DNA of 64,000 bases from Membranipora membranacea (taxonomy: Eukaryota > Bryozoa > Gymnolaemata > Cheilostomatida > Membraniporidae). The stretch covers positions 15,062,948 through 15,126,947 of the forward strand of contig OU612071.1 of assembly GCA_914767715.1 (NCBI GenBank), given 5' to 3'. Each line of letters starts with the position of its first letter. Position 1 is the stretch's first letter. Shown one piece after another: positions 1 to 64,000 of this stretch. The notes under the pieces were generated by a model. The model ran no database searches. It saw only the letters and a program-made list of their open reading frames with translations, and had not been told where the DNA came from. A program made the position numbers and the translations under genes.

Positions 1-373
1 TCCACTTGAGGGCGCAGGAAAGCCAGGAATAAATGGTAACAGTTGAGGGGAGTAAATAACAGCTGAGGATATCAAATAAGTAAATTGAGTTGTTCTAAAT
101 TAATGTTGAACGAAGTGAATACTTTGTTTTAATGTTTCTCTCTCCCCTCTTCGTTTGATGGGACTGAGATGCGACTTATTGGTTGACAATCTCAGGATGT
201 TTAGTGTGGTCAATTGACAACCACTGAAAACAAAATTAAGGATAGCCAGAGGCAGTAACTGTTAATAAGTTAAGAGTTGTGTCCGTATAAATCTTGTCAT
301 GTTAGCACAAACACAGAAAGTGTATAGGTCTTGGAAGATGCAGACAGAGACCACTTTTAGCTACCAAGTTAAG

Positions 374-3300
374 TTACAACATTACATAACGCCTGTCGGA
401 TCTCTCTACGGAACAACAACCAATCACAACACAACCGCAATGCAACAACAACGCAACACCTACACAACAACAAATGATCACAACCAAAACAACACAACGA
501 CGCAACACAACCCACGCAACAACCACGACAACACAGCAACAACACAACAAGTCTAGCTACAAACTCACACAACATACACAACACAGCAACAACACAACAC
601 AACAACAGCCGAACACTAACCTATACAGTTGCCGTTGTTGTTGCCCGTATCCATAGTAGGGTCCATATTGTTGTTACCGTTCCCGTTACCTGACTTGACA
701 AAAATACAAAGTCCAAAGCAGTTGCCGTTCTTGTTTCCTGTGAAAAAATAACAATAACAATAAATCAGGTAAGAGCTGAGTTCACATCGACTCGTCTTGC
801 TGTCTTAGAAGCAAACATTGTAAACATTCTGTCAATGAACCTCTGCTAAAATTGCTGACTTGATTTATTTAGTAGATTTATTTAATAAGCGTTAGTTTGA
901 GTGGAAACCTTTTGATTCCACTCTTAAAACTATATTGCAAGTCGTGGCATGTTGACGGTGCCTTGGTAATTATTGGCTGTTATTTGGTGTCTATCAGATC
1001 AACAAAGGTCTAAATTATCTACAGTCATCATTGAATGTTATTTTGCAAATAACATTTGTCTAGTCAATATGTCATTGACTTGTGTACAGACATGTTTGCA
1101 AAGTATAGACACGACAGGACATATGGTGTGACAAGTGTGAGCACAGTTTTATGAGATGAGACATTCAAAAAGGAGTTTCTATTCCTATTTCCTATTTCTA
1201 TTGCGTATATATATATATATAAATACATAATATTATGTCAGCCACCAACTGCAGAACCAAATTAAGCAAAAACAGATTGTTACTGTCATATGCTTGACAA
1301 TGACATCATATCTTACAAAGAATAGATTTTTACTCCTTTAAAATTATTTTTACTGAATTTTCAAAACATGATCTTTTTTAATACAAGGTGTCACTTTTTA
1401 TGTAACGGGACTTTTAAAGGTTTAACACTCTGTGTGAAAATCAATAGTCAGAATAAAGATAATAATATTAATTGTCTCCTCAAAGACTCACCATTGTTCC
1501 CCTCCGTATTATTATTATATATAAATACGGGGGAGATAATTGTCTCCTCAGTGACTCACCATTATTCCCCTCCGTGTTATTATTCCCGTTACCGTTCCCA
1601 GATATCACTCTCTTACATATCCCTCCACAGTTACCATTGTTGTTACCGTTATTACCGTCGCCTAGCAACAGAGAAAAGTCACCAACAATAAGATAAGATT
1701 ACCGTCACCTAGCAACAGAGATACAGTCATACAGTAAAAAATAAGTTTCGTTTATTTGGAAATATCAGGGCCTGGTATAGGAAAAATGGTAGGGAGGAGA
1801 ATATCTTTGACAGTGTGAAGTTACACCAGGTTGGGTATTGTAAGCTCTTCTTGAGTCCCCAGCCTCCTAAGCGTTTCAATGATATTCATTATAGCAAATG
1901 GAAGTCCAAAATGAACTGATTCTGACATGGAGTTTCCAATTATAGCATTTTTAGGCCACTCTTCTCATGATTCTAGGGGAGGCAGAGCATCCCTGCCTCC
2001 CCTAGAGCTACGGGCCTAAATATAGTCAATGACATATCACAACGATGGTGTAGGTATGTACCTGTTGTTTAACATCTTAATGCTGAAGCTAATTAAAAAT
2101 CTAAAAACAGCCCTATTACCTAGCAACAGAAATACGGAGCAGTTGTTCATTAAAATCATATTATTCATTAATATCATAATTTTTTATTATGAGTTTTTAA
2201 ATATGAATCTATCTTATTTTCCATATCGGCCAGTAACCACCCTGGTACCGTGTTCTCATAACAAGCCAAAGAAGTTGGACCAAATGTAGGGCAAAAATGG
2301 GTGTGGGAAATCATGGCTGGAAAGAGACCATGCCTCATGGCCAAACCACTAGATACTTTGCATAACCTAAACCTCCTGTTTGATCTTTCCTTTACTTTTA
2401 ACACTGAGAAGATTTTGGATTGTGTCTTTAAACAAGAAAGTCAGTGATTGATACCAGAAATGTTGCTTACTGCTCACAACTATGCTTGTCATTCGGCTTC
2501 TTTTTTTTGTTTTGTACCCCAAAACAAAAATGCAGGGCTACTAGTCGGGGAAGTGAAATATGTGACTTGGTCTAGTATCCTTTATTAAAAGGGGACAGGA
2601 GGTTACGTTGTATGAATAAAAGAAATTTAGAAAACATTACCAGTTTTAACAAGATTTGAATTGAAGGAAACTGTCAATCAGTCCAACGAGCCATTTTTGA
2701 CAAAGTATATACATTGTAATAATGTGTTACGGTATGTGTAATATCAGGAGACCACATGCAAAGTTATGATACCAATGCTGACTTGCAAATTATATCATTG
2801 TATGACTGACGTGATGGATGATGGGTGGCGTGATGGATTTTGGGCTAGATAGGAAACAGACAAATGCAATGCATTTGGTGGTATGTTTTAAAACCAGCCA
2901 TTCCCAGGCCGGTAGTTCTAGGGTAGGCAGAAAGGGATTCTGGGATTCCCACTGGGATTCCATCTGGGATTCCCAGACTCTCCTCTGGGATTCCCACTTG
3001 CTTAGTCTATGCCAATGCTTGGGGATTAGCCTGCAGCACCCCGCCCTGTGATGCTTTATACTCGCCTCGGACTTTTGCCTCCCCTACCATTTTTGCTAAA
3101 CTACGGCCTTGATTCCACAGCTGTAAGTTACCTAATTTTTAACATTGTGAGGTGAAAAACTCAAGTTGCTCTATAATAAAGTGCTGAAATACTTGAAGGG
3201 GATTACAGATTAGCCTTCCTAAATATCAGACTGCGGAAGAGATTAAGGAAAAAATCTACCAACTGATGACGGCTTATATCCCATGATATAAGTTAAGTTA

Positions 3301-6045
3301 TGTGTGAAAATTCTCAAACTGAGGGTACAAATGTGATTAATGACAGTCGTCCTAGAAAACATAAAATGTTGATGGCCAGAAAGTATGGGTTAGCAGCCTG
3401 TCTAACTTTTGTTCATTCTCCATGCCCCATTTCATATTTCAGGAGTTATTCCAAACAGTGTGTAAATTTAATTAAAGTAAGGTGGAGATAAATCTGATTG
3501 CACCACAAAGTAGCCAATCACATTCCTACCTTCGTTGTTGTTACCATTAAAGTTTCCTCGAATTGTGTCCGTACAGATGCTATCTAGTCCTGTAATTATA
3601 AAGAATATTTTATTATCAGTATACACAATCACAAATCACAGCAAAATGAAGGAGAAAATTAGGAGAAAATAACAAATATTTGTTTAGAGGATTTTTAAAT
3701 TGATAATAAGATTGATATTATAGATTTGTTTTTTCATATCAATTCGCGGATTTTATATCATATTACCTCAATTCAGTAATAGTTTTATGGTTATAGTAAT
3801 ATCAATGTCAGTTGTAATTTTGATGCTGAGTTGGTTTTCCCTCTAGAGTACAGGTGCTGACACCCATGGTACTTAAGCCGGCCAAGCTACTCCAAGTAAC
3901 TACATGTGTGGTTTGCATACAGTGAGTCAAATTTCATGTTCAGACTAAGGGCTTTACCGGTACCAAATTAGTGTACGTTACCTGTGCCAGGTAATAAACC
4001 ACACTGATGACTTGATTTACTATGACATGTACATCTCTAGCGATAGAGAGTGAATTAATTCACTTAGCATGAGTACAATCAGAGGGAAATCGGTGTTACA
4101 TCCAATGGCTAATTCCATTAATTTGGGGTTGGAACAAGCTAGGTACTCATACTAAATTGACTCTAACGATCAGAGATACACATGATAATAGTGTAATATC
4201 GATATGTCAGTCTGGTAATAAACCTTAAACTCAGACATCACAATCATGTGCATGTTTTTTTTCAAGTCACTTCCTCTCTAATTAATACAAGGCCGAAACA
4301 CCTATATTATAGAAAACAGGACAGGCAAAGTAACGCACATAAGTTCGTACCCTTGAATGTATATATGACTCATGATGTGGTAAAAATTCAAGTTATGATA
4401 AAGAAAAATAACTTGATATATCATGAAATGACTTCTAAAATTGATTTAAATGAAATTGTTTGTAATTTAACCAAATTTATTGGCTCGCATTTTTCCCTTT
4501 AGCAACAAAACAAAGCAACCAATCAGTGATTAGCCCTTCATGATGTCATAACAAAGCAGCCAATCAGAAATTGTCTCACAACAAAGCAACCAATCAGTGA
4601 TGAGCTGTTGATGATGTCATATTTACCCATAGGCCACTTTGCAGACCAGAGAAGTGATGTCTTAAGAACTTCGTACACCTCATCACCTTTCATAATGCAG
4701 TTGCCATTGTTATTGCCGTTACTTTGAGCAATAGCCTGAAATAAAAGAAATCAAACAAATATTATCAGGTTAGCCTAGCTGTTAGCGGGTTGGAACATCG
4801 ATCTGGCGACCGGGGTTCAATTCCCGCGCATGTCTACTGGTGTTACCTGAAAAACCGAGTTCGGTAGGGTGTTCCAATGAGTACCAGTGCTTTATGCAAT
4901 GTAGGTCCCCATTAGTCAGGGTTGGCTATGGAGTGCTTGGACCCAGTGACCGGGGTGGTAATGATGTTGTGATCACCGCTTAGAAGTACCCATTATGGCT
5001 TACATTAAGCAGTATATAAATGAACTCATTATTCATTATTAAAAAATTATTAAATCTGCCAAAAGACCTCTAGTTAACATCTGCATAGAATATTTTTTAG
5101 GGAATTACGACCTCTTCATTGTAAAAAGCGATTGGCTGTGGTTTGATAATCCAGTAGAATTAGCTTTCTTTTGATACAAGCAAAGGGTTGTAAATGGTCC
5201 TTCAATTGTCACTTATGTACATTACGAAATTAAAATTCAATCCTCAAAGATATTTTATAGGTGTAGATATAACTTGAAGAGTATAGATATATTTTAACAA
5301 TTTGGTTGTTGAACCACTGCTGCCATACAAGCAAATGTGTGTTTATTGAGTTCTGCATAGTTCAAAACTAAATAAATGACGCTGACATCTAAGCATTGTG
5401 ACTAAATCGACAAACAACTTGAACAAACTGATCGGCAAAGTCAGGGTATGAAATTAATTATCTAGCGACCATAGTGATGTAGTTACTGTCTTACTAATTG
5501 ACAATAATGACGTCATCACCCAGTGCTCAATTTCATACCCTGATTTTGAAGACCAGTTTGTGCATATTATTTGCCCACTAGGTGACAATTTAGAGATTTA
5601 AGCCACAATTAGTTATCTTTGAGCTATACAGAATTCAATGTGTACCAGAGTGGCAGAGTAGTTAAGGGCAACAAAACAGACAAAAGTCAATAAAAATATT
5701 GTGTTTGGATTAAATATCTGTTGAATGTGTGTCTGTTGGGATATATGAGATAGGGTGAAAATAGAGGTAAAAAATAGAGCTAACAGTTTGTTTGAAAAAT
5801 ATTTGGTTCAATATATTATTAGCAATACTGCTGGCATTTTTTATACAATCTGTACTGCTGACTTTCCTTTGAGTTTTAGGCTGCTAAAAATGTCCGATTT
5901 TGATTATTTTTCTCAACTAAACCATACTTGTTCGAACAAGCTAACTTATGATATATACAAGTTGATTGCTTACCACAGTTGAAAAGCAGATAAGTTGAAT
6001 CGCCACAGCTAAAGCAGTTAACACCAGTAAAGACATATTGGCCAT
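374..6045 (-). CDS. Secreted Asn/Gly-rich Cys-repeat protein (6-exon model)
   Basis: Hand-assembled model: exons 6045-5974, 4735-4627, 3589-3530, 1661-1560, 737-621 and a short last exon 405-374, all with GT/AG borders; 492 nt, 163 residues, in phase throughout (phase 0, then phase 1). The first exon encodes a signal-peptide-like stretch (MANMSLLVLTALAVAIQL), so secretion is likely. The rest is rich in Asn-Gly: exon 2 has GNNNGNC, exon 4 has NNNGNCGGIC followed by GNGNGNNN, and exon 5 repeats this as NGNCFGLC followed by GNGNGNNN, so exons 4 and 5 are duplicates of one NGNCxxxC unit. Single Cys residues in exons 2 and 3 may pair with them. I know no family with this layout and assign no function. 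The last exon is the weakest part: its acceptor is plausible but it codes only ten residues, and the gene could instead continue beyond the window start. Confidence 0.65.
1485..1735 (-). repeat. Partial tandem copies of an Asn/Gly-rich exon
   Basis: Around exon 4 (1560-1661) of the Asn/Gly-rich gene there are incomplete copies of its two ends. At about 1490-1530 the exon end and donor (ACGGAGGGGAACAATG then GTGAGTC) recur, and at about 1687-1715 the acceptor and exon start recur (TTGCTAG then GTGACGGTAAT). Another acceptor-like fragment lies near 2120. They look like leftovers of unequal exchange within the exon. Confidence 0.55.
1766..2017 (+). mobile_element. MITE, CAGGGCCGTAG family, 5-bp target duplication
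   Basis: Non-coding element beginning CAGGGCCTGG and ending CTACGGGCCT. Its ends are imperfect inverted repeats, and internally it carries the family's ATGGTAGGGAGG and CCCTGCCTCCCCTAGA stretches. The flanking bases AATAT are repeated on both sides. It lies in an intron of the Asn/Gly-rich gene. Confidence 0.75.
2905..3111 (-). mobile_element. MITE, CAGGGCCGTAG family (inverted), target duplication ATTCC
   Basis: Starts CAGGCCGGTAGTTCTAG and ends AACTACGGCCTTG, which is the family consensus in reverse. ATTCC directly precedes (2900-2904) and follows (3112-3116) the element, a clean 5-bp target duplication. It contains a short internal GGGATTCC repeat at about 2936-2995 not seen in other copies. 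Confidence 0.75.
4504..4620. repeat. Short tandem array with three CCAAT boxes and two TGATGTCAT sites
   Basis: A unit of roughly 50 bp containing AACAAAGCARCCAATCAG occurs about three times, with TGATGTCAT between copies. It lies just inside the intron after exon 2 of the Asn/Gly-rich gene. AACCAATCAG matches the NF-Y CCAAT-box core and TGATGTCAT resembles a CRE/ATF site. A regulatory role is inference. Confidence 0.5.
4766..5040 (+). mobile_element. tRNA-derived SINE (family 3)
   Basis: The head has a B-box-like GGGTTCAATTCCC after GTTAGCGGGTTGGAACATC, as in tRNA-derived SINEs. The body (AGTACCAGTGCTTTATGC, then TGATCACCGCTTAGAAG) recurs at 25945-26155. The end is AT-rich (ATTATTCATTATTA). 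Confidence 0.7.
5313..5661. mobile_element. TTAA-targeted foldback MITE, copy 1
   Basis: About 350 bp. Nearly the whole element folds on itself: ACCACTGCTGCCATAC at the left pairs with GTGGCAGAGTAGT at the right, and inner pairs such as CACAAACAACTTG / CAGTTTGTGCATATTATT follow. The right flank is TTAA and the left flank a decayed TTGA. Full copies lie at 24882-25241 and 31281-31638. Confidence 0.75.
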
Positions 6046-6672
6046 ATCCGTTTCAATCGAAGCTCAGAATATAATGAAATATCTACAAAAGAGATTTGTG
6101 ATTAATAATGCGTTCTGTGTTGTGAGTCAAACCTGATAAAGGTTGAAGTTTGCTCAAGATGCAAACAGAGTACAGCATGATCGATTAACAGATTGAAAGT
6201 TTGTCAGCAGAAGCAATTTCTCTTTGTAGAGCAAAGCTTGCAATTTTTGATTCAGAAGTCATCACATTGGTTGAGATTGAACTACTGAGTTGTCTTACTT
6301 AAACGCCAAACAATCAGTGCTCAGGCCTCTCCGCCCCCTTTTTACAGAGTCTGGGTGATCAGACCCCCCACCTCATTTACAGAGTGTGGATACTCATCTA
6401 GAGAAACCTGCACTACCTCACAATATCATATCATTAGAGTAATTCTATGTAATAGTTATCTGTGTTCACAAAGCAATAATCTTATTGGAATCAAGTATTG
6501 GCGGGAGGTAAATTTCACGCAGGCTTGAATTAGTAAACTTAGCTAGCTAACATGAAGTCACCCCAAACTAGCTAAAATAACCACTGGCCAATAATTAATC
6601 CTCTAAATACTCTAAACCTCTATACACAACCTCAATTAATACAACCTCTAAAATATACTTGAAGTTATTTAC

Positions 6673-6911
6673 CTCTGATTCCTGCGATTGCTTCTAGATG
6701 CTTTGCCTGAAGGTAGACAACTGAGGACGCCCAGAGAAAAATCCTGCCTGATATGGGCCAGAAAAGAGGCAAAGGAACTCATGTCAACTCCGCTTTTCCA
6801 CATATTGGCGCCACGCCAGGCAATCAAATTCCAATCATTAGCTTCTGGTATTTCATCTTTTCCTCGTACAGGCTTGTAGACAATGGCACATTGGTGGTAC
6901 AAGTCACTGTC
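6673..6911 (-). CDS. Possible internal exon of an unidentified gene
   Basis: 239 nt fully open in one frame (79 codons, entering in phase 0 and leaving in phase 2) between an acceptor (GTTAATAG) and a donor (GTAAATAAC). The product begins DSDLYHQCAIVYKPVRGKDE and has protein-like composition. It could belong with the ORF at 7549-7794 upstream on the same strand, but the phases of the obvious donors there do not match, so an exon between them is missing or the gene is broken. I do not recognise the family. Confidence 0.4.
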
Positions 6912-7323
6912 CTATTAACAGGATAAAGATTAAGTTATTAATTCAAACTTTTTTGCCTAATCCGTAGTTGATCGAATAATAAGCGATGGCGGTGTCAAGA
7001 GAGTATTAGGGATCCTGGTAGTCGGTGTGTGAGCTCCACTGATGTGGAATATTATTATTATACTTCAGTGGTTAGCTCTGATTGGTTGGGTTGGTGAGGG
7101 CCTCCAACCACTCAGATTCAACACTTAGGAATACAAGGAACTATAAAGTAAAAAAATTGATATAAAAAACTACAAGGTAAAAAGTCCATACAAGGAACTT
7201 GGCTCCCATTATGTTGACACCTGATGGAACGGCATATCCACAGAGGTGGTATAATCGTAGATAAGAGGGTGATTAGACAGAATATTTGACACCCGGCCTC
7301 CTATTTTTAATCATCTGCTCAAC

Positions 7324-7529
7324 CAGGGCCGTAGTTTAGAAGAATGGTAGGGGGGAAAAAGGGCGAGGTGAGTCAGCAGCAGGGGTGCTGTAAGTTCCTT
7401 TCCAAGTAATTTAAGGCATATAATTAGAGAGAAGGAATCACTGAGTTCAATTATAGTGTTTTTAGGTCGCTGTATTTAGCTTTCTAGGGGAGGCAGTGCC
7501 TCCTTGCCTCTCCTAGAACTACGGGCCTG
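7324..7529 (+). mobile_element. MITE, CAGGGCCGTAG family
   Basis: Begins CAGGGCCGTAGTTTAG and ends AGAACTACGGGCCTG, with the conserved middle TTCAATTATAGTG. No clean flanking duplication remains (TCAAC left, TGACA right). Confidence 0.75.
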
Positions 7530-7548
7530 TGACAACATGCGCAACTTC

Positions 7549-7794
7549 TTAACAAGGATCCAACGCCTTTATTTGTTTCATACCAAAGCAGTCATTGACA
7601 CCATTTGTATATTCAAGTGGAGTCCACCGGTCTGGTGTCAAGTTACCATGGTTACCATCCCAATGAAATGATTGAATCCAATCTTGAGTACTGACTCTGA
7701 TAATTGAAACTGTCCACGGAAGCCAGTAACTATGAACAAAAATTTCATACAGGTCATAGTCATGGATATTATTAGGTCGATGGTTATGAATCAC
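7549..7794 (-). CDS. Possible exon or gene remnant, unknown family
   Basis: Open frame of 81 codons, rich in Trp/Tyr/Asp (includes DYDLYEIFVHSYWLPW and LTPDRWTPLEYTNG), which is unusual for chance translation of AT-rich DNA. A donor-like GTATGA lies within the last codons (after NDCF), so the terminal residues may be intronic. It is not hydrophobic and has no signal peptide. Its link to the exon at 6673-6911 is inference. Confidence 0.35.
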   Translation of the reverse strand: MIHNHRPNNIHDYDLYEIFVHSYWLPWTVSIIRVSTQDWIQSFHWDGNHGNLTPDRWTPLEYTNGVNDCFGMKQIKALDPC

Positions 7795-7978
7795 ACTTTA
7801 CTTGAGTTTCAAGCCGCCAAGCCGGATCATTTCTAACCCAAATCATGATCATTATGAACCAAGGCTTGCATGTGCTGTAGCGCAATATTTTGGAACACTT
7901 TACTATCCATTGGGCGGGCGTCTTGTTAAATGTTGATGGTTCAGTATTATTTTTAATTTATATTCATGTCCTTTTTTA

Positions 7979-8095
7979 ATGCAGCACTCGATCTTAATTA
8001 TACTCTTGCTGGCGTTCAGGATGGCGATCGCGGCCGTAGGCGGATTTTTGACTGCCTACGGCTGCAAACGCAATCCCGAATGTAAAAAGGGCTAG
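7979..8095 (+). CDS. Small ORF: hydrophobic leader with short Cys-loop tail
   Basis: 38 codons from ATG to TAG. The first half is hydrophobic and signal-like (MQHSILIILLLAFRMA); the end is YGCKRNPECKKG, a two-Cys loop ending in glycine. This layout resembles a tiny secreted or amidated peptide. Against that, the region holds a perfect hairpin (GCCGTAGGC...GCCTACGGC), so it may be a repeat fragment that happens to be open. No splice or poly(A) evidence decides it. Confidence 0.25.
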   Translation: MQHSILIILLLAFRMAIAAVGGFLTAYGCKRNPECKKG

Positions 8096-8099
8096 CTGT

Positions 8100-9577
8100 G
8101 ATTCTAAACTGTCAACAAGTCCATGCTAACATCATAACAAAGCACAAAATTAGTAGCAGTCGCGAATTAAATTCTTCTCATGGAATTGAAATAGTCTCAT
8201 ATCGTTATACAGTTAGGACGCTCATCACGGGAACTTATCTGACTTGGCTGTCCCTACTAGCATGAATAATGTAGCATGGGAAAATGTGTTGATTACAAAA
8301 CTACATCGAGTAATAAAATACTTTCAGTGTTGATGGTTTGGGCATTTCTAAGATGCTACTAGAGGCTGACTATTTTTGCAAGCCCTTTATTTGGAAAATG
8401 AAAGCTAATGAGGATGTAACATATATATCAGATGACCTTGTCAAGAACCATGTAGTACAAGTAAGTAGAGACAGTGGAGCTCAGATAATTCTTCTTCTCC
8501 TGGTTTATAATTGAATGATTTGAACTTGGGGAAATGCTATTATCGTTTCCCCTGTTTTCGTAATTGAACAATGTGAACTTCCCTTGTTGATGGCACTGGA
8601 TAAGGGGTGGTATCCCGAGACAAGAACACGTTTATTTTTTAAAGAGAATTGTTGTAATCATAAAATATAAACACTGTACAGTTGACATGTCTGGCCTGGA
8701 GTAACTACTATAAAAGTGCTGGGGGCCAAAGTCGCGTCAGCTTTTTGGATACACAAAACCAAGAGCCAACACACCTATTGGGAAGGACTATCCTTACGAG
8801 TATTTTCATATCACCGATTGCTGTATTTTTATACACCATCGTCACACCAGGTTGGTTAAAATAAAATGTAGTAAATCAAGTAAACCATACAGTTGGATTT
8901 CTTCTCCCCTGACCTCGTAAATAGAATCTGGATGATTTCATATCGTACAACACTATTCAAGATGTGGAATTAAATGATAGCGGCCGACAGAGTGTACTTA
9001 TGATGTCAATGTCAAAAGTTCAGATTTTCATGAACTCTGATATGTAAAGCCAGACACTGTCACAGTGGTGTGATACTTGTAATAGATGCATTCAGAAGGC
9101 TGTCCTATACTTGAATTTATTTAAATTTAGTTATGCTGAAGTGTCAGTGGTGTTTGGTATGGTTTTAAAGATCTCAGGCTGAAAAGTCATATGGGCAATA
9201 TGAAGGGGCATATGAAATAAAACAGCCTAGATAAGATAAGATGTTATAAAAAAATTCTCACAGAAACCATGGGGTTTATAGTGGAGTAGTTTTTAAATAA
9301 TGGAGTAGCCTGTGAACCTAATTGCAGTAAAACTGCTGCAAAGTTTGAAAATTGGGGTCATAAAGGATCATAATGATTTATTGCCTCCTCCTGACCACTA
9401 TGATCCTCGCTAAATATTTATAGGAAAACAAAATGCTATTTTCCACATTGTTTATTTTTTTATTATCTTCATTTGAACTCACACAATATTTGATTGACTA
9501 GGGTAATATTATATCCACTTTTCTAATAAGACTGACCGTTTAAGTATGGGGTCTATGAAGTCCAATGTTTTCCAGAC
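8100..9577. other. No gene seen; interspersed repeat
   Basis: No convincing exon. 9160-9500 belongs to a repeat family also present at about 17930-18250 and, inverted, near 32140-32290 (shared AATTGCAGTAAAACTGCTGC and CACTATGATCC). Confidence 0.5.
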
Positions 9578-9781
9578 CAGAGCCGTAGGTTAGGCTAAAA
9601 TGGTAGGGGAAGCAAAAATCTTAGGCATGTCCAAAACATCAATAGGAAGGGTGCTCTCCAAAGCAATTTATGTTACATAAATAGCAAAAGAAAATCCCAA
9701 AGAAGCTGTTTCTGGCATGGATTATTCAATTAATTTGTTTTAAGGCCACATTATTTAGCTTTCTAGGGGCGGGATAGCCTG
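9578..9781 (+). mobile_element. MITE, CAGGGCCGTAG family (decayed)
   Basis: Begins CAGAGCCGTAGGTTAG followed by AAAATGGTAGGGGAAGC, and ends near AGCCTG. The right end is degraded. Just beyond, 9787-9837 is a hairpin with 18-bp arms (AAGAGTTGACAAGCTTTG and its complement). Confidence 0.6.
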
Positions 9782-10077
9782 TCTTGACAAGAGTTGACAA
9801 GCTTTGACCCCCACCCACCGAACAAAGCTTGTCAACTCTTCCTAGACAACTATCGAGAAGAGGAGTTGTCCTCCCTAAAACCGTATTTTGATATCATGGA
9901 TTACTTTTCCCGTTACAAAATATTGAAACAGCTGTCACAAAATATCAAATAGCATGCTGACCTGACTCTATTATTGTTAGTGTGGGTTAACACATGCTGA
10001 ACAACATCAACCTTTGGATCTGTGTGCCAGTCTTTCTCAGACACTATTTGTTGGATTTTTTTCAGACAGCATCATTA

Positions 10078-10245
10078 CTAAGTATATACAAAGTAAGTTA
10101 ATACACAGGAAGGATATACACTGGGAGTATATACACAATAAGTATATACACACTGTAATTATATACACAGTAAGTATATACACAGGGAGGATATACACAG
10201 TAAGTATATACACAATAAGTATACACACTGTAAGTATATACACTG
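10078..10245. repeat. 15-bp minisatellite (ACAGTAAGTATATAC)
   Basis: About eleven head-to-tail copies of a unit near ACAGTAAGTATATAC, with some GGGAGGATATAC variants. ORFs on both strands across it are by-products of the repeat. Confidence 0.85.
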
Positions 10246-10810
10246 GAGAATTCTGGGAGCTCAAACAATCAAAGCTCCACCATTGGAGCTTGAACCCATA
10301 AATCCTACAATGCTGATCACCTGGCATCAATAATATATACATGAACCATTTTTTGCTAATCAAACATTTGAGACATGTTTGTGACAAAGCTAGGTAAGAT
10401 AATACTGATAAGAATTTGGAAAAAAAATGGAATTACCATGAGTTTTTTTCTTAAGTTATTCTATCAAGGTAGCGGTAACATGATTATTTCTTATAACCTG
10501 TGACAAATTAATTTTAAATTCCTTTGATTTAACTAGCAATGTCAACCCTGTCAAGCTGGACAAGAAACCCCTAACCATTATCTACAAACACTCTGAACTG
10601 TGAAATTCATACATAATGGCATTTACAGTTCGCAGTTTTTTTTCTTTTAATTCTATTGGCATAACATCATTCAATGGGAATGTTTTTCAAAATCATCTAT
10701 CGAGAAAATTGACAAAACTTCAACACCACAGCTGATTATAAATGGAAATAGTAATTCCCTCTCAATGAACTTCTTTGGTTGTATAATCTTGTTGAATGGA
10801 GGTTAACTCT

Positions 10811-10816
10811 TTTATT
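10811..10816 (-). terminator. Candidate poly(A) signal for gene A
   Basis: AATAAA on the minus strand, about 500 nt past the gene A stop, in sequence conserved with gene B's 3' flank (where it reads TATAAA). Confidence 0.4.
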
Positions 10817-10943
10817 AGAACATTCAATATTGAGAGCAGTTACAGTATACTTTTGATAATAGTTCTGGTTGTATTGTATTATGTCAGACGTATATGTAAT
10901 AATATGTAAACAATTAATAGTTTGGACTCGAGTTCTCCGGGAA

Positions 10944-11303
10944 TGAAGTTGTTGTTGAAGTTGTTGTTGTTGAAATTGTTGCTGTCGAAGTTACTGTTGA
11001 AGTTATTGATGTTGAAGTTGTTGCTGTTGAAGTTGTTGAGGTTGTTGAAGTTGTTGTTGTTGTTGAAGCTATTGTTGTTGAAATTGTTGTTGTTGAAGGT
11101 GTTGTTGAAGCTATTGTTGTTGAAGGTGTTGTTGTTGAAGGTGTTGTTGTTGTTGAAATTGTTGTTGTTGAAGGTGTTGTTGAAGCTATTGTTGTTGAAA
11201 TTGTTGTTGTTGAAGGTGTTGTTGAAGGTGTTGTTGCTGTTGAAATTGTTGTTGTTGAAGGTGTTGTTGTTGAAGTTGTTCCTGTTGAAATTGTTGTTGT
11301 TGC
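10944..11303. repeat. GTT/GTTGAA microsatellite directly after gene A stop
   Basis: Degenerate array of GTTGTTGAA-type units, read CAA/TTCAACAA on the coding strand, starting about 17 nt after the gene A stop. Gene B has the matching array at 36056-36215. Long ORFs here (Leu-rich one way, Thr/Ser-rich the other) are low-complexity. Confidence 0.85.
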
Positions 11304-11317
11304 GAATACCGCGTCAT

Positions 11318-14300
11318 CTAATTCCCACATAAGCAGTCATGATGGCTAAGTGGTAGCCGAGCAGTTTTTGAATCATTGTGAGAATTTTGAGTAAAGTCAA
11401 TAGTCACCGTCCCACTGGGGACACAAGGACGCTTTCGAAATTGATCAGCTATAGAAACTCCCCCGACAACACCTGTCAATATCAAGAAGACACGTTACTG
11501 TTTTATAAGCTATATTGGCAATGAGTCATCCAAAAGGTGCACAACGCCTCTTCGAAATATTAAATTCACAAATGTGTATTATTTGTTGTGTACTGGGTTG
11601 TTGTTAATAACCACTCTAGAAAATGTTTACTGAATTTATGATGAAGCAGTATAGAATTACATGCTCCAAATGGAGTCAGGATAGTTATATTTCACTGACA
11701 CAACGGAAATCAAAGTAATCGTCAAGCAACTCATGATAATTCAGTACTAAGCGATCTTACGAATACAAAACAGTAGACAAAAATTAGGCAGGAAACAAAG
11801 TTTTGTATAGATCATTCACGCTGATCACGTGATAAATACTACTGCATGTATATGTCTGATCCATAGAGAGTGAATTAATACCAGTACCAGTACCAGCACA
11901 AGGAATTCGGAGTAACGACCCATGTTCAATTTTATCAATTAGGGATGGGTACATGTTAGGTATTGCTTTCAAATTTATTCTATCAATTAGAGGTACACCT
12001 GATAATAGTGAGCCAGGGCTGTTGTTTAGGGAAAAATGATGGGGGAGGTGCAAAAACCCTTTAAGGTGTAAATCACCAGAAGTAGCACCACCAGCCTCAA
12101 GAGCGTTCCAATGATATAAATAGCAAATGGAAGCTGATTCTGACATCGAATATTAAATTATAGCATTTTAGGCAACTCACTTGAGCACTCTATGGGGGGG
12201 GGGAGGGGGGTGGGGGAGAGCGCCCCTGCCTTCACTAGCTCTACAGGCCTGTAAACTTACGTGGACCACAGTAACCCTTGCAGACTCTTATTGTTATTTC
12301 GTTCGGGAGGTCAGTGAACCGAGTTCCTTCTCCAATCAGGGTAGGAAGACTGATGTTCCTTTCTTCTAGGCAGCAGCCAGAGAATCCCTCACTACACAAT
12401 GGGGCCATAAGTCCAACATCGCTCCTCAGAACTTCTACAAGATTAAAAATAAATTGACATTATTTTTAATTAATATTATTTTTAAATAACAAATTAATTA
12501 TTCATCAATAATATTATAAATTAACCACATTGGGACTGTTCGATGCTGGTTTTCTTCCAAAGAATTGAATGTCTGCTACTTGGATAAATAAGTGACATTA
12601 ACTACTTGGTACCCATGGTGAGCAAGGATATTACAAAGGACCGATACTGATCAGTCAATCAAAATAACTAAAACAAATTATTCGGAGCTGATAAAATAAC
12701 AATTAACTGTTATTTGACACTGTTGATATTGACCATATTATTAATTAATAAAATTAACATTGATTTATAGTATTTTCAATTATTTAAAAATAATTAATTA
12801 ATAATAATTAACTAATATTATTTTTAATTGATTAATTTAGTTTTAATTATAAATGATATCAATAAATATTAATTATTTTTTAATCAATATTAATAATGAC
12901 AATAATCAACCATATTGGAGAATCCAAAAGTAATCTAGTCTATTCAAACACCGTTCTTTATTCGGCAAAATCTGAAAAAACGTTGAGCCCTAAATATTTT
13001 GTATTTTGGAACTAGCTCAAAATTATTTCACAGTGTTACTGTAAACAGCTTGGGGCCAAAATAACCCAAGCAGTCTAATCAGTGTAGTCTGGTTAATTGA
13101 ATAAAATAAAATAATTAAAACTAATCAATATCATCATCGTGTGGCCTATAATTCAAACTATGGTAGGTACAACTTATGATTTTTTTTTATCATGGGAGCC
13201 TCAGTAAGAAAACAATGAGCAGTTCATCATAGCCTCTGCTGGTTCACTAAATATACAAAGAGTTTTCTTAACACATACCATTCAAAACTTCAGACTCACA
13301 GGATCCATTTCTGAGAGCTTTATCACGTTTCTCCCTGGTGTCAATAGTCTGTGCGAGAAAATAATCTGTAATATAATATATATATCATAATATAATATAA
13401 TATATATAATATGATGACCCAAACCGTCTTCAGTATTAGTAGAAGGTGGCTCAGTTGGTTAGAGAACCGGACTTCAGCATGCAAGTGTTGAAGGTCGTGG
13501 GTTCAAATCCAACTGCAGTCTATCGACTACCGGGGTTTGGTTGATCCCCAGGTGTGCTCTGACATGCCAGTAAACTGAGAGCAAATTGGCGCAGACATTG
13601 CGGCTTCACCCTTAAGGCACAAAATTTTTCGCCACCCATTCTTCGGAATGAGGTGCGTGACCGAACCTTGCAATTATAACCAACATTTAAACCAACAGTA
13701 TATTATAACGATAGCTCTGTCTAACAGGCATAAACTAAATCTGACGATTTGAGGATCTCTATGTTTGAAGGCATTTTTTAGTGGTCATTTCAATACATAC
13801 AATCTCTTCATAATAATGTTCTATCAGGGGGTAGATATATAACATTAGTGTGGTAAAACTCACATGCACATACACACACGCACACACACACACACGCTCA
13901 CGCACACTGCATGCACAAATAACAGTTGTGTGTGAGTTAAAGTGGGTTAAAATGTGGGTTAAAATCGCAATTCTGTCTCTGTTTGAAGACTGAGAAATAA
14001 CAGTGCCTTAAGGGCGCGGCCGCTGTACACAGCGCAAAGTTGATCTAAGTTTGCAGGCCTAGTAATCAGGAATTTTGTCTCTCTTATCTCTGCAGAGTTC
14101 TTTTTTCAGATATGAAGCCGATACAAAATAATGAGGAGCGAACCAGTTGTGAACAGTTATGACGAACCAGTTGTGAACAGTTATGACGAACCAGTTGTGA
14201 ACAGTTACAATGATAGTAATTTTATATATATTCTAGAAATTTTAGAAATATGTTCAAAGGTAATTTTCTCTCTATGGTGGAAAGGTGTGGTGAAGCAGGC

Positions 14301-16149
14301 TACAAGTGAGACCATATCAGTAACAAACACATTCTTAGGCAATGTCAAAGAGCTGCAATACCTTTTCCCAAAATCTTTTTTGAGGGAACTGAAAATGATC
14401 TTCACCTGAAATGAGGGTGTATGTCTCCTATCCGAAACAATAAAATTCTCATGCAATATCAATCCATACAGCATCACACAAACATTACCACGCACATGCA
14501 CATATTCTTAACATAAGATACACAAACTCACAACTCATACAAAAGCACAGCGATAGTGAACTGCTCACCTCTCTTAGAGGGTTCTTTCTTCAGAGATGAG
14601 ACCTCTGCAAAATAATTATAGTTGTTAAAGTTGTTTCAGCAACGAAATATGTGTAAATCCCTACTTATACACATTGAATCAGTATCATAAACACCACATC
14701 ATTTTAGTTAGGTTATATGAACAGGAAAAAACATCGCACTGCCCTGTGAGATTGCATTAAAAGGGGAAATATCTATGTCTGTTTTCTAATTCAATTCCAC
14801 AGAGAGTTTGGCCTTACCCAAATTCCAGAAATAATTTATGGAAGAATGAGGCAAAGAGCATTGTTAGTATTAAAGCAATAGATGCGCCTCCCCATATTTG
14901 GTATGATATTGAAGGTCTCAGTCTAATTAAGGGCACCAAGGCAACCTTTTGAATAGGTTTTATAATGCACAGTTGTTAGTATCAAAATAATCTTGTGTTC
15001 AGGGTAATCAATATGATGACTTGTGATTTTAGATTTCCCACAATCCAATAGAAAGTAGTCACATGACTTCCTGGTGGCAAACAAATGTGATAAACAATGT
15101 CTGAGTTCTCACAGCTTTGTAGAAAGGCCAGACAACCCTGATATTTGGAAATGCGGTGGGATATTTGATACTTTGTTTTGGATTGATTTCAGTCCAAACA
15201 ATAGCTTTAGGAAAGTTTGATTTCCTGTGTAATCACAGGGGCGTAGTTAAGAAAAAATGGTAGTGGAGGCGAAAATCGTTGAGAGTGTGAGGTAATACAG
15301 GTTGGGTATTGTAAGCTCCTCCTGAGTCCCCAGCCTCCAAGGCGTTCAATGATCTAAATAGCAAATGGAAGTCCTAAATGAGCTGATTCTGGCATGGGAT
15401 ATTCAATTATAGCATTTTAAGGCCACTCTATTGAGCATTCTAGGGGATGCAGAGCGTCCCTGACTCCCCTAGAACTCCGGGCTTGAATCATGAACTGCTC
15501 ACCTTCTCTTACTGCTTTGAGCTCCCTTGCCACGGCTGAAAGCTGGATGATTACGACTATAATCACCACTACAGTAGAGAGTAGTCCTAGTATTTTCAGA
15601 GATGTTAGCAATAATCCATTGTTATTTCCTGCTACACTTTTAGAATGGGACTGTAAGTTGGGACTCCGTTCTACATAGCTAGAATCGGCTCGCCTATGAA
15701 GTGGAAAACACACATAGTAACTTTTTTTTAAACATTTTATTGGCAGTCTATTTCATTCCACTAGCGGAATGTTTTCCGAATAGTGTTGAAAATGTAGTGG
15801 CTAAATCAAAACGAACTCTTGGTATGATTAAGAGGGGCCTATGCTTCGCTCCTATTGAGACTAAGCTACGCAGGACTGGTATTGAAAACAATCTAGAACG
15901 CATGCAACGCAATGCTGTGAAATGGATTTACTACCTGAAACGACTTGAAAGTGTGTCAGAATGCATAACAAAAAATTCTATTTGTTTATTATCTGACAGA
16001 CGGGATAAACTTGATGCTATCTTTCTGAGAAAGATAGAGGCTGGATTGTTTGAGGTACAGTTAAACCAATAGGTGAACTTCGCATCTGCCGACCATCCTC
16101 AAAAATGTTTTGTCGCTTAGTACATACAACGAACTTACCTTTGGGCCAT
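11318..16149 (-). CDS. Gene A: type II membrane cystine-knot (TGF-beta-like) ligand
   Basis: Model: exons 16149-16139, 15693-15503, 14604-14569, 13365-13279, 12434-12261 and 11472-11318; 654 nt, 217 residues, GT/AG borders, phase 2 after exon 1 and phase 1 after all others. Residues 1-30 are polar and 31-57 form one transmembrane helix (LLLTSLKILGLL, then Val/Ile-rich); no cleavable signal. A short stalk follows, then REKR (90-93), a furin-type site, and the knot domain: C122, C129-C130, CxGxC at 160-164, C183 in CVP, and CxC at 213-215, ending CGN. The C..CC / CxGxC / CxC plan and the 29-residue gap after CC fit TGF-beta/activin-like folds; PDGF/VEGF is the alternative. One NIS sequon at 135. 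Only one Cys stands where most TGF-beta ligands have CC, so the usual inter-chain bond may be missing. Cleavage at REKR would release the ligand (inference). Confidence 0.8.
12014..12251 (+). mobile_element. MITE, CAGGGCCGTAG family, next to a splice donor
   Basis: Begins CAGGGCTGTTGTTTAG and ends TCTACAGGCCTG, with a G-rich tract near 12194. Its right end is only about 9 bp from the exon 5 donor of gene A. Gene B lacks it in the matching intron, so it arrived after the A/B duplication. Confidence 0.7.
12525..12650 (-). promoter_or_regulatory. C-type leader/promoter copy inside gene A intron 4
   Basis: 12532-12580 matches the C2 and C3 leaders upstream of their start codons (C2 44574-44622, C3 61177-61225; shared CCAAAGAATTGAATGTCTGC), and 12600-12632 matches the sequence above their TATA box. 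The TATA box is not kept here (TTATTTATCC instead). It lies just upstream of cystine-knot exon 5. Either a fossil of a C-type promoter or a weak internal promoter. Confidence 0.55.
13372..13412. repeat. TATA/ATAT microsatellite
   Basis: Run of TAATATA/TATATA units directly upstream of gene A exon 4 in the coding direction, overlapping the region where its acceptor TATATTACAG sits. A CA-rich run follows at 13868-13905. Confidence 0.7.
13445..13690 (+). mobile_element. tRNA-derived SINE (family 1)
   Basis: A-box-like GGTGGCTCAGTTGGTTAG and B-box GGGTTCAAATCC, then the family body (GGTGTGCTCTGACATGCC, GAGCAAATTGGCGCAGA). Other copies lie at 17340-17583, 25640-25862, 31225-31826 and 37385-37615. 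Confidence 0.85.
14088..14130 (-). pseudogene. Decayed duplicate of gene A exon 3
   Basis: On the minus strand TCATATCTGAAAAAAGAAC matches exon 3 (TCATCTCTGAAGAAAGAAC at 14569-14604) and continues with a similar tail. Its acceptor reads TTGTATCGG rather than TTGCAG, so it should not splice. It lies about 450 bp downstream of the real exon 3. Confidence 0.55.
14138..14210. repeat. 24-bp tandem repeat, three copies
   Basis: GAACCAGTTGTGAACAGTTA followed by TGAC occurs three times, within intron 3 of gene A and antisense to it. Translation on the plus strand gives EPVVNSYD repeats, but no gene structure supports coding. Confidence 0.85.
15236..15485 (+). mobile_element. MITE, CAGGGCCGTAG family, shared with gene B
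   Basis: Begins CAGGGGCGTAGTTAAG and ends GAACTCCGGGCTTG; AATCA flanks both sides (15231-15235, 15486-15490). It sits 17 bp inside intron 2 of gene A. Gene B has a MITE of the same family and orientation 20 bp inside its own intron 2 (29926-30154), so the insertion predates the A/B duplication. Confidence 0.85.
15725..16075 (+). pseudogene. LINE reverse-transcriptase C-terminal fragment
   Basis: The open frame contains SKRTLGMIKRGL and ENNLERMQRNAVKWIYYLKR and ends near DRRDKLDAIFLRKI, typical of the region after the polymerase core in non-LTR retrotransposons. It has no catalytic motif and lies antisense in intron 1 of gene A. Its first 60 bp recur inverted at about 26935-26990. Confidence 0.6.
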
Positions 16150-16849
16150 TATTCTAAGATGAGCTTTCTTTAGAGGTTTTAAGAGTCTTCCGCGCAGCTA
16201 TCCTATGTGTCCTGTTAAACAAAAATGGTTTGATAAACAAAGAAAGGAAACATTCTTGTCACAAGTAGTATTAAAGTTTTTATTGACCGATTTTGGCATT
16301 CTAATGGCTGTAGCTGTATTCGTATGCTGCTTTAACTTTTGTTGTTGGGTGAGTTTCAGAATTTTAATTTATACATTCTAGCTCGAATCTGTAGGCTTAT
16401 GGAATGCAAAATCCCAAATACAAGATAACTGAAAAGAAGCCTCCCATCAGCTGCCACGCACCACAGTCCAACAGCAATAACCTAGTAAAAACTAATATAT
16501 ATCACTTACAGACTTAACAAACAGAAGCACAGGTCCTCATCCCTCAAAAGGAGATCTGAATGTTGCAACAAGCGTATAAGATCGGGCTATGTTACTGTCA
16601 AGTATTGTGGTGATGTGATGGCTGTACTGTGTAGACTGCGAGAAATAGCAGACTTCTACTTAATGACTGATCACTGGTAATTTTGAGTGAAGGTGATGGC
16701 TTCATTGCAGTGATTGTTAGATTGTATTCATAATATTTAAACGCAATGGATGCATGGCGAATCCTATTATGGTTTCGATTCTTAAATAACGAATTAAACG
16801 ATCAAGCAGAGGAAAGATTACTTAGTTGCACACTGAATTTTTTAATTTT

Positions 16850-17200
16850 ATTTTTTTAAATACTTTATTAATACTCAAAAGTATCATAAATTAGAAGTCT
16901 AACATTGCTCGAAGTATTTTTTTTTCAGTCTAGGCAAGGAAACTCACCTACCCGTGTGCAGACAGCAGACAGCAGACAGCCATCACACACGGAACTGACG
17001 TCATGTATACTCCTTTGCTGGTATTTATTCCCTTGCCTACCATGAAGCCAAACCATGTATTAAATAAATATATATATTAACATGTATTATATATAAATAT
17101 AATTTTAAAATCATAATAAAAAATAATATATATGAACATATATATATGAATAATATATTTGAAAATATATTATAAAAAAACACAACAAAAATGTAGTACT
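16850..17200. other. AT-rich stretch, no gene seen
   Basis: Poly-T runs and ATATAT tracts (17065-17175), plus a short CAGACAG triplication near 16960-16980. Confidence 0.5.
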
Positions 17201-17211
17201 AGACAAACTGT

Positions 17212-17290
17212 TCATCGATGGGGCTCGAACTGAGGCACTCATGATCACAAAACCAGCCACCTCTAACACTGGGCTATCCCTGATATGTTA
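17212..17290 (-). mobile_element. tRNA-like SINE head (family 4)
   Basis: The minus strand reads GGGATAGCCCAGTGTTAGAGG, a change of loop, then CAGTTCGAGCCCC, the A-box and B-box layout of a tRNA. Similar heads lie at 38070-38160. No long body is recognisable. Confidence 0.5.
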
Positions 17291-17339
17291 ATTTAGGAGT
17301 ATTCTGCAGCAGTGACGGTGCAAGTTGATTAAAAGGTTG

Positions 17340-17583
17340 ATTAAAATCCAATGTCTTATCACTCGCCCATCCCGAGGCATGGGCGGCGAAATATTATTGC
17401 CTTATTGGCGAGGCCGCAATATCTGCGCCAATTTGCTCTCTGTTTGCAGGCAGGTCGGAGCACACCTGGGGGACCAACCAATCCCCAGTAGAAGATAGAC
17501 TGCAGTGGGATTCGAACCCACGACCTTCAACACTTGCGTGTTGAAGTCCGGCGCTCTAACCAACTGAGCCACCTCCTACTCCT
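17340..17583 (-). mobile_element. tRNA-derived SINE (family 1)
   Basis: Well-kept copy: GGTGGCTCAGTTGGTTAGAG, then GGGTTCGAATCCC, then body GGTGTGCTCCGACCTGCC to TTTCGCCGCCCATGCC. Confidence 0.85.
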
Positions 17584-17599
17584 ATAACACTAACAGCAA

Positions 17600-20500
17600 C
17601 TGACGAAAAAATTCGTCGAATTTAATATAATATTTTATTTTAAAAAAACCTTTTGGTATGCTATCTTAATAAAAAGTGGCCACTTTTACAGGGATTGGTG
17701 CTATAAAAATGATAAAATGCACAAAACTTATCGGCAGCTGATCTTGATTATAGAGCCTGATATGCATATATAGCAGCGTAAAGGTGCAACAATCAGCAAT
17801 AAACATTGCCACTTTCCTAGTTCAAGTAAAATTGCAAATTAATGTAGACTACAAATTGATATTATCAACATAAACACAGTTCATATATTATTGTGCAATA
17901 CGTTCTCTTAAATAGTCAGTCCTACTAGGTCATGTTTGGTATGGTTTGAAAAATCTCCGACTGAAAAGTTGTTATTAAAGCATATGAAATAAACAGCCAG
18001 TGAACCTAATTGCAGTAAAACTGCTGCAAAGTCTGAAAATTGGGATCGTAGTGGATCATAGTTGTTTATTACCTCCATAAACATATACATACTCTATAAA
18101 CTTATAAGTATTTAGATTCACTATGACCCGCTATGATCCTTGCTAATATGTTTAAAAAAAAACTAAAATGCAATTTCCATGATTTCCATTTTTGAAAAAA
18201 AAATTTATTTCCCTTATGAACTCACAGTAAATTGATTTGATTTGATTGACTGTTCCTTTAACATTATGATTTCCTGGAATACAATTTTTTTTTTAAAATG
18301 GCTGTGCAGGGCAAGTTGCATCATAAAATTTTTGTGAATTTTATACCTTCGGTAGTTCGGTGGTTCCAGCCAAGACTGAGGCTCTTTAATTTGAAAGGAT
18401 AGAGATGTTCTTTTTACTTTTTTTATTTTGAACCTAAGGCAGAAGTTGAGTTTCTTCAGTTTGGAAAGAAATGTCATAAGTTTGATACGATTGAAACTAT
18501 TTTTGATTTGTCTATAACTAAAACAATTTTTATGCTACTGGATTGTGTATTGCATCAAAGTGTCATTACTATTTTGAATTTTTAAAGCAGTAATAGCAAT
18601 CCGGGACGATCGCAACTGTTCGACACGGATATGGCTGTGTAAAAAACAAGGTGTAGTTGGATTGCTCCGAGTCTACTCTGTATTGAGCAAGGGGAATATA
18701 GTTTTTTCAAGGGTTCTTTGTGTAGGTGCACTTTCTACTTTGCTCAAGAGTTGTGTTACTAATTATTATTATGGTTGCAGATTACATTATAATTCCTATC
18801 GGGTTCTATTATGATTATTCAAGACACAAGAGGGTCACGATACCCATTAATAACTATACACAGATCCGACAAGATTTGATGCGATTAATGAGCGCGCAGA
18901 AATAAATCCACTCGACAGATATTAATACATGCACAGAAGTTGATACACTCTCTCGAAATTGAAACATTGAAATATCAAACTAAATTTCAATTATCACACA
19001 TCTCAAATTTGCACTTATTTTTGATGATATTATACTTGTTGAATCAAGACTGTCAAAGGATGACATAATTAAACAGAGTATTAAAAATTAAAAACATTAA
19101 TACATTAAAAAATTAAACTAATAAAAAAAAAGATTGCTCAATTGATTCCGCGAAATGTCTATTTGAATGACAGAGCTGCAGGTCTCTGATTTATGAAACT
19201 TATTCAATGTTTCAGCTCTGATGATACAAAGGGGCCAACAAAGGCAGTCAACAGTTTAAAAGAAAGTGTAACAATATTAAAGTGTTCACTTTTTATTACT
19301 ATTCACAAGTGATAATAAAATGATACAATGTATGAATATCCGAAGGTGGTCTGGAGATTGAGTCTAATGGGCTATCAAATTGTTACTGGAGTTGCGCCCT
19401 TTTGTTCTGAGGGAAGACAACTCATCTCAACTCACAACAGTCTTCATCTGCTTTATCTGTGCTTCAACATCAAGTGTTTGTATCCTCCTCAACCAAAGAA
19501 CAGGAAACTCAAGCTTTTAAGCTTAGTGCTTTAGGGGCTGATTCCTGTCATCCGCAATAAATTAGATTTAATATAAACCAGATCTAGGGCTAGAAGAATA
19601 TTGAGGTGAATTTGTTTTACATGCCAGTGTGAAAAAATGAGACTAAGCAAGAAGAAAGCAGCTATGCCCTTGAAAAAAGTAACTGGTCAGGCAAAACTCT
19701 TTGAGTTAGCAACAAAGAGAAGGTAAGACTCTAACTGTGCAGTATATAAACATGCAACAAATAATATAACAATGCTGCAAAACCTCCCTCTTATTCAGTA
19801 AATCCAAAGACAGCATCTAGCTGGAAATAAAGTGATGACTGACAACACTAAACAGCATACAGCTGTAACCCCCGTTAACCATTAAACACACTGTTAATCA
19901 TGAGGCACTCCTTTAACTTTTAGTTCCTGAGTGTACGAAGTCTTCAAAGGTATTCAAAGGTATGGCTAATCAAACCCCTTTATTATATCATATAAAGGGG
20001 TTTGATTATGAGGGGTTTCCCAGCGGGCACATTGTATGCGGCAACATGTTTCCAATGTTGCAATTGGATTGTTTCTGTGTTGCATGGTACACATTTAACA
20101 TTCAATATCTTGTAGATGCATAAATGGTGCATACAAAGCAACGCAGTTTTTTCCAATTTGGTAACTGCGCAGTAACTACAGCTACTTTACTAGAGAGTAA
20201 TTTGCAAGAATACTGGCATCATATGTGATCAAATGCTTTGCCATTTCTTTGCTAACACTCTGTGTGGCTCCAAATTGTGTGCAACTCTATTTTGCTCTGT
20301 TGTATTACATTTTCTTAAAATCAAATCTAGTCTCTAAACTCAATGACTTACGCTACACTAGTGGAAGTCCAAACGTCTAATGGGCCTACTACTCAACATC
20401 CACAGTGGACTGAATCACTATGAGTAAAACACCCTCCTAAATGCTAATTGATATTAAATCTAATAAATCGTAATTAAAATGAAATATATACTGAGGTATG

Positions 20501-20960
20501 ATATATTGTGTATAAATTTGCTGTGTAGAAAATGCATGGTTACTATATATACAAGCCTCTAGTTAGATGTGTAGCAGAGGCAGTTTATATATCGTAAAAA
20601 TATCTACTAAAATGCACCATTCCAACATAATAGCGTGACAGATTGCCACATTAGGCAGACGTAGTTCAGCCTCTAAGGTAAACATCTTTTCAACATAGTT
20701 TAGATACAGTTGTGCCGGCTGGGTTTGATATGAGGAGGATAATGATTGATTATTTAAATCATTGATTAGTTGAAGCTTTCTATATTTTTTAAGCTCCACT
20801 CCTGGATCCTTTTAGTGTGTATGTTTGTATTGGTAATGATCTAACATGAAGTGACCCTGTGCCACTAGTGGTCGACAGACATCTTCAGTGCGGCAGATCC
20901 TTTGGCCCTAAGATAGGCATGATGATGATAAGTTAGCTAAAAGTGTAGCATGGAGTACTC
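17600..20960. other. No gene seen; repeats and AT-rich DNA
   Basis: 17930-18250 is a copy of the repeat at 9160-9500. A perfect hairpin lies at about 19972-20015 (arms TAATCAAACCCCTTTAT). Open frames here lack splice context or motifs. Confidence 0.5.
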
Positions 20961-21009
20961 CTATCATAAATATATCAGGTTTGTTGTCATGTTGTTGTAC
21001 ATGTACTTT

Positions 21010-23865
21010 GTACATGTATCTTGGAGTTGATTGATTGATTTATTACTATCACAAACATTAAATGTCGAGAAAAAAGGACGCATATGCTTTGTCATAATCA
21101 GAGGTTGCTACTAGTGCATGGAACTTTGGTTTAAAAAAAAAAGAATCTCATTAAGTGTGATGCACATTTGTCTCAGAAAACAGTCTTTGCCCCATGAGCT
21201 GCGATATTTAACATGTCTAAAACGGCCAGAAGGGCAACTTCAAGAAAATCGTGTATAAAATGATCTTCATCAGAAAAACAACACATGATAATGGATTTAG
21301 TTCTCTGTTTAACAATAGTATCGAGGTCACCTACGTCAAGCTCTAAATTCTCTGCATTATTGAAAATTTTTCGCAGTAATTACTTGTCTTTAGCATATAT
21401 GCTAGTGTGCAAAACAGGCAGACAATACATTTAGAGTGAAACTACATACCTTTGGACAGCATGGAAGCTAATGGCTTTGAACTCAGATACATAAAATTGT
21501 TTTCAACATACATCCTTTGACTTGCTTTTCCAGTTATTTTATGCACATAATCTTTGAATCTCAGTCTGTTGTCAATCTCTACACCATATACCGGTGCCAT
21601 CTAGAGTCAGTTTAGGAGTATCAGGTCTGAGACGTTGAGTAGAGAAAAGCATTTCCTTTGTCTTAGAAGCATTAAGTAGTAAATCTAAATCAGTGCATTG
21701 TTTGGAGATTCTTTTAATTTCAGAAAAATAATTACATAAGTCTAAATCATTACCAACTAATCCAATTACCCAAGTGTCATCTGCATATTTGAGTACTGTG
21801 ATATTCCACAGTCTAGATGTAATCCTGTTTGTATAGATAGAGAATAATAGTGGCGAGATTACACTGCCCTGGGGAGTTCCTGTATGTGTCAATATCGGCG
21901 CAGACAGTTGATTGCTCACCATTGTTTGCTGGACACGTTTACTCAAGAAGCTATTAACCCATCCTATTACTCTGGTCTCGAGGTGTTGTAGCAGGGGGAT
22001 TAGAGACTCTACTCTGATAGTGTTGAAAGCAGAAGAAAAATCCAGAAATAAACATCTTGCATAGTTAGAGGCTGCTTGGTCAATAAAGTTTGTGATAGTT
22101 GTTGTTAGGCATAAGACAGCATCTTGTGTTGATCTTTTCTGGCGGTAGGCAAACTGATGGCAGTCCATGGCTGTGTGTTTAGTAATGTATAGTTTATTGT
22201 ATATATATATTTTTTCTCCCTAACATTTTACATAGGCAGCTGGTTATGGCGATCGGACGGTAGTCTTTGAGTTGTGTAGGTGTAGTGACTTTTGGTAGTG
22301 GTTTTATTACAGCAGATTTCCATAGCTTAGGTGTCGTATGTTGCATTATAGATTTATTGAACAGTTTAGTGATAACAGGGGCTAGTTGGTAGGCACATAT
22401 CCGAAGGACCTAAGGGATTAATCCATCGGGTCGAGCTCCTTTCCTAGTTGTGAATGTTTTCAGTTGTTTGAGAACAGTTTCTTCATTCACTTCAAATGGA
22501 GGAGCAGTCATTTTGGTTTAATTGATATCTGGGTTATTTATTACAGGTTTCTCATAGCGTGCAAAGAAGTTGTTCAGGTCGTCTGGTTTATATTAAATTT
22601 CATGTTCAGTTGTAGAGGTTGATGTAGGAAGTCCATTTAATTTCTTAATATCTTTCCAAGCTCTGGCCGGCTCATTGATTAGATGTTGTTGAATTCTTTT
22701 GGAGTATTCCACTTTTGATTTGGTGATTTCTTTGGTGACTAATTTTTTAAGTTTATGATACAGTTTTCCATTTCCACTTTGGTGTGCCTCTTGTTTCTGT
22801 TCAATCAAACTATCTATGTGCTTGGACGTAATCCATGGTTTCTGATTTGTGTGCTTTTTAAATGTTTTCTTAGGTATGCACAGGTCCGTACAGAAGTTTA
22901 TATAATCCAAGATGTCATCCGTCTGTTTATTAATGCATGTTTCGTCAAGAAGATTATCCCACAGGGTGATATCCAAACTAGCCTGTAGAGCTTTGCAGTT
23001 CTCATCTGTATATTTTCGGTTTGTGACATATGAAGGTTTAGTTTTTGACAGAGGCTTGTAGCTAGGTATTAAATGCATGACATGGTGATCAGAAAGGCCA
23101 AGTTTAGCAAGTTGGTGGCAGTGACTGTAGCCGTTCTTGATTCGAGTGAAGCATTTATCCGGATTTTTATTATTCCGAGCAGGTTTCTTGATTATTTGGT
23201 AGTAGTTGTTGAGCTTGATTGGTAGTTGATTAAAGTCTCCCATCAGTAGTATGCAGGCATTAGGGTATGTAGTCTCAATTTCTTTTAGATGTGAAGTTAT
23301 AGTGTTTATAGTCGAGGCGGTTGTATCTTTGAGTCTTGATTTTTCCAGTGAAAGGGGTATTGCATGAGGTAGTGATGATTGAAGAGATCGCAGTGATTGT
23401 CCGTATGATTGTAGATAGTCTGATTATTTGTTGACCAGCATTTATCGATGTACATCAAAATGCCTCCTCCTATTGTCTTACCACTATCCTCTGGTAGCCT
23501 TTCATTTCTAAACTGTTCATATACATCTAGTTCTGTCCGTGATTTTGAGATGTCAGGGGTAAGCCAGGATTCGGTGATACATATAACATGAGAAAAATTT
23601 TCGAGTCGTTTGGTGTTTAGCAGTCCATATAATTCATCAAGTTTATTACACACAGAGTTAGCATTTGTAAGTGCAATTGCTGGTGGAGGGACTCTGCCTT
23701 GGTTCCTGCTTAGGTTGACTCGTTCACCAGATCGCCTTCCTCGTTTCTTAATTTTTAATAATCCAGGATCAGTTTGTTTTACAAGTTTTTGATAGATTTT
23801 TAATATCCATAATAGTAGCATAGTTCGCATACTCAAGGCTCCTCACTCCTTTTGGATGTAATATA
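21010..23865 (-). pseudogene. Dead non-LTR retrotransposon (CR1/L2/Jockey-like LINE)
   Basis: Three collinear broken frames on the minus strand. 23836-23306: N-terminal half of an apurinic-type endonuclease (LTNANSVCNKLDEL, ICITESWLTPDI). 23243-22593: endonuclease C-terminal half (MGDFNQLP, LGLSDHHV) and linker. 22168-21572: reverse transcriptase with FAYRQKRSTQDAV, LFLDFSSAFNTI, TGTPQGSVISPLLF and the catalytic YADD. A frameshift near 21600 moves the thumb region (IDNRLRFKDYV) to the next frame, with further breaks between the blocks. It sits in the spacer between genes A and B and cannot make a full protein. Confidence 0.85.
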
Positions 23866-24216
23866 AGGGTGAATATGAGCAAAAGTATAAGCAGAGGCTG
23901 CAATAACTGCGCCATAGTTGCCAGCAGTAATTATAACACAGGTATTATTGTATAATAAATTAGTGAAAGGGGATTTAGAGAGGAGCTTGAAAAGCACGTC
24001 TTATCCCTTTGACTGCTAACTGTTATCTTCTCTGTTCATACTACTGAGGATTTACCATGCAACCCTGACCTATATATGATAGAGACTGACTTGACTTTTG
24101 GCGTTGAGGGGACTATACTAGTCTGCTGACTTTCATGGTGAGTGGACTGCCTTGTATCTTGCCATCCTTTATTGAACCCAACATCATAACAGCTACCTCA
24201 ACTTGCAAAATATTGG

Positions 24217-24881
24217 AAAGCTTAAAGACTTTGTTTGAGGCTGCTCTTTTGTATCACATCTTATTCTCCATATTTTATTCTATCATGTGAGCGATTTTCA
24301 GCTTTAGAATCCAAATATTGAGGAAGTTATGGCCTCTCAAACTTCCAGGGTGATTGCCTTCAAACGGCATTGGGAATAAGCGGATGTTTCCCCTGGGGTA
24401 CATCACAACCAAAGACATGTGTTTTGTCTATGGTCATACTTATTATGAGTTAATACACTAATAATCACACAGATAAGATGAAGATAAAAATTCAGACCTG
24501 GGTGGGAATCGAACCCAGGTCCACATACCTATAGCCAACCACTTGGACCAACTAGGTGAGCCTGGAGACAATGTAGCTCAGTATTAGGGGCGTTGCCTGC
24601 AAAGCCATTTGGACCTGGGTTCGAGACCATTACAATTCTGAACATTTTGATCATCAACATATTTATTAGTGTATCATAATAAGTATGATGGTTGTGACAT
24701 ACCATGGGATTGCCTGCTGATTATTACTGCCGATAAATTGCCGTCACCTTGGAAGTTTGAGAGGCCATAACCATAACTTCCTCAATATTTGGATTCTAAA
24801 GCTGGAATTCGCTCACATGATAGAATAAAATATGGAGAATAAGATGTGATACAAAAGAGCAGCCTCAAACTAAGTCTTTAA
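24217..24881. mobile_element. Palindromic head-to-head pair of tRNA-derived SINEs
   Basis: Outer arms of about 130 bp (24221-24345 and 24745-24880) are inverted copies (for example GAGGCTGCTCTTTTGTATCA and its complement). At the centre are two diverging tRNA-like heads: minus 24495-24562 (GGACCTGGGTTCGATTCCC) and plus 24563-24630 (GTAGCTCAGTATTAGG, then ACCTGGGTTCGAGACC). Tails with TTATTAGTGTAT...CATAATAAGTATGA lie on both sides. Confidence 0.7.
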
Positions 24882-25241
24882 ACCACTGCTGCCACACAGC
24901 CAAATGAGTGCTTATAGAATTCTGTATAGCTTAAAACTGATGAAATGATGCTGCAATCTCAGCATTGTCACCTAATGAGAAAATAATTTGCACAAACTGA
25001 TAGTCAAAATTAGGGTATGAAATTAATTATCTACCGGACACGGGTGACGTAGTTACCGTCATACTAGTGCAAACTGTACACCTCATAAGCTGGTGCGTAG
25101 ATATCATGCCCTGATTTTGAAGATCAGTTTGTGCAAATTATTTGCCCATTAGGTGACAATTATGAGATTTAAGTCTCAATTAATTATCTTGGAGCTATGC
25201 AGAATTCAATGAGCACAAAATTGCATGAGTGGCAGCAGTAG
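24882..25241. mobile_element. TTAA-targeted foldback MITE, copy 2
   Basis: ACCACTGCTGCCACACAG at left, GTGGCAGCAGTAG at right, foldable along its length. It is inserted at TTAA in the right arm of the SINE palindrome; the left arm keeps the uninterrupted site AGTCTTTAAGCTTTCC. Confidence 0.8.
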
Positions 25242-25639
25242 TCCAAGTTCACAGTCCACAGTTAAAATTACTATCATGAAGTAGAATAAAATAATTTAGA
25301 GCCGAAAATTAGATTGCTCTCAGTCTCCCGAGCCAGTGACTTAAATGGTTAACCACATACCACTACAAGAGCAAACGGATGGTGAGCTGTACATTAATCG
25401 GGCATCTATTTAGGTGTGCTGGCTTTAATATCCTAAGCTAGAAAGTTTATTTGAACTGAACTTAATCAACGTAGCTTTCTTGATTTTACATCTAAAATAC
25501 CACTGAAAAGGCAACCAGACAAACGATTAAAATAGGCAAAAGAAAAGAGCCTTTACAATAATGAAATCCCAATAAAGTTGTAGCTAACATAAATGACCTT
25601 GACATAACCACAAAGAAAAACTATTAAAGTAATAAATAC

Positions 25640-25862
25640 ACTGTCGGTTAGAGCGCAGTTCTGTTAGTAAGCAAATGTTAAAGGTCGTGGATTCGAATAC
25701 CACTGCAGTCAATCGACTACTGGGGTTTCATTGGCCCCAAGTTGTGCTCCGACCTGCCTGCACACAGAGAGCAAGCTGGTGCGGATATTGCTGCCTCGCC
25801 AGTAAGACAACAGCCTCCCCTGCTTCGAGATGTGGCGTGTTATATGACATCTGATTTAAATC
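25640..25862 (+). mobile_element. tRNA-derived SINE (family 1), 5' damaged
   Basis: B-box TGGATTCGAATACC, then TGTGCTCCGACCTGCCTGC and GAGAGCAAGCTGGTGCGG. The head is missing its first bases. Confidence 0.75.
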
Positions 25863-25944
25863 AACCTTTCAGGTCAGGTTTTTCAAATTAATATTAGAAT
25901 AGGATATCATTTAAAGGAGTCACTGCCCAATATAAAAAGATCAG

Positions 25945-26155
25945 GTTATCAGGTTAGCCAGTGGTTAGCGGGTTGGATCATCTATTGTGCATGTCCACTA
26001 TGTTGCCTGAGAAGCCGAGTTCCAATGAGTACCAGCGCTTCATGCGATGAAGGTTATCAAAAGTCAGGGTTGTAATGATGTAGTGATCACCACTTAGAAG
26101 TACCCATTGTGGCTTACATAAAGCGGTGTATAAACTTACTCTTTATTATTATATA
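25945..26155 (+). mobile_element. tRNA-derived SINE (family 3), partial
   Basis: GTTAGCCAGTGGTTAGCGGG, then AGTACCAGCGCTTCATGCG and TGATCACCACTTAGAAGTA, matching 4766-5040 with internal deletions including the B box. Confidence 0.65.
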
Positions 26156-26159
26156 ATTC

Positions 26160-27870
26160 TTTCACATTGAAGAACCTGGTAATATGCACCACGGATTCCC
26201 AGAGAATGATGTTTGAGTCTCAGGGACAGCTAAAATTTTCGGTGGTATGAGGAGACTGATAGCTATGGACAGGTGGTTGGTATAAATGACTATAAGCTTT
26301 CTTATTTCTGTTCTCTGCGTTTGAGTTATGTTTGAAGTTTTAGGTTTGAAGCTTGTTGATTGCCTAATTCCTAATATCCATCCTGTAATAGGTTGATAGC
26401 ATTGAAAGTGAGGCACAGAAATAAATAAAACAAAATGAAAGGAGTCTGAGTTGCATAGGTTAAAAAATCGCATATAGAATTCAAGAAAGGTGTTTTGTCT
26501 CTTGGTGGTTCTAAACTTGGATGGCTGGAATTCATCTATTTTTGCTCTATAGCAGATTTTCTGTTTGTATTAATTTTAACACGAGAGCTTTAATGTCATA
26601 AAGCCTAATGTAAATTCACTATGAATACAATAACCTTGGGTATCCGCGATGTGTCTGCTCAAACTGGCCATACTTTATTGTGACACTCGCACATTTAGCT
26701 TGTAAGGCGAGATTTAGATGAACGAAATGTTTAAAAACTTATATCTCTCCCCAGATGTTGGCTGACCATTTCCTTTTAGACAGGACAGTGCTTTGTACAT
26801 CTGTGAGACAATGAAAGGCATTCAAGTTTAAAAAAAATAAAATTTAATAAAAAAAGATAAAGACATTTAACAATGTAAAAAATAAGATTATCTTCATTCT
26901 CAAGCCTTTTTTTTCCTTTCCTCTTTTTTTTCGGCACTATTCGGAAAACATTCCGCTACTGGAATGAAATGAAATGGACTGCCATTAAAAGTGTAATGAA
27001 TAGGCTTGGCAACAAGTTCTCAAGAGTTGGAATGCTCTGACTGTTCCACATTATTGTGAATGCCAATATCGTAAAGTAATAGATTAAGTTTCCGTTTTCT
27101 TGGTCGTGGTGATAAACTGTTGACTGTTAGAGAGGTTTCTCAGTGCTGAAACCACAGGGATGGAGGGGGGTCACATCCTCCCTGCTGAAACTCACTCAGA
27201 AACTGTCTGACTAAATCCAGTTTGACTTTGAACAATGTCATGCTTATAAAAAGTGAAGGTACTGAGAGAGCATTATTTTATTTTTAGAGGCTAAGAAAAA
27301 GTTCAATGCTCTTAAAATTGAAAAGTTTGCTAAAATATATTTTCTGTACCATATTGCACTGAAATATGTCTGTTTTTCTTTGAAAAATTATATTGCCTTG
27401 CGTTATAAAATCCATGCTGCGTTCTCTTTTTGGCCCATGAATTTCTTTTTATGTCCCATATGCCCAGCTAGTGCCAATATACCGTAAAATAGGAGGTCTG
27501 TTTGGAGAGTTGTCTTTTCATGTCATTTGAGTGGACAACTTATCATTAATAATTTGATGTAATACAAGAAAAATGATAATCACCTATTGTTATTCAGTGG
27601 AGATTTAGTGTATCATACCCAATGAATGCACCTAAACCACTGGTTGCAAGTTCTGGATTTTTTTATGCTTTTATTGGCATCAATTATATCAATATTATTA
27701 ATGGATATGACTTGTACGCAGAAAGGCCAACAATCAAATCGTTTGATGATGCTTTCGACCATTTCAACCTTTATACTGAAAATCCTGAACACAGATCTGT
27801 TGGTGGTATTTCCTGTTATTCTATTTTGGATCATTGCACCTGTGTAACATTGAAGTTACAGAATCCAAAC
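26160..27870. other. No gene seen
   Basis: AT-rich. Open frames at 26162-26473 and 27613-27882 occur on both strands without splice sites or recognisable motifs. 26935-26990 is an inverted match to 15730-15785. Confidence 0.45.
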
Positions 27871-28249
27871 TCGCCTGCTTGATTGCTTTATTCATTAATT
27901 AAAGAATCGAAACCATAACAGGATTTGCCATGCATCCATTGTGTTTAAATATTATGAATACAATCTAACAATCACTGCAATGAAGCCATCACCTTCACTC
28001 AAAAGTACCAGTCATTAAGTAGAAGTCCACTATTGCTCGCAGTCTATGCTGTTCGGCCACCACATCACCACAATACTTGACAGTAACATAGCACGATCTC
28101 ATACACAACATTCAGATCTCCTTTTGAGGGATGAGAGACTGTGCACCTGTTTGTTAAGACTGTAAGTGATATTCAAGTTTTTTACTAGGTTATTTCTCCA
28201 CAATTTACATAAACTACCAGTGCAGTTTAGGTTGTTGGACTGTGGTATG

Positions 28250-28612
28250 TGTGGATGCTGATAGGTTGCTTAAGTAAGTCTAAGTCTAAGTCTTCATTGC
28301 GGAGAGTGTTGTCTCCTCTAGAGTACAGGTACTTGGACACATGGTACTCAAGCCGTGTCCTATACCCTTGCCTGCTGGGAGTCCGGCTAATCTTATAATT
28401 GAAAAGGCAGAGGGGGATCTCTTTACTGCATGTGGGGTGTGCAAACACACAGTGGAACTCCTGTATTTTTAGTCCCGTTCCGCAAGGACCTGTCAAAGAT
28501 AGCACCAAATCAAGAATGACCGCCGGCGCTGGGAATTGAACCTGGACCTTACAGATCACCGATCAAGTCTGCACCCTTAACTAACCATCAGACCACTGCT
28601 GACTCCTAGCTT
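28250..28612 (-). mobile_element. tRNA-derived SINE (family 2)
   Basis: On the minus strand GTGGTCTGATGGTTAG, then GGTTCAATTCCC, followed by a body ending with TCTAGAGGAGACAACAC. A fragment lies near 3838-3935 (TCTAGAGTACAGGTGC). It is inserted in the upstream region of gene B and absent from the A side. Confidence 0.7.
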
Positions 28613-29043
28613 CTCTTCAGTTATCTTGTATTTCCTCGTTCGGGATCGGGTTATTGTTCTGTACCTAACAGTCTTACATACTTAAGTAAATTCGCATCAC
28701 AGAGGCTGTGAAGATTTGGGGAATCAGAGCGTTCTGGATTTCGAGCAAATTTTGCATTCCATTAGCCCACAGATTTGAGCTTGAATACGTAGATTAAATT
28801 TCGGAAACTTATCCAGCAATAAAAGTTAAAGCAGTATACATCTCGCTGAAAGCAACAGTTTCGGAATCAACGTTTGAAGAACTTTCTAATGGTATATCAA
28901 ATGCCAAAATCGGTCAATATTTTTACCAAAACTTGAATGGTTGTGACAAAAATGATCCTTTTCTTTGTTTATCAATCCATCTTTGTTTTACAGGACATAT
29001 ATAATAGCTGTACGGACGACTTTTAAAACCTCCAAAGAAAGTA

Positions 29044-32000
29044 ATGGCCGGAAGGTAAGTTTAGTGTGTCGCTACATATGTCACAAATGAACAAGACGTT
29101 GTATGTACTAAGCGACAAAACATTTTTGAGGATGGTCGGCACATGCCTAATCCACAACACCTATTGCCACCAAGTAAAGCCTAAGTGCCAACTCTCATAA
29201 TTATTTTGATTGGTTCTTGGTTCAAGTTATGTGAGACCAACATGCAACAACATCTTATCTACATTCTCTAGGTTTTATAGTATTACCTTGCCACTTTATT
29301 GAGCATCCTAGGGGGGGGGGGGCATTGCGTCCCTGCCTCTCCTAAAACTACGGGCCTGTAGTACTATGTCGCTACATGGTCTCCTGGTGATGATGTTAAT
29401 CTTGCATGCTGTTTCTTGGTTCAAGTTATGTGAGACCAACATGCAACAACATCTTGTCTATGTACCCAAGGTTTTATAGTACTGCATTGAATTCTAGGGG
29501 GGGGGGCATTGCGTCCCTGCCTCCCTTTAAACTACGGCCTGTAGTACTACATCGCTGCGATGTTGTCTCCTGGTGATGATATTGTTCTTTCATGCTTTTT
29601 TAATACTTTAGTGGATTTGTTTTATTTATTTGGATTTATTTGGATTTATTTGGATTTATTTGGATTTATTTGATTTAACGTTTCTTTGTTTCTTTTCTCT
29701 AGTCATGTGGGACCAGCAGCTGAAGGAAGGCGTGAGACTAGACGTGACGTGGAGTCCCGGGCCTCCAAAAGTGTTAAAGGGAACGGGGATGGATTATTGC
29801 TAACATCTCTGAAAATACTAGGACTACTCGCGGCTATCTCAGTGTTTATAGTCGCCTTTGTTCAACTCTCGTTCATGATGAAAGGACTCAAGGAGATACG
29901 GACAGGTGAGGCGTACATGATTTCGCAGGCCCGTAGTTATAGGGGAGGTAGGAAGGCACTGCCTCCCCTAGAAAGCTGAATACAGTGACTCTAAAACACT
30001 ATAATTGAGTAATCCATGTCATAATCAGCTCCTCTGGGATTTCCATTAGCTAATTATATGCCTTACAGCTTACAGCACTCCTCCTGGTGATGCTGCACAC
30101 ACTTTTGCTTCCCACTTTTGCCTCCCCTACCATTTGTTCTAAACTACGGCCCTGATTCACAACACTGAATTAAATTCTTCTCATGGGACTGAAATCATAA
30201 TTTCATACAGTTAGAACACTCAACACATGGACTCATCTCCCATGGATTTGATATTGCCTGTCCCTACTAGCCTGGGGAAATTGACTTGTTTAAAAAACTG
30301 CAAACAGTATTAAATGCCTTCAGCGTCCATGATTCGGGCTTTCCTGGAATGCTTCTAGGGACTGGCTTTTTGTGAGCCCATTGTTTGCAAAAAAAACCAA
30401 CGATGCTATTCCAGATATGGAATTCAATGTTTCACAATATTATTTTAAAGCTATAGTTGTGCCTCCATATTTAGTATCATATTGAAGGTCTCAGTCTAAT
30501 TAAAAGCACCATGGCTACCTTTTGATTAGCCTATAAAGCCTATAAACACAGTTGAAACCTTCAGCTTTACTAAAATAAATGTGAAAGAGCGATAAAGAGA
30601 GGACAACCCTTGTGGTTGAAAAAATTGCTTTAGTATTTTAGTATAAAGCAGATGGTTTCAACTGTGTTCATAGGCTATTCAAAAGGTTGTCATGGTGCTC
30701 TTAATTAGACTGAGACCTTCACTATGATATCAAATACGGGAGGCGCAACTATAGCTTCAATACTAACAATGATGTAATGAAACCATGCTGTTTGCCTCAT
30801 TCTTCCATAAATTATTTCTGGAATTTTAGAAAGGCCAAATTCTCTGTGGAATTGAATACAGACATAGATATTTCTGATTTTGATTTGACTTCACAGGGCA
30901 GTGCTATATTTCTTCCTGTCCATATGACCTAATTCAAATGATTCAGTATGGATAATCACATATTTCGTTGCTGTAACATTTTTTGTTATGATATAACGGC
31001 ACATTTTTTTCCCCATAATTTTGCAGAGGTCTCATCTCTTAAGAAAGAGCTCACTGAGAAAGAAGAGATAGATACAGGTGGGCAGTTCAAAGTTCAAAGT
31101 TCATAATTGATCACAAACATTAGGTGTGTGCTTATGTATGAGTTGTTAGTATGAGTATGTATGTTCAACTAACTCACAGTGGAGCCGTCTGAGAACTTAG
31201 ACTAATGTATGCTATAAATATCGCAAGGTTCAATCAACGCTCATTCCGAAGCATGGGTGGCGAAATAGTTTGTGCCTTAAACCACTGCTGCCACACAGCC
31301 AAATATGTGCTTATAGAATTCTGTGTAGCTCAAAACTAATGAAATGAGGCTGCAATCTCAGCATTGTCACCTGATGAGCAAATAATGTGCACAAACTGAT
31401 CGTCAAAATTAGGGTATGAAATTAATTATCTACCGCAGCGTGACGTAGTTATCGTCTTACTAGTGCACACTGTACACGTCATATGCTGGTGCGTAGATTT
31501 CATGCCCTGATTTTGAAGATCAGTTTGTGCAAATTATTTGTCCATTAGGTGACAATTATGAGAATTAAGTCTCAATTAATTATCTTGGAGCTATGCAGAA
31601 TTCAATGAGCACAAATGTGCATGAGTGTCAGCAGTATGTTAAAGGGCGAGGCCGCAGTGTCTGCCCAATTGGCTCTCAGTTTATAGGCAGGTCGAAGCAC
31701 ACCTGGGGATCCGACAAATTAGTACCAGTAGTCTATGAACTGCAGTTGGATTCGAATCCATGACCTTCAACACTTGCATGCTGAAGTCGGGCACTCTGAC
31801 AATCTGAGCTACCCCCTACTCCTAATGGCCGATGAATATTTGTTTCATTACATTATATATATTATATTATATTATATCATATTGCAGGCTACTCTCGATT
31901 TAAAAATCTCACTTTCGACGGCAAATTTACCGATCTCTCAAAGCTTACGGGTAACAAGGATTCAACATCATGCAATGTTGAAATTTCACCAGGTATGTAT

Positions 32001-35000
32001 GTATGTATGTATGTATGTATGTGTGTATGTATGTATGTATGTATGTGTATGTACCTTTAAAGGGTCAGTCCTATTGGAGAAGTGGATAAATTACCCCAGT
32101 AAATCAAATATTGTGAGTTCATAGGGCAAATAAAAATAATACAAAAATAAAAATTGTGGAAAATAGCAATTAGTTTTTTTTCAATTATTTTAGCAAGGAT
32201 CATAGTGGATCATAGTGGTCAGGGGGAGGCAATAAATCACTATGATCCACTATGATCCCACTTTTCAGACTTTGCAGCGAAGTCCAAATGAAGCCTTTTG
32301 AATATCATCGCTCAAATTTACACCACAATAACAATCATTATCTTTATTCGGACTATTGATTATCACACAGGGTGTTAAACCTTTAAAAATTTTGTTGTAT
32401 AGAAAGCGACACCTTGTTTTGAAAATGATCGTGTTTGAAAAAAAATTCAGTAAATTGTAATGTCTAGTGGCACATAATTTTTGTGCAGACAAGACCAAAT
32501 AGAAGTTTTAAAAGCCATTTCCAAAAAAATTAATTTTGTGATTAATTGATTTAACTGATGTAATTGCTATTGATGCTTTTCATATTATGAAGCAATCGGT
32601 AAGGTGAAAAATATATCAGATGTCGAAGTTGTATTATTTAGTTGTTTCGATTGATTGATCAGTATCGGTCTTTTGTAATATCCTTGCCAACATTCAACAG
32701 TCCCAATATTGTTAAATAATAATATAATTAATGAATAATTATGTACTTAAAAATCAAATTAATAAAAAATAATATGAATGAATGTTAATAACAACTAATT
32801 TAAATAGTTAATAATATGGTTAATATTAACAGTATCCAATAACAGTTAATTGTTATTTTAACAGCTCCGAATAATATTTTTTCGTTATTTTGATTGATTG
32901 ATTGATCAGTATCGGTTTTTTTGTAATATCCTTGCTCACCACGGGTACCAAGTGGTTAAAGAGGGGTACGGGTCAGATTCACTTTCTCCCGTCCCTATCC
33001 AGGTAGATAGATCACCCAATTCTGATTATGTACATGTGCTCCAATTTGGCGCCAAATACATCATAACAATTTGTTTACATTTATAAGCAGGAATATGATG
33101 TCATAAGTAGGACTCTCATAAACAATGCCCTATCAATCAATAATGACTGATTTACATTTAGCGATTTTTCTCAGTAAATATTTAGTATTTTTGAAAATCA
33201 TTATAGCTACACACTCCTCAACTATATTTGACTCTGCTGATGTAGTTTTGAAACCTAATTTTCTTTTTTTAAAAGAAAATTAGATATAAAAAGTGTAGGA
33301 ATACAATAATTTTCAGTTCAGTTTATAGTTAAATTACAGTGTCACAATGTCTGTCAAAACAAGTGCACTGCATGATATTGATTTTGTAATAAATTATGAA
33401 TCAATATATCATTAATCATCATGCTTTACGCTATTAAATATGGCTCACAATGTAGCCTGTCTTGACAAGACATGCTATGCTCGATGTAATTACTGTGATA
33501 TCAAAAGATATTAGGATGTAAATTTGAGCATAGCATATTGGTGAAAGTCTTTGTCTTTTGTTATATCACCGCTGGGCGTTGATGCTCCTCTATAGTGATT
33601 TGCAGCTCATCTGTACAGTGATAAGTAGGTCAGTAGTCAGACAGCTGAATGTCCAAAGAAAGTTGGCAGAATTAAAGATACAGTTTTTTGGAACAGTTTA
33701 TACCGGCTGGAATTCCAAGACTCACAACTAGATCACTGTGAAGTACGTGAAAAAGGCCCTGATTACAGCAGGAGAGTTTCGAATCTCAAACCATAGTGTT
33801 GGGGGTTAATCAGGTTAGAGGGGTAACAATGCTCTAGATGTTTGAGGATCAGTAAGTTGGTAGTATAAACCCATTTCTCATGCAGTAGAGATAGACACAT
33901 GGACAGACCGCACGAGACCACTGGTCTGAAAAATCTCTCAGTGGCACATCTGAAGGAATTGCGCAGGACTAGGTATAAATGAGATGTGAAATTCAAATAC
34001 GTAATTATGAGGAAAATATCACAGAGAACAATAATCAGTAAGGCAGACACAAAATAGCACACTGGAATGGGGAGGGAGTATATGGGCTGTGGTATAAGGA
34101 TAGGTCAGGGAGCTCTGTGTAGTGTGTAGAAAAAATACTTCTTCACATCCGTCGGTGTTAAATAAGTCGCATAACAATTCTTGTTCCCATATTATTACTC
34201 CCCACACAAGTTGACCACTGTAGATGGACTACCAAGTCTCTATAATTAATGCTGGATCTGAAATTCAGTTCCTATCGTGGACTGATTCATTATCGCACAG
34301 CAGCTCCTGGTTGTTGCTCAATGTCATCAGAAAAATGAATTCACAAATTGAAGTTCTTTCAGCTCAATGACAATTATGAAAATGAAACCCAATTAGCACA
34401 TCAAAATCATCGGCGGTAGAATTTTATGACACAGTTATGCAACCCATGGTTCATTATTGATTTTGCAGTGAATTGTAAATCAGCTGGTCATCAATGATTA
34501 TGCTGTATGCTACTAGGTACGACTCAGTGGAATTTCCCACTGGGTAATTACCGTGATGTCATATGTTTTTGGATGTAAATTTGAGCATAGCATATTGGTA
34601 AAAGAAAGTCGCATAACATTTTTTCGGTCAATAATATTACTCCCCACATAAGTAAACCCCTGTACTGTACAAACTATTCTCTATAATGAGTTCTATACCT
34701 GAACTGCTCCACCTCTTTAATGTCACTTATTTATCCAAGTAACAGACATTCATTTCTTTGGAAGAAAACCAGCATCCAACAGTCCGAATATGGTTAATTA
34801 ATAATATTATTAATGAATAATTAATGAATTATTTTAATAATATATATATATATAATATATATATAATATAATTATTTTTAATAAAATGGTTAATATTAAC
34901 AGTATCCTATAACGGTTAGTTATTATTTTAACAGCTCCGAATTATTTTTTTTAGTTATTTTGATTGATTGATTTGTATCGGTCTTTTGTAATATCCTTGC

Positions 35001-36038
35001 TCACAATGGGTACTGAGCTGTAAATGTCACTTATTTATCCAAGTAGCAGACATTTAGTTCCTTGGAAGAAAGCCAGCATTCAACAGTCTGAATATGGTTG
35101 ATTAATAATATTATTAATGAAAAAATAATCTATTATTGAAAAAAATTAATTAAAAATAATATTAAATACAGTTAATATTAAACATATTATTAACAATTAA
35201 TTACTAAAACTAATAGACATTAATATTAAAAATGATATTAATTGATATTAATGAAAATTAATTTAAATAATTAATAAATAATAATATGTTTAATATTAAC
35301 AGTATCCAATAACAGTTACATGTAATTGTTATTTTAACAGCTCCGCAGCTCCGCATCGATCCCAAATATCATACCAAAGACTGTGAGGAGGGCGATACTG
35401 GCTGCTGCTTCAAAATAATTTATCGTCAACTCAGTGAATTGTTAGGACCTGATAGCACGTCTGATCTCCCAAATGGGCCGGTACCTATAAGAGTCTGCCA
35501 GGGCGTTTGCGGTGCACGTAAGTTTACACTGAGTTTACACTAATAAGTTCACGCTGACCTGGTTACAAAACTGCCTAATCTTGTCCATTGTTTTGCATTT
35601 GGAAGATCGCTTGGTACTGAACTGTTACGAGTTGCTTGACAATTACTTTGATTTCGTCTGTGTCAGTAAAATAATTATTTCCCAGCTCTCATTTGCACAT
35701 GTTATTCTGTACTGCTTCATCATCAATTCAGCAAACATTTTCTAGAGTGGTAATTAACAACAACCCAGTACCTGCACAAGAAATAATACATGGATGTGGA
35801 TGTAAGAGGCGTTGTGCATCTTTTTGGTGACTCAGTGCCGATAAAGCTTATAAAACAGTCACGTGTCTTCTTGATATTGACAGGTGTTCAAGGCGAGTCT
35901 TCTGTAGCTGATTTCCTGCGGGGTCGTCCATGTGTGCCCTATGGTACAGTAGATCTTGATTATTCTGTTAATAATGACCTGGGGTCAAAACTATACAAAA
36001 TACCATTTAGCCATAGAGAGTGCGTATGTGGAGCATAG
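29044..36038 (+). CDS. Gene B: type II membrane cystine-knot (TGF-beta-like) protein
   Basis: Model: exons 29044-29054, 29703-29905, 31027-31077, 31888-31992, 35341-35517 and 35884-36038; 702 nt, 233 residues, same phases as gene A and an identical 155-nt last exon. Residues 1-34 are polar and basic, about 35-61 a transmembrane helix (LLLTSLKILGLL, then hydrophobic), then a stalk with EVSSLKKEL shared with A. Knot cysteines: C138, C145-C146, CxGxC at 176-180, C199 in CVP, CxC at 229-231, ending CGA. There are 29 residues between CC and CxGxC. NLT sequon at 95. Unlike A, C2 and C3 it has no basic furin motif between helix and knot, so it may stay membrane-anchored (inference). The exon 4 donor lies in a GTAT microsatellite and the exon 5 acceptor in a dispersed repeat. 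PDGF/VEGF is the alternative fold. Confidence 0.8.
29212..29548. repeat. Tandem duplication of about 195 bp in gene B intron 1
   Basis: TTCTTGGTTCAAGTTATGTG and the following sequence occur at about 29212 and 29407, each ending in a fragment of the CAGGGCCGTAG MITE with a G-run (GGGGGGGCATTGCGTCCCTG). Confidence 0.75.
29618..29675. repeat. 12-bp tandem repeat before gene B exon 2
   Basis: About five copies of TTTGGATTTATT ending 30 bp before the exon 2 acceptor, replacing a normal pyrimidine tract region. Confidence 0.8.
29926..30154 (-). mobile_element. MITE, CAGGGCCGTAG family, shared site with gene A
   Basis: Starts CAGGCCCGTAGTTATAGG and ends AACTACGGCCCTG, 20 bp inside intron 2 of gene B. 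It is preceded by ACATGATTTCG, where gene A has TCATGATT before its own copy. Confidence 0.8.
31225..31826 (-). mobile_element. tRNA-derived SINE (family 1), split by a MITE
   Basis: The 3' part lies at 31225-31280 (CATTCCGAAGCATGGGTGGC, GTTTGTGCC) and the 5' part at 31639-31826 (GGGCGAGGCCGCAGTG to GTGGGATTCGAATC-like B-box and GCTCAGATTG). A 358-bp foldback MITE sits between. Confidence 0.8.
31281..31638. mobile_element. TTAA-targeted foldback MITE, copy 3, inside a SINE
   Basis: Perfect TTAA on both sides (31277-31280, 31639-31642). Other SINE family 1 copies read GTGCCTTAAGG at this point, giving the empty site. The arms pair along nearly the full length (ACCACTGCTGCCACAC / GTGTCAGCAGTATG). 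The TTAA target fits piggyBac-type or Kolobok-type transposition. Confidence 0.85.
31991..32047. repeat. GTAT microsatellite containing the exon 4 donor of gene B
   Basis: (GTAT)n from the splice junction onward, with two GTGT variants, so several in-register GTATGT donors are available. Confidence 0.85.
32640..35340 (+). repeat. Repeated C-type leader modules in gene B intron 4
   Basis: Copies of a module seen upstream of C2/C3. Leader cores at 34741-34788 and 35043-35090 (TTTGGAAGAAAACCAGCATC), a partial one near 32690, and the associated TAATATCCTTGCTCACC / ATTTTAACAGCTCCG pieces near 32855-32960, 34915-35010 and 35330-35345. Each core ends in ATATGG, but the following frame stops almost at once, so no signal peptide is encoded. 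Confidence 0.6.
33100..34690. other. Intron DNA, no feature identified
   Basis: AT-rich intron 4 of gene B. Two stretches (33340-33560 and 34440-34600) resemble each other (AAATTTGAGCATAGCATATT), an internal duplication. Frames at 33763-34207 have no support. Confidence 0.4.
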
Positions 36039-36055
36039 ATGATGAGGTATTCGCA

Positions 36056-36215
36056 ACAACAACCTCAACAATTTCAACAACAACAACTTCAGCAACAACA
36101 ACTTCAGCAACAACAACTTCAACAACCTCAACAACTTCAACAACCTCAAAAACTTCAACAACCTCAAAAACTTCAACAACTTCAACAACAACAAAAATAA
36201 CTTGAACAACAACAA
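36056..36215. repeat. CAA/CTTCAA microsatellite directly after gene B stop
   Basis: CAACAACAACTTCAG-type units starting 18 nt after the stop; counterpart of 10944-11303. Confidence 0.85.
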
Positions 36216-36959
36216 TATCATTCCCGGACAACTGGAGACCTAACTATTATTATTTTACATATTATTATATTTACGTCTGACATAATACAACCAGAACTAT
36301 TATATAAAGTATACTGTTGCTGCTTTCAATATCAAATGTTCTTATAAAAGAGTTAACCTCCAAGATTATACAACCAATCCAAAGTTCATTGAGATGAAAT
36401 TACTATCACCAATAATAATCGTCTGTAATGTTGAACAAGTGAATTCATGTATGACAAAACCCATTGTGGGGGTCCGAGGGACCCTGTAAGCCTCCTGACA
36501 GGGTTCAGGCAATGCAGAGTCACCATAGCTGGCCAGGCACATAACCATGGTATCATGTCTTTGGCAACCTGGTGCAGTAAATACAAGCAAAACATTGGAC
36601 TAAGCTTTTAGGTGCAAAACCGGGGTGCTTGTAGGACTATCTGGTGTCATAGGGTAACTCCCTTCAATATAGAAGTACTTGTCATGTATGTGTGAATCTC
36701 AAAATGCCAATATGTATGAATTTTACAGTTCGGAGTGTTTGTAGATAATAGTTAGGTGTTTCTTGTCCAGCTTCACAGGGCAGACATTGCTAGTTAAATC
36801 AATGGAATTTTAAATTAATTTGTCACAGGTTATAAAAAATAATCATCTCATTGCTTTCTTGATAGAGTTAACTTCTTGTAAAATGTTTTTAATTCATATT
36901 ATATATTATTATAATATCATTATATTATCATAAATATATCATTTCTTATTCATATTATA

Positions 36960-37148
36960 TTATATTATCATCAATATTATAATGCTACATATTATTCATA
37001 TTATATATTCTATTATCATAAATATTATAATGCTACATATTATTCATATTATATATTCCATTATCATAAATATTATAATGCTACATATTATTCATATTAT
37101 ATATTATATTATCATAAATGTTATAATGCTACATATTATTCATATTAT
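36960..37148. repeat. AT-rich satellite, unit about 49 bp, four copies
   Basis: TATAATGCTACATATTATTC recurs at about 49-bp spacing, just past the 3' boundary of the inverted duplication. Confidence 0.8.
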
Positions 37149-37384
37149 ATCTGTCCTTGTCGCTCACTATCTTTGTGCACTGGACTTCCTACCGACGTCT
37201 GACATTACCTTTCCGAATGCCTCTTCAATGATCAGAATGACATAGGTAAATTAAAACTAAAAGAGAGAATTATAACTAACCAAATTACGTAAAAATATCA
37301 TTGAAATATCTGAGTACAAAACCATAGTAATTGCAGCATACAAGCAGAAGAAGTTCACGAGCTACGAATTGGTTAAAAAAATCG

Positions 37385-37615
37385 CAAGGGTTTGTCCCTC
37401 CTCCAATCGTGGCGGCGAAATAGTGTGTGCCTTAGGGGGAGGCTGCAATGTCTGCGCCAATTTGCTCTCAGTTTGTAGGCAGGTCGGAGCACACCTGGGG
37501 GTCTAACAACTCCCAGTAGTCACTGGACTGCAGTGGGATTCAAACCCACGACCTTCAACACTTGCATGCTGAAGGACCGGCACTCTGACCACTTAGCCAC
37601 TTCCTACTCCTACTT
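37385..37615 (-). mobile_element. tRNA-derived SINE (family 1)
   Basis: Minus strand: GTGGCTAAGTGGTCAGAG, GGTCGTGGGTTTGAATCCC, then GGTGTGCTCCGACCTGCC to AATTTCGCCGCCACG-like end. Confidence 0.8.
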
Positions 37616-38069
37616 ACAAGTAAGTTTGCTTATGAAGTTTGTGGTACTAATCTTAGTCATTTGTGAGCGAGACCATGCTAAAATGAATCTTGCTGACCAT
37701 GAAGTTAAGTTTTTTACAATTGGCTGCTGCGAATCATGCTTTGGGGAGACTATTTGTCAACAATTCCTGGCTACCAATATAGATACAAATATATAAGGTT
37801 TCCTAAATATATACTGTAATCGCTTCCATTTTTTCAACAGTTTGTCAGACCAATACTCTCAGAGATTTTGCGTTACTAAGCGACTTACCTTACACCGGAA
37901 AGCCATTGTTCCATTACAGCTTACAAAAATCCTCGTTTCTTTTCGTCCCAAGTAATGCCCGCTTCAATATCTAAAGATTTTGAGCATGTGCCAGTCAGCA
38001 TCCGTTAATTGTTCCAGGTCGGCAAGGGTGAATGGCCCGCGACAGCCAAGTCATGTAATACTAGATAAA

Positions 38070-38160
38070 CAGTGTTCCCGGTGGGGCTCTAACCCAGGAC
38101 CATTTGATCCCAAGTCCCACCCCTCTAGCACTGAGCAATCCCTGATCCCTCCTCTTTGAA
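38070..38160 (-). mobile_element. tRNA-like SINE head (family 4)
   Basis: Minus strand GGGATTGCTCAGTGCTAGAG, then TCCTGGGTTAGAGCCCC; B-box slightly off consensus. Confidence 0.5.
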
Positions 38161-38469
38161 TATGGAGTAAATTCAGCAAAACTCTATATTTGTATATAGG
38201 ACGAGAAAAATTGAAAAGTGTTGTGCATGTCTTCATAACAGCTCACATATTGCTAAGTGAATAACTAAAAAAAATGATCTGTTTAAACAGGATGAATTCA
38301 TAAAAGTCAATCAATCCAGCATACTTTCGCTTTATCCTTATGCCTTGACATGGTTACTGTTTGTGGTAAACACAACTTATTAATAAACAACAACCACTTT
38401 AATGAACACAACTTATTCTGAGTTAAGACCATTAGCAATTTATTCACATATGTATTAAACATTGATTTA

Positions 38470-38703
38470 CAGGGCCGTAGTAAAAATGGTAGGGCAGTCA
38501 AAAGTCCGAGGCAAGTCAGAAGCATCACCACTGAGCTCCTTCCCAAGCAATTTGAGACATATAATAAGCAAATGGAAATCCAAGAGGAGCAGATTCAAAC
38601 ATGGATTAGTCAATTATAGTGTTTTAGGCTACTGTATTTAGCTTTGCTAGCTTTAGCTTTAGCTTAGAAGCGCCTCCCTGCCTCCCCTAGAACTAAAGGC
38701 CTG
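38470..38703 (+). mobile_element. MITE, CAGGGCCGTAG family
   Basis: CAGGGCCGTAGTAAAAATGG at left, CCTAGAACTAAAGGCCTG at right; flanks ATTTA and GATTA are at best a decayed duplication. Confidence 0.75.
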
Positions 38704-39003
38704 GATTAATTACACAGGTACACACCTCTACTGGCTGGCGAGTGAGTATTGAGAATTTTCCCACAATCTCCTGAATTGATAATTCTTTTGTGGTGACGAT
38801 CTAGATTCGCCTTCTCTTGGATGTGGCGGCCATCTTGATCCTCTCGAACTCCTAGTGGGCAGTCTCAGTTGAGAGCCTTGCAGAAAGTGCACACCAGTAA
38901 CTTACTGTGGATTTTGAATTTGAGGTTTTTTTTAATCAATCAGGTGTATTCTTTAAAATATTGTTATCAAGTAGGGATGTTCAATTAAATGAGTGATGGT
39001 CTT

Positions 39004-39444
39004 CAACAAGAGAAGAATGGAAATATCTGGAGATCTGGAGATGTACATTTAGTTCATCAAGTTTGAGTATTGATAACCTAGTTTCGTAACCATCCGATAT
39101 TTATAAGCATCCCATACTTGACAGCAATAATTAATTCTGAGGTAATAATTTGTATCATGATCCTCTTTCAGCGATAGGCACTATATATTTCAACTCCCCA
39201 CAGTGTTTTGAAGTCTGTATGCTCCTATGATGAATAAAATTAATATCTATCTATCTATCTATCAGCAGCAAATTTTAATCACCAATTTGCATCAAATGAG
39301 AAGACAACTCGGTATTTCTATTGAGTTGCGACATTTGCGACGTTAGTGGGTGCAAGTATTTGCAACGTTTAGAAAAATTGCGATGTTATAAAAACCCTTC
39401 GTTGCGACAATTTTGGGATTGCGACGTTAGTGGAACGCTAGATT
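39004..39444 (+). repeat. Inverted repeat, left copy (partner 46960-47400)
   Basis: About 440 bp nearly identical in reverse to 46960-47400, including a (TATC)n tract near 39246 and the distinctive TTGCGACATTTGCGACG and CCCTTCGTTGCGACAATT sequences. No coding capacity; the mobile family is unknown. Confidence 0.8.
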
Positions 39445-39449
39445 GCGAT

Positions 39450-40385
39450 GTTTAGACGTTTGCGGCATCTGTGTTCAACAGGGTCCATTCGCAAAATAGA
39501 CAATACCTATACATAGGGCTGAGATCTTGTATGATACATGCCATCAATATCCTTGTCTGATTTTGATACGTAAGGGCACTGTGTTATATATAAAAAAATC
39601 TAATTCAGCATTAAAATCCTTACCTTACTTCGCATCATTCCAATAAAAAATTGGCCTCTTTGGAAAAATACTCTCATTGGAATGTTCGTCAGAAAAATAG
39701 TAAGTTTTTTGTCTCTGTCCGATGACCGAGATATAAAGGTGCTTCAAGGGCACGGACGCCATAATCAGCACCAATCTGCTCTCAGTTAGCAGATTTTCGA
39801 TGTTCTGTGATGATTAGAAATGGAAATGAAAAGCAAAAGACGTTCGACAGTTTGATTTTTTCAGGATAACTTTTTTGCAGTGAACAACAATAAACTAAAA
39901 TGGAGCTATAATATAGCTTCTATAGGTATCAGATGTACCTGAGAACTTAAATTTTACTTAGGCCATTATCGCCAGCAGATTTTGTATCATTTATAATAGT
40001 CAAGAGGAGATAATCACTAACAGGCATAATTTGATTTAAGTCACTGAGCATTCACCCTAGTCGTAAAAATCAAAAAATATTCGATGTGACATTAATTTAG
40101 AGTGTCAAAACAGATTTGGGATAATGAAATAAAAACAGAAAGTTTTGAAGTATCTTTTCAACATCAAGGATGAAACAGCTCCCATATAACTGTCATGCTA
40201 ACAGGTTTTTACAAGAATGTTTCTCCTCTTTATTGCTATTACAGATCTTTGTTATCCAGCTTACACCACCAGTTTACTGCAGTGATGACCAGGCAAGGAA
40301 AAGTCATCAATCACTGAATTATCAGTCAGCGTCCGGGTGTTTGCCTGTCCACTCCCCCCCATCGACATGTAAAACTTTTTTATAA
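39450..40385. other. No gene seen
   Basis: Includes a SINE family 1 scrap near 39750-39800 and a segment (40060-40210) similar to 48850-48970. The frame at 40170-40385 has a hydrophobic stretch but no supporting splice structure. Confidence 0.4.
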
Positions 40386-41163
40386 CCTACTAAATCAAAC
40401 AGCAAATGGGGTGAGAGGTCTCTGTTGTGAAGGGGAATTAAACTGTTCAGCAGGTAATTCAGATACTGATACTTCATTTTTAAGTATCCCATTTAACTTG
40501 ATGGGAGTTGAGGCAGGGTTTTGGTTCGATCCCATGAATGGTCTAGAGCTCATCCATGCAACTTGGTGCCTTTAGGCAGGAAAGTGAGACAGCTATCACC
40601 TAAGACCTTGGCCTATCTAGCTGTTCCTTTGATTTTTGTACTATATATACTATATTTCTTTCCATTACAAGCATTATATTTTATCTGTCTTATAAGTAGA
40701 ATGGTAAACAATAAACTTTTAAATGGCTTTGGGTGATCAATGATTGGTCCTGGAGTTAGTGAGAGAACTTACTATTCAGAGCTAGACGTTAGATGCCAAA
40801 AAAGGTGAAAGTTTGTGTGATTGGGGAAAACTATATTGACTAATTAGATTACTGGGCCTTCTGTATTGTAGGCCTATCAATGTATTCAACAGTGCTGATA
40901 TTAGTTAGGTTTAGCAATATTTTGAGGTCACAACTTTTCCTTCATACTCATATTTAACAATCATTTTTGTTTTATATTTGTTACATTTTCATGTTTTTGT
41001 TGCTAGTTGTTAAATTTTGAAGAACTTCACTTGTTGACTGTGATTAAAGGAGGTTTGAATCAAATAGCGAGTTTATTTGTATTTTTTCCACCAAAAAATG
41101 TAATAATGCCATTATTTTTGGTGATAAAAATGATATTCTACATATTGTAAGCATAATAAGTAT

Positions 41164-41889
41164 ACCCTATAGGAGCTTAATTTAGCTAGAGTTTAATTTC
41201 GCTATCTGGACCTGGTACTAAATTTCGCTAGTAGGCTTACTAGTGAAAATAAAAAAAAAATGTCCAAGCTATAAATCTCCATTTGATCGCAAGGCAGGCA
41301 CTTAGACCACTACACCACGCTAGCTCAGTGGCGTATATTAGCACTCACGGCCCACGAATTTCCGTGAGTGGCTGAATAGCTCAGTGTGTAGAACGTCTGC
41401 CTAATAATCACTGTTTAAAAGATTGTTGTGGGTTCAAATCCCATCGAGGTCAGTTTTTTTTTCAAATTAATGCTTTATAACTGGAACATTTTTACCGTAA
41501 TCTTCTACTGCTATTGAGTTGTTTTCTGAAAGTACCCAACAGCTCAGTGAGCTATTGAAATACCTCTCTGCTTGCACTATTTTGCTACCGAAATGCAAAT
41601 ATTTCCGTGTGGGAGGGCGCTTAAGCGCCCCTCCCACACCCTCCCCGCCACGCCTACGGCGTGTGGATCGGGCTGTGCCCGATCATTATGCTCATCTCTA
41701 AAAAGTCAGTGAGTGAAATTTTTTAGAATATACGCCCCTGCGCTAGCTTGGTGTATTCCTGTATAATTGTACATTGTTTATGAAACTATGGTGAGTGAGT
41801 TTAATTTAAGATACACTAAATTTCGCAACCTAGGCCACAATGCGAAAAGCGAATCCTAAATGCTGCGAAAACTAAACTCCTATAGGGTA
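41164..41889. mobile_element. Non-autonomous DNA transposon, TIR ACCCTATAGGAG
   Basis: Ends ACCCTATAGGAGCTTAA and AAACTCCTATAGGGT are inverted. Flanks ATAAGTAT and ATAAGCAT suggest an 8-bp target duplication. The paralogous site near 59510 in copy 2 lacks it. It carries a nested element at 41326-41740 and a minus-strand tRNA-like head near 41280-41325. Confidence 0.8.
41326..41740. mobile_element. hAT-type non-autonomous element, nested, TSD CGCTAGCT
   Basis: Ends CAGTGGCGTATATT and its near-complement AATATACGCCCCTG match the hAT CAGxGGCG terminus, and an exact 8-bp duplication CGCTAGCT flanks it (41318-41325, 41741-41748). Inside are a plus-strand tRNA-like sequence (41370-41455: GAATAGCTCAGTGTGTAG, GGGTTCAAATCCC) and a GC-rich palindromic stretch at 41612-41690. 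Confidence 0.85.
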
Positions 41890-42010
41890 ATAAGCATAGC
41901 ATTGTAAGATAGTTTTGGTAATGCAAAAATTTATAATTTTTCCGGCTTGGTTTTTCTATGGATGAATGATCAGGTTCGTACAAATATCTGGAGAGATTTC
42001 AATAATTCAA

Positions 42011-44570
42011 TTAGTGAGCTCCACATATGCAGTCCTGACGGTATAGGTCTACATAGGATTTGCGTAGCCCTCCATTTTCTACACGAGAATAAGGCAGTTG
42101 GACTAAAGGTCCAGATTCCACACATTGTCTGCCACGAAGAACCTCAGATACGGCTCCTGAATCACCTGTCAATATCAATTTAACATTACAAGTTTATAAA
42201 AATCAAGTTTGAATAGCTTTACCTCACTGAGTCACTGAAAGGGCATTTCAAAGAGGGACATTCATAATGACAGTTACAACTGAAGCTTAAATGACCACAG
42301 ACAAGATAATGTATTTATACTGCAGTAGCAAAAATCAAGCTATTTATCAACAACTCATAATATTTTAGTCACAACTATATTGATAATAATTTTTATATAC
42401 AATTCATTGGATAAGAGCCCAAATCCATTAACAGTATGAGTAGTGACCAAATAGGGACCTGCAGCTCTCAGATTGAGAAGCTCAAATCCAAACCCCTACA
42501 CCGCCCTGCCAAAAAAATGTTCATTGTGTTTTACATTTGTTTTTACCCTCAAATTTGGGGCAGCATTGATGATAGGCAGAATATCGAATGCTGACCATGA
42601 GTCACTCTTCACATACCTGGACACCTGCCGTGGCAGATCTTAATTGTTACCGGTTGCTCTGGCAAGTCAGTAAATTTGCTGTTCCCCAACAACTCTCTCA
42701 AGGGGACCTCTCTTTCTTCATGACAGCAGCCCAATTGTTGACCCTCAACACATATTGGTGTGCTAAGGCTTCTCTTGTTTCGCTTCTCCGTCGCTTGATG
42801 AGGTTGGTTAGGTTTTTTTTCCATCAGATCAACTAGCTTTGTGACGCTAGATACGCTCCCAGATCCTTGGTGCTCTTCTGCAGAAAAAAAACAACTTTCT
42901 ATTTATTAAAAATCATAATAAAGAATGTATGTATAAAGTGATATATAGACAATAATATAATATTATAAACTACATATATTTATGAGTGTGTTGACATATA
43001 CGACCAGTTGCAGTGAAGTTGAGTTATTCAAAATCACAGTATAAATGTTGTCCTTGCCAGGGGACCTGATAGAATAATTTGACGATGATCAGATAATCCT
43101 GGATTCTTTAGGACCAAGGACCAGCATTTGAAGCAGCCATCTTGGGAGGAGCAGCAGTATTCTCTGCATACTTGCCAAGTAATCTAAATACAAAATAGGG
43201 AGATTCCATTTTACGGCGATACTGCACCACAACGTGGTGCTTCGAGGGTGCGAAGCACCCGAGTCACCCACCTGGGGGTTTGGGGGCGGTGTGAGGCCCC
43301 CAACGGGATACGGGGCGGAGCCCCGTCTGCAGAAACGGAGCCCCGTCTGCAGAAGCTCTGAGAGCATTTCAAGCCACTAGGAAGGGCTAAAAAGGTATAT
43401 TTGACCCCAAATAATTTCATGTTTGTACTAGTACTAAAATATCAAACTGAGGTGAAATACTTCAAACAATTACATACATGCCTTTACATTGTCAATGTCC
43501 AGTATCAAACACCCCATTGGCAAAGTAGAGGCATGTAAGTCCCAGGGGCCTTTGCCTGTCAAGACAGGCTACAAGTGCCCATGCATCATCAAGATCTGAA
43601 AATGTGCTCAGTCACAGCAGGCTACTTTATTTTTGTTTGACTAACATTAAATATGTTTCAAAGTCTTTGGTCCGAGATTTGTTTAATTGTAGTGGACCTA
43701 CCTTTGGAATTGTTAGGTTTCTATTTTCCTTCACTTAAATTTAACTAGAGTAGACAGTGAGTACAAAATTAATACTAAAAAATGTGTGATCTGAAAGGAA
43801 ATGAAAACTAAAGGTATGCATTTGACTAGCTACTTTATATTGTGACCAATGACAGTCAGTGTTGTGAGTTATGAGAGGATGCTATTGGTCATTTACAATA
43901 ATAGGCTGAATCTTAACAAAACAGGTAAATTTGTTAGGATTGTTAAATTTGATAATTCCTTTCAATTTTGTGTGCAAAGACCTTAACAGTAACTAGTCAA
44001 CAACAACATGTGCTTGGATAACTATCAAAAAATTGCGATTGGACTGTTTTCTCTAAAATCTGGAGGAAATAGTGAGATTTACAAAAAGTGGGAGGTGGGT
44101 GTGAAAATCTGGAGGGTCACGCCTAAATCGGGAGACTTGGCAAGTATGATTCTCTGCTTTTTTCTTTTCTCCTAGGATTTTGGGCAACTTGGTGGTGTCT
44201 TGAAGGAGCTTTCATTTTAAATTTGTTTAATAATTTAAACAATGTCACAAACGAAGCTCTGTCATTTTTTTGTTTTCAGATGAAATTAACACTTTTAAAG
44301 CAGACTGCTCTTACCAAGCAAACAAGAACCACAAATTAAATGAAACTCTAGGCACCATGTTCTTTTAAAAACATGATTCAACAAGCTCAACTAGTGTTGT
44401 GGATGAGAAGTACCTGTAACCAAAGTTTTGCCCAGAGGCGATGTAGTCATTAGATGCCCTTCTTTCTCATTGCTATCTTGTTCGTCTTTCGATGACAGAA
44501 AAGGCTCAGGATATCCAATAGCACTGCCCAGAACTGCTAGAATAACAATGAACTGAAATGTTGATCCCAT
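42011..44570 (-). CDS. Gene C2: secreted cystine-knot (TGF-beta-like) ligand with furin site
   Basis: Model: exons 44570-44414, 42877-42617 and 42165-42011; 573 nt, 190 residues, both introns phase 1. I take the second in-frame ATG because it starts a clear signal peptide (MGSTFQFIVILAVLGSAIG) and lies 68-74 nt from a TATA box. Residues 20-88 form a short acidic/Gln-rich propeptide ending RNKR, a furin site. The mature part (89-190) has C95, C103-C104, CxGxC at 134-138, C154 and CxC at 185-187, ending CGAH; 29 residues separate CC from CxGxC as in A and B. The alternative phase-0 junction at exon 1 runs into a stop, supporting this model. A propeptide of about 70 residues is far shorter than usual for TGF-beta ligands. 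A single Cys at 154 replaces the usual CC. Intron 1 carries a 982-bp transposon. PDGF/VEGF-like is the alternative. Confidence 0.85.
43167..44148. mobile_element. Non-autonomous hAT-like element in gene C2 intron 1
   Basis: 982 bp. Perfect 14-bp terminal inverted repeats CATACTTGCCAAGT / ACTTGGCAAGTATG and an exact 8-bp duplication ATTCTCTG (43159-43166, 44149-44156). Gene C3 has a single uninterrupted ATTCTCTG at the same place (about 60751-60758). No transposase; 43205-43365 is a GC-rich, hairpin-prone block. Confidence 0.9.
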
Positions 44571-44637
44571 ATTGGAGACTGTTGGATGCTGTTTCGCTTC
44601 CAAAGAATTGAATGTCTGCTTCTTGAAAAGATACTGC

Positions 44638-44644
44638 TTTTATA
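44638..44644 (-). promoter_or_regulatory. TATA box of gene C2
   Basis: CTATAAAAGC on the minus strand, about 70 nt before the ATG, conserved in C3. Confidence 0.65.
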
Positions 44645-44859
44645 GGCACAGTGGTATTAACAGTCTGGTTGCTACGCATTGAGAGCAAGTATATTACAAA
44701 AACTTTGATATCAGTTTTTTTTACCTTACCAATTGCTACATAATATGAAAATAATGAATAGTAATCACATCAATATAGCAATAAATAACAATCAAGTGCC
44801 TTAATCACAAAGTTGAATTTTTTTCGGAGATGGTTTAAAAAAATAAGGATGGTGATTTA

Positions 44860-46530
44860 AATTCAGCTTACTATCAAGTATTGTTCCGAGATATTTAAAA
44901 TGATCAACTCTATCTACTATAGTTTTGTTTAAAATCAGATCATCACAAGAGGGGGGTAAATCTCATATTACTAAAAACATTTCTTTGGTTTTACCTTCTT
45001 TTATAATGAGCTCATTATCAGTACACCAGCGAATCGAATGATCACTGGCTTGTTGGAGGGAAGAATGCTCATCACTATGTAGCAGCTCAATCAGTACAGC
45101 ATCATCAGCATAGTTAAGTAGGTGGTAGTTGTCAGCTGCTGGAGATGGCATGTGCTGTATGTACATGGTGAATAGCACAGGGCTTAGGACTCATCCCTGT
45201 GGGCTGCCTATAGATGTTGGAAGGGATGACGACATACCGTCATTATTGATGACCCGCTGAGATCATCCTGTTAGGAAGAATGTAGATGGTGTTTATAATG
45301 TTGTCATCGAGTTGAGCCTTCACGAGCCCACCGATTAGTATTCGTGGGTCAAGGGTGTTAAATGCATTTGTGGAGTCAATAAATAGGCAGTGTACATAGT
45401 TTTGGCACTGGTATCAAGAAGAGCAGAGACAATGGCAGTGAGGTAAGCCACTGCATCCTCAGTCGATCACTGGGACCAGTAAGCGAATTGGGAACTGTCA
45501 TGCAATCCAGGTTTGACGAATCTGAGCAGTAAGCGTTCAAATGTCTTATCAATTAGTCTTTGACCTTGACCCGGATTTTGATGTTGGAAATTTTCCATAC
45601 AGATGGAATTTAAGGGCCTGCTATACAGGCCGATGTTTGGCATCTATTAGCATCGACATAGGCTACGATGGGATCAACCTGTGCTCAACGATGTGCATCG
45701 TATGCATCTATAGGCAACACCGGTCTGTTGGTGTTTCAGTCGACTTAGTCGGTCGATCCTCTCTTTTCATTGGCTGATGGGTTTATAGCAGTAACGCGCA
45801 AAAAGTATATGGACTATTATTGTCTGTGATTGGTTAATAATGAGTCATGATTGTTAAATGGCCATACTGGGATATATAATCAGTCGACCACAACGTTGGC
45901 TGCATCTGCACGTGTAGCACATGTTACGATATTAGCATCGAGCACGGGTTGTTTGTAAGATGCAAAACATCGGCCCATGTAGCATGGCCATTACCTTGCA
46001 TCACAATTTTATTGAAGAGCCAACGCAGTGGTTGACCCAGCGCATAAGCCCCAACCTTCAGTAATTTTCCTAGAATACAGTCAGGCCTTGTGCTTTTGCT
46101 ACATTTCACTCCCCTTAGGGCAGTAGTTACCTCCTCAACATTGAAAGTCTGAGCATTTTCAGACGACAATGGTGGGATTTCTGGTGTTGTGAACTCAGTC
46201 GAGTTTAGAAATCATTCAGGGTATCAGGGTCTAGCTTTCAATCCTTATCTTGTCCCTTGAGCTTCAACATAGGTTTAAGCTTCTTCCATGATCCTCTATC
46301 AGAAGTATCAAAGGGCTGTTCTACTTTCTTACCATGGGAATGTTTTGCTTGTCGAATTTCTGATCGTAATTTAGGTTTAAGTGAGGCCAGTAGGAGTTTC
46401 ATTGCCAGTTGAGAGAGCATAATGCGTGGCTGCTAGAAACTTCTGGATTTCTCCATTAACCCATGGCTTGTCATGATAAAATACACTTTCCACAGCTGGT
46501 ACACATTCATCTATTGTTCAACTTATTAAC
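44860..46530 (-). pseudogene. Second dead LINE (interrupted)
   Basis: Minus-strand remnants: 46420-46238 and 46169-45924 (linker and start of the polymerase, KSTRPDCILGKLLK), and 45178-44963 (PVLFTMYIQHMP, catalytic YADD in NYADDAVLI). The GSPQG motif just upstream is followed by a stop. Split by a MITE at 45615-45989. Absent from the C3 copy. Confidence 0.75.
45615..45989. mobile_element. MITE inserted in the LINE remnant
   Basis: Inverted ends GGCCTGCTATACAGGCCGAT and its near-complement (ATCGGCCCATGTAGCATGGCC region), about 375 bp. It interrupts the polymerase frame between MQGNGHATW-type and KFP-type sequence. Confidence 0.65.
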
Positions 46531-46959
46531 TGATAGAAAATCAGTATTAATTGTATTTAGCCCCCATCTGTGGGGTTATAAGTCTGGGGGGATGGGAAGT
46601 CAGCTGGGGGCTAAGAAGATTATTATCTGTATTACGGACAAAACTGCTCACTCAATGCCTGGGATATTCCTGGCCTGCAAAGAAAATTTTTACCATAATT
46701 TATTATTTTGAATTAACCTTAAAGGTATTCCAGTTGCTCCCCCTTCAGCTGCAGGAAAAAACTTTGAAGATTCTTTGGCTTGCGGAAAATGCACACCATT
46801 AACTTACTGTGGATCTTGAATTGGAGTGGGCATTTCTTGTTGGTCTTTTTTTTGCAAAGAGTGGTTTCCAGGCAGAAATCATGCGGTAAAGAATAAAATG
46901 TTTTGATACATTTTTTGGATATTTCACCTTCCTGCTTAATAGGATCTGAGATATCATAT

Positions 46960-47400
46960 CTAGCGTTCCACCAACGTCGCAATCCCAAAATTGTCGCAAC
47001 GAAGGGTTTTTATAACATCGCAATTTTTCGAAACGTCGCAAATACTTGCACCCACTAACGTCGCAAATGTCGCAACTCAATAGAAATACCGAGTTGTCTT
47101 CTTATTTGATGCAAATTGGTGATTAAAATTTGCTGCTGATAGATAGATAGATAGATATTAACTTTATTCATCATAGGAGCGTACAGACTTCAAAACACTG
47201 TGGGGAGTTGAAATATATAGTGCCTATCGCTGAAAGAGGATCATGATACAAATTATGACCTCAGAATTAATTATTGCTGTCAAGTATTGGATGCTTATAA
47301 ATATCGGATGGTTACGAAACTAGATTATCAATACTCAAACTTGATGAACTAAATGTACATCTCCAGATCTCCAGATGTTTCCGTTCTTCTCTTGTTGGTG
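46960..47400 (-). repeat. Inverted repeat, right copy (partner 39004-39444)
   Basis: Reverse copy of the left repeat with few differences. It interrupts another repeat whose uninterrupted form is at about 48975-49180 (GGATCTGAGATACCATCGG). Confidence 0.8.
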
Positions 47401-47493
47401 AATCGGCATTCACTAACCTGTCGGCGTCCTAATCTTCGCCAAAACTTTTATTGCCATGAATGAAATCTGTTCTTTATACCTGAAGTCTATGTC

Positions 47494-48094
47494 ATGCATT
47501 GCGTAAATAAAAGTATAAACCAATTTGTAAAGTTGCAGCCATTGGATTGTGTAGCAATAATTGACATGAGAAAAAAATCAAATATTTTGATTCGACCTGA
47601 TGGCCAAAATGTGTTTGCCCCAAGTGAGCCGTATACCGTCCTTGATAAATTACCCAAAAAATATGGAGAACACTTTGTAGCACTTGGAAAAGATTTGACC
47701 TATATTGTTACTGCCATTACAAAATCACCGCAGATGAGACTTCAGACAGACAGCAAATTTCATGTGATACCTTTAACAAGGGTGCAGCCAACAGAAACAC
47801 CCCGAAACCCCTTGCCAGCTATGCCTACATCAGTTGTACAGGCCTCAGAAGACATGAAAGAAAACTTGCTAGTCCTTCCAGTGGCAATTTCAACAATGAT
47901 ATTTACTATTGGTTGTCGACAATAACTTTGCGATATATCAGATGTTCCTGGACATACAAGAATTGCATGAGTTTGTGTCAGCATATGTAACAACACCTGT
48001 CCTATCCTTACTATCATTACCAAATCATTGTTCAACCGTCTCTTTCTGGAGATATCATCACATGACTCCATTCCAAGGGAAGCAATCTATATGA
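47494..48094 (+). pseudogene. Broken ORF pair of unknown origin
   Basis: Frame 47494-47925 (143 codons; LQPLDCVAIIDMRKKSNILI, EPYTVLDKLPKKYGEHFVAL) overlaps and shifts by one base into 47909-48094 (VVDNNFAIYQMFLDIQELHE). Composition is protein-like in both, suggesting one frameshifted coding remnant. No recognised domain. Confidence 0.35.
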
Positions 48095-48099
48095 ATGCC

Positions 48100-49945
48100 T
48101 GCTTGAAAAGTTGTTGAATCCGCAGAACCTGCCAGTAATTTGATCCAGTGTTAGCGTGGTATCACGTGCAAGCGGGGAGAACTGTTGGCTTATGGTTGAG
48201 ATTAAAGATGGTCGTTGGTACAACGCTTAGTTAGGTTTGTCGGTAGAGAGGAATGAATTGCTTGTAGTCAGAGAACCATTTTCGAAATAAAATTGATGTC
48301 ATACCTCTGTGTACATATTTTCACAACTCTTTGCTAGTTACAAATTTACTTACCTACACAGAACTCAGCTATACTTTCTAACTGTAAATACATTATCAAG
48401 CATGTCTGTTTATGTTTTTACTTCCACACAGTCAAAATATATTTATATCATCACGCGGCAAAGATACGAATTGAAGTGACACAACCTTCTAAAAGAAAAT
48501 AATTGCCAAATAACAGTTTATGTCAAGGCTAGCTTCTAAAAAAATATTGCTGCTTGTTTGAGGCGAAAGCCATACAATTTGCTGCTATTATGTAAATGAG
48601 TATATTCTATGGAGCATATTGGAACTATTGAGTTTCCACACAATCAGTTTGGGGCAAAAAAGGTTTGACTCGATTCTTTGGGATCGAAAACAAAAGCGTT
48701 GCACACTGGAAGGTTTCTTATTGATGGATTGAGGCTATGTCAGTAAGAGATAAAAAAATGGTTAAGCAGAAATGGCACATTTATTTATACTATGCAAAAA
48801 TGCAGTACAATATTGGTGGTAAAAGCAGACACAAGATCAGACGATACATTTGAGTGATGGTCAGACCAGATTTTGGATAATGAAATATAAGCAAACAGTT
48901 TTGAGTTACCTCCTCAACATTAAGGATAAGGCAGCTCCCATGTCATAATCAAATTGACGGGATTTTGCAAGAATATGGATGATTCTTTGGCTTGTAGAAT
49001 AGGGCACACCAGTAACTTACTGTGGATCTTGAATTAGAGTGGCCATTTCTTTTAGTTTTTTGTTGTTGCTATGAATGGTTTCCAGGCGGTGAAGAAAAGA
49101 ATGTTTTTGAAACATTGCTGGATATTACACTTTCCTGTTCAATAGGATCTGAGATACCATCGGATATTGTAAAAAAATAAGATGATCAATAAAAAATAAA
49201 TCTAGGAGGAAAACACAACTAGGAACCTATTTTAATCGTCACTGATATTTTGTTTATCATGAATGTAAATCACATGACAAATAGCTAATATCTTGTAAAT
49301 AGTTTACAAAAAATTGGCAGAGGATATTGATCACCTATTGGTTCCTACTCCTAGTATACATTTAATTGATTACTGACCACTTACTCATAGATCTTGTTTC
49401 AATCTGGCAAGATAGCTTTTAATTAGGGTCACCATAAATTATCATGTGGGTTTTTGTATCTTTGTAAGATGGATGGAATCCATGGCAGGGATGGTGTTGT
49501 GGGAAAATGTACTTATTTATTGATAACTGATCACTTACTTATAGATAAATCGCAGCTCTTGTTTTAATCTGGCAGTTTAGGTTATAATTAGGGCCACTAT
49601 AAATGATCATGTATGTAAGTTTTTGTATATTTGTAAGATGGATGGAATCCAAGGCAGGAATCATGTTGTTGGAAAATACACTATTTATGTCAAAAGGTCC
49701 TCATAACTGTTGGAAAATCTGTTTACTGGAAAGGGCTGCATGTTTAATCCCCTCAAGCCTTGTGATTATTGGAACCTTTCATTTCACAATCTTCGGGACC
49801 TAGCAACAACAAGTTGAGTAATTGGCTGAGACATGCCTCAGCAAGTTTCCACAAAAAAAGCACTAAATCAGGCTATCACTCATAAAAAATTAAAATTAAA
49901 CAATGGGATTTCATGCTTACACATCCTATTAAACAAGCTAGGTGA
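48100..49945. other. Repeat-derived DNA, no gene seen
   Basis: 48850-49830 resembles 63150-64000 (ATCTTTGTAAGATGGATGG, CTGTTTACTGGAAAGGGCTG), extending the C2/C3 segmental similarity. 49380-49500 and 49500-49650 are also a local duplication. Confidence 0.55.
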
Positions 49946-49951
49946 AGTAAC

Positions 49952-51136
49952 TGTGGGATTCCAGGGTTATGGAGTCACCACATTAACTCTCCGCTACTGA
50001 GATCTGTGCTCACGAGCTCGGTATGATGATGCTCACTATATGACACTGACTTATTTATATGGGATATCATTTGATTCGATCAAACACTTGACTCCAGAGC
50101 ATGCCTTTTAATTCTTATCAAGTTTAACATTAAACACAATTCAACTTAACAATGCATGTATTATTTCTACAAGTCATATTTTCTAGTCAATGATGCCATG
50201 CATGCTGGATTTAATTCATTTAACTCAATTAGGTGATGGTATAGAAATCCAACCAAATGTTATACTGTGCCATTATTAAATAATAAGGCGAGTTCTATTT
50301 CCCTATAAATATCACTACTGTACAATAAATGAAAATATTATAATAAAAACTGTAAAACTTTCATGTTTAAAAACTGACCTGTCTCCAGAATGAAGTTGCA
50401 AAACAAAGAGCGCTGCTTGACGACCAGAGGGTCGCCAAACAAATCAAATCAATTCAAATCCTTCAAAATCAATTATGCTTTCCATTGGTGAACCATGCTC
50501 TTATATAGCATGGTTCCAGACACATTAAAAAACTGCTGACGTCAATAAGCAAAAAAACAAGATTTAAACACAATTTTCAATTACCGCAAAAAGAGGGTTG
50601 ATCGGCCACAAGCGTGGGTTGATCGGCCACAAGAGTTGCTAATTCTGAATTGTATCTGTTGGCGCCGGTGTTAAGAATAGAATTTAGATTGGAATATATT
50701 TGCATATCCCGGATTCGAGGTGATATGCACCGGCTGGTAACTGCTTGTCCTCCAGTCAAGGTTTGAGTGTACTGATGATGATGCTGGCAAAGATATTGGA
50801 TGTTGTTATTGTGTCGGATGTTGGTATAGACAATTCTCCTGTTTACTGGTGTATACGACAATGCTAATTCTGAATTGTCTCTGTTGGTGCCACCTTTACT
50901 GCATTGTCATGGTTGTCACGGTTCTGGCGTTAGGGTGGCACCGGTATTAAGAATAGAATTTAGATTTGCATATATTTGCCTGTCCCTGTTTCGAGGTGAT
51001 TTGCACTAGCTGGTAACTGCGTGTCCTCGAGTCGAGGTTGAGTGTACTGATGATGATGCTAGCTATAATATTGGATGTTCTTATTGCGTCTGATGTTGAT
51101 ATAGAAATTATCCTGTTTGCTGCTGTAAATGCGACA
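49952..51136 (-). repeat. LTR, 3' copy in element orientation
   Basis: 1185 bp, TGTGGGATTCC...ATGCGACA on the plus strand; the 94-codon frame at 50577-50861 recurs unchanged in the partner LTR. Confidence 0.9.
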
Positions 51137-51410
51137 TATGCACCCCCCTGGTTGCAATCGTCCTCGATTGCTATGACAATCCTTTGATCTGATGTTTGGA
51201 TGCGACATCTGCACCCCCCTGGTTGCAATCGTCCTCGATTGTTATGACCATCCTATGATCTGATGTGTGGATGCGACATATGCATTCCCTTAGTTGCAAT
51301 CGTCCTCGATTGTTATGGCATGTTATCCGCTCCCTGCTATTGATGCGACATCTGCATTCCCTGGTTATGATCGTCCTCGATCGCCGTGACATGTCACATG
51401 ATCTGACAAG
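51130..51410. repeat. Tandem repeat of about 73 bp abutting the LTR
   Basis: ATGCGACATMTGCAYYCCC...CAATCGTCCTCGATTG recurs about four times. The unit contains the last bases of the LTR and the purine-tract complement. Confidence 0.8.
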
Positions 51411-51599
51411 TCATCTGCTTCCTGTAGTCACGTAACATTATGGCTAGCCTGGGTACTGGAGGTCGCCAACCTCTCCCAGTGTTCTTTATCCTTTGTTTCT
51501 GCTTGTCCTGACGCTCCAAATTGGTCTGGTGCATCTGACGCTCCACTGACTCTGTTCCCTCATTGTTAGTCTCCAGCTGCTCCAGGTCATCTTGTCCAC

Positions 51600-51778
51600 T
51601 TTGTGTTCCTGGTTGTCCATCCTAACCATTGAATTCCACATCTCTAGGTTGTCATGTCCACCTTGTGTTCCTGGTTGTCCATCCTAACCATTGAATTCCA
51701 CATCTCTAGGTTGTCATGTCCACCTTGTTTTCCTGGTTGTCCATCCTAACCGTTGAATCCCACATCTCTAGGTTGTAC
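51600..51778. repeat. Tandem repeat of about 61 bp, three copies
   Basis: TTGTCCATCCTAACCATTGA...CACATCTCTAGGTTGTCATG inside the LTR element. Confidence 0.85.
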
Positions 51779-54700
51779 AGTACAGCTTAAGCCTTAAGGT
51801 TTGCCAGCAGCTCCTATAAAATCCTCTCACTGGCTCTAACCATAAGCCTCGTTAAGTATTGTCCTGCTCACTTCCTGCTCACTCTCTGCCCTGTTGCAAG
51901 TCTAAATTTACCTGCTTTTGTCAACATTTTGTCACCTGAAACTATAATAGTGTCACTAGATGCAATTCATTGCAAAAGGTGACACCAGAAAAGACATACG
52001 GGTTACAATGCAGGGGTCAGCTTTTCTCAAAAATTTCACCAAGTTCTGTTTCTCTCAATGATAAATTACCTTACGCTCACTTCATAATATTATAATTGTA
52101 TTCAATTTAATCATTTATTTCTAGATATACACACCAAGGAGTAAAACTCCTTGTAATACAATATAAAATTTACTTACCACCTTTCAAAAATTTACATATT
52201 GTGTCCTCTTATTTAAACACAAGACAACTCTCAATTCAATTGAACCCAAAAAAGGAAAATGGAATCTCTAAAAGTTAAAACAGGAAATGGGTGTTTGCCA
52301 ACACAACAGCAAGACTGCAAACTCTTTTTCTTTGGAGCTGAAACTGACAAGGAGTAGTTATTCCCAGTCCAGACACTGGTTTTGGATATTCTGATTGAGC
52401 CTCCCCATCCATAATGAGTAAGTTTAAAGTTAACACATACTAGATCATCCCAAAGAGGTGACAGCAAGTACTAGCAGAGCATATAGTGGTGAATATAGTT
52501 AGTCACAGTTAGCACTAACTAAAGTTGTTGCCAGCATTCAAATCATTTTCAATCATGTTGTTAAGATCAAGGGCAGTCTGATAATTAGTAACCTTCCCAT
52601 GGTGACATTGTACTTACAGTAGAGAAGCAGATAGGACCAACCCCATGATTGCAGCACATGTTAATCCGACCTTCACAAAATCAAGTATTATTGTGATTGC
52701 TGCATGATGTTAATCATGTCAATTGATATTAAAGTATGGATTGGATTCAATAACCAACCAAGGCAGGTGTCCCCTCCCATTTTCCTTATCCCCTGATTGA
52801 GTTGGATAGGCTCACTTTTATAATGCACTATGTTATACCATAGTCGCTTGTGACTTAGGCCCAGTCATCTAGTAAATGGGAAACCCTATCCATCATACTA
52901 GATTTCCCAGTATGAGGGTGATTAGGCATGGTGAGGCACCCACATTTTAGTACTATTCATTCAAATCACTATAAACCAATTTTGTTTTAGGCCGTCAAAA
53001 CACCCCGCATCCCGTCGAGTGGTCAGTTAATGCCTCACTACTACAACTACAGAAACCCAAGGTAAGTTAACAATGACCATTTCAATTGTCCTTATTCTAA
53101 TATTAAAACTGCTGTAATCTAGTTCAATACGATACAAATTACGACTATGGGCTGAGAAACCCATTCCTTGATTTGACAATTTATCACTGGCTAGCGGTAC
53201 AAGATGGTTTCTTGTCTTATTCTATAACACTGATCAACTGGCTTAGGTTTTTCAAGTTGAGGTCTAGGACCGCGTTGGTAAAAATCCAAGCATTTTGGGG
53301 ATCACCACTAATCCTGTTCATAAACCTTCATCAAAACTGGGATTCCATAACTTGCCTACAGCTTCAGCTCTAGTATCAATTAATTATCTTAAAAGGGAAT
53401 TGGGCGATTTTGAGTTGTCTTATGTTTTAGTAGAGTTGTTCAATTTAAAATACCTTTCTTTTGTGAGTCCTTTTATTGCAATCCATGGCTGTTGTGGTAG
53501 TCACAACATGACAAGGAGTTCAATCCTCAGACTAACTCACAAAACTAGTAAAACCATGTTCTGTTTAACCAAAAAGTATACATAATATAGTGTCCTGTGG
53601 ACCCACAGGCTATCAACTAGCAGATATCATTACTTAGGGACGTCGTAGACAACCAATTGACTTCCCTTTGAATATATACCTTACATTATTAGTTTGTTCA
53701 TTGTAAGCACAGAAAGTCCGAAACCATCTCTAAATATGTAGCTCGAGGATGTACCAACTCAAGCCCTTGAAAATGTTGAAACCTTTTTTATTTGTAGTCA
53801 TGAGATCCTGAGGCCCTCAGATATCAACAAGCGGTGAAAACTCTATGGACAATAAATAAAGCCTTGACATTATGATGCTACCTCATACTGATTACCAATT
53901 GCCGGTAAGTCACTGAACTTCTTTTACCAGTTATCGCCGTTGGTGGTGATTCAAGCAAGTTGAGGTTTCAACCATATTAAAACTAAGTCTTAATTTTGGA
54001 TCTAATTTCACATTAGCCTTACTCTGATGTTTGGTGTAAGCGATTTCTCATTCCACCAACACTCCTATCTAGTTTGCAAATCTCAATTTATTTTGATGCC
54101 CAGAATCTCATGACTGACTCAGTTATCTATACTGTGCCAAGGGGAAAATGCCTTAAGTCATTGATAGGCAGAGCCCATCTTATCTTTAGTGCAAATTGCA
54201 CTTGAAATTCTACATGTCAGCTACTGAAAATATAGTAATTTAGATTGTATTTTCCATGAAATGTCAAATTTTTTGCCACACAGTTAGATGTTCATCAATT
54301 TTTACTCACTGCTACCCACCTCACTTATATTTCACCTTCAGCTAAATCACATTACCCCAATAAATAATTCTCAAAAGATTTATTACTAAATGCCAATCGG
54401 AATCACATTGTATACACATCTTATCTGTCAAATTATTTACCCTTGCGTGTAAAAGGCAACCATGAGTACTTTTGAGACCATGCTACCACGAATACAATTT
54501 CTGGGTCAGACATAATATACTTAGCACTAAGCGCAATAGACTAAGCTTAGCTCGCATTTATTGTCAAGCATACTGTGGTGACATTAATCGTTCTTACCTA
54601 ACCGCAAATGTTTTAAAAGCTTGTCTCCCAGGCACACAAATAACTTTAAGGCTTCTTTTAATGACAGGCCAAATATCAGAGTTTCTCAAACAAGGAAAGC

Positions 54701-54984
54701 TAGATGCAGTTAACAACTTTCAGACTGAAATACTCCTCGAAATCATGAACAACTAAATAACTCAACATTAACTCAACATTATAATTTTTCTAAACACATC
54801 ATTTAACTCATAAATTTCGTAAATTTCACGGGTGATGACTCCTCTGATGGAACAGGTATAAAGGCTTCGGAAACCATCAAGCTGAATATCAATTTGTGCA
54901 CTTTTAATAGACAATGGATGACTGCCTCCACATTCACGGACGTCCAACCCATTCCAAAAGAGTAGTCACCAGCACTGGATCCCG

Positions 54985-55210
54985 GCCCTAAATCTCCTCA
55001 TAATTTCTTCACATAATTTTCCCATAATTTCCTCATAATTTCCATCATAATTTTCCTCATAATTTCTCATCATAATTTCTTCTAATAATATTCTCACATA
55101 ATCTTTTCACATAATTTCTTCTAATAATTTTTTCTCACAATTTCTTCTAATAATTTTCTCACATAATCTGTTCACAGAATTTCTTCTAATAATTTTTTCT
55201 CATAATCTTT
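54985..55210. repeat. CATAATTTCTTC-type short tandem repeat
   Basis: Degenerate units of 11-26 bp (CATAATTTCCTC, CTAATAATTTTCTCA) inside the LTR element. Confidence 0.75.
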
Positions 55211-56012
55211 GGCCTGGGTCTGAAGTTTTCTGGTAGTCGGGGCCGTCTGTCTCGGTCGATACCTCAAAACTAGGCATCACTGACTACGAGCAGGCAGTCT
55301 CAACTCCTCAGCTCAACAGCCTCAGGTCCTTAAATGATTATGAGAATTCCAAATAATAACAAAACAAAAAAAATTTTTTTCCAATAATTTCAAGATTTAA
55401 AATCAATTCTATTGCATCAAAGTCTACTAACTTTCCTCCTACTCTCATGCGAATTTGATTTGAAAATTTCCTAGGTACATCCTCGAACTGCAACTCTTAC
55501 CCCTAATTAAAATGAGATGGTTCCATGACTTACTGTGGTTTTCTTGTGATAAGAGGAAGATAATTTTTATGCAATTAATAATCCGGCTGGTTGTGAACCT
55601 GTAATATAAAAAATAACATAGCGTGAGTTACAAAGCCCATAAATCATGGTTTAATTATCAGTACAATGGTGTACATATTTTGTATACCATCACATAGTAA
55701 GGATATATCCTTACTCTGTGATACCATGGAGTACTTGACACCAGCGTTCAAAGTTAATCCATAAATGATTGGCATCTTTGCTTGGATATATTTTTAATCA
55801 CGCTTGTCTTGAATGCAGGGTGTGAATCAGTGAATGCTGTCACTGAATACTGGTGAAAGATTGTTTACATTTCTTTACTTGTAGATTATTCTGATATACT
55901 GACAGAGATGATACTTTATGATGTCTACTTACGATTTCAATAAAGTAAAGAGCTAGATAAAGTAAGGGGTTAAATAAACAGAAACAATAGTCTGAAGGTC
56001 GTGAGATCTCTC

Positions 56013-56030
56013 CTCACTCGGCGAGCACCA
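56013..56030 (-). other. Primer-binding site of the LTR element
   Basis: Minus strand TGGTGCTCGCCGAGTGAG, two bases from the LTR; complementary to a tRNA 3' end CTCACTCGGCGAGCACCA. I cannot name the tRNA. Confidence 0.7.
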
Positions 56031-56032
56031 AT

Positions 56033-57217
56033 TGTGGGATTCCAGGGTTATGGAGTCACCACATTAACTCTCCGCTACTGAGATCTGTGCTCACGAGCTC
56101 GGTATGATGATGCTCACTATATGACACTGACTTATTTATATGGGATATCATTTGATTCGATCAAACACTTGACTCCAGAGCATGCCTTTTAATTCTTATC
56201 AAGTTTAACATTAAACACAATTCAACTTAACAATGCATGTATTATTTCTACAAGTCATATTTTCTAGTCAATGATGCCATGCATGCTGGATTTAATTCAT
56301 TTAACTCAATTAGGTGATGGTATAGAAATCCAACCAAATGTTATACTGTGCCATTATTAAATAATAAGGCGAGTTCTATTTCCCTATAAATATCACTACT
56401 GTACAATAAATGAAAATATTATAATAAAAACTGTAAAACTTTCATGTTTAAAAACTGACCTGTCTCCAGAATGAAGTTGCAAAACAAAGAGCGCTGCTTG
56501 ACGACCAGAGGGTCGCCAAACAAATCAAATCAATTCAAATCCTTCAAAATCAATTATGCTTTCCATTGGTGAACCATGCTCTTATATAGCATGGTTCCAG
56601 ACACATTAAAAAACTGCTGACGTCAATAAGCAAAAAAACAAGATTTAAACACAATTTTCAATTACCGCAAAAAGAGGGTTGATCGGCCACAAGCGTGGGT
56701 TGATCGGCCACAAGAGTTGCTAATTCTGAATTGTATCTGTTGGCGCCGGTGTTAAGAATAGAATTTAGATTGGAATATATTTGCATATCCCGGATTCGAG
56801 GTGATATGCACCGGCTGGTAACTGCTTGTCCTCCAGTCAAGGTTTGAGTGTACTGATGATGATGCTGGCAAAGATATTGGATGTTGTTATTGTGTCGGAT
56901 GTTGGTATAGACAATTCTCCTGTTTACTGGTGTATACGACAATGCTAATTCTGAATTGTCTCTGTTGGTGCCACCTTTACTGCATTGTCATGGTTGTCAC
57001 GGTTCTGGCGTTAGGGTGGCACCGGTATTAAGAATAGAATTTAGATTTGCATATATTTGCCTGTCCCTGTTTCGAGGTGATTTGCACTAGCTGGTAACTG
57101 CGTGTCCTCGAGTCGAGGTTGAGTGTACTGATGATGATGCTAGCTATAATATTGGATGTTCTTATTGCGTCTGATGTTGATATAGAAATTATCCTGTTTG
57201 CTGCTGTAAATGCGACA
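56033..57217 (-). repeat. LTR, 5' copy in element orientation
   Basis: 1185-bp partner of 49952-51136. Confidence 0.9.
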
Positions 57218-57492
57218 TAACATCCATGTACATTTGAAAATAGGGTTTCGTTGAATTACAGTAAATTCTATTTCAGTGTATAGAAAAAATGCAGCCAAAT
57301 AAGCCAAAGAAAAGTCTTATGTTCACATTGTAAAACTCATCCTAGAGTTGCATTCAGGTTTTTGTGTGGGCTAGTGCTAGGATAATTATTATATGTGCTC
57401 ACATTGTCTGGGATCATCTGGGATCATCCCAATGTCACATTCATCAAATTAATTAACATTCTATCTTCAATGCTGTTCATCTGCTATTCATT

Positions 57493-58211
57493 TAGGCTTG
57501 TAGTTTTAGAGGTAGTAGAGGGACCGCACAAGTGCGATTATTTACAGCTTAGCGAGGGAAAACTGTTTGTTTAGTGGTCTAAGTTCCGCACATTTTATAG
57601 TAAGCGGCTTATAATTACATGCTATAACGCTCCTCGCAGCAGATTATACTAGGCAATCTTTGACTAGCGTACGAGGGACTGCACACGTGCGATTATTTAC
57701 AGCTTAGTGAGGGAAGACTGTTTGTTTAGTGGTCTAAGTTCCGCCCCTTTTATAGTAAGCGGCTTATAATTACACGCTATAACGCTTCTAGCAGCAGATT
57801 ATACTAGGGCAATCTTTGACTAGCGAGAGAATAGTCTCATTGGTTATTTAACAGCCACCAGTTGTATTTTTTATGACGTTTATGACGGGTATCATTAAAA
57901 GGCTTTGTTTATGGAATATCATTGGCTGATAGCTAACCTTATGATTAAATCGCAGCTTGTAAACACGCTTTGCGTCTGCAGTGAAAAATGAGGAGATAAT
58001 AAGCAAAGCTCTATTTTATTTTTACTAGCTCAGGTTTTCTAGCTGGTCTGTGGACCGCAGGGAGGCACTGCCTCCTCTAGAAAGCTAAATAAAGTGGCCA
58101 AAAACACTATAATTGAAAATAGAGGAGCTCACAGCACCCATCCTTTGGTGATGCTCCAGACTCGCCTGGGATTTTGGCCTCCCTTACCATTATTTCTAAA
58201 CTATGGCCCTG
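57493..58211 (-). mobile_element. MITE, CAGGGCCGTAG family, with large internal insertion
   Basis: Ends TAGGCTTGTAGTTTTAG and AACTATGGCCCTG; flanked by TCATT on both sides (57488-57492, 58212-58216). About 540 bp (roughly 57520-58060) of foreign DNA interrupts it, including the 155-bp tandem repeat. Confidence 0.8.
57518..57835. repeat. 155-bp tandem duplication
   Basis: GAGGGACYGCACAMGTGCGA to CAATCTTTGACTAGCG twice, with few differences (for example TCCGCACATT versus TCCGCCCCTT). Confidence 0.85.
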
Positions 58212-59643
58212 TCATTACACAACTCGCTAGCAGCATGGTGAAATAGTGCCACACAGTAATCCTATTTCACCATGCTGCTAGCGAGTTGTGTAATGAATAG
58301 CAGATGAACAGCGTTGAATATAGAATGTTAATTAATTTGACGAGGAGTGCTGATACCACCCATTGCCTATATTATGGACAGACAGGATTCCATGTTAAAC
58401 TGACGTCCAAATCACCGTTATATGAACAAATTTAAAACTGAGGAAGGGCAACTCAGATATCAGATCGCAGCTGGAGAGGATAACCAGAGTATCAACAATC
58501 AGATTTTCCTTTCACATGAAGTAAAGGCTGTTGGTAATAGTACCTGTTTGGTCTTTGGGTAGTGTTTACTGTGGACAGAGAAGCTACGAAATACTTTTTT
58601 TAATAAATACTCTAATTTGTAACATAATCTTTGGTAAACATTTTTATCATTTTATATTTTACTGCAAACTCATTTTTACTAGTGGAATTCACTCCAGTAC
58701 ATCACACTGCTGATTTTAAGAGGAACAAAAAATACATACATCCATACATACCAATCCTAATAAATCAAACAGCAATTGGGGTGAGAGGTCTCTATTGTGA
58801 AGGGGAATTAAACTGTTCAGCAGGTAATTCAGATACTGATACTTTATTTTAATGTATCCCATTTAACTTGATGGGAGTTGAGGCAGGGTTTTGGTCCGAT
58901 CCCATGAATGGTCTTGAGGTCTTGGTCCTTTAGGCAGGAAAGTGAGACAGCTATCACCTAAGTCCTTGGCCTATCTGGCTGTTCCTTTGATTTTTGTACT
59001 ATATATACTATATTTCTTTCCATTACAAGCATTATAGTTTATTTATCTTATAAGTAGAATGATAAACAATAAACTTTTAAATGGCTTTGGGTGATCAATG
59101 GTTGGTCCTGGAGTTAGTGAGAGAACTTACTATTCAGAGCTAGACGTTAGATGCCAAAAAAGGTGAAAGTTTGTGTGATTGGGGAAAACTATATTGACTA
59201 ATTAGATTACTGGGCCTTCTGTATTGTAGACCTATCAATGTATTCAACAGTGCTGATATTAGTTAGGTTTAGCAATATTTTGAGGTCAGAACTTTTCCTT
59301 CATACTCATATTTAACAATCATTTTTGTTTTATATTTGTTACATTTTCATGTTTTTTGTTGCTAGTTATTAAATTTTGAAGAACTTCACTTGTTGACTGT
59401 GATTAAAGGAGGTTTGAATGAAATAGCGAGTTTATTTGTATATTTTCCACCAAAAAATGTAATAATGCCATTATTTTTGGTGATAAAAAATGATATTCTT
59501 TATATTGTAAGCATAATACGTACAGAAGCATTGCATTGTAAGATAGTTTTGGTAATGCAAAATTTATGATTTTTCCGGCTTGGTTTTTCTATGGATGAAT
59601 GAACAGGTTTGTACAAATATCTGGAGAGATTTCAATAATTCAA

Positions 59644-61173
59644 TTAGTGAGCTCCACATATGCAGTCCTCACGGTATAGGTCTATATAGGATATGCGTAG
59701 CGCTCCATTTTCTACACGAGAATAAGGCATTGGGACTAAAGGTCCAGATTCAACGCATTGTCTGCCACGAAGAACCTCAGATACGGTTCCTGAATCACCT
59801 GCCAATATCAATTTAACATTACAAGTTTATAAAAATCAAGTTTGAATAGCTTTACCTCAGTGGAACACTGAAAGGGCATTTCAAAGAGGGACATTCATAA
59901 TGACAGTTACAACTGAAGCTTTAATGACCACAAACAAGATAATGTATTTATACTGCAGCAGCAAAAATCAAGCTAGTTATCAACAACTTGTAATATTTTA
60001 GTCACAACTACTTATATTAATAATAATTTGTATATACCATTTATTGAATAAGAGCCCAACAAATCCAAACAAATCCAAATCCAAATCCAAACAACTACAC
60101 CGCCCTGCCAAAACCATGATCGTTGTGTCTTACATCTGTTTTACCCTCAAATTTGGGCAGCATTCATGATAGGCAGGATATTGAATGCTGACCATGAGTC
60201 ACTCTTCACGTACCTGGACACCTGCCGCGGCAGATCTTAATTGTTACTGGCTGGTCTGGCAAGTCAGTTGGTGTGCTGTTCCCCAACAACTCCTTCAAGG
60301 GGACCTCTCTTTCTTCATGACAGCAGCCCAATTGTTGACCCTCAACACATATTGGTGTGCTGAGGCTTCTCTTGTTTCGCCTCTCTGTCGCTTGATGAGG
60401 TTGGTTAGGTTTTTTTTGGATCAGATCAACTAGCTTTGTGACGCTAGATACGCTCCCAGATCCTTGGTGCTCTTCTGCAGAAAAAAACAACTTTCTATTT
60501 ACTAAAAATCATAATATATATATGAATTAAGTGACATATAGACGATAATATAATATTATAAATTACATATATTTATGAGTGTGTTGACATATACGACCAG
60601 TTGCAGTGAAGTTGAGTTATTCAAAATCACAATATAAATGACGCTCTTGCCAGGGGACCTGATAGTATATTTTGATGATGAACAGATAATCCTGGATTCT
60701 TTACGACTAAGGACCAGCATTTGAAGCAGCCATCTTGGGAGGAGCAGCAGTATTCTCTGCTACTTTAATTTCTCCTAGGATTTTGGGCAACTTGGTGGTG
60801 ACTTGAAGGAGCTTTCATTTTAAATTTGTTTAATAATCTAAACAATGACACAAGCGAATCTATGTCATTATTTTGTTTCCAGTTGAAATTAACGATTTTA
60901 AAGCAGACTGATCTTACCAAGCAAACAAGAACCACAAATTAAATGAAACTCTAGGCAGCATGTTCGTTTAAAAACATGATTCGACAAGCTCAACTAGTGT
61001 TGTTGATGAAAAGTACCTGTAACCAAAATCATGTTCAGAGGCGATGTAGTCATTAGATGCCCTTCTTTCTCATTGCTCTCTTGTTCGTCTTTAGATGACA
61101 GAGAAGGCTCAGGATATCCAATAGCACTGCCCAGAAATGCTAGAACAACAATGAACTGAAATGTTGAGCCCAT
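59644..61173 (-). CDS. Gene C3: secreted cystine-knot (TGF-beta-like) ligand with furin site
   Basis: Paralogue of C2 with identical exon lengths: 61173-61017 (157 nt), 60474-60214 (261 nt) and 59798-59644 (155 nt); 190 residues, no stops or frameshifts. Signal peptide MGSTFQFIVVLAFLGSAIG, RNKR furin site at 85-88, and all eight knot cysteines at the same positions as C2. Differences are scattered (LMEKK to LIQKK, KICHGRC to KICRGRC, QLPYSR to PMPYSR), and no cysteine is affected. Intact exon borders, TATA box and frame suggest it is a functional gene. Introns lack the 982-bp insertion of C2. Same fold uncertainty as the other members. Confidence 0.85.
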
Positions 61174-61240
61174 ATTGGAGACTGTAGGATGCTGGTTCGC
61201 TTCCAAAGAATTGAATGTCTGCTACTTGAAAAAATACTGC

Positions 61241-61247
61241 TTTTATA
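61241..61247 (-). promoter_or_regulatory. TATA box of gene C3
   Basis: CTATAAAAGC on the minus strand, 68 nt before the ATG, same spacing as C2. Confidence 0.65.
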
Positions 61248-61374
61248 GGCACAGTGGCATTAACTGGTTCCTACGCATTGAGCGAGGATATTACAAAAAA
61301 CTTTGATTTCAGAGTTTTTTACTTCACACAGACTGTTCTGACCATGGCACTAGTGCTTCATATTAGAAAAAAGT

Positions 61375-61513
61375 TAGTAGGGATAGGGAGACCATAATTG
61401 AAGGGGCTGTAAGCTCCTCCAGTGTAATATCCATCTACAACAATTTTAGGCTACTCTTTGGGCAACTTATTTAGTAATCTAAGAGAGGCAGTGCCTCCCC
61501 CAGACCTCTGCGC
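61375..61513 (+). mobile_element. Truncated MITE of the CAGGGCCGTAG family
   Basis: Keeps the family middle (GGGCTGTAAGCTCCTCC, AGGCTACTCT) and GAGGCAGTGCCTCCCCC near the end, but both termini are degraded. A further weak copy lies near 61905-62100. Confidence 0.5.
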
Positions 61514-62462
61514 CTTGAGGGCAAGGGTGTTACAAAAAACTTTATAATCTGATTTGATTTTACCTCACTTATTGCTTCATAATATGAAAAGTATGACTAG
61601 CAGTCAGATCAATTTGCTGATTAAATAACAATCAAGTGATTTAATCAGCAAATTGAATTTCTTTTCGGAGATGGTTTCTAAAAACAAGGATCATCTCACA
61701 CTATCAATTTAAAATACCTGAAGCAGTCTAAACATCAAAATTGTACTTGGTCCTATCTGCACATATATTCCATGCTGCTTGACGTTTCATTGTGGGGTAA
61801 ATTTGAGAGATAAAACTCGAAGTGCTTCATTAATCTTTTTGTGAGAATCGACAACAGCAAAGACTTTGATTACGATATAATATGATATTTTTTCAGGTTT
61901 TTTATGGTGCTGTTTAAAAAAGAAGTGGTAAGGGAGACAAAGTTGTTGGGGGAAAAACACCAGGTGGGTGCTGTAAGCTCTTCAAGTGGAGGTATAAAGA
62001 AAAGCCTATTCTTCAAAAGCTTTTAAATGTATTAAATAGCAAATCGAAGTCCAAATGAGCTGGAATATTGAACAACGGTGTTTTTAGGCTACTCTGAGGG
62101 CACCTGCTACAGTCCGACAAGCATGTCTATAAAACTTGAATTATTTCTGCCAAGGGTATTCCCTGACCTGAGGAAGCAAAATTTTATAAATTGAACCAAT
62201 AGAATCGCCCTTTCTTGTTGTTTGAGATAAATCTACTGCTCATTTGACTTTACACTATGTCACATAGCCATACTCAACCATAATACACTATGCTTCCATG
62301 TATCAATTTGACCAAGGAGTTTGTAACTCTGTAACTCCCTGATTTGACACCAGTCTTAAGTCTGATCGATACATGGAATCAGCTTCAAGTCAACATTCGC
62401 ATGTACTGAATGGCACTTCTTGATGTGAAACCATATACCATCTTGATTCCCGATAAACCTAC

Positions 62463-62546
62463 AAGGCGGTGGGATAAATTGTTAGCGCGCTTGCACACAA
62501 TGGACATAAACGCGGGAGGCCGGGGTTCAAATCCCGGCCGCGGCAG
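62463..62546 (+). mobile_element. tRNA-like SINE head
   Basis: GGCGGTGGGATAAATTGTTA, then GGGAGGCCGGGGTTCAAATCC with a strong B-box and a CCGGCC stem. Lack of a convincing acceptor-stem match argues against a real tRNA gene. Confidence 0.5.
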
Positions 62547-62549
62547 ATG

Positions 62550-63455
62550 ATATTCATGTTTTTTTATCATAGAATTCGTTAGCATATATCATTCGAGAGG
62601 ATAGTGAGCAACTCATTCGAGGCATGGATCAATAGTGATAACCAGTTGTCCATGAAGGAGGCCCTGCACAATCAGGCGATAGTCAGCCATTGTGAGCCAC
62701 TGTAGCTTGAAAAAACAATTTTTGTGACTGGAAGCTTAAAGTCCTATTAGTCCTCAGATTTTATCAATGTAGCACCTACCAACACTATAATAAATGCTAT
62801 ATTATTTTATGATTTGGTAATTCTCTCATCACTTAACTTGGAGATGTGTGTCATATGATAGGATAACCTCATGAAATTGAAGCTTTATGCTTTGAATATT
62901 AAATTGAGTTTTTGTTTACAGAATATATCTGACATCAATCATCATCAATCAATCAATCATACACTTTCAGAATTTCTGCTATGCAAAAAAGGTATAAGAG
63001 TCCAAATCCTCAGCTTAGTCATCACGGATGATGGTTAATTATCACTTCATTTTATCATTTGCAGGATATTTCGGCTTGCTGTATAAAAACACATTGTAAT
63101 ACCTATGCCGATTTTGTATTAGTTGCTTTCACCATTTTTTATCTTTGCAATGCTTTGGTTCCACAACAGAAATCATGTTCATGACACATTCGTGGTTATT
63201 ACTCTTTCCTGGGTAAAAGGATCTGAGATATAGTCAGATATTTTGAAGATTAGGAAATCCATAAAAATAGTGACATAGGCGATCTCAAAAGGAAAAAAAT
63301 GAGAGACTTTTTAAACTCATCAGCGACAATTTGTTTATCATCACGTGTAAACTGTTTGAAATGCCTAAAATCTTGCAAACAGTTTACAAAAAGAAGGCAG
63401 AAAATGTTGATGACCTATTGGTACCCCCTAGTATACATTTAAAGGATTACTGATT
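62550..63455. other. No gene seen
   Basis: AT-rich; from about 63150 similar to 49070-49350. Confidence 0.4.
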
Positions 63456-63459
63456 ACTT

Positions 63460-63725
63460 ACTTTGTAATGATGGCAAATTGACAGATTTTGGCGACACAG
63501 TACGAGACCGAGAAAGCAAAAAAACTCCAGACGAGACCGAAGAGAGACATATATTGATGCCGATAAAATTGAAAACCGCCACTTTATTGGCATTGGCCAC
63601 CATTTTATGATTCTTTTGGTTTCTAAAAAACCAAAAACCCTGACAAAAACCGTGTTTATGATGAACACGTCTCGACATTTGCCAAGATTGTCTGTCTCGC
63701 TGGACCACGACTTTGCCATCACTCT
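63460..63725. mobile_element. Probable MITE inserted in the duplicated flank
   Basis: GATGGCAAA at the left and TTTGCCATC at the right are inverted. The paralogous sequence near 49520-49560 (CACTTACTTATAGATAAATC) is uninterrupted where this copy reads TACTTACTTT...TTTACTTATAG. Confidence 0.6.
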
Positions 63726-64000
63726 TTACTTATAGATTAATCAGTGCTCTTGTTTGAATCTGGCAGGTTTGCTTATGATTAGGGTCACTATAAATTACCA
63801 CGTAAGTTTTATATCTTTGTAAGATCCATGGAATGCAAAGCAAGAATTGCGTTGCTGGAAAATGCACTAGTTATGTCAAAAAGTCCTCTTAGCTGTTGGC
63901 AAATCTGTTTACTAGAAAGGGCTGCATGTTTAATCCCCTTAAACCTCATTAATATTTGAACCTTTCATTTCATAATCTTCCCAACCTAGCAACAAGGAGT

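Follow-up and report, generated by a model that had tools for sequence, protein, structure and literature searches.

Four genes encoding small cystine-knot proteins, here called A, B, C2 and C3, lie in the 64,000-nt stretch of DNA that was analysed (the window). All four are intact, with open frames and canonical GT-AG junctions, and the interval 11318–61173 extends from the stop codon of A to the ATG of C3. Their exons and the elements associated with them, with exon joins as inferred from the genomic DNA, are the following:

61237..61248, minus strand: TATA-box-like sequence CTATAAAAGCAG upstream of the C3 start codon, putative promoter element
61017..61173, minus strand: C3 exon 1, with the start codon, the signal peptide MGSTFQFIVVLAFLGSAIG (by inspection and hydropathy) and the start of the pro-region; ends in phase 1
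60214..60474, minus strand: C3 exon 2, 261 nt, pro-region, RNKR cleavage site and knot Cys 1–5
59644..59798, minus strand: C3 exon 3, 155 nt, knot Cys 6–8 and stop
44634..44645, minus strand: TATA-box-like sequence CTATAAAAGCAG of C2, putative promoter element
44414..44570, minus strand: C2 exon 1, 157 nt, signal peptide
42617..42877, minus strand: C2 exon 2, 261 nt, pro-region, RNKR site and knot Cys 1–5
42011..42165, minus strand: C2 exon 3, 155 nt, knot Cys 6–8 and stop
29044..29054, plus strand: B exon 1, coding part ATGGCCGGAAG, donor AAG/GTAAGT, phase 2
29703..29905, plus strand: B membrane-anchor exon, 203 nt, ends in phase 1 at GTGAGG
35341..35517, plus strand: B knot exon, 177 nt, Cys 1–5
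35884..36038, plus strand: B last exon, 155 nt, Cys 6–8 and stop
16139..16149, minus strand: A exon 1, coding part ATGGCCCAAAG, donor AAG/GTAAGT, phase 2, aligned to the matching B exon
15503..15693, minus strand: A membrane-anchor exon, 191 nt, cytoplasmic tail, transmembrane segment and start of the stalk; ends in phase 1 at GTGAGC
12525..12637, minus strand: within the intron that precedes the A knot exon, a block resembling the 5' UTR and start-codon region of the C-type genes (75% to C3)
12261..12434, minus strand: A knot exon, 174 nt, Cys 1–5
11318..11472, minus strand: A last exon, 155 nt, Cys 6–8 and stop

Further copies of the C-type 5' UTR/start-codon block are present in B near 34746 and 35050, and the blocks in both genes are probably relics.

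Common to the four genes is an eight-cysteine knot of the form C-x6/7-CC-x29-CxGxC-x15/18-C-x29/30-CxC-G, with eight cysteines per gene in the assembled frames. The shared spacing claimed by the original prediction is borne out by measurement in all four frames (6, 0, 29, 3, 18, 29, 1 in A and B; 7, 0, 29, 3, 15, 30, 1 in C2 and C3), as are the CVP motif of A and B, replaced by CVE in C2 and C3, and the gene design, with a last exon of 155 nt and phase-1 introns before and inside the knot in 4/4 genes. The predicted lengths of 190–233 residues hold for C2 and C3 (190 aa), while A and B, in the revised gene models, are shorter (176 and 181 aa). Across the four genes, 16 columns are invariant in the exon with Cys 1–5 (exon 2) and 10 in the last exon (exon 3), and profiles of the two exons each match exactly four places in a six-frame translation of the window, with E values from 8e-29 to 2e-33; the shared design is therefore not due to chance. 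The same search detected no significant fifth copy in the window, the next best matches having E values of 1.3 and 0.064; the latter, an extra exon-3 match at 8111–8019 on the minus strand, was treated as chance.

Upstream of the knot exons the gene models are of two architectures. C2 and C3 are secreted-type precursors, with a signal peptide (by inspection), a short pro-region and an RNKR site, and are apparently secreted. The models of A and B contain no signal peptide and no furin site and have a membrane anchor instead, preceded by an N-terminal cytoplasmic tail; they are assembled from a 3-codon ATG exon, whose coding part is only 11 nt, and an exon for the membrane anchor, both conserved between the two genes. 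A and B thus look like type II membrane proteins, and the original description of all four as ligands conceals two architectures, that of the two secreted-type precursors and that of the two apparent type II membrane proteins. A signal-peptide first exon was also considered for A and B, using limited lists of donor patterns: no hydrophobic ATG frame with a listed phase-1 donor was found for A, the few candidates for B (27626, 28937, 29366 and 31825) were judged unconvincing, and the idea was replaced by the phase-2 ATG exon joined to the anchor exon, for which the donor lists used were likewise limited.

The four genes are not independent of one another, since C2 and C3 form a direct duplication (91–95%) and A and B an inverted one. 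Between A and B the exons have diverged much further (dS about 1) than have the surrounding introns and flanks (0.11–0.25), and the anchor exon shows the same exon-specific divergence as the knot exons, with a dN/dS of 0.32 over the 47 codons compared, out of 63 and 67. In none of the six gene pairs does dN/dS exceed 1 (range 0.38–0.70, from ungapped codons only: 107 for A/B, 190 for C2/C3). The identities of the C2/C3 “promoter” (71%) and “3prime” (52%) segments come from poorly matched coordinates and were left out of the reasoning.

These data bear on two alternative explanations. The first holds that the loci are pseudogenes or that their exons have been mis-joined, a doubt raised by gene models built from genomic sequence alone and by the minute coding portion of exon 1 in A and B; that all four genes have open frames with canonical splice sites, that dN/dS is below 1 in all six pairs and that anchor-exon boundaries and phases agree between A and B makes it very improbable. 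According to the second, the knots act outside TGF-beta signalling, as rapidly evolving proteins of immune, self/non-self or gamete recognition whose anchored form would be receptor-like and whose secreted form would be ligand-like. The clustering of paralogs, the two modes of delivery, the A–B values (dN 0.6, omega about 0.6) and the fact that exons are kept apart while introns remain alike are all consistent with such a role, but a dN/dS that never rises above 1 in any pair speaks against it, and we regard it as rather unlikely.

The family to which the proteins belong was addressed by sequence and profile searches, in which C2 and C3 were trimmed to the part after RNKR and A and B to the two knot exons for alignments and profiles, and the comparison sequences came from the TGF-beta/activin/BMP/GDF group, Lefty and other families. 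Pfam returned no family at E values up to 10, either for C3 or for each of the four domains, and no TGF-beta chain was matched in sequence and profile searches of the PDB. The knot cysteines of the TGF-beta superfamily (the C-x6/7-CC start, CxGxC and the terminal CxC) are present in 4/4 genes; the finger W and P-GY signature of the superfamily is absent from the four-gene alignment, and the CC dimer cysteine and the full heel helix are missing from all four genes, which have a single Cys and a spacer of 15–18 residues. Profile-profile comparison by hhalign gave the four-gene profile scores of 26.1 (global) and 27.6 (local) against the TGF-beta/activin/BMP/GDF set, reached by none of 100 cysteine-preserving column shuffles (maxima 13.6 and 21.6). 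Against human LEFTY1/2 the scores were 27.4 and 30.8, again with 0/100 shuffles as high (maxima 13.1 and 18.7), and the global alignment covered 97 columns at 26% identity; when Lefty was added to the TGF-beta set the scores fell to 21.6 and 23.1. With HMMER, the window HMM ranked LEFTY1 first among eight sequences, followed by GDF15, activin A and TGFB1, with weak scores (for LEFTY1, an E value of 26 when scaled to a database of PDB size, and 4/500 shuffles as high); in single-sequence scoring, where Lefty was represented by the human protein only, GDF15 outscored LEFTY1 on three of the four (A, C2 and C3).

Among the other cystine-knot families, GDNF also scored above all 100 shuffles (18.9 versus 12.8 global, 22.7 versus 22.4 local), while no whole-domain hhalign alignment was obtained with PDGF/VEGF, glycoprotein hormone beta, NGF, glycoprotein hormone alpha or Norrin. 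The local glycoprotein-hormone-beta score was reached by 2/100 shuffles and its score on C2 by 4/500, and that of PDGF/VEGF by 3/100 local and 99/100 global. A glycoprotein-hormone-beta reading is attractive, as LH-beta has CxGxC-x18-C and a CxCG end, but LH-beta has extra cysteines and other spacing elsewhere, and the reading is not preferred because whole-domain profile alignment is lacking; the PDGF/VEGF, NGF and Norrin readings were set aside likewise. An independent cystine-knot lineage outside the TGF-beta superfamily (GDNF-, glycoprotein-hormone- or PDGF-like, or unrelated), with its spacing acquired by convergence, would account for the missing Pfam and PDB matches, for the GDNF score and for the 18-residue spacer and CRCG end seen in LH-beta. 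However, it was only for TGF-beta-superfamily sequences that the alignment spanned the entire domain and the margin was wide in both hhalign modes, and C-x6/7-CC at the N-terminal end follows the pattern of TGF-beta, activin and GDF15, which leaves such a lineage unlikely. Profile-profile comparison thus favours the TGF-beta superfamily, with weak absolute scores and with GDNF also above its shuffles.

The original assignment, a TGF-beta/activin-type knot with no dimer cysteine and a shortened spacer between CxGxC and the next Cys, draws its support from profile-profile scores and spacing. Of the checks proposed with it, the profile search yielded this signal for the TGF-beta set together with no Pfam match and a GDNF score that passes the shuffles too. 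Structure prediction, which covered separate exon halves only, placed strands, a short helix and a strand leading into CxGxC in the AlphaFold2 model of the exon-2 half (pLDDT 73); no half-domain structure match was significant, and Foldseek with the exon-2 half gave two rows, the first being activin A with an E value of 4.5.

The statement that no named subfamily has this design does not hold, since Lefty/Antivin has no dimer cysteine and an 18-residue spacer. It is the best profile match among the families tested, and shares with the four proteins a CC, 28–29 residues, CxGxC, one Cys in place of CC and a CxC near the end; the spacer from CxGxC to Cys is 18 residues in Lefty and in A and B, and 15 in C2 and C3. 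This is a likeness of design, and orthology is not claimed. Lefty proteins block Nodal/activin-type signalling and are made as precursors of about 366 aa in which the pro-region is long and CxC is followed by a C-terminal tail; by contrast, the genes in the window encode 176–190 aa, stop directly after CxCGx, are without the finger W/P-G signature and, in the case of A and B, are apparently membrane-anchored and lack a signal peptide. GDF15 and the activin/TGF-beta ligands share C-x6/7-CC, CxGxC, CVP, a segment of about 30 residues, CxC and the profile signal, but have the CC dimer cysteine, a 28–35-residue spacer with the heel helix and a long pro-domain; we know of no membrane anchor in them. 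Both losses of the window genes have been made by design in an engineered TGF-beta2 mini-monomer (PDB 5tx2, 5tx4, 5tx6 and 5ty4; 92–93 residues in the first three), in which the heel segment was removed and the interchain Cys replaced, leaving a single Cys with spacing 7, 0, 27, 3, 9, 30, 1. This protein, which reportedly has a dominant-negative action, differs in being man-made, in its spacer of 9 and in being otherwise TGF-beta2.

The four proteins are most likely monomeric TGF-beta-fold ligands and probably antagonists. With about even confidence, we propose that they form a local cluster of small, diverging TGF-beta-superfamily cystine-knot proteins of Lefty/Antivin monomer design, probable antagonists or tuners of the pathway. 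The interchain cysteine would have been lost and the stretch from CxGxC to the next Cys, which forms the heel-helix segment, shortened to 15–18 residues from about 28, and all eight remaining cysteines could form intrachain pairs. C2 and C3 would be secreted and cleaved at RNKR to release a 102-residue mature domain, while A and B would be fixed in the membrane by a type II anchor that has the knot at its outer end; their tails would measure about 37–41 residues and their stalks 22–23. Each protein would fold as a monomer, one face of which may bind a TGF-beta-family receptor, co-receptor or ligand; since a monomer would bind without bridging two receptor types, the pathway would be antagonised or tuned, diffusibly by C2 and C3 and at the cell surface by A and B.

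Agonists acting as non-covalent dimers, with A and B as juxtacrine activators, would be the opposite outcome. Loss of the interchain cysteine alone leaves dimers possible, as in GDF9/BMP15-type ligands, which lack it and pair non-covalently, and C2 and C3 keep the signal peptide, pro-region and RNKR site of normal ligands. Yet the heel-helix segment, which packs in canonical TGF-beta dimers, is also cut to 15–18 residues, a combination shared by Lefty and the engineered monomer, and agonism appears rather unlikely on this ground. More tentatively than the monomeric antagonist reading itself, the locus can be seen as a possible tethered recognition or antagonist system, in which secreted and type II membrane-anchored monomeric mini TGF-beta-fold proteins would share the same knot behind swapped N-terminal exons, paralog exons being kept distinct while introns and flanks are homogenised.

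If the monomeric reading is true, these very short genes would be a natural counterpart of the TGF-beta2 engineering, with heel helix and dimer cysteine dropped, and the knot domain would also have been placed on a membrane anchor, an arrangement that, to our knowledge, has no example in the TGF-beta superfamily. They would provide a compact system for asking if monomer design is enough to make an antagonist, and a case of exons staying diverged while introns are alike; the four proteins may be naturally occurring one-armed blockers, or signals that act by contact.

The knot of the four cystine-knot genes (A, C2 and C3 on the minus strand, B on the plus strand) is split over two exons, the knot exon coding for cysteines 1-5 and the last exon for cysteines 6-8. 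In translation of the window, the motif for the first knot side is encoded at 12396 (–), 35382 (+), 42752 (–) and 60349 (–), with four matching sites for the second side beyond an intron of 366-788 nt. The exons are as follows:

61173-61017, 60474-60214, 59798-59644, minus strand: exons of C3
44570-44414, 42877-42617, 42165-42011, minus strand: exons of C2
12434-12261 and 11472-11318, minus strand: knot-coding exons of A
35341-35517 and 35884-36038, plus strand: knot-coding exons of B

The last exon measures 155 nt in all four genes, and phase 1 is shared (4/4) by the intron preceding the knot exon and the intron within the knot, both as the original prediction had it. No significant fifth copy was found, since the two exon profiles match only the four sites in a six-frame translation of the window.

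Cysteine spacing is [6,0,29,3,18,29,1] in A/B and [7,0,29,3,15,30,1] in C2/C3. In known ligands it is [7,0,27,3,28,0,30,1] for TGFB1, [6,0,28,3,28,0,30,1] for GDF15 and, from CC onward, [0,28,3,18,34,1] for Lefty1, whose spacer (the residues from CxGxC to the next Cys) of 18 equals that of A/B, the spacer of C2/C3 being 15. An engineered TGF-beta2 mini-monomer in the PDB, [7,0,27,3,9,30,1], has a spacer of 9, compared with 15-18 in the four genes.

Pfam returned no family at E up to 10 for the C3 precursor or for any of the four domains, and PDB searches by sequence and by profile gave one unrelated chain each. The four-gene profile was then the hhalign query against comparison families (the TGFB2 sequence used agrees with the 96 residues of 1tfg; for Lefty, the PDB gave BMP10 chains only), with shuffles in which cysteine columns were fixed and the other columns permuted. 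The TGF-beta/activin/BMP/GDF set scored 26.1 global and 27.6 local (0/100 shuffles as high; maxima 13.6 and 21.6), GDNF 18.9 and 22.7 (0/100; maxima 12.8 and 22.4), and GDF15 alone 25.6 local (0/200; maximum 22.2). LEFTY1/2 scored 27.4 and 30.8 (0/100) without the long spacer gap that the TGF-beta alignment needs; with Lefty added to the TGF-beta set, scores fall to 21.6 and 23.1, still reached by none of 100 shuffles. PDGF/VEGF, GPH-beta, NGF, GPH-alpha and Norrin gave no whole-domain alignment in hhalign, and shuffles matched the scores of PDGF/VEGF (99/100 global, 3/100 local) and GPH-beta (27/100, 2/100).

The HMMER picture is less clear than that of hhalign. For A, B, C2 and C3, scores were reached by 14, 16, 0 and 8 of 500 shuffles with the TGF-beta HMM, by 21, 29, 35 and 21 with GDNF, and by 15, 148, 4 and 14 with GPH-beta. 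With an HMM of the window genes, LEFTY1 came first of eight (4/500 shuffled targets as high) and GDF15 second (12/500), and none of these LEFTY1 and GDF15 scores, nor those of single sequences, would reach significance in a database search. From the Pfam/PDB, spacing, hhalign and HMMER results, the four genes are probable members of the TGF-beta superfamily and their Lefty-type design is clear as a pattern, with Lefty orthology unproven. Because the GDNF global score likewise lies above every shuffle, and GDF15 outscores LEFTY1 in single-sequence comparison on A, C2 and C3, we give no more than an even chance to monomeric TGF-beta-superfamily knots of Lefty/Antivin design, probably antagonists, and an independent cystine-knot lineage outside the superfamily, still judged unlikely, gains slightly in probability.

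Two architectures are found. C2 and C3 have 190 aa, an N-terminus that reads as a signal peptide, a short pro-region with an RNKR|SL site, and the C-terminal end CICGAH. For A/B, the search for a signal-peptide exon gave no convincing candidate, and an anchor exon (15503..15693, minus strand, in A; 29703..29905, plus strand, in B) was adopted instead: upstream of the knot exon in each gene, on the same strand, an open reading frame (63% identity between A and B, E 2.8e-21) encodes a strongly hydrophobic segment; the frame has a phase-2 acceptor at its start and a phase-1 GTGAG donor at its end. Further upstream in both genes, within an aligned conserved block, TAATGGCC..AAG|GTAAGT is a putative phase-2 first exon of three whole codons. 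The joined models are open, with 176 aa in A and 181 aa in B, and every intron is GT-AG. Net charge is +3 in the A/B tail before the membrane segment, and 0 in A and +3 in B over the 15 residues after it; these charges would fit a type II orientation better in A than in B, as proof for neither. The first knot cysteine follows the segment by 22-23 residues. When the A and B knot portions were scanned for motifs, no RxxR site turned up, only a KR pair in A, and none was seen in the stalk on inspection. Since a C-type (C2/C3) 5' UTR/start-codon-like block sits in the A and B intron ahead of the knot exon, the anchor exon of these two genes may have taken the place of a signal-peptide exon. The window has five occurrences of a 19-nt core of the C-type 5' UTR at ≤3 mismatches (0.04 expected), at 34746 and 35050 (+), both preceding the B knot exon, and at 12554, 44597 and 61200 (–).

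A and B are an inverted duplication, with JC 0.11-0.25 between aligned non-coding blocks. This likeness is patchy, because neither the beginning of A intron 2 nor a portion of the region ahead of the knot exon aligns, and some flanking blocks hold elements recurring elsewhere in the window. In the exons, dS and dN are 0.94 and 0.31 for the anchor exon (47 codons; dS 0.32 over the first 24, saturated over the remainder), 1.20 and 0.68 for the knot exon, and 0.82 and 0.54 for the last exon. The last-exon border is sharp: identity drops from 95% in the 40 nt before it to 60% across its 155 nt and returns to 90% in the 21 aligned bases directly after, and the lowest-similarity 155-column windows begin 5-7 nt from its start. 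The high exon dS would be explained if introns and flanks undergo gene conversion and selection opposes it in the exons; accelerated exon change is the alternative. C2/C3 are without this exon-intron contrast (dS 0.083, dN 0.058, introns 0.078-0.107).

Several other elements lie in the window. A direct repeat (49949-51138 / 56030-57219; 1190 bp, 99.9% identity, 6081 bp apart) is either a very recent duplication or an assembly duplicate, and an inverted repeat flanking C2 (39004-39443 / 46958-47397; 440 nt, 97.5-98% identity) is possibly a mobile element pair. About 975 bp in C2 intron 1 (43174-44148, –) are missing at the duplicated place in C3. A broken LINE-type retrotransposon at 21572-23842 (–) has a reverse transcriptase (Pfam RVT_1, E 1.7e-23) and, in shifted frames, fragments resembling an endonuclease, which Pfam matches weakly (E 0.33). 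CAA-rich degenerate microsatellites (10879-11313 and 36054-36220) begin ~15 nt past the A and B stop codons. A short repeat readable as QARSSRGGRDALPPLES, likely a mobile-element end, follows the anchor exon in both A and B and has further copies in the window (near 15485-15438, 29926-29976, 7541-7479 and 2015-1968).

As for the action of the Lefty-type knots, the eight cysteines would form four intrachain bonds with none spare, and because an interchain Cys is also absent and the heel segment has 15-18 residues, a monomer is predicted. The same losses of interchain Cys and heel segment are found in Lefty, a natural antagonist, and in the engineered mini-monomer, which is reportedly dominant-negative. 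By analogy with these two precedents, monovalent binding and antagonism are the most likely action of the four proteins, and this antagonism would be diffusible for C2/C3 and exerted at the cell surface for A/B.
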